64,000 bases of DNA from Paludibacter sp. (GTDB lineage: Bacteria > Bacteroidota > Bacteroidia > Bacteroidales > Paludibacteraceae). A program made the position numbers and the translations under genes. Below the pieces are notes generated by a model that saw nothing but the letters and a program-made list of their open reading frames with translations, ran no database searches and was not told where the DNA came from. The stretch lies in assembly GCA_028692715.1 (NCBI GenBank), contig JAQUWU010000010.1, positions 1 through 64,000 of the forward strand, written 5' to 3'. Each line of letters begins with the position of its first letter. Positions within the stretch are counted from its first letter, which is position 1. This document shows, piece after piece, positions 1 through 64,000 of this stretch.

Positions 1-115
1 ATATACGCAAATAAACAATGCTATATTTTAATAGATAAATAATAGATTATATCTTTGTAAATCAATAGCTTTAAATACATTGTTAGATTTAACTAAATAG
101 TAATTGTGGAACGGT

Positions 116-171
116 AATCTCCACAAAAAAGGCTTATCGAGAATTTTCGATAAGCCTTTTTTGTGGAGATT
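116..171. terminator. Bidirectional terminator, 25-bp perfect inverted repeat
   Basis: Two perfectly complementary 25-nt arms (116-140 and 147-171) are separated by a 6-nt loop. Each arm contains AAAAAAGGCTTATCGA or its complement, so an A-run precedes and a T-run follows the GC-containing stem in either direction. It directly follows the stop codon of the small minus-strand gene at 177-353 and probably ends that transcript. The stem is unusually long for an intrinsic terminator. Confidence 0.8.
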
Positions 172-176
172 TATTT

Positions 177-353
177 TCATTTTGGTTGCCAGAAGCATAC
201 TTTTGGAGAAATAATTGCTTCTTCCGCTTTCAATTGTTTCATGGCTTTATCCACTTCTTTACGTTCTAAACCTGTAAGCTCGACTAATTTTCCTGCATTC
301 ACCGGAACACCAACTTTTTTCATGGCTTTCAATACGATTTCTTTTGTTTCCAT
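177..353 (-). CDS. Small winged-helix-like DNA-binding protein (58 aa)
   Basis: The reverse strand encodes a complete 58-residue frame beginning [15 protein letters not shown] and ending [10 protein letters not shown]. The pattern (helix, [14 protein letters not shown], then [19 protein letters not shown], then a short strand) fits a minimal winged helix-turn-helix of the MarR/ArsR type, with no other domain. An antisense frame of similar length exists, but this strand has the protein-like composition, an ATG start and a terminator just after the stop. It follows tyrA in the same direction, with about 120 bp and two repeat copies between them. The fold assignment rests on pattern only; the target is unknown. 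Confidence 0.7.
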
Positions 354-364
354 GTTGATTAAGA

Positions 365-390
365 CCCCCGACCCCTAAAGGGGAGGACGG
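365..390. repeat. Dispersed CCCCTAAAGGGG repeat, copy 1
   Basis: The core ACCCCTAAAGGGGA is preceded by the usual GACCCCC-type arm. It lies directly upstream of the 58-aa gene's start codon, so it would be in that mRNA's leader. Confidence 0.8.
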
Positions 391-454
391 ATTTTTTTGA
401 ATGTTTACTGAAATTTATTAAAAACGAAATATCTATAAAAATGTATTATTTTAT

Positions 455-473
455 CCCCCTTTAGGGGTTAGGG
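455..473. repeat. Dispersed CCCCTTTAGGGG repeat, copy 2
   Basis: CCCCCTTTAGGGGTTAGGG lies two bases from the tyrA stop codon, in opposite orientation to copy 1. Copies 1 and 2 bracket the tyrA to wHTH intergenic segment as an inverted pair. Confidence 0.8.
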
Positions 474-474
474 A

Positions 475-1248
475 TCATTCTATATTCTTTCTTACTTGTT
501 TCAAAAATCCCTGCATTCGTTCTGAATCTTTAGTGTCAATAATTTCCAAGAGAGTTTTTAATTCTGCACGAATTTTTTCCACCTGATTGTGGGTGTGTGG
601 ATTGAATAGTATTTCCGAAAGTAAATAATCATCTTCGGCCAATAATCCTTTGGCAATATCCATGTGACGTTTAAAAGTTGTACCGGGTGCTTCCTGAGGT
701 ACCATTACTGATGCAAAAACTAAAGTAGAAGCAAAAGGAATGGATAGCGAATAAGCAATAGTTTTATCATGTTCATCAAAACTGTATTCAAAAATATTGA
801 GTTTAAGGGAGCCATATAAATCTTTGAAAAATGCTTTGCCCATATGATCCGATTCGGAAATAATAATGGCACTTTGCGTACTCAGATTATCGAGTGTAGC
901 AAAGGTTGGTCCAAACATAGGGTGAGTGGATACATATCGCATACCTGTACTTTTATAATAATCCTGAATGCCTGTTTTTACTGATGCGATATCAGAAATA
1001 ATACAGTTTTTTGGCAAATAAGGAATTATCGTTTTAAACGCATCAATGGTAAATTTGAGCGTAACGCAGTTTATAACCAACTCCGGTTCAAATGCCCGTA
1101 CTTCTTCGTAATTTGTCATACGAAGGGTGTTGAATACAAATCGCAAACGCTTTGGATCGGTATCGAAAAGTGCAACTTCGTGCTGTATGCACAACACATC
1201 GGTAAGAAATGTGCCCATCTTTCCGGCACCAAGAACAAGAATTTTCAT
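475..1248 (-). CDS. tyrA: Prephenate dehydrogenase
   Basis: Oxidatively decarboxylates prephenate to 4-hydroxyphenylpyruvate with NAD(P)+, the committed step of tyrosine synthesis in the cytoplasm. The 257-aa protein opens with the Rossmann motif GAGKMG (residues 7-12). SDIASVK (85-91) and STHPMFGP (107-114), which contains the catalytic His of the family, follow, with an all-helical C-terminal part. There is no chorismate mutase or ACT domain, as is usual for the short Bacteroidetes form. It is the fourth gene of a minus-strand run (DUF4922, SpoIID, MFS, tyrA). Dispersed repeats sit immediately upstream and downstream. The start is the only ATG before the GAGKMG motif. Confidence 0.9.
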   Translation of the reverse strand: MKILVLGAGKMGTFLTDVLCIQHEVALFDTDPKRLRFVFNTLRMTNYEEVRAFEPELVINCVTLKFTIDAFKTIIPYLPKNCIISDIASVKTGIQDYYKSTGMRYVSTHPMFGPTFATLDNLSTQSAIIISESDHMGKAFFKDLYGSLKLNIFEYSFDEHDKTIAYSLSIPFASTLVFASVMVPQEAPGTTFKRHMDIAKGLLAEDDYLLSEILFNPHTHNQVEKIRAELKTLLEIIDTKDSERMQGFLKQVRKNIE

Positions 1249-1255
1249 ATAAAAT

Positions 1256-1278
1256 GACCCCTAACCCCTAAAGGGGAA
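1256..1278. repeat. Dispersed CCCCTAAAGGGG repeat, copy 3
   Basis: GACCCCTAACCCCTAAAGG is visible a few bases upstream of the tyrA start codon (minus strand), so it forms part of the likely ribosome-binding region. Confidence 0.8.
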
Positions 1279-1360
1279 TTTCAGGATAGTTTGATTTATT
1301 AATAATTTGCAAAGGTAGTTATTTGAAACGATTTCTTTTTGTTTTATAATACAAAATTCT

Positions 1361-1393
1361 CCTTTAGGGTTTACCTAACTTTAGGTAGGGTTA
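1361..1393. repeat. Degenerate dispersed repeat at the 3' end of the MFS gene
   Basis: CCTTTAGGG, TTTACCTAA and CTTTAGGTAGGGTTAGG look like two overlapping decayed copies. The last codons and stop of the MFS transporter (C-terminus TPNPT) are read from this sequence. Confidence 0.55.
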
Positions 1394-2709
1394 GGCGTCT
1401 TCTTCTTTCCGAACTCCCGATCTATCTTCAAAAACGGAATAATTGCCAAGGTTGGAATTGTACAAAGCATGATAATTATGAAAAATGTTTGATATCCAAC
1501 TGTTTCTTGTAACCATCCGGCAATCATGCCGGGGAACATCATGCCCATTGCCATAAATCCTGTACAAAATGCATAATGAGCCGTTTTATGTTCTCCTTCA
1601 GAAATATAAATCATATATAGCATATAAGCGGCAAATCCAAAACCGTAACCAAATTGCTCAATAGCTACCATAATATTAATGGTTATCAGACTTACCGGCT
1701 GGTATACTGACATAATAACATAAACTATATTTGGTAGTGTAATACTCAATGCCATAGGGAAAATCCAAAACTTTAATCCGCCTTTCGATGCGGCAATTCC
1801 ACCAAGAATTCCACCCAAAACGAGAAATATTATCCCTATTGTTCCATACGTTATCCCTACTGCTTCGGTGCTTAATCCTAATCCACCAAGTTCTCTTCCA
1901 TCTAATAAAAAAGGAGATGCAATTTTCACCAACATAGCTTCACCCAAACGGTAAAGAAGAAAAAATGCAAGTGCTAATCCTATATTTTTCTTTTTGAAAA
2001 AGCTTACAAATGTGGTGACAAATTCTTTAAAAATTTTTGATGAATTTGTATTTTGTAATGTTTTGTCAGAATCAGGTTTTGGTAATGCAAACCTGTGATA
2101 TATAAACAGAAGTAGAAATACTCCGGCCATTACAAAAAATGTTATGCTCCATGAAAGCTTTATATTTCCGGTAGTCCTTTCCAAATAACCAGCAAGGATG
2201 ATTAAAAGACCCTGAGCCGAAATCATTGCTAATCGGTAAAAGGTACTTCGGATACCAACAAAAAAAGATTGTTGCGCCGAATCCAATGCCAACATATAAA
2301 ATCCATCGGCAGCAATATCATGTGTGGCGGAACTAAATGCCAGTAGCCAGAAAACGGCTAAAGTTCCCTGAAAAAAAAACGGCATTGGAATTAAAAATGC
2401 AACGCCTGCTAGTCCTGCTCCTATCAACAATTGCATGGATACAATCCACCAGCGTTTAGTTTTCATTAAATCTACAAACGGACTCCAAAACGGTTTTATC
2501 ATCCATGGAAGATATAACCAGCTGGTGTAAAGGGCAATATCAGTATTCGAAATGCCCAGTCTTTTGTACATAATCACCGAAACTGTCATTGCTACTACAT
2601 ACGGAAGCCCTTCCGCAAAATACAATGTTGGAATCCATGTCCAGGGAGATTTACTCCTAACCCCTAAAGGGGAATTGAAGTTGCTTATATCTTTATTTTT
2701 CAAGGCCAT
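1381..2709 (-). CDS. AmpG-like MFS transporter
   Basis: A 442-aa polytopic membrane protein of the major facilitator superfamily, with about 12 hydrophobic segments. The N-terminal FAEGLPYVVAMTVSVIMYKR is characteristic of the AmpG branch, which moves GlcNAc-anhydroMurNAc muropeptides across the inner membrane. In Bacteroidetes the same family may carry other sugars, so the substrate is inferred. Support comes from the neighbours: a SpoIID/LytB protein just upstream, and MurQ and a sugar kinase elsewhere in the window. Residues 11-20 include NSPLGVRSK, translated from a dispersed repeat (2654-2674), and the C-terminal TPNPT also comes from a decayed copy. Both ends of the protein therefore seem to have been rewritten by repeats without breaking the frame. 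Confidence 0.8.
   Translation of the reverse strand: MALKNKDISNFNSPLGVRSKSPWTWIPTLYFAEGLPYVVAMTVSVIMYKRLGISNTDIALYTSWLYLPWMIKPFWSPFVDLMKTKRWWIVSMQLLIGAGLAGVAFLIPMPFFFQGTLAVFWLLAFSSATHDIAADGFYMLALDSAQQSFFVGIRSTFYRLAMISAQGLLIILAGYLERTTGNIKLSWSITFFVMAGVFLLLFIYHRFALPKPDSDKTLQNTNSSKIFKEFVTTFVSFFKKKNIGLALAFFLLYRLGEAMLVKIASPFLLDGRELGGLGLSTEAVGITYGTIGIIFLVLGGILGGIAASKGGLKFWIFPMALSITLPNIVYVIMSVYQPVSLITINIMVAIEQFGYGFGFAAYMLYMIYISEGEHKTAHYAFCTGFMAMGMMFPGMIAGWLQETVGYQTFFIIIMLCTIPTLAIIPFLKIDREFGKKKTPNPT
2654..2674. repeat. Dispersed repeat inside the MFS transporter N-terminus
   Basis: CTCCTAACCCCTAAAGGGGA lies within codons 11-18 of the MFS gene and is read on the minus strand as NSPLGVR. Confidence 0.85.
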
Positions 2710-2751
2710 ATTATGTGTCGTATTTAATATTTATATGCAATATCTCCGTTC

Positions 2752-2774
2752 TCCCCTTTAGGGGTTGGGGGTTC
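2752..2774. repeat. Dispersed CCCCTTTAGGGG repeat, between SpoIID and MFS genes
   Basis: CTCCCCTTTAGGGGTTGGGG fills most of the 72-bp gap between the SpoIID stop and the MFS start. Confidence 0.8.
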
Positions 2775-2781
2775 TTTGGTC

Positions 2782-4125
2782 TCAATAAATCCTCTTCAAT
2801 TCTGCCCCTCTGAAATAATGCAGTAAAATCTTATCGTATTTATATCCTTTATTACCCATCATGGCTGCTCCAATCTGACATAGGCCCACGCCATGTCCCC
2901 AACCTGCACCCGTTAATTTAAACTTTTGAGGAATATTATTTTGAATATCCGATGTGTCAATTACAAAGGCAGAACTGTACAAATGCGAGTTAGATAGCCA
3001 TTTACGTATTTCCAGTTCTTTGCCAACAATGATGGTTTGTTTTGTTCCAATAATTTTTAATTCAATTATTCGACCCGATTCACCTCTTTTTACAGGGATT
3101 AAATCCATAATGTCACCAAATTCAAATCCTGAACGTCTATTGATGATTTCGGCTAATTCAGCTTGAGTGTATTCTACTTTCCAACGATAAAAGTCAGTCG
3201 TTTCCTGATCGTAGTTATTCAATACCTGACTCAGTACTTTTTTATCTGTTGTATTACAAAATGCTTCAGGAGATTGTCGTATCCATTTTTCAGCATTTTT
3301 TTCCACAGTCAAATCTAATTCGTAACCTTCGGGCTCGGTTGAATTATCGATAACTTTTGTAAGATACGGATAATGTACCGGAGCCCAACAATTTTCAAAA
3401 GTTTCCGAAGCTCCACCGCATGATTTTGAAAAACGGGCATCGCAAATTTGATCTTCAAACATTAACACTTCGCCGCGTGTTGCTACTATCGCTTTTTCAA
3501 CAGCTGTGGTTGAAGCACGAGTAATTCCTTGATAACGCTGGCAATGATCATCGGCACAAACATCAAAATTAGTGTGTGCATCACGTTCGTACCACTTTAT
3601 ATAGTTGATAGTTGATAATTGATAGTTGACGGTTTTTTGCTCTGTTCCACTTTTTTTATCTTTGTTCTTTGTTCTTTGTTCTTTGCTCTGTAAAGGACAC
3701 AACAGCCAACTCCTCGAAATTACCGCATGCGCTTTCAATAATTCGTCCGAAGCAGTTGCACTCATTTCGCTGGAAATCACACTAGTAAGGTAATCTTCCA
3801 CATTTATGCGATTAATAGCTGTTAACTGTCCATTTTCAATTATCAACTTTAATGAGCCTTTAAAACGTTGATTCTCTTTTCGTTCCCAATGAAAATTTAT
3901 GCCGATTACAACATCAATTAATTCAAAGTTGTTGGTTTCTTTTTGAGGTTTGAAAAATAACTCATCTAAATATTCATCTCCAAATAAAATTTTAGAATTT
4001 TTGAAAATTGCAGTTTGTTTCCCTGAATATGAAATGCCATTGAAAGAATATTCGCCTTCGAAAATAAAGTTGATTTCTTTTGCGGATAATATCCCGACTT
4101 GAATAACTGGTTCTTCTTTTTTCAT
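2782..4125 (-). CDS. SpoIID/LytB domain protein with repeat-derived insertion
   Basis: A 447-aa protein of the SpoIID/LytB family, whose members act on peptidoglycan as lytic transglycosylases or amidase enhancers. Family blocks seen are VEDYLTSVISSEMSATA (about 109-125), AHAVISRSWL (132-141), HTNFDVCADDHCQRYQGI (184-201), FSKSCGGASETFENCW and the C-terminal GAGWGHGVGLCQIGAAMMG. No clear signal peptide is visible. Residues 147-175 (SKEQRTKNKDKKSG ... NYQLSTINY) interrupt the conserved core. They are translated from low-complexity tandem repeats (3601-3687), yet the frame stays open. The stop is 6 bp before the DUF4922 gene in the transcript order DUF4922 to SpoIID, so the two are surely cotranscribed. 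Confidence 0.85.
   Translation of the reverse strand: MKKEEPVIQVGILSAKEINFIFEGEYSFNGISYSGKQTAIFKNSKILFGDEYLDELFFKPQKETNNFELIDVVIGINFHWERKENQRFKGSLKLIIENGQLTAINRINVEDYLTSVISSEMSATASDELLKAHAVISRSWLLCPLQSKEQRTKNKDKKSGTEQKTVNYQLSTINYIKWYERDAHTNFDVCADDHCQRYQGITRASTTAVEKAIVATRGEVLMFEDQICDARFSKSCGGASETFENCWAPVHYPYLTKVIDNSTEPEGYELDLTVEKNAEKWIRQSPEAFCNTTDKKVLSQVLNNYDQETTDFYRWKVEYTQAELAEIINRRSGFEFGDIMDLIPVKRGESGRIIELKIIGTKQTIIVGKELEIRKWLSNSHLYSSAFVIDTSDIQNNIPQKFKLTGAGWGHGVGLCQIGAAMMGNKGYKYDKILLHYFRGAELKRIY
3601..3687 (-). repeat. Tandem TTGATAG / TTTGTTC repeat block inside the SpoIID gene
   Basis: Units ATAGTTGATAGTTGATAATT at 3601 onward and (CTTTGTT)n at about 3660-3687. Related ttgatag arrays occur at 61131-61160 and 59848-59862. 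Here the block is translated as a Lys/Glu/Gln-rich then NYQLSTINY peptide. Confidence 0.75.
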
Positions 4126-4131
4126 TTTTTT

Positions 4132-5040
4132 TCAACCAACCTGATGTAAAATGCTTAAAATATCTTCTTTTGAAATTTTGTCAAAATGACTTTCTATGGG
4201 AGTGATAAAAACCCCACACATTTCTACTGTAGCGGGACTCACGAGCAATTGATCGTCTCCTTCAGCAGTATATTGCCATGGACGAAACGCTTTTCGGGGA
4301 AGAATAAACGTAAACCATTTGTTGCTTTCATAACTACAAACCACATTCATTAGGGGCTCAGTTCCCCTCTCCCCGGGGAGAGGGGTTAGGGGTGAGGTGA
4401 TGTGTTTAACTATTTTCTCAAACCCATCTTTCGCACTTTCAATATCTGCCGACTCAATACAATATACCGTTCGAAGATAATTTTTCATTTGAAAGAGTTG
4501 CATTTTCTCAGTAGTCACTAGTAAATCGGTGTGAGAATCTTTCAGTCTGAAATAATCATTCACCAAGGGCAAAAAATCTTTCGTTCCGGCCTGAAAATGC
4601 ATATGATCGGGAGCAGAAGCTCCACATTGCGGCCCGTTATAAAACACCAAATAATTGCTCAATTCTTTTGATAAATGGAGCATGTCGCTAAAAAACGGTT
4701 TTATTTGTTGTGGAATATGTTCGTTGCGTGGAATGGTGAAATGTTCAGGGAAAATGGGAAAGGGGTTTACTAATATAGTATAATCACCTATCTCAATACC
4801 TTTTTGTTCGGCAGGCAAATTTTCCGGACATAAAAAACATTTACGTTCCGAAATGCTTTTTGCATCAACTTTTGCACCTGACGAAACAATTCGGGCGGGA
4901 TTAAACTGCACTTTTACTTTAAAATCACCAAAATCAATAGATTTTGTTCGAACTAATTTTAAGCCTTCATAATTTTTACGAGCCAGTTCCCAGTTTGTAA
5001 GTTGCTCATGGAATAATTCCAGTACTTTATTGTTTGTCAA
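4132..5040 (-). CDS. DUF4922 HIT-like protein (nucleotidyltransferase/phosphorylase-like)
   Basis: A 302-aa cytoplasmic protein with the HIT-like histidine motif HMHFQ (146-150) after FYNGPQCGASAPD, and a CFLC cysteine pair (68-71). It resembles the DUF4922 family and, more distantly, GDP-hexose or Ap4A phosphorylases. The exact substrate is unknown. No ATG is available: the frame upstream is open only to a TAA 60 bp away, so a TTG start at 5040 is the best choice and is uncertain. Residues 215-231 (HITSPLTPLPGERGTEP) are encoded by a dispersed repeat of the CCCCTCTCC...GGAGAGGGG subtype. It is the first gene of the run that continues into SpoIID, MFS and tyrA. Confidence 0.75.
   Translation of the reverse strand: MTNNKVLELFHEQLTNWELARKNYEGLKLVRTKSIDFGDFKVKVQFNPARIVSSGAKVDAKSISERKCFLCPENLPAEQKGIEIGDYTILVNPFPIFPEHFTIPRNEHIPQQIKPFFSDMLHLSKELSNYLVFYNGPQCGASAPDHMHFQAGTKDFLPLVNDYFRLKDSHTDLLVTTEKMQLFQMKNYLRTVYCIESADIESAKDGFEKIVKHITSPLTPLPGERGTEPLMNVVCSYESNKWFTFILPRKAFRPWQYTAEGDDQLLVSPATVEMCGVFITPIESHFDKISKEDILSILHQVG
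4356..4397. repeat. Dispersed repeat (CTCTCC..GGAGAG subtype) inside DUF4922 gene
   Basis: CCCCTCTCCCCGGGGAGAGG with the flank GGTTAGGGGTGAGG forms a near-perfect hairpin within codons 215-231 of the DUF4922 gene. It is a longer-stem relative of the CCCCTAAAGGGG type. Confidence 0.85.
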
Positions 5041-5186
5041 ACTAATTTTCGGTTTAAATTTGCTTTGTTTCTGTGTAATTCGTGGTTGTATCTTTTTTTA
5101 TTTATTGTAATCATCTATTTTTGAATCAAAAATCAATACTAATCCTTGTTTCAACTTTCAATCAAAATATCTTGTGGATAATCATT

Positions 5187-5951
5187 TTATTCTATTTTTT
5201 GTAATCTTGACCTGAAATCTTTGTTGATTAAATGTTTTGGTGAGCGATACAAAACAGTTGTCTCTCCAAAATTATAAGTTATTGAGTAAGTGTCGTCAGC
5301 AGCCTGATTGGGGGCATTAACGTGAATAACCAAATCTAAATTTGTGTCGTTCGTCAACGTTCTTAACTCAGTCAGATTAAACGAAACGATACCTTCTTTA
5401 TAATAATAGGCTAAATCTCCATTGGAATTATGTCTGAATTCCAAATGAATTTTCCCGTCAGAATATACCTTTGATGCGTCATAGACTAAATTTATAAAGT
5501 GAGTTTTATTATGTCCCGGGTATACAAATTGGACGTTTAGATAATCATTGCCAATCCACATATTTTTTATCGTGATAGAGTCATTTCCAATACTATCTTG
5601 TGTCTCAGGAGTTATATTGAAGACCCCCTTGGTCAATACTTCGTAAGCATCTTCTAATTTTACATCGTAATCATACAAACCGGTTGCTTTTTTGTTGGTA
5701 AGTAAAGTGTAGTATGCTACAATGCGTTGACCATTTGCAGGTTTGTAATCACGAAAATTGCTTTCTGCTGTCCACATCAATTCGTCATTATCCAATCTGA
5801 AGAAAAATGCCGATAAATTGTTTGGATTTTCAACGGTTGCAATATCAACATGATAAGATGTGTTATCATTTTCATCCTCATGGTTGAAATCACATGAAAA
5901 TAAAACTATTGAAATTGATAATACCAATAGTAATTTGTGAAGATTTCTCAT
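5187..5951 (-). CDS. NigD-like lipoprotein
   Basis: A 254-aa protein with a lipoprotein signal ending LSISIVLFSC (Cys20 lipidated), so it is anchored in the outer or inner membrane. The body (hydrophobic strands, YYTLLTNKKATG, NMWIGNDYLNVQFVYPG, INLVYDAS) fits NigD-like proteins, a Bacteroidales family named for a gene in a Bacteroides bacteriocin-related operon but mostly of unknown role. It has its own TAtaTTTG element about 43 bp upstream and is separated from neighbours on both sides, so it is probably monocistronic. Family assignment is from overall pattern and is moderately secure. Confidence 0.65.
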   Translation of the reverse strand: MRNLHKLLLVLSISIVLFSCDFNHEDENDNTSYHVDIATVENPNNLSAFFFRLDNDELMWTAESNFRDYKPANGQRIVAYYTLLTNKKATGLYDYDVKLEDAYEVLTKGVFNITPETQDSIGNDSITIKNMWIGNDYLNVQFVYPGHNKTHFINLVYDASKVYSDGKIHLEFRHNSNGDLAYYYKEGIVSFNLTELRTLTNDTNLDLVIHVNAPNQAADDTYSITYNFGETTVLYRSPKHLINKDFRSRLQKIE

Positions 5952-5993
5952 GACATGTTTTTTTTAGTGTTACTAATTTCTAAAAATTTATCA

Positions 5994-6001
5994 CAAATAT
6001 A
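5994..6001 (-). promoter_or_regulatory. -7 promoter element (TATATTTG) for the NigD-like gene
   Basis: The minus strand reads TATATTTG, an exact match to the Bacteroidetes TAnnTTTG -7 box, 43 nt before the ATG. A TTTG lies 16 bp further upstream, closer than the usual 19-21 bp, so the -33 element is doubtful. Confidence 0.5.
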
Positions 6002-6012
6002 ATACGAATGAT

Positions 6013-6957
6013 TTATTCAAAACTAAGATACGGACTTATTTTTTCTAAATTTTCAGAAGAAATATCATTAATTTCTATTAAATCTTCCTTTCGGTTTAGT
6101 TTTCCTTTTTTTCTTCTCAATTCGTAAATGGCTTTTGCCTGATAAAAATTTAGATAAGGATGGGCATTCAGTTTTTCTACTGTTGCAGTATTAATATTTA
6201 TTTTTTTTACTAAGGCTTTGTTTACTACACAAAAGTTTTTAATTTTTTCGTAATTCTCAGGTCTCATGCCATAAATTTCTTTCAATTGTTCTACCGATAC
6301 AAAACCACCGGTTTGATACCTGAATCGTATAATTCCTTTTGCATATCCTCTGCCAATACCTTTTACCTGCATTAAAAGGCTTGTGTCAGCCGAATTTAAT
6401 TCAACAATAATTGTTTTTGTAGTTTCAAGATTGCGCTTAAGTGTTGTATCATTTATTTCGCTGATGGATATATAAGCTTCAAGTTCCTGAAACTTCTCAG
6501 GTTGAATACCGAATACTTTTGAAAAATCGGACGCAGTTCGGTATGCTCCTCCTTTTCTACGATATTTCAGAATATTGGAGGCAACATAAGGTTTTAGCCC
6601 TAATTTCACAAAGCCTGTTGAATCCAGTCTATTCGGGTCGAATTTAAACAATGTGTACTTAGTGGCTTCTGTTTTTTTACTATAAGGTTGAAATTGTTCG
6701 AATTTCGATTCATATTCTCTTCTACGGTCTTCATTCATTTGTTGCCACTCTATTTGACGGAGACTGTCACTTGAAACAAGCGTTTTTCTGAAATTTTCTA
6801 CTTCCGATATAAATTCAGAGTTGCCGGTTTGTTTCTCCGGATAAAATAGCGATAAGGTATTGTTTAGAATTACTACAATGATGATTAAGACGATCAGAAT
6901 AATAATCCCAACACGCTGACTTTTTGAAAAATAGAAGAAGTCTTTCCACATATTCAA
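6013..6957 (-). CDS. Membrane-anchored helix-hairpin-helix (ComEA-like) protein
   Basis: A 314-aa protein with one N-terminal membrane span (about 16-38, VGIIILIVLIIIVVI) and a long extracytoplasmic part. It carries several helix-hairpin-helix motifs resembling the DNA-binding module of ComEA, for example VKGIGRGYAKGIIRFR and LNAHPYLNFYQAKAIYELRRKKG. Bacteroidetes commonly have this multi-HhH form; a role in DNA uptake or binding at the envelope is inferred, not shown. Two Met codons (1 and 3) are possible starts. A terminator hairpin lies immediately before the start codon, so its own promoter must fire inside or downstream of that hairpin. Confidence 0.8.
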   Translation of the reverse strand: MNMWKDFFYFSKSQRVGIIILIVLIIIVVILNNTLSLFYPEKQTGNSEFISEVENFRKTLVSSDSLRQIEWQQMNEDRRREYESKFEQFQPYSKKTEATKYTLFKFDPNRLDSTGFVKLGLKPYVASNILKYRRKGGAYRTASDFSKVFGIQPEKFQELEAYISISEINDTTLKRNLETTKTIIVELNSADTSLLMQVKGIGRGYAKGIIRFRYQTGGFVSVEQLKEIYGMRPENYEKIKNFCVVNKALVKKININTATVEKLNAHPYLNFYQAKAIYELRRKKGKLNRKEDLIEINDISSENLEKISPYLSFE

Positions 6958-6994
6958 AAAAATGGGCTTAATTTATTAACGAATAAATTGAGCC
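6953..6994 (-). terminator. Intrinsic terminator hairpin just upstream of the HhH gene
   Basis: On the minus strand GGGCTCAATTTATT pairs with AATAAATTAAGCCC (one mismatch, loop about 4 nt) and is followed by TTTTTTT. It lies 66 bp past the S41 protease stop and ends at the HhH start codon, so it most likely terminates the protease transcript. Confidence 0.75.
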
Positions 6995-7002
6995 CAAATT
7001 TA
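6995..7002 (-). promoter_or_regulatory. -7 promoter element (TAAATTTG) overlapping the terminator region
   Basis: An exact TAnnTTTG match on the minus strand directly abutting the 5' arm of the terminator hairpin. Transcription starting about 7 nt downstream would begin within the hairpin's first arm, leaving the HhH mRNA without a complete stem. Confidence 0.45.
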
Positions 7003-7059
7003 CGAATTTCATTTGTTTTAACGAAATAATTTGTGAAAAATCTTAAATGACAGAAAGTT

Positions 7060-8670
7060 TTATTTCTTTTTTGCCAATTCTTCCAATGCTTTCAAAACCG
7101 TTTTGTCATTTTTGTAAAGTAATGGATAGAATCCACTATCTCCCAAAACATTACGAGTAATATAAGCTTCCAATAAATTAAGAATCAAATTCTTTGATGT
7201 TTTGATCTGATTTTTGTTGACAATAACACCTTTCGAGGTCGCAAATATTTCAAATTGCGATAGTAAATCCTGATTGTCAAGATATTTCTCCATTTTCGAC
7301 CAATCCTTTATTTTAACGAGTTTACTACGGTTTCTATCGGTATATTGAAATGCAAACTGATATAAATAACCGTAATTTACCACTTTGTTGAAGTAAGCAG
7401 TGTAATCAGAAGTGTCGCGTGGAACAAAAATATCTGGCATGATTCCTCCGCCTCCGTAAACAGTTCTTCCGCCTATTGTTTTATATTTTAGCGTTTTAAC
7501 CTGATGGATACTATCTTTTGAATCAAATTCACCGCGATTAAACCTGTTTAAAATATCCATTTCGTAATCTTTTGAATCACCAATGTCATAGTGTTTCTGA
7601 ATACTTCTACCCGAAGGGGTGTAATAACGTGCCACGGTCAATCGAATTGCTGATCCGTCAGACAAATCCATTTGTTGCTGAACAAGTCCTTTGCCGAAAG
7701 AGCGACGTCCGATTATTAATCCTCTGTCGTTATCCTGAATAGCTCCCGAAAATATTTCGCTGGCAGAGGCTGAAAACTCATCTATTAAAACAACAATTGG
7801 AACATCAATGCAGCTCCCATTTCCATCGGATTTTGCTTCTGACCGTTTATAGGCTTTCCCCTGTGAATAGACTATCATTCTACCTTCAGGCAAAAATTCA
7901 TTCACCATATTAATGGCTTGATCCATAAAGCCTCCGCTATTTTCACGTAGGTCGATAATGAGTTTTTTAGCCCCTTTGTCTTTTAGATTTGCGATAGAAT
8001 TTAAAAATTCTGTATAGGTTGTTGCGGCAAATTTGCTGATCCGAATAAACCCAATGGTTGGTTTTATCATATATGCAATGTCAACAGAGTTAACCGGAAT
8101 TTCGCCACGTGTAATTGAATAACGAAGAATTTCGGAAGTTCCTCTACGTCGTATTCCCAGTTTTACTTTAGTTTTTTCCGGGCCACGCAACTTTTTCATT
8201 ACTTTCTCGTTTGTAATTGTTTTTCCTACAAAAGAAGTATCGTTCACCTGAACTATTCGATCGCCGGCTAACAAACCAACTTTTTCGGAAGGACCACCAC
8301 TCACAATCGCCACAATCATCACTGTGTCATTTTGTATATTAAACTGAACGCCAATGCCACTAAAACTGCCCTCCAATTCGCTGTTTACATTTTCAAGATC
8401 AGATGCAGGAATGTATACGGAGTGTGGATCCAGTTTCGAAACCAAATCGCTCATTAATTCTTCGGTTATTTTATTAATATCAACTGTGTCAACATATTGT
8501 TTATCGATAATGTTGAGCAATTCTTCTACTTTGTTATTCATCCCCTTGGGTGAGAATACACGGGTTAGACTTGATAAGTTTGCCCGATTTGCCAACAAAT
8601 TGCCGAGTAATAAGCCACTTATAATGGATAATAATATAACCGAGGTAAGATAAAAATATTTTTTGTTCAT
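7060..8670 (-). CDS. S41 family C-terminal processing peptidase
   Basis: A 536-aa CtpA/Prc-type serine protease that cuts proteins near their C-termini in the periplasm. It has an N-terminal membrane anchor or signal (about 5-27) and a PDZ domain (about 95-180, GIGVQF ... VSGGPSEKVGLLAGDRIVQVND). The peptidase core has LRENSGG (about 241-247), the nucleophile region EFSASASEI (Ser302) and the general-base lysine in SFGKGLVQQ (Lys327). The length is typical for the Bacteroidetes type with an extra C-terminal region. It precedes the HhH gene and appears to be a single-gene unit ending at the hairpin at 6953-6994. Confidence 0.92.
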   Translation of the reverse strand: MNKKYFYLTSVILLSIISGLLLGNLLANRANLSSLTRVFSPKGMNNKVEELLNIIDKQYVDTVDINKITEELMSDLVSKLDPHSVYIPASDLENVNSELEGSFSGIGVQFNIQNDTVMIVAIVSGGPSEKVGLLAGDRIVQVNDTSFVGKTITNEKVMKKLRGPEKTKVKLGIRRRGTSEILRYSITRGEIPVNSVDIAYMIKPTIGFIRISKFAATTYTEFLNSIANLKDKGAKKLIIDLRENSGGFMDQAINMVNEFLPEGRMIVYSQGKAYKRSEAKSDGNGSCIDVPIVVLIDEFSASASEIFSGAIQDNDRGLIIGRRSFGKGLVQQQMDLSDGSAIRLTVARYYTPSGRSIQKHYDIGDSKDYEMDILNRFNRGEFDSKDSIHQVKTLKYKTIGGRTVYGGGGIMPDIFVPRDTSDYTAYFNKVVNYGYLYQFAFQYTDRNRSKLVKIKDWSKMEKYLDNQDLLSQFEIFATSKGVIVNKNQIKTSKNLILNLLEAYITRNVLGDSGFYPLLYKNDKTVLKALEELAKKK

Positions 8671-8774
8671 AGGGTAGTAATGATATAAAAAGGGTATAAA
8701 GTAAAGGATTTGTAAAGTAGAACTGTTTTTTTATGAAATTAGTTCAGGCAGATTGCGGATGATATCAATATTTA

Positions 8775-9200
8775 TTATTCGATATTTTCCAAATAAAAAA
8801 TTTCAATACCGGCACGTTCCAGCAGTTCAACGCCATCCATTATTCGATATTTCTCGCCATATACAACACGTTTTATTCCTGATTGGATGATTAGTTTTGC
8901 ACATTCAATACAAGGTGAAGCCGTAACATATAAAGTGGCATTATCGCTACTGTTGTGTGATCGTGCCACTTTACTTATTGCATTTGCTTCTGCATGAAGC
9001 ACATAGGGTTTTGATGCGTTGTGTTCGTCTTCGCATTTATTTTCGAATCCCGAAGGTGTTCCATTATAACCATCTGAAATAATCATTTGGTTTTTTACCA
9101 GCAATGCCCCCACTTTTCTTCTCTCACAGTATGAATTTTCAGCCCAAATACGAGCCATACGCATATATCGATTGTCTAATAATTTTTGTTTTTCGGTCAT
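8775..9200 (-). CDS. dCMP deaminase (ComEB-like)
   Basis: Deaminates dCMP to dUMP to feed thymidylate synthesis. The 141-aa protein has the zinc-binding cytidine/deoxycytidylate deaminase signature HAEAN (69-73, with the catalytic Glu71) and PCIEC (96-100), plus the N-terminal DNRYMRMARIWAENSYCERRKVG typical of the family. The length is standard. It lies 53 bp downstream of the Mur-ligase-like gene in the same direction and may share its transcript. Confidence 0.92.
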   Translation of the reverse strand: MTEKQKLLDNRYMRMARIWAENSYCERRKVGALLVKNQMIISDGYNGTPSGFENKCEDEHNASKPYVLHAEANAISKVARSHNSSDNATLYVTASPCIECAKLIIQSGIKRVVYGEKYRIMDGVELLERAGIEIFYLENIE

Positions 9201-9253
9201 TTTTTTTTATTAAAATCGCATTTATTGAATGCAGTATTGAATTTGTTTATGTT

Positions 9254-10186
9254 CTAATTTGTTTTTGAAATACCTTGAAAATCAGTGATGATAGAATAAA
9301 ACTGGTCGTCGGATATACCAATTTGTCGACAAGTTAATCGTGCTGCATTCAGATTTTGCAGGTTATAATCTCCGGTTATTTTCAGTGGGATATTAGCCTT
9401 TTTTGTAACTAAATAAGTTACACCATCTTGTATCACATTTTCATGAATGTTGTATGGAAATGAAACAATATCTCTTCTGAGTGTATGACAGATTGCATTC
9501 AGCTTTTCATCTCCATCGAAATAAATTAATCTGCCCTGAATTTCCATTAAATCAGTAAATTTTTGAAATGGCTCAACATAGTTTTCAACAGTAGATGATT
9601 TTTCCTCTGAAACCATTTCAATACCTGTGAGAACGGCAATATGTGGCTTGTATAAATGGAATTTTGGTCGTATATCAATGGGTGAAGTTTGAGATACATC
9701 GCCTTCGAGTACCGCAATTCGTGAATCGTATGTGAGTTTTACCTGATTTTCATATCCTTCAATCTGATTGTTTATCATATAATCAGCATCCATTCTTAAT
9801 TTTTTCAAAACAAACAAAATCATGGCTATGATTGTTGTTTTACCGTGGCTTCCACTAATTACAATGCGGGTCTTGCTACGGGTTTGTTGATAAATAAATT
9901 CAGGGAATGAATATATTTTTAATCCTAATTCTTTTGCTCGAACCAATTCAGGATTATCCGATTTTGTAAGTTGACCTATTATTACCCCACTAAGATTCTT
10001 GCTGATTTTCTCTGTAAACCAGCCCATTTTATCGGGAAGCAAATTATTCTCTTTTAAGCGAATGAGTATTGGATCTGCTATTTCGTCATCAGATCCTGTT
10101 ACCTGAAAGTTGTTTTTTTTGCTAATAGCAATTGCTAAATTATGCATGGCAACTCCACCTATAGAGATAAAATGTACTCTTTGCAT
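9254..10186 (-). CDS. Truncated Mpl-type Mur ligase, C-terminal domain absent
   Basis: A 310-aa protein related to UDP-MurNAc:peptide ligase (Mpl), which recycles cell-wall peptides in the cytoplasm. The N-terminal Rossmann part (HFISIGGVAMHNLA, 5-18) and the ATP-binding P-loop GSHGKTT (112-118) are intact. RPKFHLYKPHIAVLTGIE (about 173-190) is recognisable. The segment that in full-length relatives reads WDHINVFPT after LTGI is here MVSEEKSST. The acidic box after VLEGD has also changed (VSQTSPI). The frame ends at FQGISKTN, where family members enter the amino-acid-binding domain of about 130-150 residues. Only 53 bp separate it from the next gene, so the domain is deleted, not frameshifted. 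Ligase activity is doubtful. Confidence 0.75.
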   Translation of the reverse strand: MQRVHFISIGGVAMHNLAIAISKKNNFQVTGSDDEIADPILIRLKENNLLPDKMGWFTEKISKNLSGVIIGQLTKSDNPELVRAKELGLKIYSFPEFIYQQTRSKTRIVISGSHGKTTIIAMILFVLKKLRMDADYMINNQIEGYENQVKLTYDSRIAVLEGDVSQTSPIDIRPKFHLYKPHIAVLTGIEMVSEEKSSTVENYVEPFQKFTDLMEIQGRLIYFDGDEKLNAICHTLRRDIVSFPYNIHENVIQDGVTYLVTKKANIPLKITGDYNLQNLNAARLTCRQIGISDDQFYSIITDFQGISKTN

Positions 10187-10239
10187 TCGATTGGCGAATA
10201 AAAGATTTTAATTATTTTTGCGCATCTTTTATTGAGATG

Positions 10240-10247
10240 CAAATGTA
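10240..10247 (-). promoter_or_regulatory. -7 promoter element (TACATTTG) upstream of the Mur-ligase-like gene
   Basis: Exact TAnnTTTG on the minus strand, about 54 nt before the ATG. No convincing -33 TTTG at the standard spacing. It would drive the Mur-like gene and dCMP deaminase. Confidence 0.45.
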
Positions 10248-10384
10248 ATAAAAAAGTTCGGCAAGTATATGAAATTATAATCGTCATAATGTTTAATGAT
10301 ACAGAAAGGGGCTTGTGTTTAAAGCTTATAACATAAAAATAATAATATTAACGCAAATATTCAACGGCTTATACAATTTTAAAT

Positions 10385-11212
10385 ATGAAGTTATATAAAA
10401 TAGAAGCAGGTAATTTTCAGGTAGATGGGGGAGCTGTTTTTGGAGTAGTTCCTAAACGTGTGTGGCAAAAACGATATCCTTGTAATGAAGATAATTTTTG
10501 TAGGTTGGCAATGAGGTGTTTGCTTATTGACACCGGAAGTAAAAAAATTCTTATCGATACCGGAACAGGAGATAAACAACTGGACTATTTAAAGTATTAC
10601 GATTTCAATGGTGTCGTAAATTTTGATACTGAATTAAAAAAAATAGGATTGAAATGTTCAGATATAACGGATGTAGTTTTAACGCATCTTCATTTTGACC
10701 ATTGTGGTGGATGTACAATTTACAATCCAGACCGTTCAAAAGTTCTGATGACTTTCCCAAATGCTACCCATTGGGTGGGTGAAACGCAATGGAAAAACTT
10801 TCTAAATCCCACTGTTCGTGAGGGAGATTCTTATTTCCCGGAAAATATGCTGCCGGTTCAGGAGGCGGGTAAACTTAAATTAGTTTCAGAAAATCAATTT
10901 GTTTGTCCCGAAGTGGAAATACGTATTTTTAACGGACATACCGTTGGTCAGTTAGTCAGCTATATCAATACCGGAAGTGAAACCTATGTATATGTGGGTG
11001 ACGTGATTCCTGTTTCAGCTACAGTTCCAGTATCTTGGATTTCAGCCTACGACACTTACCCGATTACTGCTATGGACGAAAAGAAAGTTTTGTTAGACGA
11101 AGCCGTTGAAAAAAATCAAATTTTGTTTTTCGAACACGACGCTTATACCGAATGCTGTACCATAAAAGATAAGTACGGAAAATTTCGGGTAGATGAGAGT
11201 TTTGAGTTGTAA
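10385..11212 (+). CDS. Metallo-beta-lactamase-fold hydrolase
   Basis: A 275-aa soluble MBL-fold protein with the zinc motif HLHFDH (101-106) followed by CGG, and downstream metal ligands in NGHTVGQL and the GDVIP segment. This resembles the AHL-lactonase-like / general MBL hydrolase branch. The substrate cannot be told from sequence. There is no signal peptide. It is flanked by non-coding DNA and diverges from the Mur-ligase-like gene. The last 11 codons (KFRVDESFEL-stop) recur almost identically at 46962-46996 as an isolated fragment, suggesting that a second copy once existed there. Confidence 0.85.
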   Translation: MKLYKIEAGNFQVDGGAVFGVVPKRVWQKRYPCNEDNFCRLAMRCLLIDTGSKKILIDTGTGDKQLDYLKYYDFNGVVNFDTELKKIGLKCSDITDVVLTHLHFDHCGGCTIYNPDRSKVLMTFPNATHWVGETQWKNFLNPTVREGDSYFPENMLPVQEAGKLKLVSENQFVCPEVEIRIFNGHTVGQLVSYINTGSETYVYVGDVIPVSATVPVSWISAYDTYPITAMDEKKVLLDEAVEKNQILFFEHDAYTECCTIKDKYGKFRVDESFEL

Positions 11213-11500
11213 GTTAAAAATGCTGAGTTCTGCTCTTTTTCGGAGTGGACTCAAGTATAGATTTTTATATTATCACACCCCGTTAGTTGTCCGGATATCA
11301 GACTTAACATTTGATTCTAACATGTTAGATAACGTACTTTTTTATTGCCTTCGGACTTTTCAGAGATAGTATACAGGACTCTACCGGGGAATAAATATGT
11401 AAGTTGTGTGAAGATATATTTGTCTTGATTCATAGAATTTGTCTTTATGTAAAGCTAAAAACTGTGTTTTCATTTCAAATCGTCATGTTATAATAATATA

Positions 11501-11957
11501 ATTCAACTTTCGCAAGTTCTCTTTAAGGGACTTCCGCACCTAACCCCGCTTTACTTTTTGTCTTGATACAAAAAGTAAGCAAAAAAAGACTGCGGACACT
11601 TCACTCGAAAAATTAGCGTTCGGAAGGCTCAATTCCGATAGTAATCGGAACCAAACTCGTTGAAGTTCGACCATCAGCTTGCAAGAATGTCAATTTTCTA
11701 CACGAACTTCAACTTCAAGCAAGGACGATTTTTAACCGCCTTCCTCTCTTATTTTTCGGCTCACCGTCCGAGGTTGTGCGCCAAAAATTGGAGTCGAAAA
11801 AAGCAAAATTGCTTTTTTACTTCAAGTAAAAAGATCATTAGAACTTATTGAAAATTAACAACCGACTAGACGACATTCTATAAACTGTTTATTTTTAGTG
11901 CAATCAAAATGTTAAACAAATAAATAATAGAGATTTATAGATATGCGAAAGTTGAAT
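11501..11957. mobile_element. MITE-like element with 14-bp TIRs and 6-bp target duplication
   Basis: ATTCAACTTTCGCA at 11501-11514 is matched exactly by its reverse complement TGCGAAAGTTGAAT at 11944-11957. Both ends are flanked by the same direct repeat AATATA (11495-11500 and 11958-11963), as expected for a target-site duplication. The 457-bp interior codes for no transposase. It includes a hairpin (TACTTTTTGT / ACAAAAAGTA, 11552-11577) and a CCTAACCCCGC segment. It therefore looks non-autonomous and would depend on a transposase elsewhere. The flanking DNA is AT-rich, so the 6-bp duplication alone is weak; the combination with exact TIRs is strong. Confidence 0.7.
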
Positions 11958-12234
11958 AATATAACGAAACAGCTATATACAAAGGAGTTTCAAAGAATGT
12001 GTTCTTATTTTAGTGCCCACAAGTGCCCTTTTTTATTTGTATTTTTGTAAACAAAGGTTAATTTTATAAGGCTAATATTAAAGAATAATTACGTCCATTA
12101 TTTTTTATTCAAAGGATAGAAATTCATGATATATTTCTTGATAATACCCCATAATGAAGATAAATGAGTATAAAAAGGTAAGAAAAGTATCATATTAAGC
12201 TAAAAAAATATGTTTTTTCTTCAGCGTGATACTC

Positions 12235-12242
12235 TATTTTTG
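12235..12242 (+). promoter_or_regulatory. -7 promoter element (TATTTTTG) of the mannan locus
   Basis: An exact TAnnTTTG match 61 bp upstream of the SusC start. A T-rich stretch lies at the -33 position but no exact TTTG. A second TATTTTTG at 12040-12047 is possible but leaves a much longer leader. Confidence 0.5.
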
Positions 12243-12303
12243 CAATGTCGGAATGTGTAATTTCGTAAGAATCAATTAACCTTCTAATATTAAATTTAAT
12301 TCC

Positions 12304-15300
12304 ATGAAAAGAAAAATCAATTTTCTATTGGTTTTACTCCTGTTTGGAGTATGCCTGGTTTCTGCACAACAGAACCTCTCTGTTTCAGGAGTTGTAACTG
12401 ATGCAAGTGATGGATCTCCAATGATTGGAGTTTCGGTACTTGTAAAAGGGACAACGATGGGAACAGTAACAGACTTGAACGGAAAGTATAGTCTGTCCAT
12501 TCCTCAGGGTTCAACCCTCGTTTTTTCGTACATTGGTATGGAAAAACAAGAAATTGCAGCCAAAGTAAAAGTTCTAAATGTTAAACTTCAATCGGATTCC
12601 CGCTTGTTGAATGAAGTAGTGGCGATTGGTTACGGTACAATGAAAAAAAGTGACCTTACGGGTTCGGTTTCAAATCTTTCGGGTGATAAACTTAGTGAGT
12701 CTATCGTAACAAATGTTGATCAGATTCTTCAGGGACGTGTAGCTGGTGTGCAAGTGCAAGCCAACTCGGGTGCTCCGGGTGCTGTTAATTCCATCCGTAT
12801 TCGAGGCGTCACCTCACTCAATAACTCAAATGAACCTCTTTACATTATTGATGGTATACCTGTAAGTGGTGCGGGTACCTCTACTATGGGCTTTGATTGG
12901 TCAGGTGGTTCTAATGGACAAAATCAGGCTAATCCTTTATCCAATATATCTCCTAACGACATTGCATCAATGGATATTTTGAAAGATGCTTCGGCAACTG
13001 CGATTTATGGTGCTGCCGGTGCTAATGGAGTTGTTATTATTACTACAAAAAGAGGAAGTAAAGGAATCGCTAAAATTTCTTACGATGGTTATGCAGCTGT
13101 ACAGGTGCGCGCAGGTAAAATGGACATGATGAATTTACAACAATTTGGAACGTATCAGCAACAACTTTATAATGAAGGTTTTCTGCCTAATGTTGATGTA
13201 GCTTATCTTGATCCATCATTGTTGGGTAAAGGAACTGATTGGCAGGATGCAGTTACCCAAAATGCCTGGGTACAAAATCATAACCTTTCTTATTCAGGTG
13301 GTAATGAAAAAACGCAATATGCTTTCTCTCTTGGTTATACTGGTCAGGATGGTATGTTAATTACTTCGAAATTCAGTCGTTATACAGGTAGAATGAATCT
13401 CGATACTGAATTTAATAAATATATTAAGATTGGGACTACAATGTCTTTTGCACGTACCGACGAAGCTATTATCAATAACGATGGTATTAATGGTGTAGTT
13501 ATGCAGGCAGCTTTAATGTCTCCATCTGTACCTGTATACGATTTTGATGGTAATTATGCCGGTCCTGAAACGGTTAACGGGTCTTCTATCTACAATCCGG
13601 TTGCTTTAACGAAAGACATGAGTAACACATTACTAAGAGACCGGATAATGGGCAATGTATATGCCCAGATTACTTTTAATAAATACGTTAATCTTCGTTC
13701 AGAGTTGGGCTTTGATAATTCATCGAATATAGGTAAAGGATTCAAACCGAGTTATGAATACGGACAGTTGAAAAATACTGACATTATTATTAGACAACAG
13801 GAAGAGCACAGTCTTTACTGGATTTGGAAAAATTATGCTACCTATAACCAAAGTTTTGGGAAACATAATTTTAACGTAATGGCAGGTAACGAAATCTCAA
13901 AATCCGCTTGGGAAGGAATTGTTTTGCAAAAAAACAATTTAACTTCAAACGATATTCGTGTAATTGGTGTAGATGGAACTTATACTCCAAGTGCCGGTTG
14001 GAAAGATGCTGCAACAAGCGTATCGGTATATGGTAGAGCTAACTACAATTATGCAGATCGTTATTTGTTGACGGCTACTTTACGTGGTGATGCAAGTTCA
14101 AAATTTGGTGCAAATTATAAGTGGGGTTATTTCCCATCATTTGCAGCTGCCTGGCGTGTGACTTCTGAAGAATTTATGCTTTCCACTCAGGATTGGTTAT
14201 CGAATTTTAAGGTACGCGCCGGATACGGACAAGTAGGAAATTCCAATATTGGAACTTATCTTTACGGTTCTACAATGAGAGCATTACCTACATGGGCAGG
14301 TACTGGTTACCGCATGGCAAATAATGCGAACCCTAATTTAAAATGGGAAGCATCTGAACAACTCAATGGTGGTATTGATTTGGGCTTGTTTAATAATCGC
14401 ATTGATTTAACGGTTGACTTATACTACAAAACAACCAAAGATTTATTGCTTCAACCATCTGTATCACCCGTTTTAGGTGGTTCAGAGTTTAAAGATATTG
14501 CAACTCCAACTTTAAATATGGGTAAGGTCGACAATAAAGGTATTGATATTGCTTTAAAAACACGCAATATCGAAGGTAAAAGTTTTAAATGGAATACCAG
14601 TTTAGTCGTTTCAATGAATAGAAATGAAGTGAAAGAGTTGGACGCTCTGGGAACACCCATTTATGGTAAGCTGGACTGGTATTCTGCTTTCCAAACCGTT
14701 TCTGTAATTAAATTAGGACAACCAATCGGAGTCTTTTACGGATATAAAACTGACGGATTATACGTGGATGCTGAGGATGTAATAAATTCTCCTCGTCCAA
14801 AGAATGTAGATGTTAATAGAACAACCGGAGCATGGGTTGGCGATGTGAAATTTAAAGACTTAAGTGGTCCGGACGGAACACCTGATGGAGTTATTGATGA
14901 ATATGACCAAACGATTATTGGTAACCCAAACCCTGACTTTACGTTTGGATTTACTAACTCTTTTACTTATAAAAACTGGGATCTTGGTATAGGTATAACC
15001 GGTTCGTATGGAGCTGATATCTTGAATTATGTTCGTGTCAAAACAGAAGGTTTAATGTCTCAATGGGATAATCAGGCTGTCTCGACGCTGAATCGTGCTT
15101 TGCTGGGTTATACCGATGGCGATAATACAAATGTGACAGATGTGAATAACAGTTACATCACAAATGCTTTAAGCAATCCTACTATCCCACGTTGGAGTGG
15201 AAATGATATAAATGGAAACAATCGCATGAGTGATCGTTGGATTGAAGACGGGAGTTATCTGCGCATACAGAATATCTCTTTGTCATATACAATGCCAAAA

Positions 15301-15495
15301 GAATGGATAAAACCCATCGATGTATCAAATGTTAAACTATATGTAAACGCTCAAAACGTCTATACTTTTACAAAATATTCCGGATTGGATCCCGAAATCG
15401 GTTCGTACAAGCAGCAAGCTGGCTTGTCGAATGTAGATATGGGACGTTATCCTTCTCCCCGCGTATTTACTTTTGGAGCTAACATTACATTCTAA
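12304..15495 (+). CDS. SusC-like TonB-dependent outer-membrane transporter
   Basis: A 1063-aa TonB-linked transporter that imports oligosaccharides across the outer membrane together with the adjacent SusD. The signal peptide ends near FGVCLVSAQQ. A carboxypeptidase-D-like domain (about 25-100, VSGVVTDASDGSPMIGVSVL ... SYIGMEKQ) is followed by the plug (VAIGYGTMKKSDLTGSVS, NVDQILQGRVAGVQV, IRIRGVTSLN, PLYIIDGIPV, DILKDASATAIYGAAGANGV). The 22-strand barrel ends in FTFGANITF with the terminal Phe. It is the first gene of the mannan locus; substrate specificity is inferred from the enzymes that follow. SusD begins 13 bp after its stop. Confidence 0.95.
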   Translation: MKRKINFLLVLLLFGVCLVSAQQNLSVSGVVTDASDGSPMIGVSVLVKGTTMGTVTDLNGKYSLSIPQGSTLVFSYIGMEKQEIAAKVKVLNVKLQSDSRLLNEVVAIGYGTMKKSDLTGSVSNLSGDKLSESIVTNVDQILQGRVAGVQVQANSGAPGAVNSIRIRGVTSLNNSNEPLYIIDGIPVSGAGTSTMGFDWSGGSNGQNQANPLSNISPNDIASMDILKDASATAIYGAAGANGVVIITTKRGSKGIAKISYDGYAAVQVRAGKMDMMNLQQFGTYQQQLYNEGFLPNVDVAYLDPSLLGKGTDWQDAVTQNAWVQNHNLSYSGGNEKTQYAFSLGYTGQDGMLITSKFSRYTGRMNLDTEFNKYIKIGTTMSFARTDEAIINNDGINGVVMQAALMSPSVPVYDFDGNYAGPETVNGSSIYNPVALTKDMSNTLLRDRIMGNVYAQITFNKYVNLRSELGFDNSSNIGKGFKPSYEYGQLKNTDIIIRQQEEHSLYWIWKNYATYNQSFGKHNFNVMAGNEISKSAWEGIVLQKNNLTSNDIRVIGVDGTYTPSAGWKDAATSVSVYGRANYNYADRYLLTATLRGDASSKFGANYKWGYFPSFAAAWRVTSEEFMLSTQDWLSNFKVRAGYGQVGNSNIGTYLYGSTMRALPTWAGTGYRMANNANPNLKWEASEQLNGGIDLGLFNNRIDLTVDLYYKTTKDLLLQPSVSPVLGGSEFKDIATPTLNMGKVDNKGIDIALKTRNIEGKSFKWNTSLVVSMNRNEVKELDALGTPIYGKLDWYSAFQTVSVIKLGQPIGVFYGYKTDGLYVDAEDVINSPRPKNVDVNRTTGAWVGDVKFKDLSGPDGTPDGVIDEYDQTIIGNPNPDFTFGFTNSFTYKNWDLGIGITGSYGADILNYVRVKTEGLMSQWDNQAVSTLNRALLGYTDGDNTNVTDVNNSYITNALSNPTIPRWSGNDINGNNRMSDRWIEDGSYLRIQNISLSYTMPKEWIKPIDVSNVKLYVNAQNVYTFTKYSGLDPEIGSYKQQAGLSNVDMGRYPSPRVFTFGANITF

Positions 15496-15508
15496 AAAAA
15501 ACAACGAT

Positions 15509-17194
15509 ATGAAAAATATAATAAAAATATTTTGTCTTTTGACAATTATGGGTGTTACCGCATCTTGCGAAGATTTCCTTAGTATTACTCCCCAAGATCA
15601 ACAGGTACTCGAAACTTACTATACATCTGAAGATGCTATTAATGCAAATACAGCATCTCTATATACCGGATATGTATGGCAAGATTTTGACATTAACTTT
15701 ATGTGGATGGCCGGAGATGAGCTTTCCGGAGACTTATTTTATACTTACGATCAGGAAGGTCAGTTCTATTATATGACTTTTAATAATGGAAATTCATATC
15801 TAACAAATGGTTGGAATGGTTTGTACCGTGTTATTTCCTATTGTAACAACATCATTAATGGTATGCCTGCAACGGCAAGTCAGAATGGTGTGTCCGAGAC
15901 CGTCATTAATCGTGCATTGGGCGAAGCCCGTTGTATACGAGGTATTGCTTATTACTTTTTGACTGAGTATTGGCAGGATGTGCCTATTATTACCAACAAT
16001 AATATCTCGGGTGATAAAGTAATTCGCAATAAACAAGCAAGCGTCTATGAGTTTATTCGCCGCGATTTGGAATTTGCTAAAGATAATTTGCCTGCCAGTT
16101 CATTCGGAGCAGGACGTTGTTCAAAATACACGGCTATAGGGATGTTGGCAAAACTGCATTTAACCATGGCTTCACATTTGACCGATTCCGAATCGGCAAA
16201 TAATTTTGAGCAGGCAAAAACTTATGCCGCTCAAGTAATAAGCGAAAGTGGATTAGAATTATATAATGATTTGTCTACTATGTTTTACCCTGAGGGGAAT
16301 AATTCTTCCGAGTCTTTGTTCGCGATTGAATGTACAACCGATGGTTACGCTTATGGAAATCCACGTAATGTATCTCAATCGCGCAATGCTTTGATTAATC
16401 TTGGTTCTTCATGGGGTGCTGGCAAAGGTCCGACACTTAGTCTCCAAGAAGCTTTCGAACAAGGTGATTTGCGTCGCTACTATACTTTTATGCGTAATGG
16501 CGATACTTATGGTAATCTTGCCGGAGGTGGTTACACATACTATAATTTTTCCGAAGACGAATCTACCGAAACATCTAACGAGATGTTAGCTCACATAAGA
16601 AAATACATTATAGGTGCTAATAGTGACTGCGGCGGTGTATCGGGTGCAACAAATCAGGATGCCGGGAACAATATCTATTTACTTCGTTTGACAGATGTTT
16701 ATCTTTGCTACGTGGAAGCATGTATTGGTTCAGGTACTTCAACTTCTGACGCCCTGGCACTCAATGTATTCAAACAAGTTCGTACTCGAGCAGGACTTGG
16801 TTATACCTCAGTTACCATTACTTACGACCAATTAATTAAAGAACGTCGTGTAGAATTTGCTCTAGAGAGCATTAACTTCTTCGATGTTAAGCGCATGGGC
16901 TACAGAGATATGCCTACTGCCATTGCATATTTGGATGGTATGAATCGTGAACGTCAGTACATTTCGAATGGAAATTTCACATGGCAAGAGCGCAATGCTG
17001 CAGGAGCATATCATGGTGGGTTTACTGCCGTTCATCCGGATGATGACCCTGCCTCAAAAGGATCTATATTCTATTTGAATAAGGATGCTGCAAAAGTAAC
17101 TATTACTGCTGCCAAATTAGTTTTACCAATACCGGCAGAAACATTAACAAAAACTCCTTCTATTACACAGGAGCCAGTGGATTATCAGTTTTAA
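15509..17194 (+). CDS. SusD-like starch-binding-family lipoprotein
   Basis: A 561-aa surface lipoprotein that caps the SusC channel and binds oligosaccharide. The start chosen is the ATG at 15509 (MKNIIKIFCLL), because it gives a clean lipoprotein signal with Cys20 after GVTAS. A frame start 36 bp upstream would overlap the SusC stop and spoil the signal. The RagB/SusD TPR helices are recognisable (NGWNGLYRVISYCNNIINGMP, GEARCIRGIAYYFLTEYWQDVPII). The C-terminal RRVEFALESINFFDVKRMG and LVLPIPAETL are canonical. Substrate is taken from context (beta-mannan or glucomannan). Confidence 0.95.
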   Translation: MKNIIKIFCLLTIMGVTASCEDFLSITPQDQQVLETYYTSEDAINANTASLYTGYVWQDFDINFMWMAGDELSGDLFYTYDQEGQFYYMTFNNGNSYLTNGWNGLYRVISYCNNIINGMPATASQNGVSETVINRALGEARCIRGIAYYFLTEYWQDVPIITNNNISGDKVIRNKQASVYEFIRRDLEFAKDNLPASSFGAGRCSKYTAIGMLAKLHLTMASHLTDSESANNFEQAKTYAAQVISESGLELYNDLSTMFYPEGNNSSESLFAIECTTDGYAYGNPRNVSQSRNALINLGSSWGAGKGPTLSLQEAFEQGDLRRYYTFMRNGDTYGNLAGGGYTYYNFSEDESTETSNEMLAHIRKYIIGANSDCGGVSGATNQDAGNNIYLLRLTDVYLCYVEACIGSGTSTSDALALNVFKQVRTRAGLGYTSVTITYDQLIKERRVEFALESINFFDVKRMGYRDMPTAIAYLDGMNRERQYISNGNFTWQERNAAGAYHGGFTAVHPDDDPASKGSIFYLNKDAAKVTITAAKLVLPIPAETLTKTPSITQEPVDYQF

Positions 17195-17213
17195 TTTTTA
17201 AAAATTAATTATT

Positions 17214-18473
17214 ATGAGAAAATATTTTTTAAATATAATAATCACAGTTCTGGTTGCTGTAAGCTTTACTGCTTGTACAGAGGATGAAAATTCTGCAATA
17301 GGCGGAACTCCAATTGTGAGATATGTGCGTCCTTGTGATGCAACAATATCAGATTCCCTGCTTACTAAATCGTATTTGGGGAGTCGAATCACAATTATAG
17401 GTGAACAATTAGCCGGAGTAACTAGTATCTACTTCAACGACCAAAAAGCTACATTAAACCCAAATTTTGTAACTGAAAATGCAATTATCGTGGACGTTCC
17501 ATCAGGGATACCGGGTTTAAAAGAAGATTTGATTAAGTTATATACCAGTACCGATTCATGTTATTATACATTTGAGACTCTGGTACCTGCTCCTACGGTT
17601 AAATCGATGTCTTGCGAATATGTTTCAGATGGAGATGTTGCACATATTCAGGGATTGTATTTTGTAAATGATGCAGCTTCACCACTGAAAGTCTCTTTTG
17701 AAGGAGGTCTTGAAGCTGAAATTATCAGTCAGAATATCACTGATTTGGAGGTAAAAGTACCGGTAGGTGCACAACCGGGGCCTATAACCGTTACCTCTGC
17801 CTATGGCGAAGCTGAAAGTTCTTTATGGTTTCGCGACAATAGGAATATCATCCTTACTTTCAATTCTGACAGTTATCCTGATTATGGATACTTCTTCGGT
17901 TGGCATGGTGGTGCTGGTGTTGATACTGCAAATGGGATTAATGGAAATTATTTAATCTTCGCCGGTGGAGAAATGACTGACGATACTTGGAACGACTCAA
18001 AATTTGGATTTGAAAAATGGACTTATCTTCCAACAGATCCTGATTTAGTTGATGTTGGCAAATTATCTGACTATGTATTGAAATTTGAAGCTAATATTCC
18101 TGATGTTTGGTCAGCCGCAGCACTACAGATTGTTTTCACCGGAGCTCAGGATGTTATGCTCAACTGGCAAAATGGCAACGGTTTAACGTATAGTTCAGAT
18201 TGGTCAGCTGCTAATGGTTATCTAAGTGATAAAGCCTGGCCACGCGCTTTGTGGATACCATGGGCTTCAACAGGCACTTTTAAAACGGATGGTTGGATTA
18301 CCGTATCCATTCCAATGACTGATTTCAAGTTTAACGGCGAGGGAGGTTCTGTAAGCCCTAAAGGAGCGGGCCATTATTCAGGTATTACCCTTCTTGTGAA
18401 TGGTGGTGGCATAAAAGGTACAGCTTGTACACCTACTTTCTGGATTGACAATGTACGTATAGTAAAAAAATAA
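17214..18473 (+). CDS. IPT/TIG surface glycan-binding lipoprotein
   Basis: A 419-aa lipoprotein (Cys21 after VAVSFTA) in the SusE/SusF position. Two or more IPT/TIG immunoglobulin-like repeats (about 35-215, GSRITIIGEQLAGVTSIYFNDQKA, VPVGAQPGPITVTSAYG) are followed by a C-terminal beta-sandwich (about 220-419, TFNSDSYPDYGYFFGWHG ... FWIDNVRIVKK). The C-terminal part resembles the binding domain of surface glycan-binding proteins such as those of xyloglucan and mannan loci. It should hold polysaccharide at the cell surface; ligand is inferred. It starts 19 bp after SusD and so belongs to the same operon. Confidence 0.85.
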   Translation: MRKYFLNIIITVLVAVSFTACTEDENSAIGGTPIVRYVRPCDATISDSLLTKSYLGSRITIIGEQLAGVTSIYFNDQKATLNPNFVTENAIIVDVPSGIPGLKEDLIKLYTSTDSCYYTFETLVPAPTVKSMSCEYVSDGDVAHIQGLYFVNDAASPLKVSFEGGLEAEIISQNITDLEVKVPVGAQPGPITVTSAYGEAESSLWFRDNRNIILTFNSDSYPDYGYFFGWHGGAGVDTANGINGNYLIFAGGEMTDDTWNDSKFGFEKWTYLPTDPDLVDVGKLSDYVLKFEANIPDVWSAAALQIVFTGAQDVMLNWQNGNGLTYSSDWSAANGYLSDKAWPRALWIPWASTGTFKTDGWITVSIPMTDFKFNGEGGSVSPKGAGHYSGITLLVNGGGIKGTACTPTFWIDNVRIVKK

Positions 18474-18491
18474 AAAACAAAACTTACGAAT

Positions 18492-20777
18492 ATGAAAAAA
18501 AATATAGTATATAATTCAATATTGTTGCTTTCGTTGATAGTAAGCTTATGCTTTACATCGTGTGAAAAGAACGATATGGATGTTAACTCGGGAATGGTAA
18601 TTCTTGAAGCATTTGGACCAAGTCCCGCTTTAAGAGGGAGTAAAATTACCTTTATTGGAAAAAATCTGAATAAAGTAACCAAAGTAATTTTGCCTAACAA
18701 TATTGAGATTACCGATATTGAATTAATCAACAATGGCGAAATAAAAGTTGTAATTCCGCAAAATACAGCGGTAGGTTTTATAAAACTTATTGCTGGAGAT
18801 GTAGAATTGACAACTAAGACAATATTGTCATTTACAGAAGCAATTTCAATCACTAAAATTTCACCTTCACCTATCAAAGCAGGACAAACACTGACGATAG
18901 AAGGTGATTATCTGAATTTGATTCAGAAAATTGTGTTTAAAAACAATGTGGAAGTAAAATGTCAACAATTTTCAACTTGGGAACGTGCAAAAATTGAACT
19001 CACTCTCCCAGCTGAAGCACAGTCAGGTATCATTATTTTAGCTGATACGGCTATTATACCACTTGAACTGGAATCAGTAACAGAGTTACAGGTAGTGCTT
19101 CCTTCTGTAGTTAATGTATTAGACCTTACGGCTAAAAAACCGGGGCAGGTTATAACCATTCCAGGAACTGATTTAGACTTAGTAACTTTAGTGGAATTGC
19201 CAAATGAAGCAAATGTTCCTTTTGTGATTACAAATAGTGCGATTGTATTTACACTTCCTGAAGGCGTTACTGATGGTGCTATTGTAATGATTCCCGCTTC
19301 GGGAGTGCGGGTAGCAGTTGCCAATATCGGTATTGCCGTTCCATCCGAATTAGTAGCTGAACCGGCTATCGGTTTGAAGGGTGGAGATGAAATTACCGTG
19401 AAAGGTATAAATATGGAATTAGTGAAAACAGTTGCTTTCCAGGGCGTTACAAACGATGTAACTCCAAGTTCAAAAAGTGCTACTGAAATAAAAGTTACCA
19501 TGCCTGCAGGTGCTAAAAGTGGAGATTTGGTATTAAAAACAGCTAGTGGTAAAACAGCTTCAGTAGCTATAACTACTCTAAAACCTGATGTTACAGGTTA
19601 CAATCCTTCATCAGTAGCAGCTGGTAGTGATGTGGAATTACAAGGACATAATCTTGGTTTAGTAGTTTCGGTAACATTTGGCGGAGACAAAAAAGTAAAT
19701 GTGACACCTTCGGCTGCTGATAAATTGACAGTTGCTGTTCCTGTGGATGCAGAATCGGGTGCTGTAATTCTTACTATGGCCAACGGTGAAACTGTATCAT
19801 GCGCTTCATTAGATGTGACTAAACCTGCTTTCTGCTATATTCCTGTTCTTCCGGGCGAAGATGTGGAAACCAATGCGGGAACTATCCTTTCGATTGAAGT
19901 TCAAAACGGCAATAAACTGACTAATGTTCAGGTTAAAGGAACGAACACCCAATATATACTCCAAGGTTCAACACTTTATGTGCTTATTCCGGGTAATGCG
20001 GGTGGGAAAACGAAACTTAAATTAGTTTCTTCAAACGGTGAAGTGGAATATACTATTGATGTAATTGGCTCAGGAACTACTGAAACTGTAGTATGGAGTG
20101 GTATGCTTGAAATTACATGGGGCGATGGAGGTCGCGTATTTGTACCTGATGCAGCATTCGCTGATGTAAAAGCAGGTTCAATCCTTAAAATGTATTTCCA
20201 ACAAAAAGATGCATGGGGACAAGCCCAAATAAACAATGGTGGCTGGGCAGCCATTCCTTTTGCAGAACTTGGAAACGATGGTTATTTGAAAACAGATGGT
20301 CCAATGATAAACAACGATAAAACTGTAAGTTTTGTTGAATTAGTACTGACTGATGCAATCCTTGCTAATATAAAAACAAATGCTTCCGATGGTAATGGAA
20401 TCATTATTCAAGGACAAGAATGGATATTCTCTAAAATCAGCATCATTACACAAGGAGGTGCTGCGAGCGAATCGATTTGGACAGGTTCACAAGACATGGG
20501 AAATTGGTCTGGGAATATCCAATTAGCAGCTGATAAGTTTACTACTTCAAAAGTTGGTGATCTGATTCATGTAAAAGCCAGTGTTCTGGACGATGCACAA
20601 GGTTCGTTCAAAAATGGTTCATGGGCGGAAATTGCTGCAGGTACAGATTACTTTACAATAATCGGTGATTTTGATCTAACCGTTACAGCTGGCATCTTAA
20701 CTTCGTTAAAATCGGGTGGATTGATTATCAGTGGTAAAAATTATACAGCTACGGAGGTTATTATTGTACATAACTAA
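18492..20777 (+). CDS. Multi-TIG surface lipoprotein with duplicated C-terminal sandwich domain
   Basis: A 761-aa lipoprotein (Cys24 after SLCFTS) with about five IPT/TIG repeats (residues 35-510; recurrent ITISG..L..V and VTMPAGAKSGDLVLKT patterns). Two homologous C-terminal domains follow: VVWSGMLEITWGDGGRVFVP at about 533 to 655, and SIWTGSQDMGNWSGNIQLA at about 658 to 761. They share a W(S/T)G opening, a NGGWAAIP / NGSWAEIA core and a GIIIQGQ / GLIISGK end. This is likely a long stalk presenting two carbohydrate-binding modules; I cannot name the CBM family. It precedes a strong terminator and so ends the binding-protein part of the locus. Confidence 0.8.
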   Translation: MKKNIVYNSILLLSLIVSLCFTSCEKNDMDVNSGMVILEAFGPSPALRGSKITFIGKNLNKVTKVILPNNIEITDIELINNGEIKVVIPQNTAVGFIKLIAGDVELTTKTILSFTEAISITKISPSPIKAGQTLTIEGDYLNLIQKIVFKNNVEVKCQQFSTWERAKIELTLPAEAQSGIIILADTAIIPLELESVTELQVVLPSVVNVLDLTAKKPGQVITIPGTDLDLVTLVELPNEANVPFVITNSAIVFTLPEGVTDGAIVMIPASGVRVAVANIGIAVPSELVAEPAIGLKGGDEITVKGINMELVKTVAFQGVTNDVTPSSKSATEIKVTMPAGAKSGDLVLKTASGKTASVAITTLKPDVTGYNPSSVAAGSDVELQGHNLGLVVSVTFGGDKKVNVTPSAADKLTVAVPVDAESGAVILTMANGETVSCASLDVTKPAFCYIPVLPGEDVETNAGTILSIEVQNGNKLTNVQVKGTNTQYILQGSTLYVLIPGNAGGKTKLKLVSSNGEVEYTIDVIGSGTTETVVWSGMLEITWGDGGRVFVPDAAFADVKAGSILKMYFQQKDAWGQAQINNGGWAAIPFAELGNDGYLKTDGPMINNDKTVSFVELVLTDAILANIKTNASDGNGIIIQGQEWIFSKISIITQGGAASESIWTGSQDMGNWSGNIQLAADKFTTSKVGDLIHVKASVLDDAQGSFKNGSWAEIAAGTDYFTIIGDFDLTVTAGILTSLKSGGLIISGKNYTATEVIIVHN

Positions 20778-20804
20778 TAATACAGTATTTTAAGATTAAT
20801 TTCA

Positions 20805-20850
20805 TAAAAAAGGGGAGCTTCTTCTCCGGAAGAATCTTCCCTTTTTTATT
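20805..20850 (+). terminator. Intrinsic terminator after the TIG lipoproteins
   Basis: AAAAAAGGGGAGCTTCTTC pairs imperfectly with GAAGAATCTTCCCTTTTTT, with an internal CCGG tip and a T-run. It separates the SusC-SusD-TIG-TIG unit from the enzyme genes and would set a higher mRNA level for the binding proteins. Confidence 0.8.
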
Positions 20851-20943
20851 TTTCTTCTTTAATCTGGTTGTTTTTTTAAGTACTGTTTTCTTTTTGATAT
20901 TGGTTTTTTTTAAGGTTTTTTTTAATTAATCGATTTTGTTTAT

Positions 20944-22332
20944 ATGCAACGAGTTATTTCAATATTAACTATATTTCTTACGCTGTTTTTGTTTAGCTTC
21001 TGCGATTCCACAGTTGAACCCGATGACACGTATCCTCCTACGGTTATGTTGACATTTCCAGTAAACGATGCAGTAGATGTCAATATAAATATTGATAGTA
21101 TTGCAATACAATTTACCGAAAAAATACAAATGGCTTCAAATAATAAAATTAACTTGAATGGTTTGTCAGTTAATGCGATCGTAGCTGGTAGAAAACTTGT
21201 CATTAAAAATAATGGACTAGAAGCTAGCACAACATATACATTGATTATTCCCGCTAAAACGATAAGCGATGCAGTCGGAAACTTTGCCACCGAAATTGAA
21301 ATTTCATTCACTACCATAGAAGCTCAAGAACCTGTTACTATCTCTCCGAATCTGGTGACAAACAATCCCTCTGCGCAAGCAGTAAAACTATATAATTTTC
21401 TGAAAGAAAACTATGGAGTGAAAATTATTTCATCCACCATGGCCAATGTAAACTGGAACATCAATGAGGCTGAATGGGTAAAACTACATACAGGTAAATA
21501 CCCTGCAATGGCTACGTTTGATTATATTCATCTGATGTCATCGCCAGCGAGCTGGATCGATTATTCAAATACCAGTGTTGTTGAAGATTGGTGGAACAAC
21601 AATGGAATTGTCAGTGCATGCTGGCACTGGAATGTACCGGTATCTCAAGGTTCATTGACCTTTACATACAAACCGGAAGAAACTACTTTCAATCCTTCTA
21701 ATGCCACCATAGAAGGCACATGGGAAAACGATGTGGTAAAAGCTGATTTAGCTAAAATAGCCGTCTATCTTAAATTATTACAAGAGAAAAACATCCCTGT
21801 TATATGGCGTCCTCTACATGAAGCCGCCGGAAATACTTATGAATACAGTGGTGGTAAAGCCTGGTTCTGGTGGGGCTCAGGCGGTGCTTCAGCCTTTAAA
21901 AATCTCTGGAAGTATATGTTCGATTATTTTAATGCTCAGGGGCTGAATAATCTGATATGGGTCTGGACAACACAAACCAAAGATAACGCTTATTATCCCG
22001 GCGATAATTATGTTGATATTGTGGGACGCGATATTTACAATAAAGCCAGTGTCTCAGCTATAGCAAGTGAGTTTAACTCCATCCAACAAACATATCCAAC
22101 AAAAATGGTTACGTTGAGCGAATTTGGAAATGTTGCTAAAATATCGGAACAATGGATCGGTGGAGCAAAATGGTCGTATTTCATGCCGTGGTATGATTAT
22201 AACCGTACCAATAGCATGACCGACTCTGATTTTAGCAGTACAGAACATGAACATGCCAACGCAGCATGGTGGAATGATGCCGTTAATGCGGCTTCAGTCA
22301 TTACCCGTGATAAAATGCCAAGTTTGAAATAA
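20944..22332 (+). CDS. GH26 endo-beta-mannanase lipoprotein with Ig-like domain
   Basis: A 462-aa protein cutting internal beta-1,4-mannosidic bonds. Lipidation is expected at Cys20 (LTLFLFSFC). Residues about 30-125 form a Big_5-type Ig-like domain (PPTVMLTFPVNDAVDVN ... FATEIEISFTT). Residues 135-460 form the GH26 (beta/alpha)8 barrel with the acid/base Glu293 in WRPLHEAAG and the nucleophile Glu393 in LSEFG. The lipid anchor and domain plan suit a cell-surface enzyme that produces oligosaccharides for SusC/D. It follows the terminator at 20805 and begins the enzyme cassette. Confidence 0.92.
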   Translation: MQRVISILTIFLTLFLFSFCDSTVEPDDTYPPTVMLTFPVNDAVDVNINIDSIAIQFTEKIQMASNNKINLNGLSVNAIVAGRKLVIKNNGLEASTTYTLIIPAKTISDAVGNFATEIEISFTTIEAQEPVTISPNLVTNNPSAQAVKLYNFLKENYGVKIISSTMANVNWNINEAEWVKLHTGKYPAMATFDYIHLMSSPASWIDYSNTSVVEDWWNNNGIVSACWHWNVPVSQGSLTFTYKPEETTFNPSNATIEGTWENDVVKADLAKIAVYLKLLQEKNIPVIWRPLHEAAGNTYEYSGGKAWFWWGSGGASAFKNLWKYMFDYFNAQGLNNLIWVWTTQTKDNAYYPGDNYVDIVGRDIYNKASVSAIASEFNSIQQTYPTKMVTLSEFGNVAKISEQWIGGAKWSYFMPWYDYNRTNSMTDSDFSSTEHEHANAAWWNDAVNAASVITRDKMPSLK

Positions 22333-22354
22333 CCCCCGACCCTTAAAGGGTAGA
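22332..22354. repeat. Dispersed repeat after the GH26 mannanase
   Basis: ACCCCCGACCCTTAAAGGGT directly follows the GH26 stop codon. The core is slightly shortened (CCCTTAAAGGG, a perfect palindrome). Confidence 0.75.
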
Positions 22355-22386
22355 AAGAAAATTACTAATGATTAAATAGGATAGAT

Positions 22387-23871
22387 ATGAAACATTTCTC
22401 ATTAAAAAGTATAAAGTGTAGTGCTAACTTTTGTTCCCCTTTAGGGGTTAGGGAGAATATTGTTCCCCTTCGTGGGCTAGGGGTTCTTCTTCTATTATTT
22501 TGCTTTCTGGCTTTGAATGCATCAGCCCAATGGGCTTTTCGGTTGCCGGCTATTATTAGTAATCATGCTGTTTTACAACAATCAGCCGATGTTAAACTAT
22601 GGGGCTGGGCTCAAAGTGGAAGTACTGTAAAAATAAGCTGCAGTTGGAATCCTACTGATACTGTAAAAGCCGAACCCCGTAAAGACTGGACATGGGATGC
22701 TATGATAAAAACACCTAAAGCAGGTGGTCCATACACAATTACGTTTATAAGCAGTACGCAAAAAGTTGTAATAAACGATATCTTAATTGGCGAAGTATGG
22801 CTTTGTTCAGGACAATCAAATATGGAATATGCTTTCAATTGGGAACAAGGAGTGCTCGATGCTGGTGACGAGGTGGCAAATTCAGCTAATAACGAATTGC
22901 GCTTTTTCCAGCTTTCTCACAAATACAGCAATTTCCCTGTCGAAAACTCTGACGGGGAGTGGAAAATCAGTTCCCCGGAAACCACTCCTTCGATGAGCGT
23001 TGCCGGATATTTCTTTGGAAAAAAATTAAATCAGACACTTAAAGTGCCTGTCGGTCTGATTGCTTCCTATTGGGGAGGTACAAGCGTACAAAACTGGACT
23101 CCTTCGATAGTTTACCAAAAAGATCCGGAATTGAAAAAAGATGCCGATAATCTGTCTCCTGTGAACTGGGCACCGATGGCACCTTCGGTACTTTATAATT
23201 CGATGATTTATCCGTTGATCAATTATCGCATTGCCGGAACAATATGGTATCAGGGAGAAAGTAATACCGAACATCCGGAAGTGTACGGGAAGTTGTTTGA
23301 GGCTTTGATTACTGGTTGGAGACAGGTCTTCAAAAATGACTTTCCTTTCTACTTTGTACAAATTGCGCCATGGAACGGTTACTCGGGGACTAGTGCGGCA
23401 TTGCTTCGCGAACAACAGGAATATGCTTTAAAATTACCAAAAACCGGAATGGTTGTGGTTGGTGATTTAGTAGACGATATAACCAACATTCATCCGAAAA
23501 TAAAGAAAGAAGTAGGAATGCGATTGGCAAATCTGGCTTTGAAAGAACAATATGGAATTAGCAATTTACAACCATATTTTCCTCATTTTTTTAATTTTAC
23601 AATAAAGAAGAACAAAGCAAATATAACTGTTACTTCATTAGGAAAATTGAGTTGTAAAGACAAAACAATAAACAGCTTCCAGATTGCAGGAGCTGACAAA
23701 GTTTTTTATCCTGCAACTGCAGTTATTGAAAAAAACGGGTCTATAACTTTGACAAGTAAATTAGTAAAATCGCCTGTGGCGATCCGTTATTGTTTTACGA
23801 ATGATGGAATGCCTAATCTTTTCGATGTTAATGGATTACCTTTAGTTCCCTTCCGTACTGACAAGTGGTAA
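22387..23871 (+). CDS. SASA-family (sialate O-acetylesterase-like) mannan acetylesterase
   Basis: A 494-aa GDSL/SGNH-type carbohydrate acetylesterase. Motifs are WLCSGQSNMEY (nucleophile Ser144), IWYQGESNTEHP, and the C-terminal DDITNIHP carrying the Asp and His. In a mannan locus the likely role is removal of acetyl groups from mannan. The signal peptide is odd: after the only in-frame ATG, residues 17-33 (SPLGVRENIVPLRGLGV) are translated from two dispersed repeats. They supply the positive charges in front of the hydrophobic LLLLFCFLALNASA; cleavage is likely before Gln48. GH26 starts 3 bp after the stop. Confidence 0.85.
   Translation: MKHFSLKSIKCSANFCSPLGVRENIVPLRGLGVLLLLFCFLALNASAQWAFRLPAIISNHAVLQQSADVKLWGWAQSGSTVKISCSWNPTDTVKAEPRKDWTWDAMIKTPKAGGPYTITFISSTQKVVINDILIGEVWLCSGQSNMEYAFNWEQGVLDAGDEVANSANNELRFFQLSHKYSNFPVENSDGEWKISSPETTPSMSVAGYFFGKKLNQTLKVPVGLIASYWGGTSVQNWTPSIVYQKDPELKKDADNLSPVNWAPMAPSVLYNSMIYPLINYRIAGTIWYQGESNTEHPEVYGKLFEALITGWRQVFKNDFPFYFVQIAPWNGYSGTSAALLREQQEYALKLPKTGMVVVGDLVDDITNIHPKIKKEVGMRLANLALKEQYGISNLQPYFPHFFNFTIKKNKANITVTSLGKLSCKDKTINSFQIAGADKVFYPATAVIEKNGSITLTSKLVKSPVAIRYCFTNDGMPNLFDVNGLPLVPFRTDKW
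22435..22486. repeat. Two dispersed repeats inside the acetylesterase signal peptide
   Basis: CCCCTTTAGGGGTTAGGG at 22436-22453 and the degenerate CCCCTTCGTGGGCTAGGGG at 22465-22483 lie in the same orientation. Both are in frame and encode SPLGVR and PLRGLGV. Confidence 0.85.
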
Positions 23872-23874
23872 AAT

Positions 23875-25011
23875 ATGAAAAAAATATCATACATCTCAAA
23901 CAATCTGCTGATTCCTTTTTTGATTTTTGCCAGTTCAGCATCAGCTACTAATCCGGTTGATAAGAATGCAACAACCGAAACAAAAGCTCTTTTTGCAAAC
24001 CTCAAAGAAATTCAGAAAAGTAAAATTCTTGTTGGCCAACACGATGCAACTATGTATGGACACATCTGGTCAGGCGATGATAATCGTTCGGACATGAAAG
24101 ATGTGTGTGGCTCGCACCCTGCTTTGATTGGTTTCGATTTTGCATTGATTACCAATAAACCTTCAGCCATGACTAAAAACAGGTCAGAATTTCTGCTTCG
24201 TAGAATGATTGAAACCTATAATCGGGGTGGAGTTGTAACTATGTGCTGGCATACCGACAATCCATTAAATGGCGAAACAGCCTGGGTGGATACCACTAAA
24301 GCGGTTGTAAATACAGCAAAGGAATTACTTCCGGGAGGAAAAGCTCATGAAGTGTATAAAAATAAATTGAAGCAAATTGCCGAAATGGCAAAAAAAACTA
24401 TTGGTGCAGATGGCAAATTAGTTCCAATTATTTTCCGCCCGTTCCATGAAATGGAAGGTGGTTGGTTCTGGTGGGGACGACCATACCGAACTTCGGATGA
24501 ATTCAAAATTTTGTGGCAGTTTACTGTTGAATACCTTCGGGATAGTTTGCAGGTTCATAATTTCCTATATGCATTTTCCACAGATTGCAAATTTACAACA
24601 AAGGAACAGTATTTGATTGATTATCCGGGTGATAACTATGTTGACGTTTTGGGTATGGATGATTACTGGGACTTCAGACCCGATGGTGCAAACAATCCGC
24701 TTTTAGCCGGTAAGAAAATTAAAATTGTATCTGATTTAGCACAAGAAAAAGGGAAGCTGGCAGCTATGACCGAAACAGGATTGGAATCGATAACCGACAG
24801 TACCTGGTTTACAAAAAAGCTGTTACCTGTACTGAGATACGACGGTTCTAGATTAGCTTATGTAATGCTTTGGCGAAATGATAATCACATGAAACATCAT
24901 TTTTATGGTCCATTTCAGGGGCATAATTCTGTGCCTGATTTTTTGAAATTTTACAACGATGGTTATACCCTGTTTGAAAACGATTTAAATAATATCTATC
25001 AAAAAAAATGA
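23875..25011 (+). CDS. GH26 beta-mannanase / mannosidase
   Basis: A 378-aa secreted GH26 enzyme with a cleavable-looking signal (about 1-24, IFASSASA) and no lipobox. Acid/base Glu192 is in FRPFHEMEGGWFWWG and nucleophile Glu300 in MTETG. Single-domain GH26 enzymes of this type in Bacteroides mannan loci are periplasmic and release mannobiose. The same fold forms the C-terminal half of the GH5-GH26 fusion at 27344, with which it shares the WWG and AETG motifs closely. The stop overlaps the GH3 start (ATGA), so translation is coupled. Confidence 0.92.
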   Translation: MKKISYISNNLLIPFLIFASSASATNPVDKNATTETKALFANLKEIQKSKILVGQHDATMYGHIWSGDDNRSDMKDVCGSHPALIGFDFALITNKPSAMTKNRSEFLLRRMIETYNRGGVVTMCWHTDNPLNGETAWVDTTKAVVNTAKELLPGGKAHEVYKNKLKQIAEMAKKTIGADGKLVPIIFRPFHEMEGGWFWWGRPYRTSDEFKILWQFTVEYLRDSLQVHNFLYAFSTDCKFTTKEQYLIDYPGDNYVDVLGMDDYWDFRPDGANNPLLAGKKIKIVSDLAQEKGKLAAMTETGLESITDSTWFTKKLLPVLRYDGSRLAYVMLWRNDNHMKHHFYGPFQGHNSVPDFLKFYNDGYTLFENDLNNIYQKK

Positions 25012-27278
25012 ATACCAAAACACGACATATTATCCTGTTATCGAATCTGATATTCTTGTTTTGCATTCCACTTTTTGCGCAACAAAATGATAGGGTGGAA
25101 ACGTTACTGAAACAAATGACGTTGGAAGAAAAAGTGGGACAAATGGCGCAGGTTACTGTTGATTCTTTGATGGACATTAAAACGTGGCAATTAAAAGATT
25201 CAATGTTGCAAAAAGGAATTGTGGATTATAAAATCGGCTCAGTACTAAATACCTGGGACAATGTGGCTCACAGTAAAGAAGACTGGTGTGCGCTGGTAAA
25301 AAAACTGCAAAATATCACTCAACAAACGTGTCTCAAAATTCCATTAATTTATGGCGTTGACGCCATTCATGGTGCAACCTATACCAACAAATCAACTTTA
25401 TTTCCACAAGAAATTGCCATGGCAGCAACGTTCAACCGAGGGTTGGTGCATCGTGGGGCTGAAATTTGTGCTTATGAAACACGTGCCGGATCATTGCCAT
25501 GGACTTTTTCTCCGGTGCTCGATTTAGGGATTGATGCCCGCTGGCCACGTTTATGGGAAACTTTTGGTGAAGATCCATATTTAGCTTCAGCTATGGCAAC
25601 CGAAATGACTAAAGGTTATCAGGGAACTGATGCTAATAATATTGATAAATATCACGTGGCTGCTTGTGCCAAACATTATCTGGGGTATTCAGTTCCGGTT
25701 TCTGGAAAAGACCGCACGCCGGCCATTATTTCAGAAAATGTATTGCGGGAATATCATTTGCCATCGTTTCAGGCGGCTGTTGATGCAGAAATCAGTTCTG
25801 TAATGGTTAATTCCGGCCTAATAAATGGAATTCCGGTTCATTCAAGTCATTATTTATTGACTGACCTACTGAAAAAAGAGTTAGGGTTTAAAGGTGTGGT
25901 TGTTACCGACTGGATGGATATTGAAAACCTTTACAAGCGCGATCATGTGGCCTTATCGTCCAAAGATGCCGTGAAACTTGCAATCAATGCAGGAATTGAC
26001 ATGGCCATGATTCCTTATAATTTCAAATTTTGTGATAATCTGATTGAATTGGTGCACGAAGGTGCTGTTCCTATGGAACGAATTGATGATGCAGTTCGCC
26101 GTATACTGAAAATTAAACTTAAACTGAATCTTTTTGAACATCCGTTTGACAATACTGCCGATTATCCACTTTTTGGTTCCAAAAAATTTGAACAGGATTC
26201 ATACAAAGCAGCTTCTGAAGCCATTACATTGTTAAAAAACAACAATAATATTCTTCCTCTTGCAAAAGATAAAAAAGTATTAGTTTGCGGACCGAATGCA
26301 AACTCCATGCGAACACTTGATGGCGGTTGGTCGTACTCGTGGCAAGGTGAAAAAACTGAAAAATTCACAGGACAATACAATACCATTCTCGAAGCCATTC
26401 AAAATGAAATTGGGACCAAAAATGTAAGTTATGTTTCAGGTGTTTCGTATGTAGAAGGTGGAAAGTATTGGGAAGAAAAAGAAACCGGAATTCAGGATGC
26501 GGTAACAAAAGCCAGCGATGTAGATTATGTTGTTTTATGTCTGGGTGAAAACAGTTATACAGAGAAACCCGGCGACTTGCAAGATTTAACGTTGTCCGAC
26601 TGGCAAATCAAACTAGCAACAGATTTAGCTGCAACCGGAAAACCTGTGATTTTAATATTGAACGAAGGTCGTCCGCGTATTATCAGCAAGTTTGAAGAGA
26701 AAATGGCGGCAACGGTTTTAACTTATTTACCGGGAAATTTTGGTGGAGATGCATTGGCTGACATTTTGTTTGGCGATGTGAATCCAAGTGGAAAATTACC
26801 TTATACTTATCCACGTTACACCAATTCACTTATCAATTATTGGCACAAATACTCCGAAGAACAAGTAAAAGCAGAAGGCATGTATAACTACGAATCAGAT
26901 TATTCACCATTGTACGAATTCGGTTCAGGCTTGAGTTACACAATATTCAAATACAGCAATTTGAAATTATCCAAAAATGAAATGATGGCAAATGAGAACC
27001 TACAGGTTTCGGTAACGATAACCAATACAGGGAAAGTTGCTGGAAAAGAAGCTGTATTGCTTTATTTATCTGATTTGTATGCCTCTTTGGCACCGGATAT
27101 GAAACGATTGAAAGGTTTTGACAAAATTAATCTGCAACCCGGCGAATCGAAAACGGTAGAATTTACATTGACAAAAAAAGAATTATCGTTTATCAATATT
27201 GATAATAAAACGATAGCTGAGCCGGGTGAATTTGAGGTAAAAATAGGAGATCAGAAAGCACGTTTTATGTTGAAATAG
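25008..27278 (+). CDS. GH3 beta-glucosidase/beta-glycosidase
   Basis: A 756-aa exo-acting enzyme of glycoside hydrolase family 3. A signal peptide ends at LFAQQ. The N-terminal barrel carries the nucleophile Asp301 in GVVVTDWMDIE and KHYLGYS. The second domain (about 395-600) and a C-terminal fibronectin-III-like domain (about 670-756) complete the usual plan. It probably removes terminal beta-glucose (or mannose) from glucomannan fragments in the periplasm. It overlaps the upstream GH26 stop by 4 bp. A dispersed repeat follows its stop. Confidence 0.92.
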   Translation: MNTKTRHIILLSNLIFLFCIPLFAQQNDRVETLLKQMTLEEKVGQMAQVTVDSLMDIKTWQLKDSMLQKGIVDYKIGSVLNTWDNVAHSKEDWCALVKKLQNITQQTCLKIPLIYGVDAIHGATYTNKSTLFPQEIAMAATFNRGLVHRGAEICAYETRAGSLPWTFSPVLDLGIDARWPRLWETFGEDPYLASAMATEMTKGYQGTDANNIDKYHVAACAKHYLGYSVPVSGKDRTPAIISENVLREYHLPSFQAAVDAEISSVMVNSGLINGIPVHSSHYLLTDLLKKELGFKGVVVTDWMDIENLYKRDHVALSSKDAVKLAINAGIDMAMIPYNFKFCDNLIELVHEGAVPMERIDDAVRRILKIKLKLNLFEHPFDNTADYPLFGSKKFEQDSYKAASEAITLLKNNNNILPLAKDKKVLVCGPNANSMRTLDGGWSYSWQGEKTEKFTGQYNTILEAIQNEIGTKNVSYVSGVSYVEGGKYWEEKETGIQDAVTKASDVDYVVLCLGENSYTEKPGDLQDLTLSDWQIKLATDLAATGKPVILILNEGRPRIISKFEEKMAATVLTYLPGNFGGDALADILFGDVNPSGKLPYTYPRYTNSLINYWHKYSEEQVKAEGMYNYESDYSPLYEFGSGLSYTIFKYSNLKLSKNEMMANENLQVSVTITNTGKVAGKEAVLLYLSDLYASLAPDMKRLKGFDKINLQPGESKTVEFTLTKKELSFINIDNKTIAEPGEFEVKIGDQKARFMLK

Positions 27279-27280
27279 AA

Positions 27281-27305
27281 TGACCCCTAACCCCTAAAGG
27301 GGAAC
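27281..27305. repeat. Dispersed CCCCTAAAGGGG repeat between GH3 and GH5-GH26
   Basis: TGACCCCTAACCCCTAAAGG is visible 3 bp after the GH3 stop, in opposite orientation to the two copies inside the next gene. It forms an inverted pair with them across about 80 bp. Confidence 0.85.
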
Positions 27306-27343
27306 TGAGTTACTACTATTTATTATAATAAAATTATAGAATA

Positions 27344-29755
27344 ATGGATATTAAAAAATATATATTAGACAAGATAAACTTATTTTCCCCTTTAGGGGTT
27401 AGGGGTTCAGTTCCCTTTCATGGGTTAGGGGTTCTTTTTTTACTCTTAATTACTATGAGTTGCTTTGCAAATACCACCAAACGTTTTGCCCATGTGAAAG
27501 ATAAACATTTTGTTGCTGATGACAAACCCTATTATTTTATCGGAACCAATTTCTGGTATGGCACTATTTTGGGTTCTACAGGTGAAGGAGGTAACAGGGA
27601 TCGCTTGATTCGGGAACTGGATTTCATGAGAGCAAACGGAATCAACAATTTACGTGTACTAATTGGTGCTGATGGCGAAAACGGTGTTGCGTCAAAAGTA
27701 GAACCGACATTGCAAATTAAACCGGGGGTATACAATGATACTATTTTCGACGGACTTGATTTTCTGTTATCGGAAATGGGAAAACGCGATATGAAAGCGG
27801 TGCTGTTTTTCACCAATTCGTGGGAATGGTCGGGCGGTTACAGTCAATACCTCAACTGGGCCGGCAAAGGTAAAAATCCAATTCCATCCGTAGATGGTTG
27901 GCCGGCTTACATGGATTACGTAAAACAATATGCCGGTTGTGACGAATGTCGTCAAATGCTGAAAAACCATATCAAACATGTTGTTTCACGCACCAACCGT
28001 TACACAAATAAAAAATACACCGACGATCCTGCCATATTTTCGTGGCAAATTGGAAATGAGCCACGAGCTTTTTCTGATGAAAACAAACCATTGTTTGCTG
28101 CATGGTTGAAAGATATTTCTGCTTATATCAAATCATTGGATAAAAACCACATGGTCAGCATTGGTTCTGAAGGACAATGGGGTTGTGAAATGGATATGAA
28201 TTTATTTGAGCAAATTAATGCCGATCCGAATATTGATTATCTGACCATGCATATCTGGCCTAAAAACTGGAGTTGGTTGGATGTAAAAAATATGTCAGGA
28301 ACTTTACAAAACAGCATAGATAAAACAGCTGAATACATGAACAATCACATGGCTGTTGCCCGCAAATTATCCAAGCCTATTGTGTTGGAAGAATTCGGAT
28401 TTCCACGCGATCATCATCAATATACGCTGACCGATTCAACCGCTTTACGTGATAAATACTACAGTGCGGCATTTGAAAAAACACTGAAATCGTCGAAGGA
28501 AAAAGATGTGTTGGCCGGTTGTAATTTTTGGGCTTGGGGTGGATTTGGACGTCCAAGCGGAAACCCTGTTTTTTGGGAAAAGGGAGACGATTACCTCGGC
28601 GATCCTGCACAGGAAGAACAAGGATTGAATTCGGTTTTCGATACGGATGCTACTGTGAAAATAATAAAGAATTATTCGGACAGAATCAATGGAAAAGTGA
28701 CACTGGTAGATGAAAATGCCACAGCCAAAACCCGGGCGCTTTTTGTGAACATGAAAAATAATCTCGATAAAGGCATTATGATTGCTCATCAGGACGATGC
28801 AGCTTACGGTCACGACTGGTATAATGTTGAAGGACGTTCCGATGTAAAAGAAACGGCCGGCAATTATCCGGCTGTGTTTGGTTGGGAATTGGGTCATATT
28901 GAAATTGGTGCTGAATATAACCTTGATTCTGTTTATTTTAGCAATATGAAACGTTTGATTCGCAAAGTGTACGAACGTGGAGGAATTAATACCATCAGTT
29001 GGCACGGCGATAACATTGCTACAGGAAAAACAGCCTGGGATTGCGCACAAGATACAGTGGTGAAAAGTATTTTACCCGGAGGAAGCAATCATTCTAAGTT
29101 CCTCGTTTATCTTGACAGGTTAGCTGCCTTTTTCCACGATTTGAAAGATAAAAACAGTGAACCGATTCCTGTCATTTTCCGCATGTTTCACGAACATACC
29201 GGCAGTTGGTTTTGGTGGGGAGCCAAACAATGTACGCCTGACGAATATAACGAGCTATACCGCATGACTGTAAAATATCTCCGTGATACCAAACAGATTC
29301 ATAACCTACTATATGCTTTTTCACCTGCCGATGTGGCTACCGAACAAGAATATATTGAACGTTATCCCGGTGACGAGTGGGTGGATATTGTTGGTTTCGA
29401 TACCTATGCTTATGGTACGGAAGCCAAAGATATTGATCTTTATAAACAGAAGATGACTGTCGGTTTGTCCATCGTTACAAAATATGCAACTCAAACAAGT
29501 AAAATTCCAATTATGGCCGAAACAGGTATGGAAGGTATCAAAGTGACCGATTATTTTACAAAGGTTTTATTGCCAATAATTCAGTCTTACAAAATAAGTT
29601 ATGTGCTTTTCTGGCGCAATGCGTTCAACAACCCGAACCATTTTTATGTGCCCTATGTGGGTCATGCGTCGGCTGCTGACTTTAAAAAACTTACAGAAAC
29701 ACCGGGCATTCTTTTAAATAAAGAAATCTCGTCTATGTATAGCTCTGAGCAATAA
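27344..29755 (+). CDS. GH5-GH26 two-domain beta-mannanase
   Basis: An 803-aa fusion of two mannan-cutting catalytic modules. The GH5 part (about 48-445, closest to GH5_7 mannanases) has acid/base Glu239 (IGNEPRAF) and nucleophile Glu350 (LEEFGFPRD). The GH26 part (about 450-800) has Glu617 (FRMFHEHTGSWFWWG) and Glu726 (MAETGMEG). Both catalytic pairs are intact. The N-terminal signal region includes residues 15-30 (SPLGVRGSVPFHGLGV) encoded by two dispersed repeats just before the hydrophobic LFLLLITMSC. Cys40 may be lipidated, although the lipobox is imperfect. The pairing of the two families suggests synergy on one chain. Confidence 0.9.
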   Translation: MDIKKYILDKINLFSPLGVRGSVPFHGLGVLFLLLITMSCFANTTKRFAHVKDKHFVADDKPYYFIGTNFWYGTILGSTGEGGNRDRLIRELDFMRANGINNLRVLIGADGENGVASKVEPTLQIKPGVYNDTIFDGLDFLLSEMGKRDMKAVLFFTNSWEWSGGYSQYLNWAGKGKNPIPSVDGWPAYMDYVKQYAGCDECRQMLKNHIKHVVSRTNRYTNKKYTDDPAIFSWQIGNEPRAFSDENKPLFAAWLKDISAYIKSLDKNHMVSIGSEGQWGCEMDMNLFEQINADPNIDYLTMHIWPKNWSWLDVKNMSGTLQNSIDKTAEYMNNHMAVARKLSKPIVLEEFGFPRDHHQYTLTDSTALRDKYYSAAFEKTLKSSKEKDVLAGCNFWAWGGFGRPSGNPVFWEKGDDYLGDPAQEEQGLNSVFDTDATVKIIKNYSDRINGKVTLVDENATAKTRALFVNMKNNLDKGIMIAHQDDAAYGHDWYNVEGRSDVKETAGNYPAVFGWELGHIEIGAEYNLDSVYFSNMKRLIRKVYERGGINTISWHGDNIATGKTAWDCAQDTVVKSILPGGSNHSKFLVYLDRLAAFFHDLKDKNSEPIPVIFRMFHEHTGSWFWWGAKQCTPDEYNELYRMTVKYLRDTKQIHNLLYAFSPADVATEQEYIERYPGDEWVDIVGFDTYAYGTEAKDIDLYKQKMTVGLSIVTKYATQTSKIPIMAETGMEGIKVTDYFTKVLLPIIQSYKISYVLFWRNAFNNPNHFYVPYVGHASAADFKKLTETPGILLNKEISSMYSSEQ
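27385..27434. repeat. Two dispersed repeats inside the GH5-GH26 signal peptide
   Basis: CCCCTTTAGGGGTTAGGGG at 27387-27405 and the degenerate CCCTTTCATGGGTTAGGGG at 27413-27431 lie in the same orientation and frame as the pair in the acetylesterase gene. Confidence 0.85.
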
Positions 29756-29781
29756 ACTATTTATTGTAATTAAAAACAAGG

Positions 29782-31680
29782 ATGATACGATTCAAATATA
29801 TAATTTTTCTGCTACTATTTAGCTTTACAACTTCATTCGCCCAGGATGTAGTGGTGACAGTGAATGCTACTGATGGGAAAAAAGTAGTATTGCCATATAT
29901 CTATGGTCGTAATAACAGTTTTGCCAATTCATTTGGTACGGCTTCGTCAGCCTCTGACAACACTTTTTTCAAAGAAGCCGGATTAAGATTCGCTCGCGAA
30001 AACGGTGGAAACAATGCGACTAAATACAACTGGCGAAAGAAAATATCCAGTCATCCCGATTGGTACAACAATGTATACGACCATGACTGGGATGTACTAT
30101 CACAAAATATTGTGACTAATGTGCCCGATATGCAGGTGATGTGGGCATTCCAATTGATTGGGAAGGTGGCATCAAATAAGAACAATAACTTTAATGACTG
30201 GAGTTACAATCAATCGCAATGGTGGAGCGGTTGTACTCAAAATCTGGCCGGAGGTGGAACGGTAAATACTTCCGGAGGTAGTACTGCAACTGTGAATGGA
30301 AATCCAACACTTTACACTATGGATTGGCCGGCAGATTCAACTGCCGAAGTCTTAAACCATTGGTTTGGAAGCAACGGAATTGGACTGAACCCAACTAATT
30401 TTCAGTATTGGGATATGGACAACGAACCTGAAATATGGAGCGGAACACACGATGATGTAATGCCAACACAGATTACAGCATCAGCGTTTATGGACAAATA
30501 CTTTGCAGTGGCTAAAAAAGCACGTGCATTGTATCCTGATATCAAAATTTGCGGACCTGTTACAGCCAACGAATGGCAATGGTACAAATGGGGATCTGAG
30601 ACTCTTTATATTAACGGGAAATACTACAGTTGGCTTGAATATTTCCTGAAAAGAGTGGCAGACGAAGAAAAAGCAACTGGAATCAAATTATTGGATGTAG
30701 TGGATATACACTGGTATCCGGGAGAATCGGCAGATGCCGATGTTCTTCAATTACACCGTATTTTTTATGATAAAACTTATGTTTATCCGGGAGCAAACGG
30801 TGTTAAAACAATTAACGGCGGTTGGGATACTTCTCAAACTAAGGAATATATTTTTCAACGTATTAATGATTGGTTGACACAGTATTTCGGAGCAAACCAT
30901 GGTATTACAATCGGCTTGAGCGAAACGGGAATTAATTCTACAAATACTAATGTCAATTCGGTTTTGTACGCATCCATGTTGGGAACTTTTGCCAATAATG
31001 GTGTTGAATTTTTCACTCCATGGACCTGGAAAGTGGGTATGTGGGAAACGCTGCATTTATTTAGCCGCTATGCTAAAAATAATAGTGTAACAAGTACTTC
31101 AACTCTTGAAAATACTGTATCAGCATATACTACGGTAACAAGTAATGCAGATTCAATGACCGTTATTCTGGTGAATCGTGACTTGAGTTCAACTCACAAA
31201 GTAACGGTGAATCTATCTAACTTTTCGGTAACTGATGGAACTTATAATACAATCCAACTGGCATCATTGCCAACTACCGAAACTTTTGTTTCACACAACA
31301 GTAATGCTTTAAAGAAAAGCACAGTAACTGTTTCCGGAAATTCTTTCAGTATTGTTTTGCCGACGATTTCTACTACGGCTATTATTTTAAAATCAAGTAC
31401 CGCAGGCATTAATGATGTTGAGGCTTCGTTAGCAGATATAAAACTTTATCCAAATCCGGCTAAGAATATACTGAATGTTGATCTTGGCTCAAAAACGCCT
31501 GTTTTAACCGACATTTCGGTCTATTCGTTAGTTGGGAAATTGATAGAGGCATTCCATTATAACATTGATGGAAATACAGCTTTGAAAATCAATACCGAAA
31601 AATTTGAGAATGGACTGTATTTGTTAAGAGTAAAAAATAATGGTTTTTCCGGGACAAAGAGATTTTGTGTATCTAAATAA
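29782..31680 (+). CDS. GH44 endoglucanase/glucomannanase with T9SS sorting domain
   Basis: A 632-aa secreted enzyme. The signal peptide ends at TTSFAQ. The body matches GH44: FARENGGNNATKYNWRKKISSHPDWY (about 70-95), DMDNEPEIWSGTHDDV with acid/base Glu215, and LSETG with nucleophile Glu381. A beta-domain surrounds the barrel. Residues about 553-632 (LADIKLYPNPAKNILNVDL ... GLYLLRVKNNGFSGTKRF) are a type-A T9SS C-terminal sorting domain, so this enzyme is exported or attached through type IX secretion. GH44 enzymes cut beta-1,4-glucan, xyloglucan or glucomannan; the locus points to glucomannan. Confidence 0.85.
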   Translation: MIRFKYIIFLLLFSFTTSFAQDVVVTVNATDGKKVVLPYIYGRNNSFANSFGTASSASDNTFFKEAGLRFARENGGNNATKYNWRKKISSHPDWYNNVYDHDWDVLSQNIVTNVPDMQVMWAFQLIGKVASNKNNNFNDWSYNQSQWWSGCTQNLAGGGTVNTSGGSTATVNGNPTLYTMDWPADSTAEVLNHWFGSNGIGLNPTNFQYWDMDNEPEIWSGTHDDVMPTQITASAFMDKYFAVAKKARALYPDIKICGPVTANEWQWYKWGSETLYINGKYYSWLEYFLKRVADEEKATGIKLLDVVDIHWYPGESADADVLQLHRIFYDKTYVYPGANGVKTINGGWDTSQTKEYIFQRINDWLTQYFGANHGITIGLSETGINSTNTNVNSVLYASMLGTFANNGVEFFTPWTWKVGMWETLHLFSRYAKNNSVTSTSTLENTVSAYTTVTSNADSMTVILVNRDLSSTHKVTVNLSNFSVTDGTYNTIQLASLPTTETFVSHNSNALKKSTVTVSGNSFSIVLPTISTTAIILKSSTAGINDVEASLADIKLYPNPAKNILNVDLGSKTPVLTDISVYSLVGKLIEAFHYNIDGNTALKINTEKFENGLYLLRVKNNGFSGTKRFCVSK

Positions 31681-31701
31681 TTTAAAGTTGAAGTAATAGT
31701 G

Positions 31702-34158
31702 ATGAAAGTAAAATTAGTTATATTATTAGTGTGGGCATTTGTCTCATTTCCTGTTTTTTCTCAGAAGCAGGTCACAAAAATCCGTGAGCATTTGCTAATG
31801 GACTTTGACTGGCGTTTTGCGCTGGGTAATGCCTCCGATTATACAAAAGATTTTGGAACTTCTACAAGCTATTTTACCTACTTCGCTAAAACCGGATACG
31901 GTGATGGTGCAGCTGCATCTTCATTTAATGACAGTACCTGGCGTAAAGTCGATTTGCCACACGATTGGGCTGTAGAATTACCTTTTTCCGGTTCAGCCAG
32001 TCACAGTCACGGATACAAAACCATCGGTTGGCAATATCCCGAAACTTCAGTGGGTTGGTATCGCAAAAAGTTCACTATTCAGACTTCCGATTTAGGACGT
32101 AAAATAAGTATTCAGTTCGATGGTATACATCGTAATTCTACTGTTTGGATTAATGGTTTTTATGTTGGACATGAACAAAGCGGTTATGCCAGCTCGGTGT
32201 ATGACATTACCGATTATCTGAATTACGGCGCTGAAAACACGGTAGCAGTTCGTGTGGATACAAGCGTTGAAGAAGGTTGGTATTACGAAGGAGCGGGCAT
32301 TTACCGGCATGTGTGGCTCAATAAAACCGATCGTTTGCATGTGGCTCAATACGGCACTTTTGTAACATCGGAAATTGATGGTGATAAGGCAGAATTGACT
32401 GTACGATCCAAAGTGGAGAATCAATATGCTCAATCAAAAAACTTTACAATTGAACAAATTCTGTTGGATGCCAATAACGAACAGGTTATTTCACAGAAGC
32501 TTGAAAATGTCTCGTTGAATGGAAATAGGAAGAACAGCTATTTTCAGAAAATAAAACTTGATAAGCCAACACTTTGGTCTATTGAAAATCCTTATTTATA
32601 TAAGTTGAGAACTTCTATTATTGCTGATGGGCAGACAGTTGATACTTATACAACCATTGTGGGAATTCGCACAGTACGTTTTGACCCGAATCTGGGATTT
32701 TTCCTGAATGGGAAAAATGTAAAAATTTTGGGGACTAATGATCATCAGGATCATGCAGGAGTGGGAACAGCTATTCCGGATGCTTTGCAGGAATTTAGGG
32801 CGAAAAGGCTGAAAGAAATGGGAAGTAATGCTATCCGTACCTCACACAATCCGCCTACTCCCGAATTACTGGATGCCTGCGACAGGTTAGGAATGCTTGT
32901 ATTGGACGAAAACCGGTTGATGGGAATTAATAAAGAACACTTTGATTTGCTTGAAAGATTCATGATTCGCGACAGGAATCATCCCTCAGTGATACTATGG
33001 TCGTTAGGCAATGAAGAATGGGCCATTGAAAGCAATGAAAAGGGAGCACGCATTACCAAAACTATGCAGGAATTTGCTCAAAAAATCGATTCAACACGAG
33101 CATTTACTGTTGCCATTTCAGGCGGTTGGGACAATGGAAGTGGAAAAACTGCTCAGGTAATGGGCTACAATTATATTGTTCAAGGTGATATTGACGAGCA
33201 TCATAAAAAATTTCCCTGGCAATGTGGTATTGGTACCGAAGAAAGTAACGCCATTGGCACACGAGGAGTTTATGTAGACGATAAGGCAAATGGTTGGATG
33301 GCTGCCACAAACCGAATGCCCGAGAATGTTGGTACAGAGTCGGGTTGGAAATTCTATGCGGCACGTCCATTCTTGTCTGGCTTATTTTTCTGGACTGGTT
33401 TCGATTATCGCGGCGAACCAAACCCATTGGCATGGCCGGCAGTCAATTCGCAGTTTGGAATTATTGACTTGTGTGGTTTTCCTAAAGATATTTTCTATTA
33501 CCTGAAATCGTGGTGGGGAAAAGAGCCGGTGATGCACATCATGCCACATTGGAACTGGAAAGGCAGCGAAGGCAAAAAAATCAAGGTGACTATTTATAGC
33601 AATGCCGAAGAAGTGGAATTGCTATTGAATAAAAAATCGTTGGGTAAAATGACGATGGAAAAGAACGGGCATTTGGAATGGAACGTAATTTATAAACCGG
33701 GAACATTAGTTGCCAAAGGATTTACAAATGGGAAATTAACAACTTCAGAGAAAGTGGAAACTACTGATGAACCATCCAAAGTCAAACTTTCATCCGACCG
33801 CTTGGAACTGAATGCCGATGGTGAAGATGTAGCTGTGGTTACTGTTCAGATAAACGACAAGAAAAATCGGTTTGTACCAACGGCAAATGATGAAGTAACA
33901 TTTACACTAAATGGGCCTGGTAAAATAATCGGCGTTGGAAATGGCGACCCGGCTTCGCACGAGCCAGAGCAATTTTCAGACACAGTTCAATGGAAACGCA
34001 AAATCTTTAATGGATTAGCTCAAATCATTATCAAAACAAAGAAACAAGCCGGCGAAATTACCCTGACAGCAACTTCGGAAGGAAAAATTCCGGCCACTCT
34101 GATAATAAATTCAAAAACGGCAATTACACGGCCAACTACAGAGAACATTACGAAATAA
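31702..34158 (+). CDS. GH2 beta-galactosidase/beta-mannosidase-like enzyme
   Basis: An 818-aa exo-glycosidase of family 2. A signal peptide ends about FPVFSQ. The jelly-roll sugar-binding domain (VDLPHDWAVELPF at about 83-95; WYRKKF, GYASSVYDIT) is followed by the Ig-like domain and TIM barrel. The acid/base is Glu438 (WSLGNEEW) and the probable nucleophile Glu513 (GIGTEESN). C-terminal DUF4982-like and Ig-like domains follow (about 620-800). The start is the ATG at 31702; a GTG one codon earlier is less likely. Exact sugar (beta-galactose or beta-mannose) is not resolved by motif. Confidence 0.85.
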   Translation: MKVKLVILLVWAFVSFPVFSQKQVTKIREHLLMDFDWRFALGNASDYTKDFGTSTSYFTYFAKTGYGDGAAASSFNDSTWRKVDLPHDWAVELPFSGSASHSHGYKTIGWQYPETSVGWYRKKFTIQTSDLGRKISIQFDGIHRNSTVWINGFYVGHEQSGYASSVYDITDYLNYGAENTVAVRVDTSVEEGWYYEGAGIYRHVWLNKTDRLHVAQYGTFVTSEIDGDKAELTVRSKVENQYAQSKNFTIEQILLDANNEQVISQKLENVSLNGNRKNSYFQKIKLDKPTLWSIENPYLYKLRTSIIADGQTVDTYTTIVGIRTVRFDPNLGFFLNGKNVKILGTNDHQDHAGVGTAIPDALQEFRAKRLKEMGSNAIRTSHNPPTPELLDACDRLGMLVLDENRLMGINKEHFDLLERFMIRDRNHPSVILWSLGNEEWAIESNEKGARITKTMQEFAQKIDSTRAFTVAISGGWDNGSGKTAQVMGYNYIVQGDIDEHHKKFPWQCGIGTEESNAIGTRGVYVDDKANGWMAATNRMPENVGTESGWKFYAARPFLSGLFFWTGFDYRGEPNPLAWPAVNSQFGIIDLCGFPKDIFYYLKSWWGKEPVMHIMPHWNWKGSEGKKIKVTIYSNAEEVELLLNKKSLGKMTMEKNGHLEWNVIYKPGTLVAKGFTNGKLTTSEKVETTDEPSKVKLSSDRLELNADGEDVAVVTVQINDKKNRFVPTANDEVTFTLNGPGKIIGVGNGDPASHEPEQFSDTVQWKRKIFNGLAQIIIKTKKQAGEITLTATSEGKIPATLIINSKTAITRPTTENITK

Positions 34159-34170
34159 TTATATATAAAT

Positions 34171-35358
34171 ATGAATGAATTTAATAAGTCTTTGAGCAAC
34201 CTCAAAGCAACACAAGAGAAGTTATTAACTACAAAAAATAAAAAAGCGACGAGCGGTAACGGTATTTACGACCGTTACGCAAACCCAATTTTAACTGCAG
34301 CTCATGCACCCATTGAGTGGCGTTACGATTTGAATCCTGAAACAAATCCATATTTGATGGAACGAATTGGTATAAATGCAACGCTCAATTCCGGGGCTAT
34401 AAAATGGAATGGGAAATATATTCTTGTTGTTCGTGTAGAAGGTAACGATCGTAAATCGTTTTTTGCCATTGCCGAAAGTCCAAATGGAATTGACAATTTC
34501 CGCTTTTGGGACGAACCAGCAACACTCCCTGAAACTGAAGAACCTGATACTAATGTGTATGATATGCGTTTAACTGCACACGAAGATGGTTGGATTTACG
34601 GCGTGTTCTGCAGTGAACGTAAAGATCCGAATGCGCCTGAAGGTGATTTGTCGGCAGCTGTTGCATCAGCAGGAATTGTTCGTACAAAAGATTTATTGAC
34701 TTGGGAACGTCTGCCTGATTTGAAATCTAAAAGCCAACAACGCAATGTGGTTCTTCACCCTGAATTTGTGGATGGTAAATATGCCTTTTATACCCGTCCA
34801 CAAGATGGATTCATTGACACGGGAAGCGGCGGTGGAATTGGATGGGGTTTAGTTGACGACATAACGAATGCCATAGTGAAAGAAGAGAAAATTATCAATT
34901 ATCGGTATTATCACACAATCAAGGAGCTAAAAAACGGAGAAGGACCACATCCAATTAAAACTGAAAAAGGATGGTTGCATTTGGCTCATGGTGTCAGAAA
35001 TTGCGCTGCCGGTTTGCGTTATGTTTTATATCTTTATCTTACCGATTTGCAAGATCCGACTAAATTAATTGCAGAACCGGCTGGATATTTTATGGCTCCG
35101 CAAGATGAAGAACGCATCGGTGATGTATCGAATGTATTGTTTTCCAGTGGCTGGATTGCAGATAAAGATGGCACGGTATTTATTTATTATGCTTCTTCAG
35201 ACACTCGCATGCATGTGGCAACCTCCACTATTGATAAATTACTGGATTATTGCCTGAAATCTCCGGCTGATGGTTACCGTTCGGCTGCTTCTGTGGAAAC
35301 TATCAAACAAATGGTTGCAAAAAACAAAGAATTATCAAAACAATCAGTACAACTCTAA
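34171..35358 (+). CDS. GH130 4-O-beta-D-mannosyl-D-glucose phosphorylase
   Basis: Phosphorolyses Man-beta-1,4-Glc to mannose-1-phosphate and glucose in the cytoplasm. The 395-aa protein lacks a signal peptide. It has the GH130_1 features [42 protein letters not shown], the YDMRL segment with Asp131 at the position of the general acid known for mannosylglucose phosphorylase, and GPHPI / HGVRN phosphate-site residues. An AGE-family 2-epimerase lies downstream. The epimerase-phosphorylase pair is the established route from mannobiose to glycolysis in Bacteroides fragilis, which supports the assignment. Confidence 0.92.
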
Positions 35359-35369
35359 AAAATAATACG

Positions 35370-36584
35370 ATGAAAAACACAAAACAGTTGCTATTAATTG
35401 CCATAATGGCTTGTTTATTATTCCCCCTTAAGGCTCAAAAATATGAAGGGTTAGCACTTACACCACCTATGGGATGGAATAGTTGGAATAAATTTGCATG
35501 TAACGTGAGTGAAGAATTGATTCGCGAAACAGCAGATGCAATGGTTTCTTCGGGCATGAAAGATGCTGGATATGAATATATTGTGATTGATGACTGTTGG
35601 CAGGTTAGTCGTGACAGCCTAGGTTTTATCGTGGCTGATCCTACAAGATTTCCATCAGGAATAAAATCATTGGCAGATTATGTCCATTCAAAAGGGTTGA
35701 AATTCGGAATTTATTCTTGTGCCGGTAATCAAACATGTGGAGGTCGCCCTGCCGGACGCGGACACGAATACCAGGATGCTATTTCGTATGCAAAATGGGG
35801 CGTAGATTATCTGAAATATGACTGGTGCAATACGGAAAACTTAAACGCGATAGGAGCTTATACCACCATGTGTGATGCACTATACAGTGCCGGTCGCCCG
35901 ATCGTCTTCAGCCTTTGCGAGTGGGGTGATAACAAACCCTGGCTTTGGGCGGATAAAGTCGGACATATGTGGCGTACAACCGGTGATATTTACAATTGTT
36001 TCGATTGTATTGAAGATCATGGTACCTGGAAATCATGGGGTGTGATGCAGATTCTGGACAAACAGGATGGCCTGCGCAAATATGCCGGTCCGGGACACTG
36101 GAACGATCCCGATATGATGCAGGTAGGTAACGGAATGCCTGTAAATCAGGAACGTGCTCACTTCAGCATGTGGTGTATGTTGGCTGCACCGCTAATTTCA
36201 GGGAATGACCTTCGCAGCATGAGTCAACAAACGCTGGAAGTTCTTGCCAATAAAGAAGTAATTGCTATCGATCAGGACTCCCTGGGCATTCAGGGTTTCA
36301 GGCATGCAGTGAAAGATAGTGTGGAAACATGGCTGAAACCGTTGAAAAACGGTGATTGGGCAGTGTTTTTACTGAATCGGAGTAAATCAATCAGGAATAT
36401 TGAGCTCGACTGGAAAACTTTCTCGGTAACTGATACACTTTCGAACAGAACTCTTGATACGACAGGGAAAGAAATCTATAAAGTACGTGATTTGTGGCTG
36501 AAGAAAAATATCGGTGAAACCCGCAAACCGCTTAAAGTAACTATTCCGGCTCAGGATGTTCTGTGTCTGAAATTATTAAAATAG
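35370..36584 (+). CDS. GH27 alpha-galactosidase
   Basis: Removes alpha-1,6-galactose side chains from galacto(gluco)mannan. The 404-aa protein has a signal peptide (about 1-23, FPLKAQ) and the clan-D signature TPPMGWNSWNKFACN (31-45). The nucleophile is Asp151 in YLKYDWCN and the acid/base Asp206 in WRTTGDI. A C-terminal beta-domain completes the normal family length. It is the last enzyme before the internal promoter at 36642. Periplasmic action is inferred from the signal without lipobox. Confidence 0.93.
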   Translation: MKNTKQLLLIAIMACLLFPLKAQKYEGLALTPPMGWNSWNKFACNVSEELIRETADAMVSSGMKDAGYEYIVIDDCWQVSRDSLGFIVADPTRFPSGIKSLADYVHSKGLKFGIYSCAGNQTCGGRPAGRGHEYQDAISYAKWGVDYLKYDWCNTENLNAIGAYTTMCDALYSAGRPIVFSLCEWGDNKPWLWADKVGHMWRTTGDIYNCFDCIEDHGTWKSWGVMQILDKQDGLRKYAGPGHWNDPDMMQVGNGMPVNQERAHFSMWCMLAAPLISGNDLRSMSQQTLEVLANKEVIAIDQDSLGIQGFRHAVKDSVETWLKPLKNGDWAVFLLNRSKSIRNIELDWKTFSVTDTLSNRTLDTTGKEIYKVRDLWLKKNIGETRKPLKVTIPAQDVLCLKLLK

Positions 36585-36641
36585 TTTGAATTAGCACCCA
36601 TTTGGAAACATTTCACACACATCATCTTTACAATAAACTCC

Positions 36642-36649
36642 TATATTTG
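36642..36649 (+). promoter_or_regulatory. Internal -7 promoter element (TATATTTG)
   Basis: Exact TAnnTTTG 43 bp upstream of the symporter start, in the 107-bp gap after GH27. It could drive the uptake and intracellular cassette separately. No -33 TTTG at the usual distance. Confidence 0.5.
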
Positions 36650-36691
36650 TATATTTTATTAATTATTTTATTAACTTTTTAATTTCAACTA

Positions 36692-38116
36692 ATGGATTCT
36701 ATAAAAATCAGTTTAAAAGAAAAAATCGGCTACGGTTTTGGTGATGCCGCATCTTCCATGTTCTGGAAGATTTTTGGAATGTATTCTTTGTTTTTTTATA
36801 CCGATGTTTTCGGTATTACAGCTGCGGCTGCCGGAACAATGTTTCTTGTAGCCCGTTTGTGGGATTCTTTCTTCGACGTTTTTGTTGGGATTATAAGTGA
36901 CCGAACCAAAAGTCGCTATGGAAAATATCGTCCTTTCTTATTATGGTTTGCCATTCCATTTGCAGTAATGGGTGCCGTTACATTTTTTGCTCCTGAATTT
37001 AGTCAAACTGGGAAATTAGTTTACGCGTACATTACTTATTCATTGATGATGATCGTATACTCGTTAATTAATGTGCCATATGCGTCCTTACTTGGGGCAA
37101 TATCATCTGATACTAAAGAACGAAATTCCCTCTCTTCATATCGCATGTCATTTGCATTTATTGGTAGTTTTGTGACGTTTATGTTGTTGCAACCGATGAT
37201 TGACTTTTTTTCTAAAACCTTTGATAACAATGGCGCAGCACATGCTATTAAATCGGGAATGAGTACTTCACCTATTGGTTGGGTAATGGGTGTTGGTTCT
37301 ATCGGAATTATCTGCGTTGTATTATTCTTACTCTGTTTCAGTTGGACAAAAGAGAGGGTAGTCCAAATTGAGAGTGAAGAAAATGTGACCGTAAAACAAG
37401 ATTTGAAAAATTTGTTTCACAATGCCCCTTGGTGGATTTTAGTTGCAACAGGTTTGGCAGCTTTGCTTTTCAATGCTGTTCGTGACAGTGTTGCCATCTA
37501 CTTTTTTAGAGATTATGTAAAATCCAACTTTAAAATGGAAGGAACTGGCTGGGATATGACGACAGTTTATTTCCTTGTTGGACAGGCAGCCAACTTAATA
37601 GGTGTAATGGTTGCACCTTCAGTTTCTGCAAAATATGGGAAGAAACGAACCTATATGATTGCTATGCTAATTGCCGGAATATTAAGTGTTGGTTTTTATT
37701 TCATCCCAACAAGTATTAACTGGATTCTTATCTTTCAGTTCATGATTTCTTTCTTTGCTGGTTATGTTCTTCCATTATTATGGTCGATGTTTGCTGATAT
37801 TGTAGATCATCAGGAATTAATTACAGGACGTCGTGCTACCGGTTTAATTTTCTCATCCTCTTCTATGTCTCAAAAGCTAGGTTGGGCATTGGGTGCAGCA
37901 ATGAGTGGTTGGATTTTAGCCATATACAAATATGCTCCACATGCTTTGCAACAAAGTCAACAAACTCTTTTCGGCGAACATATAATGATTAGTTTGATGC
38001 CTGCTGTGTGCTGTGTATTAGCTTTTGTAGGTATGATGTTCTATCCGCTTTCTGATAAAAGAGTAAAGGAAATATCGGAAGAACTTAATATAAAGAGAAA
38101 CAGTGCTAAGGCCTGA
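36692..38116 (+). CDS. GPH/MelB-type MFS oligosaccharide symporter
   Basis: A 474-aa inner-membrane protein with about 12 membrane segments. It has the glycoside-pentoside-hexuronide:cation symporter signature [18 protein letters not shown] at the N-terminus, [28 protein letters not shown], and later [19 protein letters not shown]. It should import di- or oligosaccharides such as mannobiose or mannosylglucose from the periplasm for the cytoplasmic phosphorylases. It is first in the cassette symporter, GH94, epimerase, GH5. A hairpin lies between its stop and GH94. Confidence 0.9.
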
Positions 38117-38129
38117 TAATTACGTACAA

Positions 38130-38155
38130 CTCCTGCTCAAAAAAAATGAGCAGGG
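38130..38155 (+). terminator. Hairpin between symporter and GH94
   Basis: CTCCTGCTC pairs with GAGCAGGGG around an A-rich loop. No strong T-run follows, so it may be a partial terminator or an mRNA-stability element. The first possible ATG of GH94 sits in this hairpin, which argues for the later start. Confidence 0.5.
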
Positions 38156-38172
38156 GTTCTTATAAATTCAAT

Positions 38173-40611
38173 ATGAAATACGGACATTTCGATGATAGCA
38201 GACGTGAATACGTCATTACGAATCCTCGCACACCTTGGCCTTGGATTAATTATCTTGGTAACGAAGACTTCTTTAGTTTAGTTTCCAATACAGGAGGAGG
38301 ATATTCTTTCTACAAAGATGCCAAATTCCGCAGGATTACACGCTATCGCTACAATAACGTTCCGATGGATAGCGGCGGTAAGTATTTTTACATCAACGAC
38401 GGAGAATCTGTTTGGAGTCCGGGTTGGAAACCTTGCAAAACAGAACTTGACAGTTACGAGTGCCGACACGGGATGAATTACACCATTATCAAAGGGGTGA
38501 AGAATGGTGTTGAAGCAGAAGCATTGTACTTTGTTCCCTTAAAAACATGGGCAGAAGTACAAAAACTTACATTGCGCAATGCCACAAAAGAAGTAAAAAA
38601 ATTAAAAGTTTTCTCTTTCGTTGAATGGGCATTGTGGAATGCTGCCACCGATATGGAAAACTTCCAACGTAACTTCTCTACCGGCGAAGTTGAAATTGAA
38701 GATTCGGTTATTTATCACAAAACTGAATACAAAGAACGTCGAGATCATTTTGCATATTACTCTGTAAATGTACCAATGCAAGGTTTTGATTCCGACCGCG
38801 AAACTTTCTTTGGTTTATACAATGGTTTTGACGAACCACAAACCGTACTCGAAGGTACGCCACGCAACTCGGAAGCACACGGTTGGTCCCCAATTGCTTC
38901 ACATTATGTGGAAGTGGAACTTCAACCGGGTGAGACAAAAGAATTGGTTTTTGTTTTAGGGTATGTAGAAAATGCTCAGGAAGAGAAGTGGGAAAGTAAA
39001 AACGTTATCAATAAAACCAAAGCAAAAGCAACTATTGCGCGTTTTGAAACGGCAGAGAAAGTTGACGCAGCTTTGGCCGAATTGAAAGCTTATTGGGACA
39101 ATTTATTGAATGTATTCACTGTCAAAACCGGTGAAGAAAAACTGGATCGCATGGTGAACATTTGGAATCAGTACCAATGTATGATTACCTTCTGTTTCTC
39201 ACGTTCTGCTTCATTCTTCGAAAGCGGTATCGGCCGTGGAATGGGATTCCGCGATTCCAATCAGGACTTGGTGGGCTTTGTGCATCAAATTCCCGAACGC
39301 GCCCACGAACGTATCATCGATATTGCCTCCACGCAGTTTCCCGATGGCGGTTGCTACCATCAATACCAACCCCTGACAAAAAAAGGAAATAACGAAATTG
39401 GTCAGGGTTTTAATGACGATCCAATGTGGTTGATTCTTGGAACAACAGCTTATATCAAAGAATCAGGTGATTTTACGATTCTTGATGAGCCCGTTCCTTT
39501 CGATAATGAAGCAGGTTCGGAAGTTTCGCTTTTCCATCACCTTACAGTTTCGTTTGATCACGTACTGAATAACCTCGGACCTCTTGGTTTGCCTTTAAGC
39601 GGCCGTGCCGATTGGAACGACTGTCTGAACCTGAATTGTTTCTCGACCGATCCAAACGAAAGCTTCCAAACTACTGAAAACAAATCGGAAGGCAGTCAAG
39701 CCCAAAGTTTGATGATTGCCGGATTATTCGTAGTATATGGTCGCGATTATGTGGAATTATGTAAAGTAATTGGAAAAAATGAAGAAGCCGCCCGGGCTCA
39801 AAAACATATTGATGTCATGGTGGCTGCCATTAAATTGAATGGCTGGGATGGTGACTGGTTTATACGTGTCTATGATTATTTTGGGCATAAAGTTGGTTCG
39901 AAAGAGAACGAAGAAGGTAAAATCTTTATTGAATCGAATGGCTGGTGTACTATGGCTGGCATCGGTTTGGAAGAAGGAATGGTTGCCAAAGCATTGGACT
40001 CGGTAAAAGAACGTCTGGACTGCGAACACGGTATTGTACTTAATAATCCACCGTTTACAAAATATTATATCCAATACGGTGAAATTTCCACTTATCCTCC
40101 CGGATACAAAGAAAATGCGGGTATATTCTGCCACAATAATCCCTGGATAATGATTGGCGAAACCGTGCAGGGACGAGGCGACAGAGCCTGGGAGTATTTC
40201 CGCAAAATCTGCCCTTCTTATCTTGAAGAAATAAGTGATTTGCATCGAACGGAACCTTATGTATATTCGCAAATGATAGCCGGAAAAGATGCTTTCCTTC
40301 CCGGTGAAGCAAAAAATTCATGGTTAACCGGAACGGCAGCCTGGAATTATTATGCCATCACGCAATATATTCTCGGCATTCGGCCGTCGTACGATGGGTT
40401 AATAATTGATCCCTGCATTCCTCCCGATTGGAAAGGTTTTCAGGTAACCCGTCAATTCCGTGCTGCAACTTATCGAATTGATGTGAAAAATCCAAAAGCA
40501 TCCATGAAAGGAATTTCTTCACTGAAAGTAGATGGAAAAATCGTTGAAGGAAACATTATTCCAATGATGCCTGTTGGAGGAATATATCAGGTAGAAGTAG
40601 TGATGATCTAA
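38173..40611 (+). CDS. GH94 cellobiose phosphorylase
   Basis: Phosphorolyses cellobiose to glucose-1-phosphate and glucose. Start taken at 38173 ([20 protein letters not shown]), the normal family N-terminus; an ATG 27 bp earlier lies in a hairpin. The 812-aa protein has the N-terminal beta-sandwich, the (alpha/alpha)6 barrel with [23 protein letters not shown] and the catalytic acid Asp483 in [11 protein letters not shown]. The phosphate-site region with [20 protein letters not shown] also fits. No signal peptide is present, so it is cytoplasmic. With GH130 and the epimerase it lets the cell recover both glucose and mannose linkages of glucomannan by phosphorolysis. Confidence 0.9.
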
Positions 40612-40623
40612 AAGAATTACAAT

Positions 40624-41820
40624 ATGAAATATGATCTTCTCGAACTAAAACAAGAACTCAAAGAAGAGTTGACTCACAATATCCTTCCTTTCTGGATGGA
40701 AAAAATGATTGATGAAAAACAAGGTGGCTTTTACGGACAAATGACCGGAAAAAATCAAATTGTTCCAAATGCCCCAAAGGGAGGCATTTTGAATGCCCGG
40801 ATTTTATGGTCGTTTTCTTCATCTGCACTGTATTTTCAAAATCAACTTTACGAGAAATATGCAAAAATTGCAAAGGATTATGCCTTTGAACATTTTTTCG
40901 ATAATGTTAATGGTGGAACCTACTGGATGCTGAACGCCGATGGAACGCCTGCTGACACAAAGAAGCAAATTTATAGCCAGGCTTTTTTTATTTACGCTCT
41001 GGTGGAATATTACCGCATTAGCGGAGACAAAGAGAGCTTGGATAAAGCCATTGAATTGTTCCAATTAATAGAGAAACACAGTTTCGATACAGTGCAAAAT
41101 GGATATTTCGAAGCCTATAGTCAAGACTGGAAATTATTGGAAGATTTACGTTTAAGCAAAAAAGACGAAAACGAAAAGAAAACCATGAATACGCATTTGC
41201 ATATTCTGGAAGCATATACCAATTTGTACCGCGTTTGGGATAATCCTTTGCTGGAAAAACAATTAAAGAATCTGATTGAGATATTTATAAAAAAAATTGT
41301 GAATCCAAACTCCTTTCATCTCGATTTATTCTTCGATGAAAATTGGATACGTAAATCAACTTTACATTCATACGGTCATGATATTGAAGCTTCATGGTTA
41401 CTGGAAGAGGCAGCTAAAGTACTTGGTGACGTCGATGTCATGAAAAAAATCCGCGAACTGTCTTTGAAAATTGCTAATGCTGCTGCAGAAGGTCTTCAAC
41501 AAAACGGTTCTATCATTAACGAAAAAAACTATGCCACCGGGCATGTAGATACCAATTGTGACTGGTGGCCACAAGCCGAAGCCATGGTGGGATATTATAA
41601 TGCCTATGAATTATCGAACGATGTAAGCTATGTAGATAAAACCCTTGCAGCATGGAAATACAGCAAAGAATATATAATCGATAAAAAGGCCGGTGAATGG
41701 CATTGGGCTGTCTCTGCAGAAGGTGTAATAGATGAGCAGGGAGATAAAGCCGGATTTTGGAAATGCCCCTACCATAACAGCCGAATGTGTTTAGAATTAA
41801 TGTCCAGAATACACAGTTAA
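40624..41820 (+). CDS. Cellobiose/mannobiose 2-epimerase (AGE family)
   Basis: Inverts the 2-OH of the reducing-end sugar of beta-1,4 disaccharides; here the likely reaction is mannobiose to mannosylglucose. The 398-aa (alpha/alpha)6 barrel has the catalytic-type histidines in MNTHLHILEAY (His191/193), SYGHDIEASWL (His252) and PYHNSRMC near the C-terminus, plus GHVDTNCDWWPQAEAMVGYYNAY. Cytoplasmic, no signal. Begins 12 bp after GH94. In Bacteroides this enzyme feeds GH130, which is also present in this locus. Confidence 0.92.
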   Translation: MKYDLLELKQELKEELTHNILPFWMEKMIDEKQGGFYGQMTGKNQIVPNAPKGGILNARILWSFSSSALYFQNQLYEKYAKIAKDYAFEHFFDNVNGGTYWMLNADGTPADTKKQIYSQAFFIYALVEYYRISGDKESLDKAIELFQLIEKHSFDTVQNGYFEAYSQDWKLLEDLRLSKKDENEKKTMNTHLHILEAYTNLYRVWDNPLLEKQLKNLIEIFIKKIVNPNSFHLDLFFDENWIRKSTLHSYGHDIEASWLLEEAAKVLGDVDVMKKIRELSLKIANAAAEGLQQNGSIINEKNYATGHVDTNCDWWPQAEAMVGYYNAYELSNDVSYVDKTLAAWKYSKEYIIDKKAGEWHWAVSAEGVIDEQGDKAGFWKCPYHNSRMCLELMSRIHS

Positions 41821-41869
41821 TTATACTGAGATCAATTATTATTGAATATTATTTAAATTAATATACAAA

Positions 41870-42868
41870 ATGAAAAACACACAAAGAAATCTATCCGGCC
41901 TGCTGATTATTACTTTCATTGTCTTTAGTTTTTTTTCCTCTAAAGCAGCTACTGTCCATGTTTTTGAGAATTCTCCAGTTGCTTTGAACGGTACTCTTAA
42001 GGTGGTGGGAACTCAATTATCCAATGAAAGAGCTGAACCACTTGTTCTACGAGGTGCCAGCCTTGGTTGGCATAATCTATGGCCACGCTTCTATAACGAA
42101 GGTGCTGTCACCTGGCTGGCTTCCGACTGGAAATGTAATGTAATCCGTGCTTCAATGGGGGTGGGACTGGATGACAGTTATCTCGAAAATCCAGATTTTG
42201 CTTTAAAATGCATGACAAATGTAATTGATGCTGCCATTAAAAATGGCATATATGTTCTAATTGATTTTCACAGCCACAAATTACATACAGCCGAAGCCAA
42301 AACATTCTTTACAGGCATGGCTGCCAAATATAAAAATACACCCAATGTAATTTATGAAATATGGAACGAACCCGACTATTATTCATGGAAAGTAGTGAAA
42401 CAATATTCCGAAGAACTTATCTCAACCATTCGTGCCATTGATTCTACAAATATTATTCTAATAGGTTCACCGCATTGGGATCAGGATATTGATTCGGTTG
42501 CAAGTGACCCAATTCTTGGTCAGAAAAACATCATGTACACCATGCACTTTTATGCCGGAACGCACAAAAAATGGTTGCGCGACAGAGCCGATGCCGCAAT
42601 CGCCAAAGGAATTCCTATTTTTGTATCCGAATGTGCCGGTATGAAAGCAACGGGTGATGGTCCGATTGATCAAACAGAATGGAATGCTTATCTCAACTGG
42701 ATGGATGCCCGTAAACTAAGTTGGATTGTGTGGTCTGTCTCCGATAAAAATGAAACCTGCTCGATGTTGCTGCCACGAGCATCAGCTACCGGAAACTGGA
42801 ATGATGAACTTTTGAAACCATGGGGAAAATTGTGCCGTACCTCTATTTTTGAACGAAATGCCAAATAA
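41870..42868 (+). CDS. GH5 endoglucanase (GH5_2-like)
   Basis: A 332-aa secreted endo-acting glycosidase. Signal peptide about 1-27 (FSFFSSKAA). The barrel shows RGASLGWHNLWPRFYN, the acid/base Glu167 in YEIWNEPDYY and the nucleophile Glu254 in IFVSECAG. This resembles GH5_2 cellulases more than GH5_7 mannanases, so it is expected to cut glucose-containing stretches of glucomannan. It is the last enzyme of the locus. The AraC regulator follows 128 bp later in the same direction. Confidence 0.88.
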   Translation: MKNTQRNLSGLLIITFIVFSFFSSKAATVHVFENSPVALNGTLKVVGTQLSNERAEPLVLRGASLGWHNLWPRFYNEGAVTWLASDWKCNVIRASMGVGLDDSYLENPDFALKCMTNVIDAAIKNGIYVLIDFHSHKLHTAEAKTFFTGMAAKYKNTPNVIYEIWNEPDYYSWKVVKQYSEELISTIRAIDSTNIILIGSPHWDQDIDSVASDPILGQKNIMYTMHFYAGTHKKWLRDRADAAIAKGIPIFVSECAGMKATGDGPIDQTEWNAYLNWMDARKLSWIVWSVSDKNETCSMLLPRASATGNWNDELLKPWGKLCRTSIFERNAK

Positions 42869-42996
42869 TTCGTTATAATTTCTAAAATAACAGAATAAAG
42901 CAATTTCTCAATCTTCCAATAATTCCATTTCTTTTGAATGTTAGAAATCTGTTTATTCATCTATCGTAACGTTGAATTTCAAATAAATCTAAATCC

Positions 42997-43881
42997 ATGC
43001 AAACATCTAGTATTTTTCGGGAAGTAACACCTCTATCGAATGAAGACTGTTTTGTAATTATCAATCGAACCAAAACAGAATTCACTTATCCAATTCACGT
43101 TCATCCCGAATATGAACTTAATTTCATTGAAAAAGCAAAAGGTGCCAGGCGTGTTGTGGGTGATTCCATTGAAGAAATAGACGATTTGGAACTTTGCCTA
43201 ATCGGAAATGAAAATTTGGAACATGCCTGGGTAAATTATCGTTGCGAATCAAAAGAAATACACGAAATTACTATTCAATTCCATAAAGATTTGTTTTTAG
43301 AAAGCTTCCTTAACAAAAAACAATTCCATACAGTGTCAGTGATGTTCGAAAATGCAAAAAAAGGAATTGTTTTTTCACAACCAACTATTGAAAAAGTGAA
43401 AAACAGACTAAGTTCCTTAAGTAGTAGCCAGAATGGTTTTTATTCTGTTATTGAATTGTTGACTATTTTGCACGAACTTTCGATAGACCAGGATTCCCGT
43501 ATACTTTGTAGCTGTACTTTCAACAAGCAAGATGACTCATCCGAAAGCCGCAGAATACAAATGGCAATCGATTATTTGCACGAAAATTACCAAAAGGAAA
43601 TACGCTTGATCGATGTAGCCAATCATGTCAACATGTCTGAAGTCTCCTTTAGCAGGTTTATGAAAAAACGAACCGGTAAGAACTATATTGAATATCTTAA
43701 TGATTTACGTCTTGGAATAGCCTCCCGTTATTTGGTCGATTCTAGTAAGACTATAGCCGAAATCAGTTACGAATGTGGCTTCAATAACCTGTCAAACTTT
43801 AATAGGCTCTTCAAAAAACGTAAAAATTTTACTCCAAAGGAATTCAGGGAAAATTATAGCAAAATGCGGATTTTAATTTAA
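42997..43881 (+). CDS. AraC-family regulator with cupin sensor
   Basis: A 294-aa transcription factor. The N-terminal half (FTYPIHVHPEYELNFIEKAKGARRVVGDSIEEIDDLELCLIG) is a cupin-type sugar-sensing domain. The C-terminal about 100 residues form two helix-turn-helix motifs (IRLIDVANHVNMSEVSFSRFMKKRTGKNYIEYLNDLRLG and TIAEISYECGFNNLSNFNRLFKKRKNFTPKEFREN). Its place at the end of the mannan locus, with no hybrid two-component sensor or ECF sigma/anti-sigma pair nearby, makes it the probable local regulator. A strong terminator follows its stop. Confidence 0.9.
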   Translation: MQTSSIFREVTPLSNEDCFVIINRTKTEFTYPIHVHPEYELNFIEKAKGARRVVGDSIEEIDDLELCLIGNENLEHAWVNYRCESKEIHEITIQFHKDLFLESFLNKKQFHTVSVMFENAKKGIVFSQPTIEKVKNRLSSLSSSQNGFYSVIELLTILHELSIDQDSRILCSCTFNKQDDSSESRRIQMAIDYLHENYQKEIRLIDVANHVNMSEVSFSRFMKKRTGKNYIEYLNDLRLGIASRYLVDSSKTIAEISYECGFNNLSNFNRLFKKRKNFTPKEFRENYSKMRILI

Positions 43882-43930
43882 AAAACATGCCTATTTTTTC
43901 AAAGTCTGAAAAATAAGTATGTTTTTAATT
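43881..43930 (+). terminator. Terminator at the end of the mannan locus
   Basis: AAAAACATGCCTATTTTTTC pairs with TGAAAAATAAGTATGTTTTT with few mismatches and is followed by AATTTTTAT. It starts next to the AraC stop codon. Confidence 0.7.
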
Positions 43931-44354
43931 TTTATTTGAATCCTGTTTAACCCGAAAATTCTATCAAATAAGCTTTGATGAAAATATAAATGTCACCATA
44001 CATCACACTATGTATGTCTGAAGTCTGATAATTGGTGCGGTGATCTTTAAAGTTGAGGTTGCCGAAAACCTAGTTGCGGATTTGCAGATCTCATTCGATT
44101 TTTTTTTCTTTCTCGCTTCCAATTTGTCTGTTTCCACAGGTATTTTTCTAGTCCTAATTCATTCAGTTGTGGGTTTAAGTAATACCGATTGCAGAAATAA
44201 TATAGTCCAATTTTGCCAATGTCTCATTGTCCTATTTATTTCTATGCATCGGCATTAACCACAGTAGACTTATAAAATAGCTTTGGACTATTTTATAAGT
44301 ACAGATGGTATAACCACCATATAGCTTTACGGTGTACACTTATGTTTAGAAAAT
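43931..44354. other. Non-coding stretch between the mannan locus and the OMP pair
   Basis: No gene with family resemblance is seen on either strand. It holds a small hairpin CATACAT/ATGTATG near 43996-44015 and a perfect 13-bp inverted repeat at 44268-44300. A 72-codon plus-strand frame (44040-44258) has a Phe/Ser-rich composition and no recognisable domain; I judge it non-coding. Confidence 0.6.
44268..44300. repeat. Perfect 13-bp inverted repeat
   Basis: ACTTATAAAATAG (44268-44280) and CTATTTTATAAGT (44288-44300) flank the 7-base loop CTTTGGA. AT-rich arms without a T-run make an operator or a cruciform as plausible as a terminator. Confidence 0.65.
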
Positions 44355-44400
44355 TGAAAAGCCGCAAAAAAGATCATTTTTTTTGCGGTTTTTTCTTTTC
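44352..44400 (-). terminator. Terminator downstream of the OMP barrel gene
   Basis: GAAAAACCGC-type stem: AAAAGCCGCAAAAAA pairs with TTTTTTTTGCGGTTTT around a short loop, with A/T tracts on both sides. It lies 19 bp past the minus-strand gene's stop and could work in both directions. Confidence 0.75.
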
Positions 44401-44418
44401 ACATTATTGATAGAAAAA

Positions 44419-45273
44419 TCAAAAATGAAGCATTATATACAGGCCAACATGTTGGAATGTGTTCGGAACGAAACTTGATGTTTGAAAGCTAAATTCATGA
44501 CCACCAGGCGAAAGGGCTTCGTCAACAGTAACTAGTTCGTCGTTCACCATTTTTTCTGATTTTTTATAGGTCTGTAAGTCCTGATTGTAAACAAGATTCA
44601 AACTTACCTCACCGCCAATGCAAAGCTTTGGCGCAACATAGTATTCAAACCCGGCAATACCACCTGCACCTATCATAAAGTCATGAGCCGTAACTTCAGT
44701 GAGTGTACGTTCGCCTGAGCTGTAAGTAAAGTTTATTGTTGGAGTTGGATTTAATGTTGTCATTGGATTTCCATATGAATACACTGTTTTGTCTTTGTTG
44801 ATTTGTGTAAACAATTGTCCACCGTAAAATCCACGTAGCCGTTTTTGTCCTATGAATTTTTCTAATCCCATTGATATATAATAATCATTTGTAGTTACTT
44901 TTTCCATATCAGTTACTTGTGCATTGCTTAGAGGATTAGCCAGAAGCGCAGCATCGTCCTGCACATAATACAGCTGTTTGTCGTTTGAGGAATTTATACC
45001 TAAAACAGCTCGTAATGCCATCATATCGGTAAGATAGTATTTGCCGTATATGAGCGAACTCGAAATGTCAAACTGATTATTGAGGGTTCCGTTTAACATA
45101 TTGCCAACGTAGTTGAAAATTGGTGTTGCATCTGCACCTATGGCAAAGTCCCCTTTTTCGGGCAGATAACTACAGCCTTTGGTTTTGATTGAATCACTTT
45201 GGGCATACAAACCAAAAGCAATTGTCAAGAAACAGACTGAAAATAGAATTTTTAATGTTTTCATCTTTTTCAA
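44419..45273 (-). CDS. Outer-membrane beta-barrel protein, unknown function
   Basis: A 284-aa protein with a signal peptide (about 1-25, LTIAFGLYAQ). Alternating amphipathic strands (DFAIGADATPIFNYVGN, SSSLIYGKYYLTDMMALRAVLGI, FMIGAGGIAGFEYYVAPKLCIGGEVSLNLVYN) end in LYIMLHF with a terminal Phe. This is the pattern of small outer-membrane barrels. ATG codons at residues 1 and 4 are both possible starts. It begins 3 bp after the stop of the repeat-containing lipoprotein gene and is probably cotranscribed and functionally paired with it. No ligand can be suggested. Confidence 0.7.
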   Translation of the reverse strand: MKKMKTLKILFSVCFLTIAFGLYAQSDSIKTKGCSYLPEKGDFAIGADATPIFNYVGNMLNGTLNNQFDISSSLIYGKYYLTDMMALRAVLGINSSNDKQLYYVQDDAALLANPLSNAQVTDMEKVTTNDYYISMGLEKFIGQKRLRGFYGGQLFTQINKDKTVYSYGNPMTTLNPTPTINFTYSSGERTLTEVTAHDFMIGAGGIAGFEYYVAPKLCIGGEVSLNLVYNQDLQTYKKSEKMVNDELVTVDEALSPGGHEFSFQTSSFVPNTFQHVGLYIMLHF

Positions 45274-45276
45274 TTT

Positions 45277-46434
45277 TTAGTTGGCTATAATATTCAAAGT
45301 TTTGGTAGATATTGAAGTTGTACTTAAACTTCCCGACCCAGTAAAATTATACACGCTAACACTTGTTGAAGACGTTCTTTTGTTAGCATTATAATTTATT
45401 GAATAATTAATAGTATATATTCCGGTTGTGCTACGTGGAATTGATACGGAGTATTTGCCGGAAGAAACGGTTGCTGTTGCGCCCCAAGTTTTTGAATCAT
45501 CTTCGAAATAGATTTTTGTACCATCAGGCATATTTTCAGTCCCAGATAGTGTTGCATCAGATTCGGCAGTGGCTGTTCCAGAAAGTGTTGTCGTGTTTGG
45601 TGAAGAGTCAACAGTTTGATCTTCTCCTTCTCCAAAACTTAATGCAAGAGTGTTAACTGAAGATGATGGTGTAATTGAAAGAGAGTTGATTGTATATTTA
45701 TAACTTATATTTTGATAGCTAATTAAATTTGTATTCCAGACACTTTTAAGTTGTGTAAATTTAGCGTTACAATAAATAGTCGTATTCGGCACCATAATCG
45801 TGTATGTACCGTTATTTACTGTTACTGAGTCTTTCCATTCGTTGTTGTAAAAATTCAATACCGTTCCATTGGGTGCATTTTCCAAACCAGGAGTTTCTGC
45901 GGATAGGTTTGCCTGACATTTGCCTGTAAGTGTTACTTTATATGCAAATGTAGGTTCATTGGCAGCTGTATAGGAAATGTTTTGAATTGTATCATTGCCT
46001 GCACTAATGGTGAGGCTATATAGACTGGCACTATACACTTTCTTAATAGTTGTGTAATTAACTTCAGTATATTTCTGAGTTTGTTCGGCTTCAAAAGTAA
46101 AAGGTGATATGCTCACGCTTACTCCATTAGCATCGGTTGGTACTTGTACTGAGTATTTGCCATCTGCGCTAACCTGAATAGTATCCATCCATTTACCGGC
46201 TGACGCTGCCGGGTTAATGTCAGAATAATTTACCTCTACAAGTAATTGTGTGCCTTCTGGGACAGTTTCTAATCCATCACTTTGTAGGTTTAACTCAGCC
46301 AAAACAGTCCCCGAGATGGTGGCTTTTGGCAATAAATCTATTGTTTCATCGCTCGAAACAATAGAATCTTCACATGATGTGAAGCTTAGCATGGCAAGTA
46401 TTACCATAGCTACTGTAAAAGTTAGTTTTTTCAT
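45277..46434 (-). CDS. Lipoprotein with three tandem beta-domains, unknown function
   Basis: A 385-aa lipoprotein (Cys21 in MLSFTSC). After a short linker it has three tandem domains of about 110 residues (about 36-155, 165-275, 285-385). Each carries a similar pattern: ISGTVLAE.NLQS..LE.VPEGTQL / LTGKCQANLSAETPGLENAPNGTVL / LSGTATAESDATLSGTENMPDGTKI, then a W.DT.TV/D.GKYSV.VP strand pair. The repeats look like prealbumin-like (carboxypeptidase-regulatory) folds. Surface or periplasmic exposure is expected. Partner of the downstream barrel; no known family recognised. Confidence 0.7.
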   Translation of the reverse strand: MKKLTFTVAMVILAMLSFTSCEDSIVSSDETIDLLPKATISGTVLAELNLQSDGLETVPEGTQLLVEVNYSDINPAASAGKWMDTIQVSADGKYSVQVPTDANGVSVSISPFTFEAEQTQKYTEVNYTTIKKVYSASLYSLTISAGNDTIQNISYTAANEPTFAYKVTLTGKCQANLSAETPGLENAPNGTVLNFYNNEWKDSVTVNNGTYTIMVPNTTIYCNAKFTQLKSVWNTNLISYQNISYKYTINSLSITPSSSVNTLALSFGEGEDQTVDSSPNTTTLSGTATAESDATLSGTENMPDGTKIYFEDDSKTWGATATVSSGKYSVSIPRSTTGIYTINYSINYNANKRTSSTSVSVYNFTGSGSLSTTSISTKTLNIIAN

Positions 46435-46961
46435 AAAAAATTTAATTGTTTAAAAGTTAATGTGAATTGAATATTTGAATACAAAAATTAATACTAATCA
46501 TAAATAAACCGGTAATGTGTTGTTTATCTTCTTTTTATTACATTCTACATTTCAACCTTCGGATTGATTCTTATAAATTAAATAATATGAGTAATGATTA
46601 ACATAATTATCAATTGAAATGCAAAACTAATACATTAATTTGACATGTATTAACCTAAACCCATTTATTTTTGATTTATTTTTGATTTTTCAAAAATAAG
46701 AATATATTTTTATGTGTAACTGAAGTTAATGCGTTGAAATACAGATAATTGTTGGTGCTTTATTTAATTGTAAAATGTAAGTGGAAAGTATAAATTATGA
46801 TACAATAATTCGGGAGAATAAAAGTTGATTCATCTAAATAAACTCTGAATAATATGAAAGACAGAATTTAGTTCATTAAGTTTGCATTAAACACGAACAG
46901 CACAATTAATTTATATTAATTGTGCTGTTCTATTTTGTTACACGATAATGATTTATATAAG
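46435..46961. other. AT-rich intergenic region
   Basis: About 530 bp of AT-rich DNA without a protein-like frame. The only clear structure is the 16-bp perfect hairpin at 46895-46930. The lipoprotein promoter should lie in the part next to 46434, but no exact TAnnTTTG is visible there. Confidence 0.6.
46895..46930. terminator. Perfect 16-bp hairpin terminator
   Basis: GAACAGCACAATTAAT and its exact complement flank the loop TTAT. A T-rich TATTTTGTT follows on the plus strand and GTGTTTAATG on the minus strand. It probably ends the minus-strand ABC/DUF5687 operon. Confidence 0.7.
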
Positions 46962-46996
46962 AAAATTCCGGGTAGATGAGAGTTTTGAATTGTAAT
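46962..46996 (+). pseudogene. 3'-end relic of an MBL-fold hydrolase gene
   Basis: The segment AAATTCCGGGTAGATGAGAG through TTTTGAATTGTAA encodes KFRVDESFEL-stop, exactly the last ten residues of the MBL gene at 10385-11212, with only two base differences over about 34 bp. It has no upstream coding sequence and abuts the stop codon of the ABC ATPase. It looks like the remnant of a second copy or of a rearrangement. Confidence 0.65.
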
Positions 46997-47692
46997 TTAC
47001 ACAGCAAAATACGATTCCAGTTCTTTCAAGGTATCTTCAGTTGTATGAATGTCTTTTACGATTTTGCCTTTTTCGAGGACTACTATTCGTTTGCATACTT
47101 CGGTAACGTGGTTCAAATCATGACTAGAGATAAGCATTGTTATGTTGAATTTAGATTGTAAATCATTCAAAAACCGTTTTAGACGGATTTGAGAAGATGG
47201 ATCCAACGCTGTGAAAGGTTCATCTAAAATTAATATTTTCGGATCACCCATTAATGCCGCAGCAATACCTGTTTTTTTCTGATTTCCTTTTGATAAATCG
47301 CGAATGAGTTTTTTGTTTTCAAGAATTTCTCCGTTGAAGAAATCAGTCATCGATTCCAGAAAGAGAGCAATATCACCTTCGGTTTTATGGTGTAATTTGC
47401 CAATAAAATTGAAATATTCCTGTGGTGTAAGAAAGTCAATCAAAAAGTTTTCATCCAAAAATGAGCCGGTAATTGTTTTCCATTCATCATTTCGCATCAC
47501 TATTTTATCATTTATCAACACTTCACCTTTTGATGCTTCTATTAAATCTAGAATTAATCGAAAAAAAGTTGTTTTACCGGCACCATTGTTACCTACTAGT
47601 CCAAAACTTTCGCCTTGAGGAATATCTAACGAAGGAATGTTTAATACGGTTATTCCGTTATACGTTTTTTGTAAATCTGTAACTTTTATCAT
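46997..47692 (-). CDS. ABC transporter ATP-binding protein
   Basis: A 231-aa ATPase with Walker A GNNGAGKTT (about 34-42), signature LSKGNQKKTGIAAALMGDP, Walker B ILILDEPFTALDP and the switch His in ISSHDLNHV. It is the type that pairs with large integral proteins carrying no separate solute-binding protein. It lies 54 bp downstream of the DUF5687 membrane protein, its likely permease partner. Substrate unknown. Confidence 0.88.
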   Translation of the reverse strand: MIKVTDLQKTYNGITVLNIPSLDIPQGESFGLVGNNGAGKTTFFRLILDLIEASKGEVLINDKIVMRNDEWKTITGSFLDENFLIDFLTPQEYFNFIGKLHHKTEGDIALFLESMTDFFNGEILENKKLIRDLSKGNQKKTGIAAALMGDPKILILDEPFTALDPSSQIRLKRFLNDLQSKFNITMLISSHDLNHVTEVCKRIVVLEKGKIVKDIHTTEDTLKELESYFAV

Positions 47693-47746
47693 TTTTCTTA
47701 TTGATTTATGTTTTTATTAGAAGGTTGGTTCAAATTCTTTTCAGCA

Positions 47747-49231
47747 CTACTCAACTTGTCTGAAGCCTTCGTTTAAAGCGTATTTGCGTTTATTGAATTG
47801 ATTTACGCAAAGGTTTAGCATTTGTTTGCGAAATAAAATGCCGGTTAATCCTAGCAATGTCAGGATTATTAGTGCCACATTTACGGATGCAAATGAAGAG
47901 ACGCCACCGACGATAATCATTGGTACAAACATAATGGGCAAAACAATTAGAAAACTTTTGAAAGTTGTTCCCTGATAATTCATCATGGTTGATTTTGATA
48001 AATCTATTCTTTTTGTATTGTACGTTCCAAAAAAGAGTAATAAAAACACATTTACTCCCGAGTTAAAAATTAATGCAGCAATATGCATGTACATAAACTT
48101 CATCCCAAAAAGAAAATAAGGAGTGGTCAACACAAAGCATAAAATATTAAATCCGATTAACAGGTAGTAATTGGCTTTCAAATAGGTTTTAATGGGTATG
48201 TTTTGAGTGGTTAATCCGTCGAAATGACTGCTGTCCCAACTGTAAACCCATTGTCCAAACATTAGCATTAAAAGCCCGGTCATAAACATTGCCACAAAAA
48301 ACAACATGCCATTTTGGTTTTCGTAATGATCGTTGGTATAAAAAATAAGTCCGTAAAACAAGAAAAGACCTGACATCATAAGTATGCTTCTTGTACGTTT
48401 ATGACGAAGAATCAATTTTATTTCAACGGTAATGAGTTCACCAATAACACCAAAACGATTAAAAATGGTAATATCTGTAGTCGATGTATTTGACTTATTC
48501 AATTTCTCGTTGAATTTTTCAGGATAATAATTCTGTGAGAAGAACCACTTGTTTAATAAAAATGGCAATATAGCAGCTGCAAGAGAAATTAATAGTCCGA
48601 ATGGTTGTAAAACAATGAAATTGAAAACAATCATTGATATTTTATAAAACGAGAAAACCTTGAAGTATTCTAATGCTGCAATTGATCCCAGAACGACCAA
48701 AGCAACGATAAACGAAAGAAAACTTGTTCCGTATTTTCGTTTCAGAAAGGCTGCAAATTGGGAGTTAAACCAAACAACGAATATAAAACTCAGTACAAAT
48801 CTGAAGGCTGTAAAACCATCGTAATATTTTGATACAGATTGAACTGAAAATGGAATAAGTATCAATAACATGAAATAGTTTATTGGACTAAACAGTGGTT
48901 TTAGTAATAAATAATTTACTAGCAACGATCTTTTTATGGGTAAAACCTGATAGGGTGGGAGGTTCATTGTGTTGAGCTGTTGCATAAAAAATCGAAACGA
49001 TAAACCAATCAGAAGAACATAAAACATTGCTCCATTGAATAATTCCATAGGATTAAGTGTCGCATCAGCTTTTTCAAGCATATCATCCAAGTAAAATCCA
49101 AGAAATAAAAATATCGTTCCAAAATATAGCACCATAAAACCAAGCATTATGTTGACGGCAAGATTTTTATAAAATCCCTGTTTACGTAGGCTTTTGGTCC
49201 ATTCCTGGGAAATAAGACTTTTAAGTATCAT
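47747..49231 (-). CDS. DUF5687 membrane protein (ABC permease partner)
   Basis: A 494-aa polytopic inner-membrane protein with roughly 10-12 hydrophobic segments. An N-terminal amphipathic stretch (LISQEWTKSLRKQGFYKNLAVNIMLGFMVLYFG) recalls ABC-2 type permeases. It matches the Bacteroidetes DUF5687 pattern as I know it (MNLPPYQVLPIKRS, YSWDSSHFDGL). The ATPase gene directly downstream supports a two-gene exporter. A TATCTTTG -7 element lies 22 bp upstream of its start. Confidence 0.75.
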   Translation of the reverse strand: MILKSLISQEWTKSLRKQGFYKNLAVNIMLGFMVLYFGTIFLFLGFYLDDMLEKADATLNPMELFNGAMFYVLLIGLSFRFFMQQLNTMNLPPYQVLPIKRSLLVNYLLLKPLFSPINYFMLLILIPFSVQSVSKYYDGFTAFRFVLSFIFVVWFNSQFAAFLKRKYGTSFLSFIVALVVLGSIAALEYFKVFSFYKISMIVFNFIVLQPFGLLISLAAAILPFLLNKWFFSQNYYPEKFNEKLNKSNTSTTDITIFNRFGVIGELITVEIKLILRHKRTRSILMMSGLFLFYGLIFYTNDHYENQNGMLFFVAMFMTGLLMLMFGQWVYSWDSSHFDGLTTQNIPIKTYLKANYYLLIGFNILCFVLTTPYFLFGMKFMYMHIAALIFNSGVNVFLLLFFGTYNTKRIDLSKSTMMNYQGTTFKSFLIVLPIMFVPMIIVGGVSSFASVNVALIILTLLGLTGILFRKQMLNLCVNQFNKRKYALNEGFRQVE

Positions 49232-49253
49232 GTTGTTTGAATTAATTGAATCG

Positions 49254-49261
49254 CAAAGATA
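49254..49261 (-). promoter_or_regulatory. -7 promoter element (TATCTTTG) for DUF5687/ABC operon
   Basis: Exact TAnnTTTG on the minus strand 22 nt before the start codon; the -33 box is not evident in the AT-rich upstream DNA. Confidence 0.5.
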
Positions 49262-49379
49262 ATGAATTAACTAAATATTTACATAATTAAAATAATTTAT
49301 TTTATAAGATGATTTACAATAGTTCGTTATAAGATATTCAGTCTTACGCAAATGGTACATGTCGAGCAGTGGTAGACGC

Positions 49380-49410
49380 AAAAATATCGAATCTCGATAT
49401 TTTTTTAATT
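49380..49410. terminator. Terminator after gamma carbonic anhydrase
   Basis: AAAAATATCGA (49380-49390) and TCGATATTTTT (49394-49404) form a perfect 11-bp stem with a 3-nt loop. It lies about 105 bp past the stop of the minus-strand carbonic anhydrase gene. Confidence 0.55.
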
Positions 49411-49513
49411 CAAAAACAAAAAATAAATATTACGAATTATACTAATTCTCACAAACCGGTATATGAATGTGTTTAGTGAAAATTAGTGAAATTTGTGGTT
49501 GAATGAAATAGTA

Positions 49514-50041
49514 TTATTTTTCATCTTCTTCCATAAACCAACCGGCATACATGGCATATTGATGAGCAATTTTACGGTTCATTTCATTGGATTGTTCCGG
49601 TGCCACGTTTTTAATGAATTTTGCCGGTACACCTGCCCAAAGTGTAAAGGGTGGAATAATAGTTTTGCTCAACACTAATGATCCTGCTGCTACAATAGCG
49701 CCTTCGCCCACTTCTGCATAATCCAGCAATGTTGCACCCATTCCTATTAAGGCATAGTTATTTATTTTAGCACCGTGCACTGTAACGTTATGACCGATAG
49801 AAACATAATCGCCAATTTCAACGGTCGATTTTTCGTATAATGTGTGCAATACTGAACCATCCTGGATATTAACATGATTGCCGATGCGAATAGAGTTTAC
49901 ATCACCACGCAACACCGCATTGAACCACACACTGCAACCATCTCCCATAATTACATCACCTATCACTGTTGCATTTTCTGCCAAATAACATTTCTCACCC
50001 ATTTTTGGAGTAAAACCCCGAACTGATTTTATTAAAGCCAT
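49514..50041 (-). CDS. Gamma-class carbonic anhydrase-like hexapeptide protein
   Basis: A 175-aa left-handed beta-helix protein. Hexapeptide repeats carry RGDVNSIRIGNHVNIQDGSVLHTLYEKS and IGDYVSIGHNVTVHGAKI, which include the three histidines that bind metal in the Cam/YrdA family. The product is probably a trimeric cytoplasmic metalloprotein. Whether it hydrates CO2 is not certain for bacterial YrdA-like members. Divergent from rlmF, with mirrored TATCTTTG promoters in the 120-bp gap. Confidence 0.88.
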   Translation of the reverse strand: MALIKSVRGFTPKMGEKCYLAENATVIGDVIMGDGCSVWFNAVLRGDVNSIRIGNHVNIQDGSVLHTLYEKSTVEIGDYVSIGHNVTVHGAKINNYALIGMGATLLDYAEVGEGAIVAAGSLVLSKTIIPPFTLWAGVPAKFIKNVAPEQSNEMNRKIAHQYAMYAGWFMEEDEK

Positions 50042-50095
50042 AATATTTTAATTGATAATTTATAATTCCCAATTGATAATTGACATTCTTTATCG

Positions 50096-50103
50096 CAAAG
50101 ATA
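50096..50103 (-). promoter_or_regulatory. -7 promoter element (TATCTTTG) for gamma carbonic anhydrase
   Basis: Exact TAnnTTTG on the minus strand, 54 nt upstream of the start, giving a leader of about 47 nt. Confidence 0.5.
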
Positions 50104-50179
50104 CGGCACTTTTCAGAAACACAGAAATTGTAAAGCCTATAATTTTATGAAATCAGAAAGAAATGCAACTGACAATGAC

Positions 50180-50187
50180 TATCTTTG
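50180..50187 (+). promoter_or_regulatory. -7 promoter element (TATCTTTG) for rlmF
   Basis: Exact TAnnTTTG. Expected transcription start near 50194 excludes the ATG at 50163 and favours 50220 (or 50199) as the rlmF start. Confidence 0.5.
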
Positions 50188-50219
50188 TATTCAAACTCAT
50201 GAATTTTAAAACAGATAAA

Positions 50220-51191
50220 ATGCCTCCTATAAAAAAAACACCTGTTACCGAAAAAGTTGTTTTGCACCCTCAGAATAAACATCGTGACCGTTATGATTTT
50301 CCAAAACTAATTACAACTTGTCCTGAATTGGAGAAATACGTAAAACCAACGGGTTTTGGTGATGTGTCCATCGATTTTGCAAATCCAAAAGCAGTAAAAT
50401 GGCTGAATAAAGCATTATTGAAACAATATTATTCGTTGGAGTATTGGGATGTACCCGCAGGTTATCTTTGTCCACCCATTCCCGGTAGAGCCGATTATAT
50501 TCATCATATTGCAGAATTGTTGGGAAGCTCTAATGAGGGAAATATACCAACCGGTTATAAAATAAAATGTATGGACATTGGTGTGGGAGCCAGCTGTGTG
50601 TATCCTGTTATCGGAAACAAAGAATATGGTTGGTCATTTATTGGTACTGACATAGATGCCGCAGCTTTAACTTCGGCGGAGAAAATAATCAACAATAATC
50701 ATTTTTTGAAACGAAATGTTGATTTGCGGCTTCAGGAGAATCCGAACAATATTTTTCATACTGTGATGAATCGTAATGAACCGATAGATGTGACAATTTG
50801 TAATCCACCCTTTCACTCTTCAATGGAAGAAGCACAGGAAGGAACGCTGAAAAAGCTGAGCAGTTTGAATCACAAAAAAGTAACAACTCCCACCCTAAAT
50901 TTTGGTGGGCAAAGTAATGAATTATGGTGCGAAGGTGGCGAAGTGCGTTTTGTACTGGATATGATACGACAGAGCAAACAGTTTTCAACCAATTGCTTTT
51001 GGTTTTCCACGCTAATTTCGAAGCAGTCACATTTACCCGTTATTACAGAAGCATTGAAAAAAGCCGGAGTATTTCAACATAAAGTAATTTCAATGGGACA
51101 GGGAACGAAAATCAGTAGAATTGTGGCATGGACTTTTTTAAACTCTTTGCAACAGAAAAACTGGAAAGAAACCCGCTGGAATGTGTTGTAA
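50220..51191 (+). CDS. rlmF: 23S rRNA (adenine-1618-N6)-methyltransferase RlmF
   Basis: Methylates A1618 of 23S rRNA with S-adenosylmethionine. Conserved blocks: LHPQNKHRDRYDFPKLI, VDI-type SIDFANPKAVKWLNKALL, WDVPAGYLCPPIPGRADYIHHIAELL, the SAM-binding CMDIGVGASCVYPVIG, and the N6-adenine catalytic NPPFHSS. The start at 50220 (MPPIKKTP, 323 aa) is chosen because a TATCTTTG promoter box lies at 50180-50187, so the ATG at 50163 would be upstream of the transcript; 50199 is also possible. The nnr gene follows 33 bp later. Confidence 0.92.
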   Translation: MPPIKKTPVTEKVVLHPQNKHRDRYDFPKLITTCPELEKYVKPTGFGDVSIDFANPKAVKWLNKALLKQYYSLEYWDVPAGYLCPPIPGRADYIHHIAELLGSSNEGNIPTGYKIKCMDIGVGASCVYPVIGNKEYGWSFIGTDIDAAALTSAEKIINNNHFLKRNVDLRLQENPNNIFHTVMNRNEPIDVTICNPPFHSSMEEAQEGTLKKLSSLNHKKVTTPTLNFGGQSNELWCEGGEVRFVLDMIRQSKQFSTNCFWFSTLISKQSHLPVITEALKKAGVFQHKVISMGQGTKISRIVAWTFLNSLQQKNWKETRWNVL

Positions 51192-51224
51192 TGCAGTTTT
51201 TAGAAAAACTAAATAGAATCTCAA

Positions 51225-52730
51225 ATGAAATTTTTCGCTACATCTCAAATTCGTCTGCTCGATAAGTTTACTATCGAAAATGAACCAATAGCTTCTATTG
51301 ATTTGATGGAGCGTGCCGCAGATGCGTTGTTTTATGCTTTTGTAAGTAATTTTCCATTTGTAAAACCTGTTTGTATACTTGCCGGACCGGGAAATAATGG
51401 AGGAGATGCATTGGCTTTAGCTAGAAAACTATTAAAGTCGGGCTATAAAGTATCTATTTCCCTGCTTCATTCAGGAAAAACTTCAACTGATTGTGAGATA
51501 AATAGGTTGCAGCTAATTTCGGAATTTCCAACTGCGCTTATTGAATGGAATGATAAATTTGTGTCTCCCAATATTTCAAAGGATACAATAATTCTCGATG
51601 GCCTTTTTGGCTCCGGACTCAGTAGACCAATAGAAGGAATTTATGCCGAAGCGATAAAATGGATAAATCAAATTGATAATCAAGTAGTATCTATTGATAT
51701 TCCGTCCGGTTTACAGGGCGAAATAAATCAATTTACTGAGAATTCCATCGTTGTAAAAGCAAATGTAACACTGAGTCTTCAATTTCCAAAACTCGCATAT
51801 TTATTTGTAGAAAATGAGAAATATGTAGGACAATGGGAAATACTTGACATTGGAATTTTATCTGAAGCAATTGAAGTAACACATAGCAATTTGTATTTTC
51901 TTGAAAAAGAAGATATTTCAAAATTACTAAAAGTACGATCGAAATTTTCGCACAAAGGAACTTTCGGACATGCTTTAATTTTTTCCGGATGTAAAGGAAT
52001 GGCGGGTGCTTCAGTACTTTCATCGAGTGCAGGACTAAAAGCCGGAGCGGGATTAGTAACGATTCACGGACCGGAATGTAACCGATTAATTGTTCAAACG
52101 GCTAACCCGGAAATTATATTTCAATCCGATAAAATTATCGATTTTATTACATCGGTTGAAAATCTTGATAAATACAATGCTATTGCAATTGGTCCCGGAA
52201 TTGGAATGCATGAGGAAACTGCTACTTTACAGCGAAATTTATTAAAAGAAATAAATAAGCCTTGTGTGATTGATGCCGATGCATTAAATATTATTGCCCA
52301 GAAAAAAAGTTTATTGGATTTAATCCCTGAAAACAGCATTTTAACTCCTCACCCTAAAGAGTTTGAACGTATTTTCGGGAAAAGCAATTCGTCGTACGAA
52401 CGGATGATAAAAGCGCAGGAAGCAGCTCAAAAGTACAAAGTTATCATTGTTTTGAAGGGAGCTTTTACCTTGATTGCAATGCCTGATGCCATTTTGTATT
52501 TTAATAGTACCGGAAATTCGGGAATGGCCACAGCCGGTTCGGGAGATGTGCTGACCGGAATTTTGGTTGGTTTATTGGCACAAGGTTATTTACCTGTCGA
52601 TGCTGCAAAGATTGGTGTTTATCTTCATGGTTTGGCCGGCGATTTGGCATTGAAAAAAGAATCTCCGGAATCATTGATTGCCGGAGATATCATTAAAAAT
52701 ATTGGAAAAGCATTTAAAAGTTTAGGCTAA
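51225..52730 (+). CDS. nnr: Bifunctional NAD(P)H-hydrate epimerase/dehydratase
   Basis: Repairs hydrated NADH and NADPH. The N-terminal epimerase domain (NnrE, about 1-215) shows ERAADALFYAF, LAGPGNNGGDALALARKL and ILDGLFGSGLSRPI. The C-terminal ADP-dependent dehydratase domain (NnrD, about 225-501) shows KGTFGHALIFSGCKGMAGASVL, AIGPGIGM, CVIDADALN, LTPHPKEF and the anion-hole ATAGSGDVLTGIL. The fusion and the length match the standard bacterial form. Probably cotranscribed with rlmF. Confidence 0.95.
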   Translation: MKFFATSQIRLLDKFTIENEPIASIDLMERAADALFYAFVSNFPFVKPVCILAGPGNNGGDALALARKLLKSGYKVSISLLHSGKTSTDCEINRLQLISEFPTALIEWNDKFVSPNISKDTIILDGLFGSGLSRPIEGIYAEAIKWINQIDNQVVSIDIPSGLQGEINQFTENSIVVKANVTLSLQFPKLAYLFVENEKYVGQWEILDIGILSEAIEVTHSNLYFLEKEDISKLLKVRSKFSHKGTFGHALIFSGCKGMAGASVLSSSAGLKAGAGLVTIHGPECNRLIVQTANPEIIFQSDKIIDFITSVENLDKYNAIAIGPGIGMHEETATLQRNLLKEINKPCVIDADALNIIAQKKSLLDLIPENSILTPHPKEFERIFGKSNSSYERMIKAQEAAQKYKVIIVLKGAFTLIAMPDAILYFNSTGNSGMATAGSGDVLTGILVGLLAQGYLPVDAAKIGVYLHGLAGDLALKKESPESLIAGDIIKNIGKAFKSLG

Positions 52731-52776
52731 GTAATTGAAAATAAATAATGTCGTATTTTGCATGAAAATATTTAAG

Positions 52777-52949
52777 AATAGAACGCTGATTTTCACTGAT
52801 AGAGTGGATTTGAAAAAACGGATTTGAATTCCGATAAATCGAAATGATTTACAGATAGTTTCGTCTTAATCATCTTGCCGAAGGCAAGAAAAATCCGTTT
52901 TGTTTTATCCTTCATTTTCCGATAAATCAGCGAAAATCAGCGTTCTATT
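52777..52949. repeat. 173-bp nested inverted-repeat element
   Basis: The outer arms are AATAGAACGCTGATTTTC plus ACTGAT (52777-52800) and its complement at 52926-52949, matching at 23 of 24 positions. Inner arms: AAAAAACGGATTT (about 52813) against AAATCCGTTTT (about 52891). A central CTTGCC/GGCAAG hairpin lies at 52874-52888. No target duplication is seen. It may be an intergenic REP/MITE-like unit, and as RNA it would form a long stem that could terminate nnr. Confidence 0.65.
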
Positions 52950-53140
52950 AATGTTACTAAATGGTACATTAATTTGTAGCATTTACTTAAATTGATAATT
53001 GCGTGATGTAAAAGAAATATTTTTATTTGAAATCAGGACTAACGCCCCTCAAACAACTATTTGTTATTTTTTTTACAAAGAAATCACAGCTACGCTGCTT
53101 AATAAAAAGTCAAGACGAACTCAATCAATATTTCTGTATT

Positions 53141-53176
53141 TTTACCCCTAACTCACTCTCCTTTGGAGAGGGCTGG
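53141..53176. repeat. Dispersed repeat (CTCTCC..GGAGAG subtype)
   Basis: ACCCCTAACTCACTCTCCTT followed by TGGAGAGGGCTGGGGTGAGG belongs to the longer-stem subtype also found in the DUF4922 gene and at 59879. Confidence 0.7.
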
Positions 53177-53187
53177 GGTGAGGTCTA

Positions 53188-54744
53188 TTACGCTATTATA
53201 AATTTCGACCAATCACTATTTTCTTTATAGTCTTCCACTACCACTACTTTTTGTTTGAAGTTAAACTGTGCCATCAATTGCGAAATTTCTTGTTTCAAAA
53301 CTGAAACAGCTCCTTCAATTAAATCACTTCGAAAACCATTTTCGCCCAAACGTATAACCAAATCCAGTGAGACAATTCTGCTTATTGTTTTACCAAATTC
53401 CACAAATTTCCGTTGAGACAGATTAAAATCCAACTCGAAATTAAAAAGTTCTTTTATCTGATCAGCAGCTCTGTTTGCCAGAGAATGACCTTTTAAAAAT
53501 TGATAAACATTCGACTCCTTAACTGCTTTCATTTGTTTTACAATGGCTTCGGTTATCTGATTGTACAGAATATCATTTGCTCCTTCAAAAATCTGAAACG
53601 GACGGCTATCCACAATTCCTCGTCCACCAATATGATTCAGTTTGTAAGCTGCAGCGCCCACTAATTGCACCAATGTTTGTGATGATTCCTGCATTATATC
53701 GGTGCTAATGGTTTTTATAATATTAGCTTCCAATCCAAAAGGCATCAAATCGTTTTTAATATCTGCTATTTCGCTGCTTTTAATGCTTAAAGCTGAAATG
53801 ATAGTAAAGTTTGCTTGTAAACGGGCTAAATGTTGCTGAACCTGATCGTACGAGAACAGATTTTTACCGCTCACCATTCGTTGCTGACAATGCGTAATGG
53901 CTTCATCGAGCATACGTTTTACAAATCCTAATGCCATGCCCGGAAATTGTAACCTGCTGCGGTGTAATAAATCGAGCAACATTTGAACACCATTTGTCTT
54001 TGGTATCAATCGTTGTAATTTTGGAATCTTTACGTCCAGAATATTTCTTCCGTAAGGAATTTGATATAAACCTAAATTTTCAAATTTTTCTTCAACAATA
54101 ATTTTCTGATTGGGTGCGGTATTGTCGCAAACAAATAAATCAACATCCCGTTGCAACGAGCCACTATCTGTTTTTTTACGGGCTGTCAGTACCCAAAAAT
54201 CTGCTTGTCCCGTTAATCCGGCCCAATGTTTAGTCCCTTTAATATGAAAATAATCAGCTTCTTCTGTATAAGATGTTTGCATATTGAGCGCATCACTTCC
54301 AAATCCGGGTTCGGTAATCATTAATCCACCCATATTTTGATGATGAATAAAACGGTCGAAAACAAAACCTTTTACATCTTCCTGACCATATTTTATAACC
54401 GGTTGTAGAAATAATGCGCTGTTTATACCCATAGTGAGGGATAATGCAAGAGATTCATAGGATGCTGCAGATAAAAGTTGCAGATTTTCCTGCACACTTC
54501 CGCCACGTCCACCATATTCTTTTGGAATTACCAGCGACATAGGATGTGCAGCCATAATTTTTTGTAAAACTTCGGGCTGAATTCCACGTTGAATGCTCAT
54601 TTCGTTTATATCATTCTCATCATGAAATACAGTTTTCAACATGCTTTTAAATTTGTTTAAAAAGCTTTCAAATGATTGAATATGAGCTGACATGTCAGTG
54701 TTTGTTTCCAAAATTTCAGTTGTGATAGTGTTGTTATTTTCCAT
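53188..54744 (-). CDS. Acyl-CoA dehydrogenase family protein
   Basis: A 518-aa FAD enzyme oxidising acyl-CoA to enoyl-CoA. The N-terminal helical domain (VIPKEYGGRGGSVQENLQLL) is followed by the beta-domain with MITEPGFGSDALNMQTSY and KGTKHWAGLTGQADFWVL, the FAD and substrate loops. The C-terminal helical domain has QLVGAAAYKLNHIGGRGIVDSRPFQIFEGANDILYNQ. The extra C-terminal region (about 420-518) exceeds the usual 380-400 residues. It is monocistronic and divergent from the TetR efflux operon; the chain-length preference is unknown. Confidence 0.85.
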   Translation of the reverse strand: MENNNTITTEILETNTDMSAHIQSFESFLNKFKSMLKTVFHDENDINEMSIQRGIQPEVLQKIMAAHPMSLVIPKEYGGRGGSVQENLQLLSAASYESLALSLTMGINSALFLQPVIKYGQEDVKGFVFDRFIHHQNMGGLMITEPGFGSDALNMQTSYTEEADYFHIKGTKHWAGLTGQADFWVLTARKKTDSGSLQRDVDLFVCDNTAPNQKIIVEEKFENLGLYQIPYGRNILDVKIPKLQRLIPKTNGVQMLLDLLHRSRLQFPGMALGFVKRMLDEAITHCQQRMVSGKNLFSYDQVQQHLARLQANFTIISALSIKSSEIADIKNDLMPFGLEANIIKTISTDIMQESSQTLVQLVGAAAYKLNHIGGRGIVDSRPFQIFEGANDILYNQITEAIVKQMKAVKESNVYQFLKGHSLANRAADQIKELFNFELDFNLSQRKFVEFGKTISRIVSLDLVIRLGENGFRSDLIEGAVSVLKQEISQLMAQFNFKQKVVVVEDYKENSDWSKFIIA

Positions 54745-55054
54745 TAAATTGTTTTTGCTTTTTTATCGGCTTTGATGCCTACATTTTAAAATCATTACTA
54801 AAACAAAACTAACTGCACAATGGTTCTCAAAGTGTGCAAAATGCTGATTGTTTAGTTTCTTTTTAGTATTTTCTTTTTACATTTTGATGTGTCTAGATTG
54901 TGCTTGTTAAATCCTATGATTTGAAATTCAAAGGGCTGTTAATACGTTAATTATTCTTTATTCTATTAAATATACCCGTTTATATTTTTTTGTTTGAATA
55001 AAATTGTATTCTTTTGCAGTTCATTAATAACTCTATTAAATAGATATATTAAAT
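54745..55054. other. Divergent promoter region, acyl-CoA dehydrogenase / TetR
   Basis: About 310 AT-rich bp without a gene. The minus strand has TAGTTTTG at 54804-54811 (exact TAnnTTTG). Towards TetR a loose TATTCTTTTG near 55007-55016 is the closest match. A TetR operator is expected here but no clear palindrome stands out. Confidence 0.55.
54804..54811 (-). promoter_or_regulatory. -7 promoter element (TAGTTTTG) for acyl-CoA dehydrogenase
   Basis: Exact TAnnTTTG, 59 nt before the start codon. A TTTG lies 16 bp upstream, a little close for a -33 box. Confidence 0.4.
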
Positions 55055-55678
55055 ATGGATACTAAATTTGAATCTTCAATGGAACAATCTATTTTAGATG
55101 CAGCAGAAAAGCTTTTTCTTGAAAAAGGATTTGCCCTGACATCTACCACTGAGATTGCAAAATCAGTGGGTTGCAATCAGGCATTGGTGCATTATTATTT
55201 CAGAACAAAGGACAATTTGTTCAATACAATTTTTGAAAATAAATTCAAGATGTTTTTTCAGGAGATATTTGTAATGAAAAACATGGAAGGACTGGATTTC
55301 CTTCAAAAATTAAAGTTGATTATTGAATCGCATTTTGATTTGTTGAAAAATAATCCTAAAATGCCCGGATTGATTTTGAACGAATTATCACGAAAACCGG
55401 ATCAAATAAATTCATTAAAAGAAAAATTACAATCCATTCCTAAAAAGCTATTTGCCGAGTTAAATGAAGAATTGCAGGCTGAAATTACAAAAGGGAAGAT
55501 ACGTGAAATCAATTTAGTGGATTTAATTGTTACTATGGTAACCATGAATGTTGTCATGTTTATTATGATGCCGGTAGTTGAAAATATTTTTTCATTCACT
55601 GAAGTTCAAAAAGAATTTATGATACAACACCGACGAGCCGAAAATGTAGATTTTATTTTAAAAAGTTTGAGACCATGA
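55055..55678 (+). CDS. TetR/AcrR-family transcriptional regulator
   Basis: A 207-aa repressor. The N-terminal HTH (about 8-55: ILDAAEKLFLEKGFALTSTT, IAKSVGCNQALVHYYFRTKDNLF) is typical. A helical ligand-binding domain follows (NPKMPGLILNELSRKPDQI). It is the first gene of the plus-strand run with TolC, HlyD, two ABC ATPases and two permeases, so it probably represses this efflux operon in response to a toxic compound. Confidence 0.9.
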   Translation: MDTKFESSMEQSILDAAEKLFLEKGFALTSTTEIAKSVGCNQALVHYYFRTKDNLFNTIFENKFKMFFQEIFVMKNMEGLDFLQKLKLIIESHFDLLKNNPKMPGLILNELSRKPDQINSLKEKLQSIPKKLFAELNEELQAEITKGKIREINLVDLIVTMVTMNVVMFIMMPVVENIFSFTEVQKEFMIQHRRAENVDFILKSLRP

Positions 55679-55683
55679 GTAAG

Positions 55684-55704
55684 CTCTTAACCCTAAAAGG
55701 GAAT
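55684..55704. repeat. Dispersed repeat (decayed) between TetR and TolC
   Basis: CTCTTAACCCTAAAAGGGAA, a copy with shortened C and G runs, six bases after the TetR stop. It is followed by AAATTCTAAATTCTAAATTA, a short tandem array. Confidence 0.65.
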
Positions 55705-55746
55705 ATATTGATAAATTCTAAATTCTAAATTATATATTATACAAAT

Positions 55747-57039
55747 ATGAGAATAAATAGTAAAAAGAATCAAAACAAAAGTAACATATTTACACTTAGT
55801 TGGTTATGGGTGCTTTTGGTATTATTATCTGTTTTTAGTTCGGCTCAGGCTCTGACTATTGAAACTTGTCAGGAAAAAGCCAAGGCAAACTATCCATTGA
55901 TAAATCAATTCGGATTAATAGAGCAAACTTCCGATTACACTATTAGTAACGCAAACAAGGGTTATTTACCTCAGTTATCTCTTTCAGCAAAAGGAACTTA
56001 CCAATCTGATGCCATCTCTATTACTATTGGTGCAATGCAAATGAATCAGGACAAAGACCAATATCAGGCAGTATTGGAAGCGAACCAGTTAATTTGGGAT
56101 GGTGGTATTATTTCGGCTCAGAAAAAGATAACAAAAGCTGGTTCAGAAGTAGAAAAACAAAAACTCGAAGTTGACTTGTTTAACTTGAATGAAAGGGTGA
56201 ATCAGTTGTTTTTTGGGATTTTATTGTTGGATGAACAGATTAAACAAACCGGAATTTTGCAGGAAGAGCTGGAAGTCAATTATAAACGATTGGTTGCCTT
56301 TAAGCAAAATGGAGTGGCTAATCAGTCAGATTTGGATGCTATAAAAGTGGAACAAATTAATGCCGATCAACATAAGATAGAATTGGAAAGTACACAGAAA
56401 GCTTATAAGATTATGTTGGGAGCTTTAATGGGTATGCAGGTTAAAGATGATGGACTTGAAAAACCCGAAATGGATTTGGCAATTTTGAATGATACGACTA
56501 ATAATCGTCCGGAATTAAAATTATTTGATGCACAGAAAAATTTGTTCGAAAGTCAGAAAAGTTTATTGAATGCAGGTAATCTGCCGAAATTAGGATTGTT
56601 CGGTCAAGCCGGTTATGGAAAGCCGGGATTGAATATGTTAAGCAATTCATTTTCCGATTTTTATATCGGCGGCATTCGGCTATCGTGGAATTTTAGTGGA
56701 TTATACACTCAAAAAAATAATATCAATAAATTGGAAGTGAATAAGAAATCGGTTGATATACAGAAAGAAACATTCCTTTTTAATACGGATTTGAAAACAA
56801 AACAACAGCAAACAGAAATTGAAAAGTTGCAGAATGTACTCACGAATGATGATGAAATAATCCGTTTGCGTGAAAACATAAAAAAAGCTTCCAATGCTAA
56901 ATTAGATAATGGAACGTTGACAGTACCCGATTTGATTCGCGACATAAATGCTGAGAATCAGGCTAAACAAACAAAATCACTGCATAAGATTCAACTTTTA
57001 ATGACAGTTTACCAATTAAAAAATAATATTAATCAATAG
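55747..57039 (+). CDS. TolC-family outer-membrane efflux channel
   Basis: A 430-aa protein with a signal peptide (about 16-37, VLLVLLSVFSSAQA). Two long alpha-helical repeats typical of the outer-membrane factor family follow (TIETCQEKAKANYPLINQFG; RPELKLFDAQKNLFESQKSLLNAGNLPKLGLFGQAGYG). It forms the exit duct of the tripartite exporter made with the HlyD and ABC genes downstream. The length is normal. Confidence 0.88.
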   Translation: MRINSKKNQNKSNIFTLSWLWVLLVLLSVFSSAQALTIETCQEKAKANYPLINQFGLIEQTSDYTISNANKGYLPQLSLSAKGTYQSDAISITIGAMQMNQDKDQYQAVLEANQLIWDGGIISAQKKITKAGSEVEKQKLEVDLFNLNERVNQLFFGILLLDEQIKQTGILQEELEVNYKRLVAFKQNGVANQSDLDAIKVEQINADQHKIELESTQKAYKIMLGALMGMQVKDDGLEKPEMDLAILNDTTNNRPELKLFDAQKNLFESQKSLLNAGNLPKLGLFGQAGYGKPGLNMLSNSFSDFYIGGIRLSWNFSGLYTQKNNINKLEVNKKSVDIQKETFLFNTDLKTKQQQTEIEKLQNVLTNDDEIIRLRENIKKASNAKLDNGTLTVPDLIRDINAENQAKQTKSLHKIQLLMTVYQLKNNINQ

Positions 57040-57080
57040 AAACCTTTTATCCTGTAAAAAGGACTTTAATAAACGAGTTT

Positions 57081-58013
57081 ATGAAAACAAAAAATAAAAC
57101 CCTCCGTAAAATGAATCTCTTTGGAATAAAAGTTGGATTATTCAGCTTAGCTCTTTCTACCTTATTTGTGTCGTGTGGCAAATCGGATGGCGATTATGAT
57201 GCATCTGGTACTTTTGAAGCCACTGAAGTTATTGTCTCAGCTGAAAGTATGGGTAAAATTTTGCAGTTTGACATTACTGAAGGTCAGCAGTTAACTCAAA
57301 ATCAGTCGGTAGGAATTATTGACAGCACCCAACTGTATTTGAAAAAGCAACAATTACTCGCCAGTCAAAAAGCCATGTTGACTCGTCGTCCGGATTTGAA
57401 CAAACAAATTGCCGCTTTGGAACAACAAGTTGCTACTGCCAAAACAGAAAAAAAACGCATCCAAAATTTGGTGAATGCCAATGCAGCCAATCAGAAACAA
57501 CTCGACGATGTGAATGCACAAATTGCAGTCCTAGAGAAACAGCTTATTGCTCAAAAATCAAACATAGATAGTGCAAATGAAGGCATCAGCGAAGACAATA
57601 AATCGGTAAATATACAGATTGCACAAATTGAAGATCAGCTTGTAAAAGCAAAAATTACCAGTCCAATTACAGGTACGGTTCTTACCAAATATGCCGAGAC
57701 AGGTGAATTGGCAGTGGCTGGAAAAGCTCTTTTTAAAATTGCCGATATCAATAATATGATTTTACGTGCATATATCACGAATAGTCAGTTGACACAAATC
57801 AAAATTGGTCAAAAAGTAAAAGTTTTTGCTGACTCTGGTGAAGATCAAAAAGAATACGCAGGTACAATTGAATGGATTTCCGATAAATCGGAATTTACAC
57901 CTAAAACCATTGCCACTAAAGATGAAAGGGCCAATATGGTTTATGCTTTAAAAATCAGTGTAAAAAATGATGGTTTTCTTAAAATTGGAATGTACGGGGA
58001 TATAAAGTTGTAA
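57081..58013 (+). CDS. HlyD-family periplasmic adaptor, lipoprotein
   Basis: A 310-aa membrane-fusion protein. The signal ends LSTLFVSC with Cys32 as probable lipid anchor. A biotinyl-lipoyl-like strand set (FEATEVIVSAESMGKILQFDITEGQQL) precedes a long coiled-coil hairpin (about 90-190, LASQKAM ... IQIAQIEDQL). The second lipoyl half (ITSPITGTVLTKYAETGELAVAGKALFKIAD) and a beta-barrel domain follow. It resembles the YbhG type that works with two ATPases and two ABC-2 permeases, exactly the genes that follow. Confidence 0.9.
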   Translation: MKTKNKTLRKMNLFGIKVGLFSLALSTLFVSCGKSDGDYDASGTFEATEVIVSAESMGKILQFDITEGQQLTQNQSVGIIDSTQLYLKKQQLLASQKAMLTRRPDLNKQIAALEQQVATAKTEKKRIQNLVNANAANQKQLDDVNAQIAVLEKQLIAQKSNIDSANEGISEDNKSVNIQIAQIEDQLVKAKITSPITGTVLTKYAETGELAVAGKALFKIADINNMILRAYITNSQLTQIKIGQKVKVFADSGEDQKEYAGTIEWISDKSEFTPKTIATKDERANMVYALKISVKNDGFLKIGMYGDIKL

Positions 58014-58014
58014 A

Positions 58015-58044
58015 ACCCCTAACCCCTAACCCCTAAAGGGGAAC
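58015..58044. repeat. Dispersed repeat with duplicated arm, between HlyD and ABC genes
   Basis: Three tandem CCCCTAA units precede the AAAGGGG half; the flank CCCCTAACCCCTAACCCCT shows expansion of the arm. Confidence 0.8.
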
Positions 58045-58081
58045 AGAGAATAGTAGAAAGAAATTTATAGTCCCGTTATTT

Positions 58082-59056
58082 ATGAATGCAATTGAAGTAA
58101 AAAATATATCAAAAAATTATTTTTCCAAAAAGTCCGGAAAATTTGCCGGAGTTGGGAAGTTACCAACTTTAGGAGACGACAGTAACTCAGTCCCCCTTCA
58201 GGGGTTAGGGGTCACATTCAATGTCAACAAAGGTGAGATTTTTGGACTAATTGGTCCTGATGGAGCAGGTAAAACTACAATCTTCCGAATATTAACTACT
58301 TTGATTTTGGCAGATAGCGGAACAGCAACTGTTGTTGGTTTTGATGTGGTAAAGGACTACAAAGAAATCAGGAAAACAGTGGGTTATATGCCGGGACGCT
58401 TTTCGTTGTATCAGGATTTGACAGTGGAAGAAAATTTGAACTTTTTTGCAACGGTTTTCAATACCACTGTGGAAGAAAATTACGAATTGATAAAAGATAT
58501 TTATGTTCAGATAGAGCCATTTAAAAAGCGGAGAGCCGGCAAACTTTCGGGCGGCATGAAACAAAAATTGGCACTCAGCTGTGCATTAATTCATAAGCCC
58601 AGTGTGCTGTTTTTAGATGAACCTACTACGGGTGTTGACCCGGTATCGCGCAAAGAATTTTGGGGCATGCTAAAACATCTTAGAGATCAAGGTATTACCA
58701 TTGTTGTTTCAACACCTTATATGGATGAAGCCAGTTTGTGCGACCGCATTGCATTGATACAAAAAGGTGAGTTCCTGAAAATTGACACTCCTGCCAATAT
58801 TATTAAACAATATAATAACAAGTTGCTCTCTGTGAAAAGCGATAATATGGCATTACTATTAAAAGATTTACGTTCAAACAAAGCAACTAGCAATTGCTTT
58901 GCATTTGGCGACAAACACCATGTTTCTGTTGATAATGAACAATTTAAAACTGAAAGTTTAGAACTATTTCTGAGAGAAAAAGGACATTCAAATATTGAGG
59001 TAACAGAGATAGAACCTACTGTGGAAGATTGTTTTATGGAACTTAGTCAGATTTAA
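58082..59056 (+). CDS. ABC transporter ATP-binding protein 1, repeat-altered N-terminus
   Basis: A 324-aa ATPase of the YbhF-like drug/ABC-2 type. Walker A GPDGAGKTT (58-66), signature KLSGGMKQKLALSCAL, Walker B LFLDEPTTGVDP and a C-terminal extension are present. Between the opening IEVKNISKNY (4-13) and VTFNVNKGEIFG (44-55) relatives have about a dozen residues. Here there are about 30, ending in SVPLQGLGV, translated from a dispersed repeat at 58191-58213. The strand that normally carries the A-loop aromatic may be disturbed. The second ATPase begins 5 bp after the stop. Confidence 0.88.
   Translation: MNAIEVKNISKNYFSKKSGKFAGVGKLPTLGDDSNSVPLQGLGVTFNVNKGEIFGLIGPDGAGKTTIFRILTTLILADSGTATVVGFDVVKDYKEIRKTVGYMPGRFSLYQDLTVEENLNFFATVFNTTVEENYELIKDIYVQIEPFKKRRAGKLSGGMKQKLALSCALIHKPSVLFLDEPTTGVDPVSRKEFWGMLKHLRDQGITIVVSTPYMDEASLCDRIALIQKGEFLKIDTPANIIKQYNNKLLSVKSDNMALLLKDLRSNKATSNCFAFGDKHHVSVDNEQFKTESLELFLREKGHSNIEVTEIEPTVEDCFMELSQI
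58191..58213. repeat. Dispersed repeat inside ABC ATPase 1
   Basis: TCCCCCTTCAGGGGTTAGGG in frame, giving PLQGLGV, the same peptide type as in the acetylesterase and GH5-GH26 signal peptides. Confidence 0.85.
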
Positions 59057-59061
59057 ATTAT

Positions 59062-59862
59062 ATGGAAAAACATTCAAACATAGAGCAATCAATTCCTGAT
59101 TCGGGAAATACATTAAAAAGTTCCGAAAAGGTGATTGTTGCAGAGAATCTTTCTAAAATATTTGGTCACTTCAAAGCAGTGGATAATATCTCTTTTGAAG
59201 TTACCAAAGGTGAAATTTTTGGGTTTCTCGGTGCCAATGGCGCAGGTAAAACTACCGCCATGCGTATGCTCAGTGGGCTTAGTATTCCTACAAGTGGGAA
59301 AGGTACGGTCGCAGGGTTTGACATTGAAACTCAAACCGAAATGGTCAAGAAAAGTATTGGCTACATGAGTCAGAAGTTTTCGCTTTATGATGATTTGAAA
59401 GTGTGGGAGAATATTGAACTTTTTGGGGGGATTTATGGCATGACCGACAAGGAAATCAAAACCAAAACGGATGAATTGATGAAACTCTTGAACTTTGAGG
59501 AGGAACGTAATATGTTTGTTCGTTCATTGCCATTGGGTTTTAAACAAAAACTGGCTTTTTCAGTTTCAATTTTTCATAGCCCAAAAGTGGTTTTTCTGGA
59601 TGAACCAACCGGTGGTGTCGACCCAATCACTCGTCGCCAATTTTGGGAACTTATATACGATGCAACCTCCAGAGGTATAACCGTTTTTGTAACAACACAT
59701 TATATGGACGAGGCAGAATATTGCGATCGTGTTTCGATTATGGTGGATGGTAGAATTGAAGCTCTTGATTCACCCAAAAACCTAAAGGAGCAATTCAATG
59801 CCAAAAACATGGATGAGGTTTTCCAACAATTAGCCAGAAAAGCGAAAAGAGTTGATAGTTGA
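59062..59862 (+). CDS. ABC transporter ATP-binding protein 2
   Basis: A 266-aa ATPase: Walker A GANGAGKTT (about 57-65), Q-loop YMSQKFSLYDDL, signature-like LPLGFKQKLAFSVS (Ser-Gly-Gly is replaced by LGFKQ), Walker B VFLDEPTGGVDP and switch THYMDEAEYCD. The weak signature suggests an asymmetric pair with ATPase 1. The C-terminal VDS and stop are read from TTGATAGTTGATA units of the second repeat type. It begins 5 bp after ATPase 1. Confidence 0.88.
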   Translation: MEKHSNIEQSIPDSGNTLKSSEKVIVAENLSKIFGHFKAVDNISFEVTKGEIFGFLGANGAGKTTAMRMLSGLSIPTSGKGTVAGFDIETQTEMVKKSIGYMSQKFSLYDDLKVWENIELFGGIYGMTDKEIKTKTDELMKLLNFEEERNMFVRSLPLGFKQKLAFSVSIFHSPKVVFLDEPTGGVDPITRRQFWELIYDATSRGITVFVTTHYMDEAEYCDRVSIMVDGRIEALDSPKNLKEQFNAKNMDEVFQQLARKAKRVDS

Positions 59863-59878
59863 TATTACTACTAATTAA

Positions 59879-59926
59879 CACCTCACCCCTCACCCCTCTC
59901 CTTGAGGAGAGGGGAATTGGAGAGGA
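59879..59926. repeat. Dispersed repeat (CTCTCC..GGAGAG subtype) between ATPase 2 and permease 1
   Basis: CACCTCACCCCTCACCCCTC then TCCTTGAGGAGAGGGGAATT form a stem like those at 4356 and 53141. Confidence 0.75.
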
Positions 59927-59992
59927 AAATATTAATTGGGTTATCATTCTCACAACTTATCTTTTTTATTTATTAGTACTAACTTATCTTAT

Positions 59993-60011
59993 TCCCCTTT
60001 AGGGGTTAGGA
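59993..60011. repeat. Dispersed repeat abutting permease 1 start
   Basis: TCCCCTTTAGGGGTTAGGA ends 6 bp before the ATG at 60017. A longer reading (YSPLGVRSH) is open but starts at an ATG that would give a non-family N-terminus. Confidence 0.75.
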
Positions 60012-60016
60012 GCCAT

Positions 60017-61123
60017 ATGAAGCAACTATTATCATTTATACGTAAAGAGTTTTATCATATTTTGCGCGACAGAACAACCATGATGATTTTACTCTTGATG
60101 CCTGTAATTCAATTATTATTATTTGGATTTGCACTCACAACAGAAGTAAAAAACACGGAAGTGGCTGTTCTTGCGCCTACAAACGATGAAGCAAGCAGCC
60201 GAATTATTCAGAAAATTAATGCCAGTGCATATTTCGATGTAGTAACACAAATTAAAAATGCCGACGAGATTGAAGCCACATTCAGAGATTCAAAAGCAAA
60301 ATTAATTGTCGTTTTCGAAGAAGATTTTGCAGCAAAATTATATCAAACAGGTAAAGCACATATCCAACTTATTGCCGATGCCACTGATCCAAATGCTGCT
60401 ACATCCTTCACTTTTTATGCCAGCAATATCATTAATGCCTATCAAAAAGAATTGATAGATGACACAAAAAACCCTTACCAAATTACGTCTGAAGTAAAAA
60501 TGCTTTACAATCCACAAATGATTGGGGCTTACAGTTTTGTGCCTGGTGTCTTGGGTATGATTATGATTCTTATTTGTGCAATGATGACTTCCATAGCCAT
60601 TGTACGCGAAAAAGAAATGGGAACTATGGAGATACTTCTGGTATCGCCCATGAAACCTATTTATACCATTTTATCAAAAATAACGCCCTATTTTGTATTG
60701 TCGTTTGTAAACTTTATAACAACTTTATTGCTTTCCGTTTACGTTTTACATGTTCCTGTTGTTGGCAGTTTGATAAGTTTGACTTTTGTTTCGTTGTTAT
60801 ATATATTTTTATCCTTGGCCTTGGGATTATTAGTGTCAACATTAACCAGTTCGCAAACAGCTGCTATGCTTATTTCAGGGATGGCATTAATGATACCGGT
60901 TATGTTATTGTCAGGCATGATGTTTCCTATTGAAGGAATGCCTTTACCACTACAATGGTTTTCAAATATTATTCCGGCTAAATGGTATATAATAGCCGTA
61001 AAAGCAATTATGATTCAAGGACTTGGCATAGGTTCGGTACTAAAAGAAGTAGGGATTCTCATTCTTATGAGTGTTGTCTTGGTAGCCATAAGTTTAAAAA
61101 ATTTCAAAGTAAGACTTGAATAG
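60017..61123 (+). CDS. ABC-2 type permease 1
   Basis: A 368-aa inner-membrane protein of the YbhS/YbhR type. The start at 60017 (MKQLLSFIRKEFYHILRDRTTMM) matches the family; an ATG at 59936 would add 27 residues partly coded by a dispersed repeat. A first membrane span (about 23-45) precedes a large periplasmic domain (about 46-170, VAVLAPTNDEASSRIIQKI). Five more spans follow at the C-terminus, with EKEMGTMEILLVSPMKP and MLLSGMMFPIEGMPLPLQWFSNIIPAKWYI. It pairs with the next gene to form the membrane pore. Confidence 0.9.
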   Translation: MKQLLSFIRKEFYHILRDRTTMMILLLMPVIQLLLFGFALTTEVKNTEVAVLAPTNDEASSRIIQKINASAYFDVVTQIKNADEIEATFRDSKAKLIVVFEEDFAAKLYQTGKAHIQLIADATDPNAATSFTFYASNIINAYQKELIDDTKNPYQITSEVKMLYNPQMIGAYSFVPGVLGMIMILICAMMTSIAIVREKEMGTMEILLVSPMKPIYTILSKITPYFVLSFVNFITTLLLSVYVLHVPVVGSLISLTFVSLLYIFLSLALGLLVSTLTSSQTAAMLISGMALMIPVMLLSGMMFPIEGMPLPLQWFSNIIPAKWYIIAVKAIMIQGLGIGSVLKEVGILILMSVVLVAISLKNFKVRLE

Positions 61124-61130
61124 TGGACAA

Positions 61131-61160
61131 TTGATAGTTGATAGTTGATAGTTGATAGTT
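61131..61160. repeat. Tandem TTGATAG array between the two permeases
   Basis: Four TTGATAG units in a row fill most of the 59-bp gap. This is the same unit as in the SpoIID insertion and at the end of ATPase 2. Confidence 0.85.
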
Positions 61161-61182
61161 AAAGATTAAATAAGATATTGAG

Positions 61183-62295
61183 ATGATAAAATATTTATTA
61201 AGAAAAGAATTCAAACAGTTATTAAGGAATCCATTCATTCCACGGATGATTATCATGTTTCCTTTTATGGTTCTATTGGTTTTTCCATGGGCTGCTAGCT
61301 ACGAAATTAAAAACCTCAATTTAAGTGTTGTGGATAATGACCATAGCACTTATTCGCAACAATTAATTCAAAAAATAACTGCTTCGAATTATTTCAATCT
61401 CACCAATGTATCGGAAAATTATGAGCAAGCCATGGTGAGTATTGAAAAGCAACAATCGGATATTATTTTGGTAATACCGCCTCATTTCGAAAAAAACATT
61501 GTAAATCGTCAGGGAGGAAAAGTGATGATTTCGGCTAATGCTGTAAATGGCATGAAAGGAAGTATCGGAATGACTTATTTGAATAGTATTATTGGCAGTT
61601 TCAATCTGCAAATTATTGATGAGCTTATGCCTTCATCGAGTTCTGCTTCAGTTGCAAGCATAGAAATTGATCCTCAATACCGCTTCAATCGCGACTTAAA
61701 CTATCAGGTCTTTATGGTTCCGGCATTAATGGTGATGATATTGACTTTGCTTTGTGGATTTTTACCTGCATTCTCCATCGTTTTTGAAAAAGAATTAGGC
61801 ACAATGGAGCAAATCAATGTGAGTCCTGTTCCAAAAATCACCTTTATTTTGGCAAAATTGATTCCTTTCTGGATCATTGGTTTTGTTGTAATTACTATCG
61901 GATTCTTTGTGGCTTGGGCAGTTTATGGTTTAGTGCCGGCAGGTCATTTTTCAACAATCTATTTATTTGCGGCCATTTATATCTTTGCACTTTCAGGTCT
62001 AGGAATCATTGTTTCAAACTATGCAGCAACATTGCAACAAGCCATGTTTCTCATATTTTTCTTTATGCTTCTTTTTATCATGTTAAGTGGTTTATATACG
62101 CCCATCGACAGCATGCCCGAGTGGGCAAAATGGGTCGCTGCTTTCAATCCTTTGAAACATTTTATGTATGTAATGCGGTCGGTATATCTGAAAGGCAGTA
62201 ATCCTTTGCAGCTAATGCCGGAATTATTGGCATTGATTGGCTTTGCTGTTTTCTTTAATGTTTGGGCAGTATTGAGTTATCACAAAAAGAATTAG
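61183..62295 (+). CDS. ABC-2 type permease 2
   Basis: A 370-aa inner-membrane protein paralogous to permease 1: KYLLRKEFKQLLRNPFIPRMIIMFPFMVLLVFP, periplasmic domain with VVDNDHSTYSQQLIQKITAS, then EKELGTMEQINVSPVPK and IMLSGLYTPIDSMPEWAKWVAAFNPLKHF. It completes the exporter with TolC, HlyD and two ATPases. Its stop overlaps the stop of the convergent murQ by a few bases. Confidence 0.9.
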   Translation: MIKYLLRKEFKQLLRNPFIPRMIIMFPFMVLLVFPWAASYEIKNLNLSVVDNDHSTYSQQLIQKITASNYFNLTNVSENYEQAMVSIEKQQSDIILVIPPHFEKNIVNRQGGKVMISANAVNGMKGSIGMTYLNSIIGSFNLQIIDELMPSSSSASVASIEIDPQYRFNRDLNYQVFMVPALMVMILTLLCGFLPAFSIVFEKELGTMEQINVSPVPKITFILAKLIPFWIIGFVVITIGFFVAWAVYGLVPAGHFSTIYLFAAIYIFALSGLGIIVSNYAATLQQAMFLIFFFMLLFIMLSGLYTPIDSMPEWAKWVAAFNPLKHFMYVMRSVYLKGSNPLQLMPELLALIGFAVFFNVWAVLSYHKKN

Positions 62296-63116
62296 TCCGT
62301 TTTTTGAGTATGAACAAAATCTAACGTTTTTTTTACTGAGCCATGAATTAGTAGTAGATTTTTGGCCTGATCGTAATTTAAACCCAATTCATCAACTAGC
62401 ATTCTTGTTCCACGGTCAATTAATTTGGAATTGTTTAATTGCATGTTCACCATTTTATTTCCTTTCACCCTGCCAAGTTTTATCATGGTTGTGGTTGTAA
62501 TCATGTTCAACACAAGTTTTTGTGCTGTTCCTGATTTTAGACGGGTGCTTCCTGTAACAAATTCCGGTCCTACAATCACTTCAATAGGAATGTCGGCTTC
62601 TTCAGAAACAGGAGAATCCGGGTTGCAGGAAATGGATGCAGTAAGAATTTTATTTTTTCGTGCATTTCTCAATCCGCCAATTACATAAGGTGTAGTTCCT
62701 GATGCTGCTATGCCAATTACTGTATCTGTATTGTTTATTTGCAGTGCCTGAAGTTCTTCCCATGCTTTTTCTATATCATCTTCAGCATTCTCTACCGCAT
62801 TTGTCAATGCACTTTCTCCACCTGCAATTAACCCGATGACCCATCCCGATGGGATGCCAAAAGTAGGTGGAATTTCAGAAGCATCAAGCACACCTAGTCG
62901 ACCGCTAGTCCCTGCTCCAATATAAAAAATACGTCCACCACGCTTCATCCGTTCCACAATTTTTGTCACCAATGCTTCAATTTGAGGAATTATTTTTTCA
63001 ACCGCCAATGCTACTTTTTTGTCCTCTTCGTTAATCCCTGACAGAAGTTGAGCAACCGATTTTTTATCAAGGTCACTATATATGGAGGTCTGTTCCGTAA
63101 TTTTCTGAAATGCCAT
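62292..63116 (-). CDS. murQ: N-acetylmuramic acid 6-phosphate etherase
   Basis: Cleaves the lactyl ether of MurNAc-6-phosphate to give GlcNAc-6-phosphate and D-lactate in cell-wall recycling. The 274-aa SIS-fold protein carries IFYIGAGTSGRLGVLDASEIPPTFG, GGESALTNAVENAEDD, GIAASGTTPYVIGGL and TGSTRLKSGTAQKLVLNM, all canonical. A BadF-type sugar kinase follows upstream in the same direction, as in MurK-MurQ pairs of Bacteroidetes. It overlaps the stop of the convergent permease gene. Confidence 0.95.
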   Translation of the reverse strand: MAFQKITEQTSIYSDLDKKSVAQLLSGINEEDKKVALAVEKIIPQIEALVTKIVERMKRGGRIFYIGAGTSGRLGVLDASEIPPTFGIPSGWVIGLIAGGESALTNAVENAEDDIEKAWEELQALQINNTDTVIGIAASGTTPYVIGGLRNARKNKILTASISCNPDSPVSEEADIPIEVIVGPEFVTGSTRLKSGTAQKLVLNMITTTTMIKLGRVKGNKMVNMQLNNSKLIDRGTRMLVDELGLNYDQAKNLLLIHGSVKKTLDFVHTQKTD

Positions 63117-63295
63117 GATCCTAAAGTAAAATATAAATTGTTAATTATAAATTATAAATTGTATGGTGACTACTCAGCACTTCAAAAAGTACTTCATTTG
63201 ACGTTTTTAGAGAAATTGTAGAGTAAAAAAAATATAATTTTCACAAAAAAAATAGCCAAATTAAAGTGACTAAATGATGAATGTCGCTACAGAAC

Positions 63296-63322
63296 TCCCC
63301 CTTTAGGGGGTTGGGGGGCTGA
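63296..63322. repeat. Dispersed repeat between murQ and the sugar kinase
   Basis: CTCCCCCTTTAGGGGGTTGG with an extended G arm, lying 5 bp beyond the kinase stop codon. Confidence 0.8.
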
Positions 63323-63326
63323 GTAG

Positions 63327-64000
63327 TTACATTGTATGATATTTCAGCAATCCTTCCATGGGACTTTGCACAATTTCGGAAATCACGATGCCTCTTTCGG
63401 AAGCAACAATTTCAAGTGTGTCGCGGAAATAATAGGCAATAGAACCAACAAACCCAACGTTCATATCTTCAAGTGGATATTGCAAGACGTTTCGTACAAA
63501 AAAAGCTTCGAAACTGTCGTAAATTAGATTAAAAATGGAAGGTTCATCAATATGCTCCGATAAAAAAGGAGTGAATTTTGCTAAAAATCGGTTTGGAAAC
63601 GGCTTTTTATAGACACTGTCCAAAATAATGGCCGGAGTTAATTCATATTTTGCAAGGAATTTCTCTCTCAGCTCTTCCGGTAGTTGGTTTTTTAGGCAAT
63701 CGGCCACAAAAAGTTTTCCTAAAACAGCTCCACTTCCTTCGTCTCCAAGAATATAACCGAGTGGAGATACGTTTTGTACAATTTCATTTCCATTATAAAA
63801 ACAGGAATTAGATCCTGTTCCTAAAATACAGGCTATGCCTTTTTCGTGCTGAAATAAGGAACGGGCAGCTGCTAATAAATCACTTTGAATTTCAATAATT
63901 GCATTACTAAAGAACCGAACAAGCGCACGACTAACCAGAATTTTTTTATCAGGAAACGAGCAACCTGCACCGTAAAAGTAGATAAATTCAATTTCAGAAT
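63327..64000 (-). CDS. BadF/BadG-type amino-sugar kinase (partial, 5' end outside window)
   Basis: The C-terminal 224 codons of an ASKHA-fold kinase; the frame is open to the window edge, so the start is not visible. The visible part includes SDLLAAARSLFQHEKGIACILGTGSNSCFYNG (phosphate-binding LGTGSNS), SPLGYILGDEGSGAVLGKL, and the C-terminal FVGSIAYYF. GlcNAc or MurNAc kinases of this family in Bacteroidetes pair with MurQ, as here, so a MurK-like function is likely. A GTG codon at 63705-63707 is internal, not the start. Confidence 0.85.
   Translation of the reverse strand, partial: SEIEFIYFYGAGCSFPDKKILVSRALVRFFSNAIIEIQSDLLAAARSLFQHEKGIACILGTGSNSCFYNGNEIVQNVSPLGYILGDEGSGAVLGKLFVADCLKNQLPEELREKFLAKYELTPAIILDSVYKKPFPNRFLAKFTPFLSEHIDEPSIFNLIYDSFEAFFVRNVLQYPLEDMNVGFVGSIAYYFRDTLEIVASERGIVISEIVQSPMEGLLKYHTM

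Follow-up and report, generated by a model that had tools for sequence, protein, structure and literature searches.

Palindromic units in the window

The window, the 64,000-nucleotide stretch of Paludibacter DNA analysed here, carries a G-rich palindrome of which the initial annotation had counted about 20 copies in two subtypes; a unit or a remnant of one is readable at all 20 of the listed places, the weak ones by eye. Each unit is built from a C-run, a loop and a G-run, after which comes another G-run in mirror image of the previous one. The core CCCCTAAAGGGG has 12 matches at no more than one mismatch (11 exact, one with a single mismatch) against 0.08 expected, and none of 100 shuffles of the window reached 12. 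The subtype-2 sequence CCCCTCTCC has four exact matches against 0.10 expected, which are both arms of the units at 4364-4385 and 59893-59914. The copies at about 1361, 22332, 22465, 27413, 53141 and 55684 are weak or imperfect.

Near the left end, two core matches, at 363-384 (+) and 452-477 (-), form a pair, and a third (1256-1277, +) lies just upstream of where ORF 475-1248 (-) is predicted to start, followed by a decayed unit recognized by eye at 1355-1400 (-). A unit at 2652-2673 (+) is in frame at the predicted N-terminus of an MFS transporter (ORF 1381-2709, -), where it reads NSPLGVRS; the right member of this pair is a core match at 2749-2774 (-). The DUF4922 protein of ORF 4132-5040 (-) has an in-frame unit of subtype 2, the triplex-motif form, at 4351-4398 (-), reading TSPLTPLPGERGTEP, and four relatives have units at the same spot in a comparison that anchored 14 of 30 loci, the window's own among them. 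Where ORF 20944-22332 stops there is an imperfect unit (22331-22352, +), and it is followed by two in-frame units in a SASA esterase (ORF 22387-23871), one in its signal-peptide-like N-terminus (22432-22457, -; SPLGVRE) and a second, imperfect one at 22461-22486 (-; VPLRGLGV). Directly after the stop of ORF 25008-27278 is a core match (27282-27303, +), and the GH26 protein of ORF 27344-29755 again has one unit in a signal-peptide-like N-terminus (27383-27408, -; SPLGVRG) and a second, imperfect one (27409-27434, -; VPFHGLGV).

No unit was found between 27435 and 53140 with the exact or one-mismatch core or with a hairpin scan, in agreement with the empty stretch of 28-53 kb described initially. 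Beyond it, a subtype-2-like unit lies at the 3' end of ORF 53188-54744 (-) (53141-53185, -), a weak unit (55684-55706, +) past the stop codon of the TetR gene at 55055-55678, and a core match with a doubled tail past the stop of the HlyD gene 57081-58013 (58015-58043, +). Near the N-terminus of an ABC ATPase (ORF 58082-59056) a unit at 58189-58214 (-) is in frame and reads SVPLQGLGV; the related locus L050 carries a unit elsewhere in the same gene. The junction between genes E and F holds a pair, with a subtype-2 unit at 59879-59926 (+) on the left and, on the right, a core match at 59990-60015 (-) directly upstream of the ATG at 60017. The last core match, 63294-63319 (-), belongs to a separate element, roughly 163 bp long (about 63166-63328), whose right end it forms.

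The copies had been placed mostly in short gaps beside start and stop codons. This holds only in part: seven units, a feature overlooked initially, are in frame within five predicted ORFs; those in ORFs 1381, 22387 and 27344 fall within the first 40 or so codons, counted from a start codon that is merely predicted. One frame in each direction is open through the unit and encodes a Pro/Gly-rich linker (SPLGVRG, KSPKGDLGG), so that an element with such ends could sit inside a protein without splicing.

Copy number and arrangement in the genome

In the 4.85 Mb (122 contigs) of the whole-genome scan we found 220 exact copies of CCCCTAAAGGGG, 114 forward and 106 reverse, while the reversed control pattern gave 1 and 0. 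The copy number, together with presence and absence among relatives at operon junctions and inside genes, bears out the earlier description of the repeat as REP-like and mobile in appearance. Among the first 100 of the 220 listed places, 27 neighbor pairs lie within 250 bp of each other, and 23 of these are in the +- orientation, with two ++, two -- and no -+ pairs, which makes inverted pairs the usual arrangement. The interior of the pairs is not conserved (among 10 pairs, 4 of 45 comparisons exceed the 99% level of shuffles), and inspection of 10 pairs by eye revealed no target-site duplication, so that the members of a pair may often have been inserted independently of each other. Compared with a MITE, the pairs have the terminal inverted repeats and lack an interior shared among copies. 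A longer inner motif, GTTACT, hinted at by a few relatives, was dropped as it occurs in 3 of 39 units of this genome.

DUF559 genes often lie between such units

Across the genus, 57 of 83 DUF559 domains have hairpins on both sides within 250 bp, whereas this is true of 3 of 126 operon genes and of 4 of 2000 places picked at random. The sample comprises 90 of 99 listed matches, and all but one of these 90 loci yielded a domain with the seeds used. Among domains with sufficient flanking sequence, both-sided hairpins occur at 29 of 39 that are in frame and at 28 of 44 that stand alone. Under a looser rule the count is 54 of 83 for DUF559, compared with 0 of 25 for S23 genes and 0 of 7 for Y1_Tnp genes. 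In a named sample of 80 loci, three of which are also in the genus sample, 71 had enough flank, and 48 of these have hairpins on both sides; of 452 control places within these loci, one does. Hairpins are missing on one or both sides of the remaining domains, 26 of 83 in the genus and 23 of 71 in the named sample. A comparison of inverted repeats at 25 S23 loci, chosen by position, gave an own median of 18 and a null median of 9, and is uninformative, as the null reaches higher values because the S23 loci share the same repeats.

Ten of 38 records were taken from a plasmid collection, and at six of the ten the upstream/downstream inverted-repeat score is at least 6 points above the best of the locus' own six controls (Sphingomonas, Pseudanabaena, Picosynechococcus, two Deinococcus and S. 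meliloti); no clear paired repeat was seen at the other four (N. gonorrhoeae, E. coli, Azospirillum and Sinorhizobium K101). In the G102-phylum set, which we left out of the evidence for another phylum, DUF559 occurs in 109 of 198 genomes, 14 of 26 DUF559 loci exceed the 99% level of 76 controls, and 6 of 26 have hairpins on both sides as against none of the 76.

Numbers of DUF559 genes and of repeats are correlated over 48 genomes (Spearman 0.65, a raw value that ignores genome size, completeness and relatedness). Exceptions count against the link: of the 29 genomes that have 20 or more copies of CCCCTAAAGGGG, two lack a DUF559 match, and DUF559 is present in 3 of the 8 genomes without the core. 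The genome of the window has its 220 copies, yet none of its examined DUF559 domains falls into the group associated with this subtype elsewhere, a group counted in 10 genomes with the L050 gene left aside. Among the open-licence PMC papers listed in our searches none appeared to link DUF559 to repeats.

A DUF559 profile search matched PDB 3r3p at 3.7e-7, and a Foldseek search matched I-Bth0305I with a TM score of about 0.7; by profile and by modeled fold, DUF559 is a predicted EDxHD/Vsr-type nuclease related to this homing endonuclease. Each of the active-site residues E13, D42, E53, D55 and H59 is conserved in no fewer than 81 of 83 in-frame domains and 121 of 123 stand-alone ones, although in loci L160-L239, which were retrieved by a motif containing E.DG..H, the conservation of the residues in that motif is biased. 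The in-frame domains have pN/pS values of 0.19-0.38.

In-frame inserts in conserved genes

DUF559 is often in frame inside conserved proteins. The complete nuclease gene with both of its ends lies within IleS, PurL, LeuS and MetH of some species and is absent from those of others, and Pfam finds the host domains beside DUF559 in five such proteins. Units are found at the very host sites where DUF559 is found, and the ends match. At IleS site S1, 33 of 45 genomes have no insert, one has a single unit, eight have pairs without a nuclease (some of them decayed) and three have full inserts, the pair state and the full state being of different subtypes. The corresponding figures are 37 empty, two with remnants and four with full inserts among 43 genomes at site S2, and 34 empty and seven with units among 41 genomes at site S3. 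We considered an intein or an intron as the carrier and rejected both, as Pfam detected no intein domain in the five proteins tried and an Rfam search of 12 DUF559 loci gave no match.

The tree of DUF559 domains, built on few columns and with near-copies included, clusters by host site: nine groups need 17 changes, against a shuffled mean of 55.9, and the PurL domains form one clade with a support of 99. The organisms carrying the PurL insert are scattered on a weakly resolved host tree built from IleS alone, where seven carriers need seven changes. Between G017 and G023 the PurL inserts differ by 0.092 and the hosts by 0.185, and between G017 and G022 the LeuS inserts differ by 0.102 and the hosts by 0.202. 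In LeuS the distances between inserts follow those between hosts with a correlation of 0.92, as vertical descent would give, and the MetH inserts diverge more than their hosts (0.344 versus 0.195).

Likeness to triplex motifs

In 617 units with informative arms, taken from the window, L070-L340 and L401-L410 and including many near copies, a mirror fit of at least 0.85 was reached by 282, a direct fit by 141 and a shuffled arm by 114. By their sequence, then, the units appear to have the Y-R-R layout with mirrored third strand of an intrastrand triplex motif. According to the portions of Holder et al. (2015; PMC4666352) drawn on here, the E. coli motif TM_ECO, formerly PIT, occurs in more than 260 genomes at sites that vary between strains, is linked to local instability in E. 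coli, and has 23 copies tabulated in K-12, those of MG1655 being always intergenic with no mobile gene found nearby. The units resemble TM_ECO as there described in having a hairpin with a mirrored third G-run and in forming inverted pairs; they differ in bracketing DUF559 and in lying inside genes, and subtype 1 is shorter. The strict TM_ECO consensus is absent from the window, where a relaxed form has two matches, at 4364 and 59881, both in keeping with subtype 2. E. coli K-12 also has ycjD, annotated as a DUF559 gene, and TM copy 9 is 167 bp from it. Three E. coli strains without ycjD have an efflux operon beside sapF, and hence do not offer a simple empty site.

A proposed mobile element and its alternatives

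We propose, with a probability of roughly 0.68, that the palindromes form the termini of a small mobile element carrying DUF559 and that the copies in the window are its nuclease-less relatives. In the full element two G-rich units in inverted orientation, with their hairpins facing inward and their tails outward, would enclose the DUF559 gene, and the relatives in the window would be present as pairs or as single units. The observations under this model are the bracketing of DUF559, its in-frame occupation of host genes, presence and absence between species, conservation of the active site, the fold, and same-site grouping with scattered carriers. Weighing against it are the domains that lack hairpins on one or both sides, the absence of the subtype's own nuclease group from the examined domains of this genome, the genomes with repeats or DUF559 but not both, the unconserved pair interiors, the LeuS and MetH distances, and the four plasmid-collection loci with no clear paired repeat. 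Movement by the DUF559 nuclease is what we infer from these sequences: the nuclease would cut uninserted alleles and the element would be copied in by break repair, as in homing, with the G-rich ends recognized by the nuclease or by the repair machinery. Rarer insertion elsewhere may yield the dispersed nuclease-less copies, which would be moved in trans.

It is unlikely that the units were spread by some other machinery and that DUF559 is a homing nuclease targeting units already in place, and is found between them for that reason. Nuclease-less copies do far outnumber DUF559 genes, and two further facts fit this explanation: no examined domain of the window's own genome is of the nuclease group that would match, and the pair and full states at IleS S1 differ in subtype. 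The sharing of host sites and ends by units and DUF559 argues against it, as does the finding that neither of the two other gene families tested is bracketed. Less probable again is that nothing here is mobile, and that replication slippage and repair both create and maintain unstable G-rich structures at gene edges, DUF559 being a Vsr-like repair enzyme. The instability reported around triplex motifs in E. coli (PMC4666352, in the part cited above) and the closeness of TM copy 9 to ycjD would suit such an account, but whole nuclease genes with both ends inside four conserved proteins of some species and not others would not.

REPINs, the repeats of REP/RAYT type, often occur as inverted pairs. 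That a RAYT (Y1) transposase moves the present repeats, as had been suggested initially, would agree with short palindromes at high copy in inverted pairs and with seven Y1_Tnp matches in the genome; within 250 bp, however, hairpins flank none of the seven on both sides and one of them on a single side, and a GTAG tag (GTAG or CTAC nearby) occurs in 12 of 41 units, about the estimated chance level, so on own-genome evidence we reject this very improbable explanation. At one Y1_Tnp locus, L037, an exact unit lies about 190 bp upstream of the ORF. A function in RNA only, as terminator or mRNA stabilizer, is similarly improbable: the location of copies at the edges of genes, their tails pointing to coding DNA, speaks for it, but in-frame copies are translated with the host gene, an Rfam search of the window gave no match, and the bracketing of DUF559 is left unexplained.

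Relation to known systems and significance

Several known systems share features with the proposed DUF559 element. Rickettsia palindromic elements and intragenic CGTC/GTAG REPs are likewise in-frame palindromes in conserved genes, single or paired, and add tens of residues; the sections of PMC3733652 and PMC10969869 consulted report no nuclease gene within them and describe the CGTC class as apparently having no dedicated transposase. Unlike that class, just 2 of 41 units here have a CGTC tag, with GTAG in 12. As in REPtrons (REP/RAYT) and TIRtrons (TIRYT), described in the same portion of PMC3733652, an enzyme gene is flanked by repeats that are also dispersed alone, often as inverted pairs, but the enzyme here would be an EDxHD-type nuclease rather than a Y1 HUH transposase. 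With EDxHD homing endonucleases such as I-Bth0305I (PMC3943268, in part) the element shares a related catalytic fold and patchy insertions in conserved genes; it differs from these in that no intron or intein was found, in being translated within its host, and in being bracketed by repeats with many nuclease-less copies. As expected of a homing element, the nuclease is of a homing-endonuclease family and forms same-site clades with patchy carriers, although the LeuS distances look vertical.

We suggest more tentatively, and at somewhat less than even odds, that in many bacterial phyla the common G-rich hairpin (triplex-motif) repeats are the ends and dead relatives of one class of DUF559-driven elements, which would spread by in-frame entry into conserved genes and remain there as a translated extra domain with Pro/Gly linkers, unspliced. 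Triplex-motif repeats have been described, in the parts of PMC4666352 cited, without a link to a mobile gene; if our suggestion is true, the orphan TM/PIT repeats of E. coli and other bacteria gain their missing enzyme. The pairing of a repeat with a homing-endonuclease-like protein makes for a testable mechanism, and E. coli K-12, which has both parts, ycjD and the TM copies, offers a standard laboratory strain for such a test. A nuclease gene living unspliced inside conserved single-copy proteins would also bear on how proteins gain inserted domains.

Repeat units in the window and its genome

The initial annotation had listed about 20 copies of a palindromic G-rich repeat, and a unit or a remnant of one is readable at all 20 places. 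Each unit is a short hairpin followed by a G-rich tail. The window has 12 matches to CCCCTAAAGGGG with at most one mismatch, where 0.08 are expected; arms of the second subtype lie at 4364-4385 and 59893-59914. A genome-wide count, suggested at that stage, bore the repeat out with 220 exact cores in the 4.85-Mb genome against one match to a reversed control pattern. Spacing and orientation also proved regular: among the first 100 listed places of the 220, 23 of the 27 neighbouring pairs within 250 bp consist of a + unit followed by a - unit at a distance of 52 to 147 bp; the rest are two ++ and two --, with none - then +. Of 39 units examined in this genome, 36 have an open frame of 90 codons or more across the DNA on their tail side, and 22 have one on their hairpin side. 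Seven units are in frame within five predicted ORFs of the window, in three of which they lie near the start codon, itself predicted only.

An element of about 163 bp at about 63166-63328, with ends GTGACTACTCAGC and GCTGAGTAGTTAC, terminates in a G-rich unit; L004 has one more copy, and L014 and L020 have copies that are partial or variant. Two 39-bp copies in the window (11178-11216 and 46961-46999, 92% alike) are unrelated to the unit.

The exact core is present in 39 of 47 other genomes of the genus (4 to 282 copies each, absent from eight) and, elsewhere in the order, in 13 of 52 genomes. Close core pairs recur at spacings of 24, 38 and 40-45 bp in four genomes from other families of the order (G096, G069, G099, G072), unlike the variable spacing within the genus.

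Hairpins bracket DUF559 nuclease genes

DUF559 (PF04480), an EDxHD/Vsr-type nuclease domain, has matches in 37 of the 48 genomes of the genus, 99 of them listed. We took 90 loci, 89 of which yielded 91 domains, 83 with enough flank, and scored each side for a CCCC..GGGG hairpin within 250 bp of the domain. Hairpins stand on both sides of 29 of 39 domains lying in frame within host proteins (one side 7, none 3) and of 28 of 44 stand-alone domains (one side 12, none 4), compared with 3 of 126 operon genes (24 one-sided) and 4 of 2000 random places (175 one-sided). A looser rule gave 29 of 39 (one side 10) and 25 of 44 (one side 13, none 6), with backgrounds of 3/126 and 3/600; by this rule none of 25 S23 (PF05635) genes was bracketed, and none of seven Y1_Tnp genes of the window's own genome had hairpins on both sides (one had them on one). 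AT-rich S23-type repeats flanked no DUF559 domain on both sides and one on one side (n=83). Typed units flank the domain on either side within 500 bp in 26 stand-alone loci; in 16 of these, counted by hand, the outermost left unit is + and the outermost right unit is -, the others being mixed or untyped.

A scan of named genomes gave 80 loci, most of them from Bacteroidota, three shared with the genus sample and 71 with enough flank. Of these 71, 48 are bracketed by hairpins, 14 have them on one side and 9 on neither; control places within the same loci gave 1 of 452 bracketed and 43 one-sided. For 32 of 74 named loci, the inverted-repeat score between upstream and downstream flanks lies above the 99% level obtained from pairs across loci. 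By eye, hairpins lie on both sides in Patescibacteria (1/1 loci), Magasanikbacteria (2/5) and Chloroflexi (1/2), and on one side in Xenococcus. In a plasmid collection (10 of 38 records taken), six loci score 6 to 92 points above the best of six controls of their own and that of N. gonorrhoeae one point above; those of E. coli, Azospirillum and Sinorhizobium K101 score no higher.

Insertion within host proteins

In five proteins Pfam places DUF559 beside class I tRNA synthetase, FGAR-AT/PurL, UvrA, LeuS editing and MetH domains, and finds no intein domain; Rfam found no intron in 12 loci. From the sequence we read the synthetase as IleS, and ValS, RecG, PriA and restriction and methylase proteins as probable further hosts. 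Of 48 genomes, 47 have a single ileS match each, free of inner stop codons. Its insertion site S1 (45 genomes) is empty in 33, with a single unit in one (G020), nuclease-less pairs in eight, including the window's own genome and some decayed, and full inserts in three; S2 (43 genomes) is empty in 37, with right-end remnants in two and full inserts in four; S3 (41 genomes) is empty in 34 and has units in seven. The inserts take the place of a few native residues. The ileS of G023 (L071, L152) carries two DUF559 inserts and one more unit, all in frame. For a DUF4922 gene, 14 of 30 loci could be anchored, the window's included: a unit occupies the same spot in the window, L375, L376, L378 and L397, is decayed in L374 and perhaps L383, and is absent from seven others.

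Operon junctions

Comparison of orthologous gaps, also suggested initially, did reveal presence and absence. Within the window's efflux operon (55-62.3 kb), the junction between genes E and F (unit pair 59879-60015) is readable in 18 relatives: the gap is 5 bases in five and 35 bases in one, three carry a G-rich pair like the window's, and nine (L051, L055-L058, L061-L063, L068; seven by script, two added by eye) have an S23-like four-helix-bundle gene between inverted runs of AT-rich repeats. Thus the variable part there is the pair together with its interior. At the C/D junction of L050 lies a DUF559-like gene flanked left and right by units.

PF05635 was found in 45 of 48 genus genomes, and the S23-like gene with its AT-rich repeats is possibly a second repeat-bracketed gene system. 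Such AT-rich repeats, of the TTGATAGTTGACAGTTGA type, also lie in the window at 3601-3634, 50055-50088 and 61120-61167; at certain other S23 loci the runs are of the GTTACAAGTTACGAG type.

Nuclease descent and unit layout

Active-site residues of the DUF559 domains are nearly invariant, and pN/pS is 0.19 to 0.38 for in-frame domains and 0.08 to 0.14 for adjoining host codons, with synonymous sites near saturation. A profile of 16 domains matches PDB 3hrl (2.3e-31) and 3r3p (3.7e-7); a predicted model (pLDDT 84) has a TM score of about 0.7 to 3hrl and to the I-Bth0305I catalytic domain. On a fasttree tree of few columns, domains cluster by host site (17 changes for nine groups, stand-alone domains being one; shuffled mean 55.9, 0/200 as low). 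Carriers are scattered on an IleS tree of 42 genomes (carriers/changes: PurL 7/7, LeuS 4/4, MetH 9/7, ValS 3/3). Two insert pairs diverge about half as much as their hosts, which points to transfer; LeuS inserts as a whole look vertically inherited (correlation 0.92), and those of MetH exceed their host in divergence and do not follow it.

Among 617 units whose arms are informative (from the window, L070-L340 and L401-L410, many of them near copies), the run after the hairpin fits a mirror of the G-arm in 282, a direct copy in 141 and shuffled arms in 114. This mirrored layout is shared with intrastrand triplex motifs, a class described as intergenic in E. coli MG1655 with no mobile genes nearby (PMC4666352). 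There, 167 bp separate motif TM_ECO copy 9 from ycjD, which is annotated as a DUF559 gene and has the motif on just one side (L411, MG1655 1348000-1352000); a post hoc estimate puts the probability that one of 18 sites comes this close by chance at about 0.3%. Of 5426 E. coli genomes, 3364 cover 80% or more of the ycjD region; three of the others, fetched for comparison, have an efflux operon next to sapF.

Weak points of a homing-like model are that the matching nuclease group is absent among the DUF559 domains examined in the window's genome, that the pairs compared have no conservation of their interiors, and that inspection of 10 pairs by eye showed no target duplication. In such a model the G-rich ends would take part in recognition, and the DUF559 nuclease would cut DNA and move the element. 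Our preferred reading, to which we give roughly two chances in three, is a homing-like nuclease element whose ends are G-rich triplex motifs and which has many relatives that lack the nuclease.
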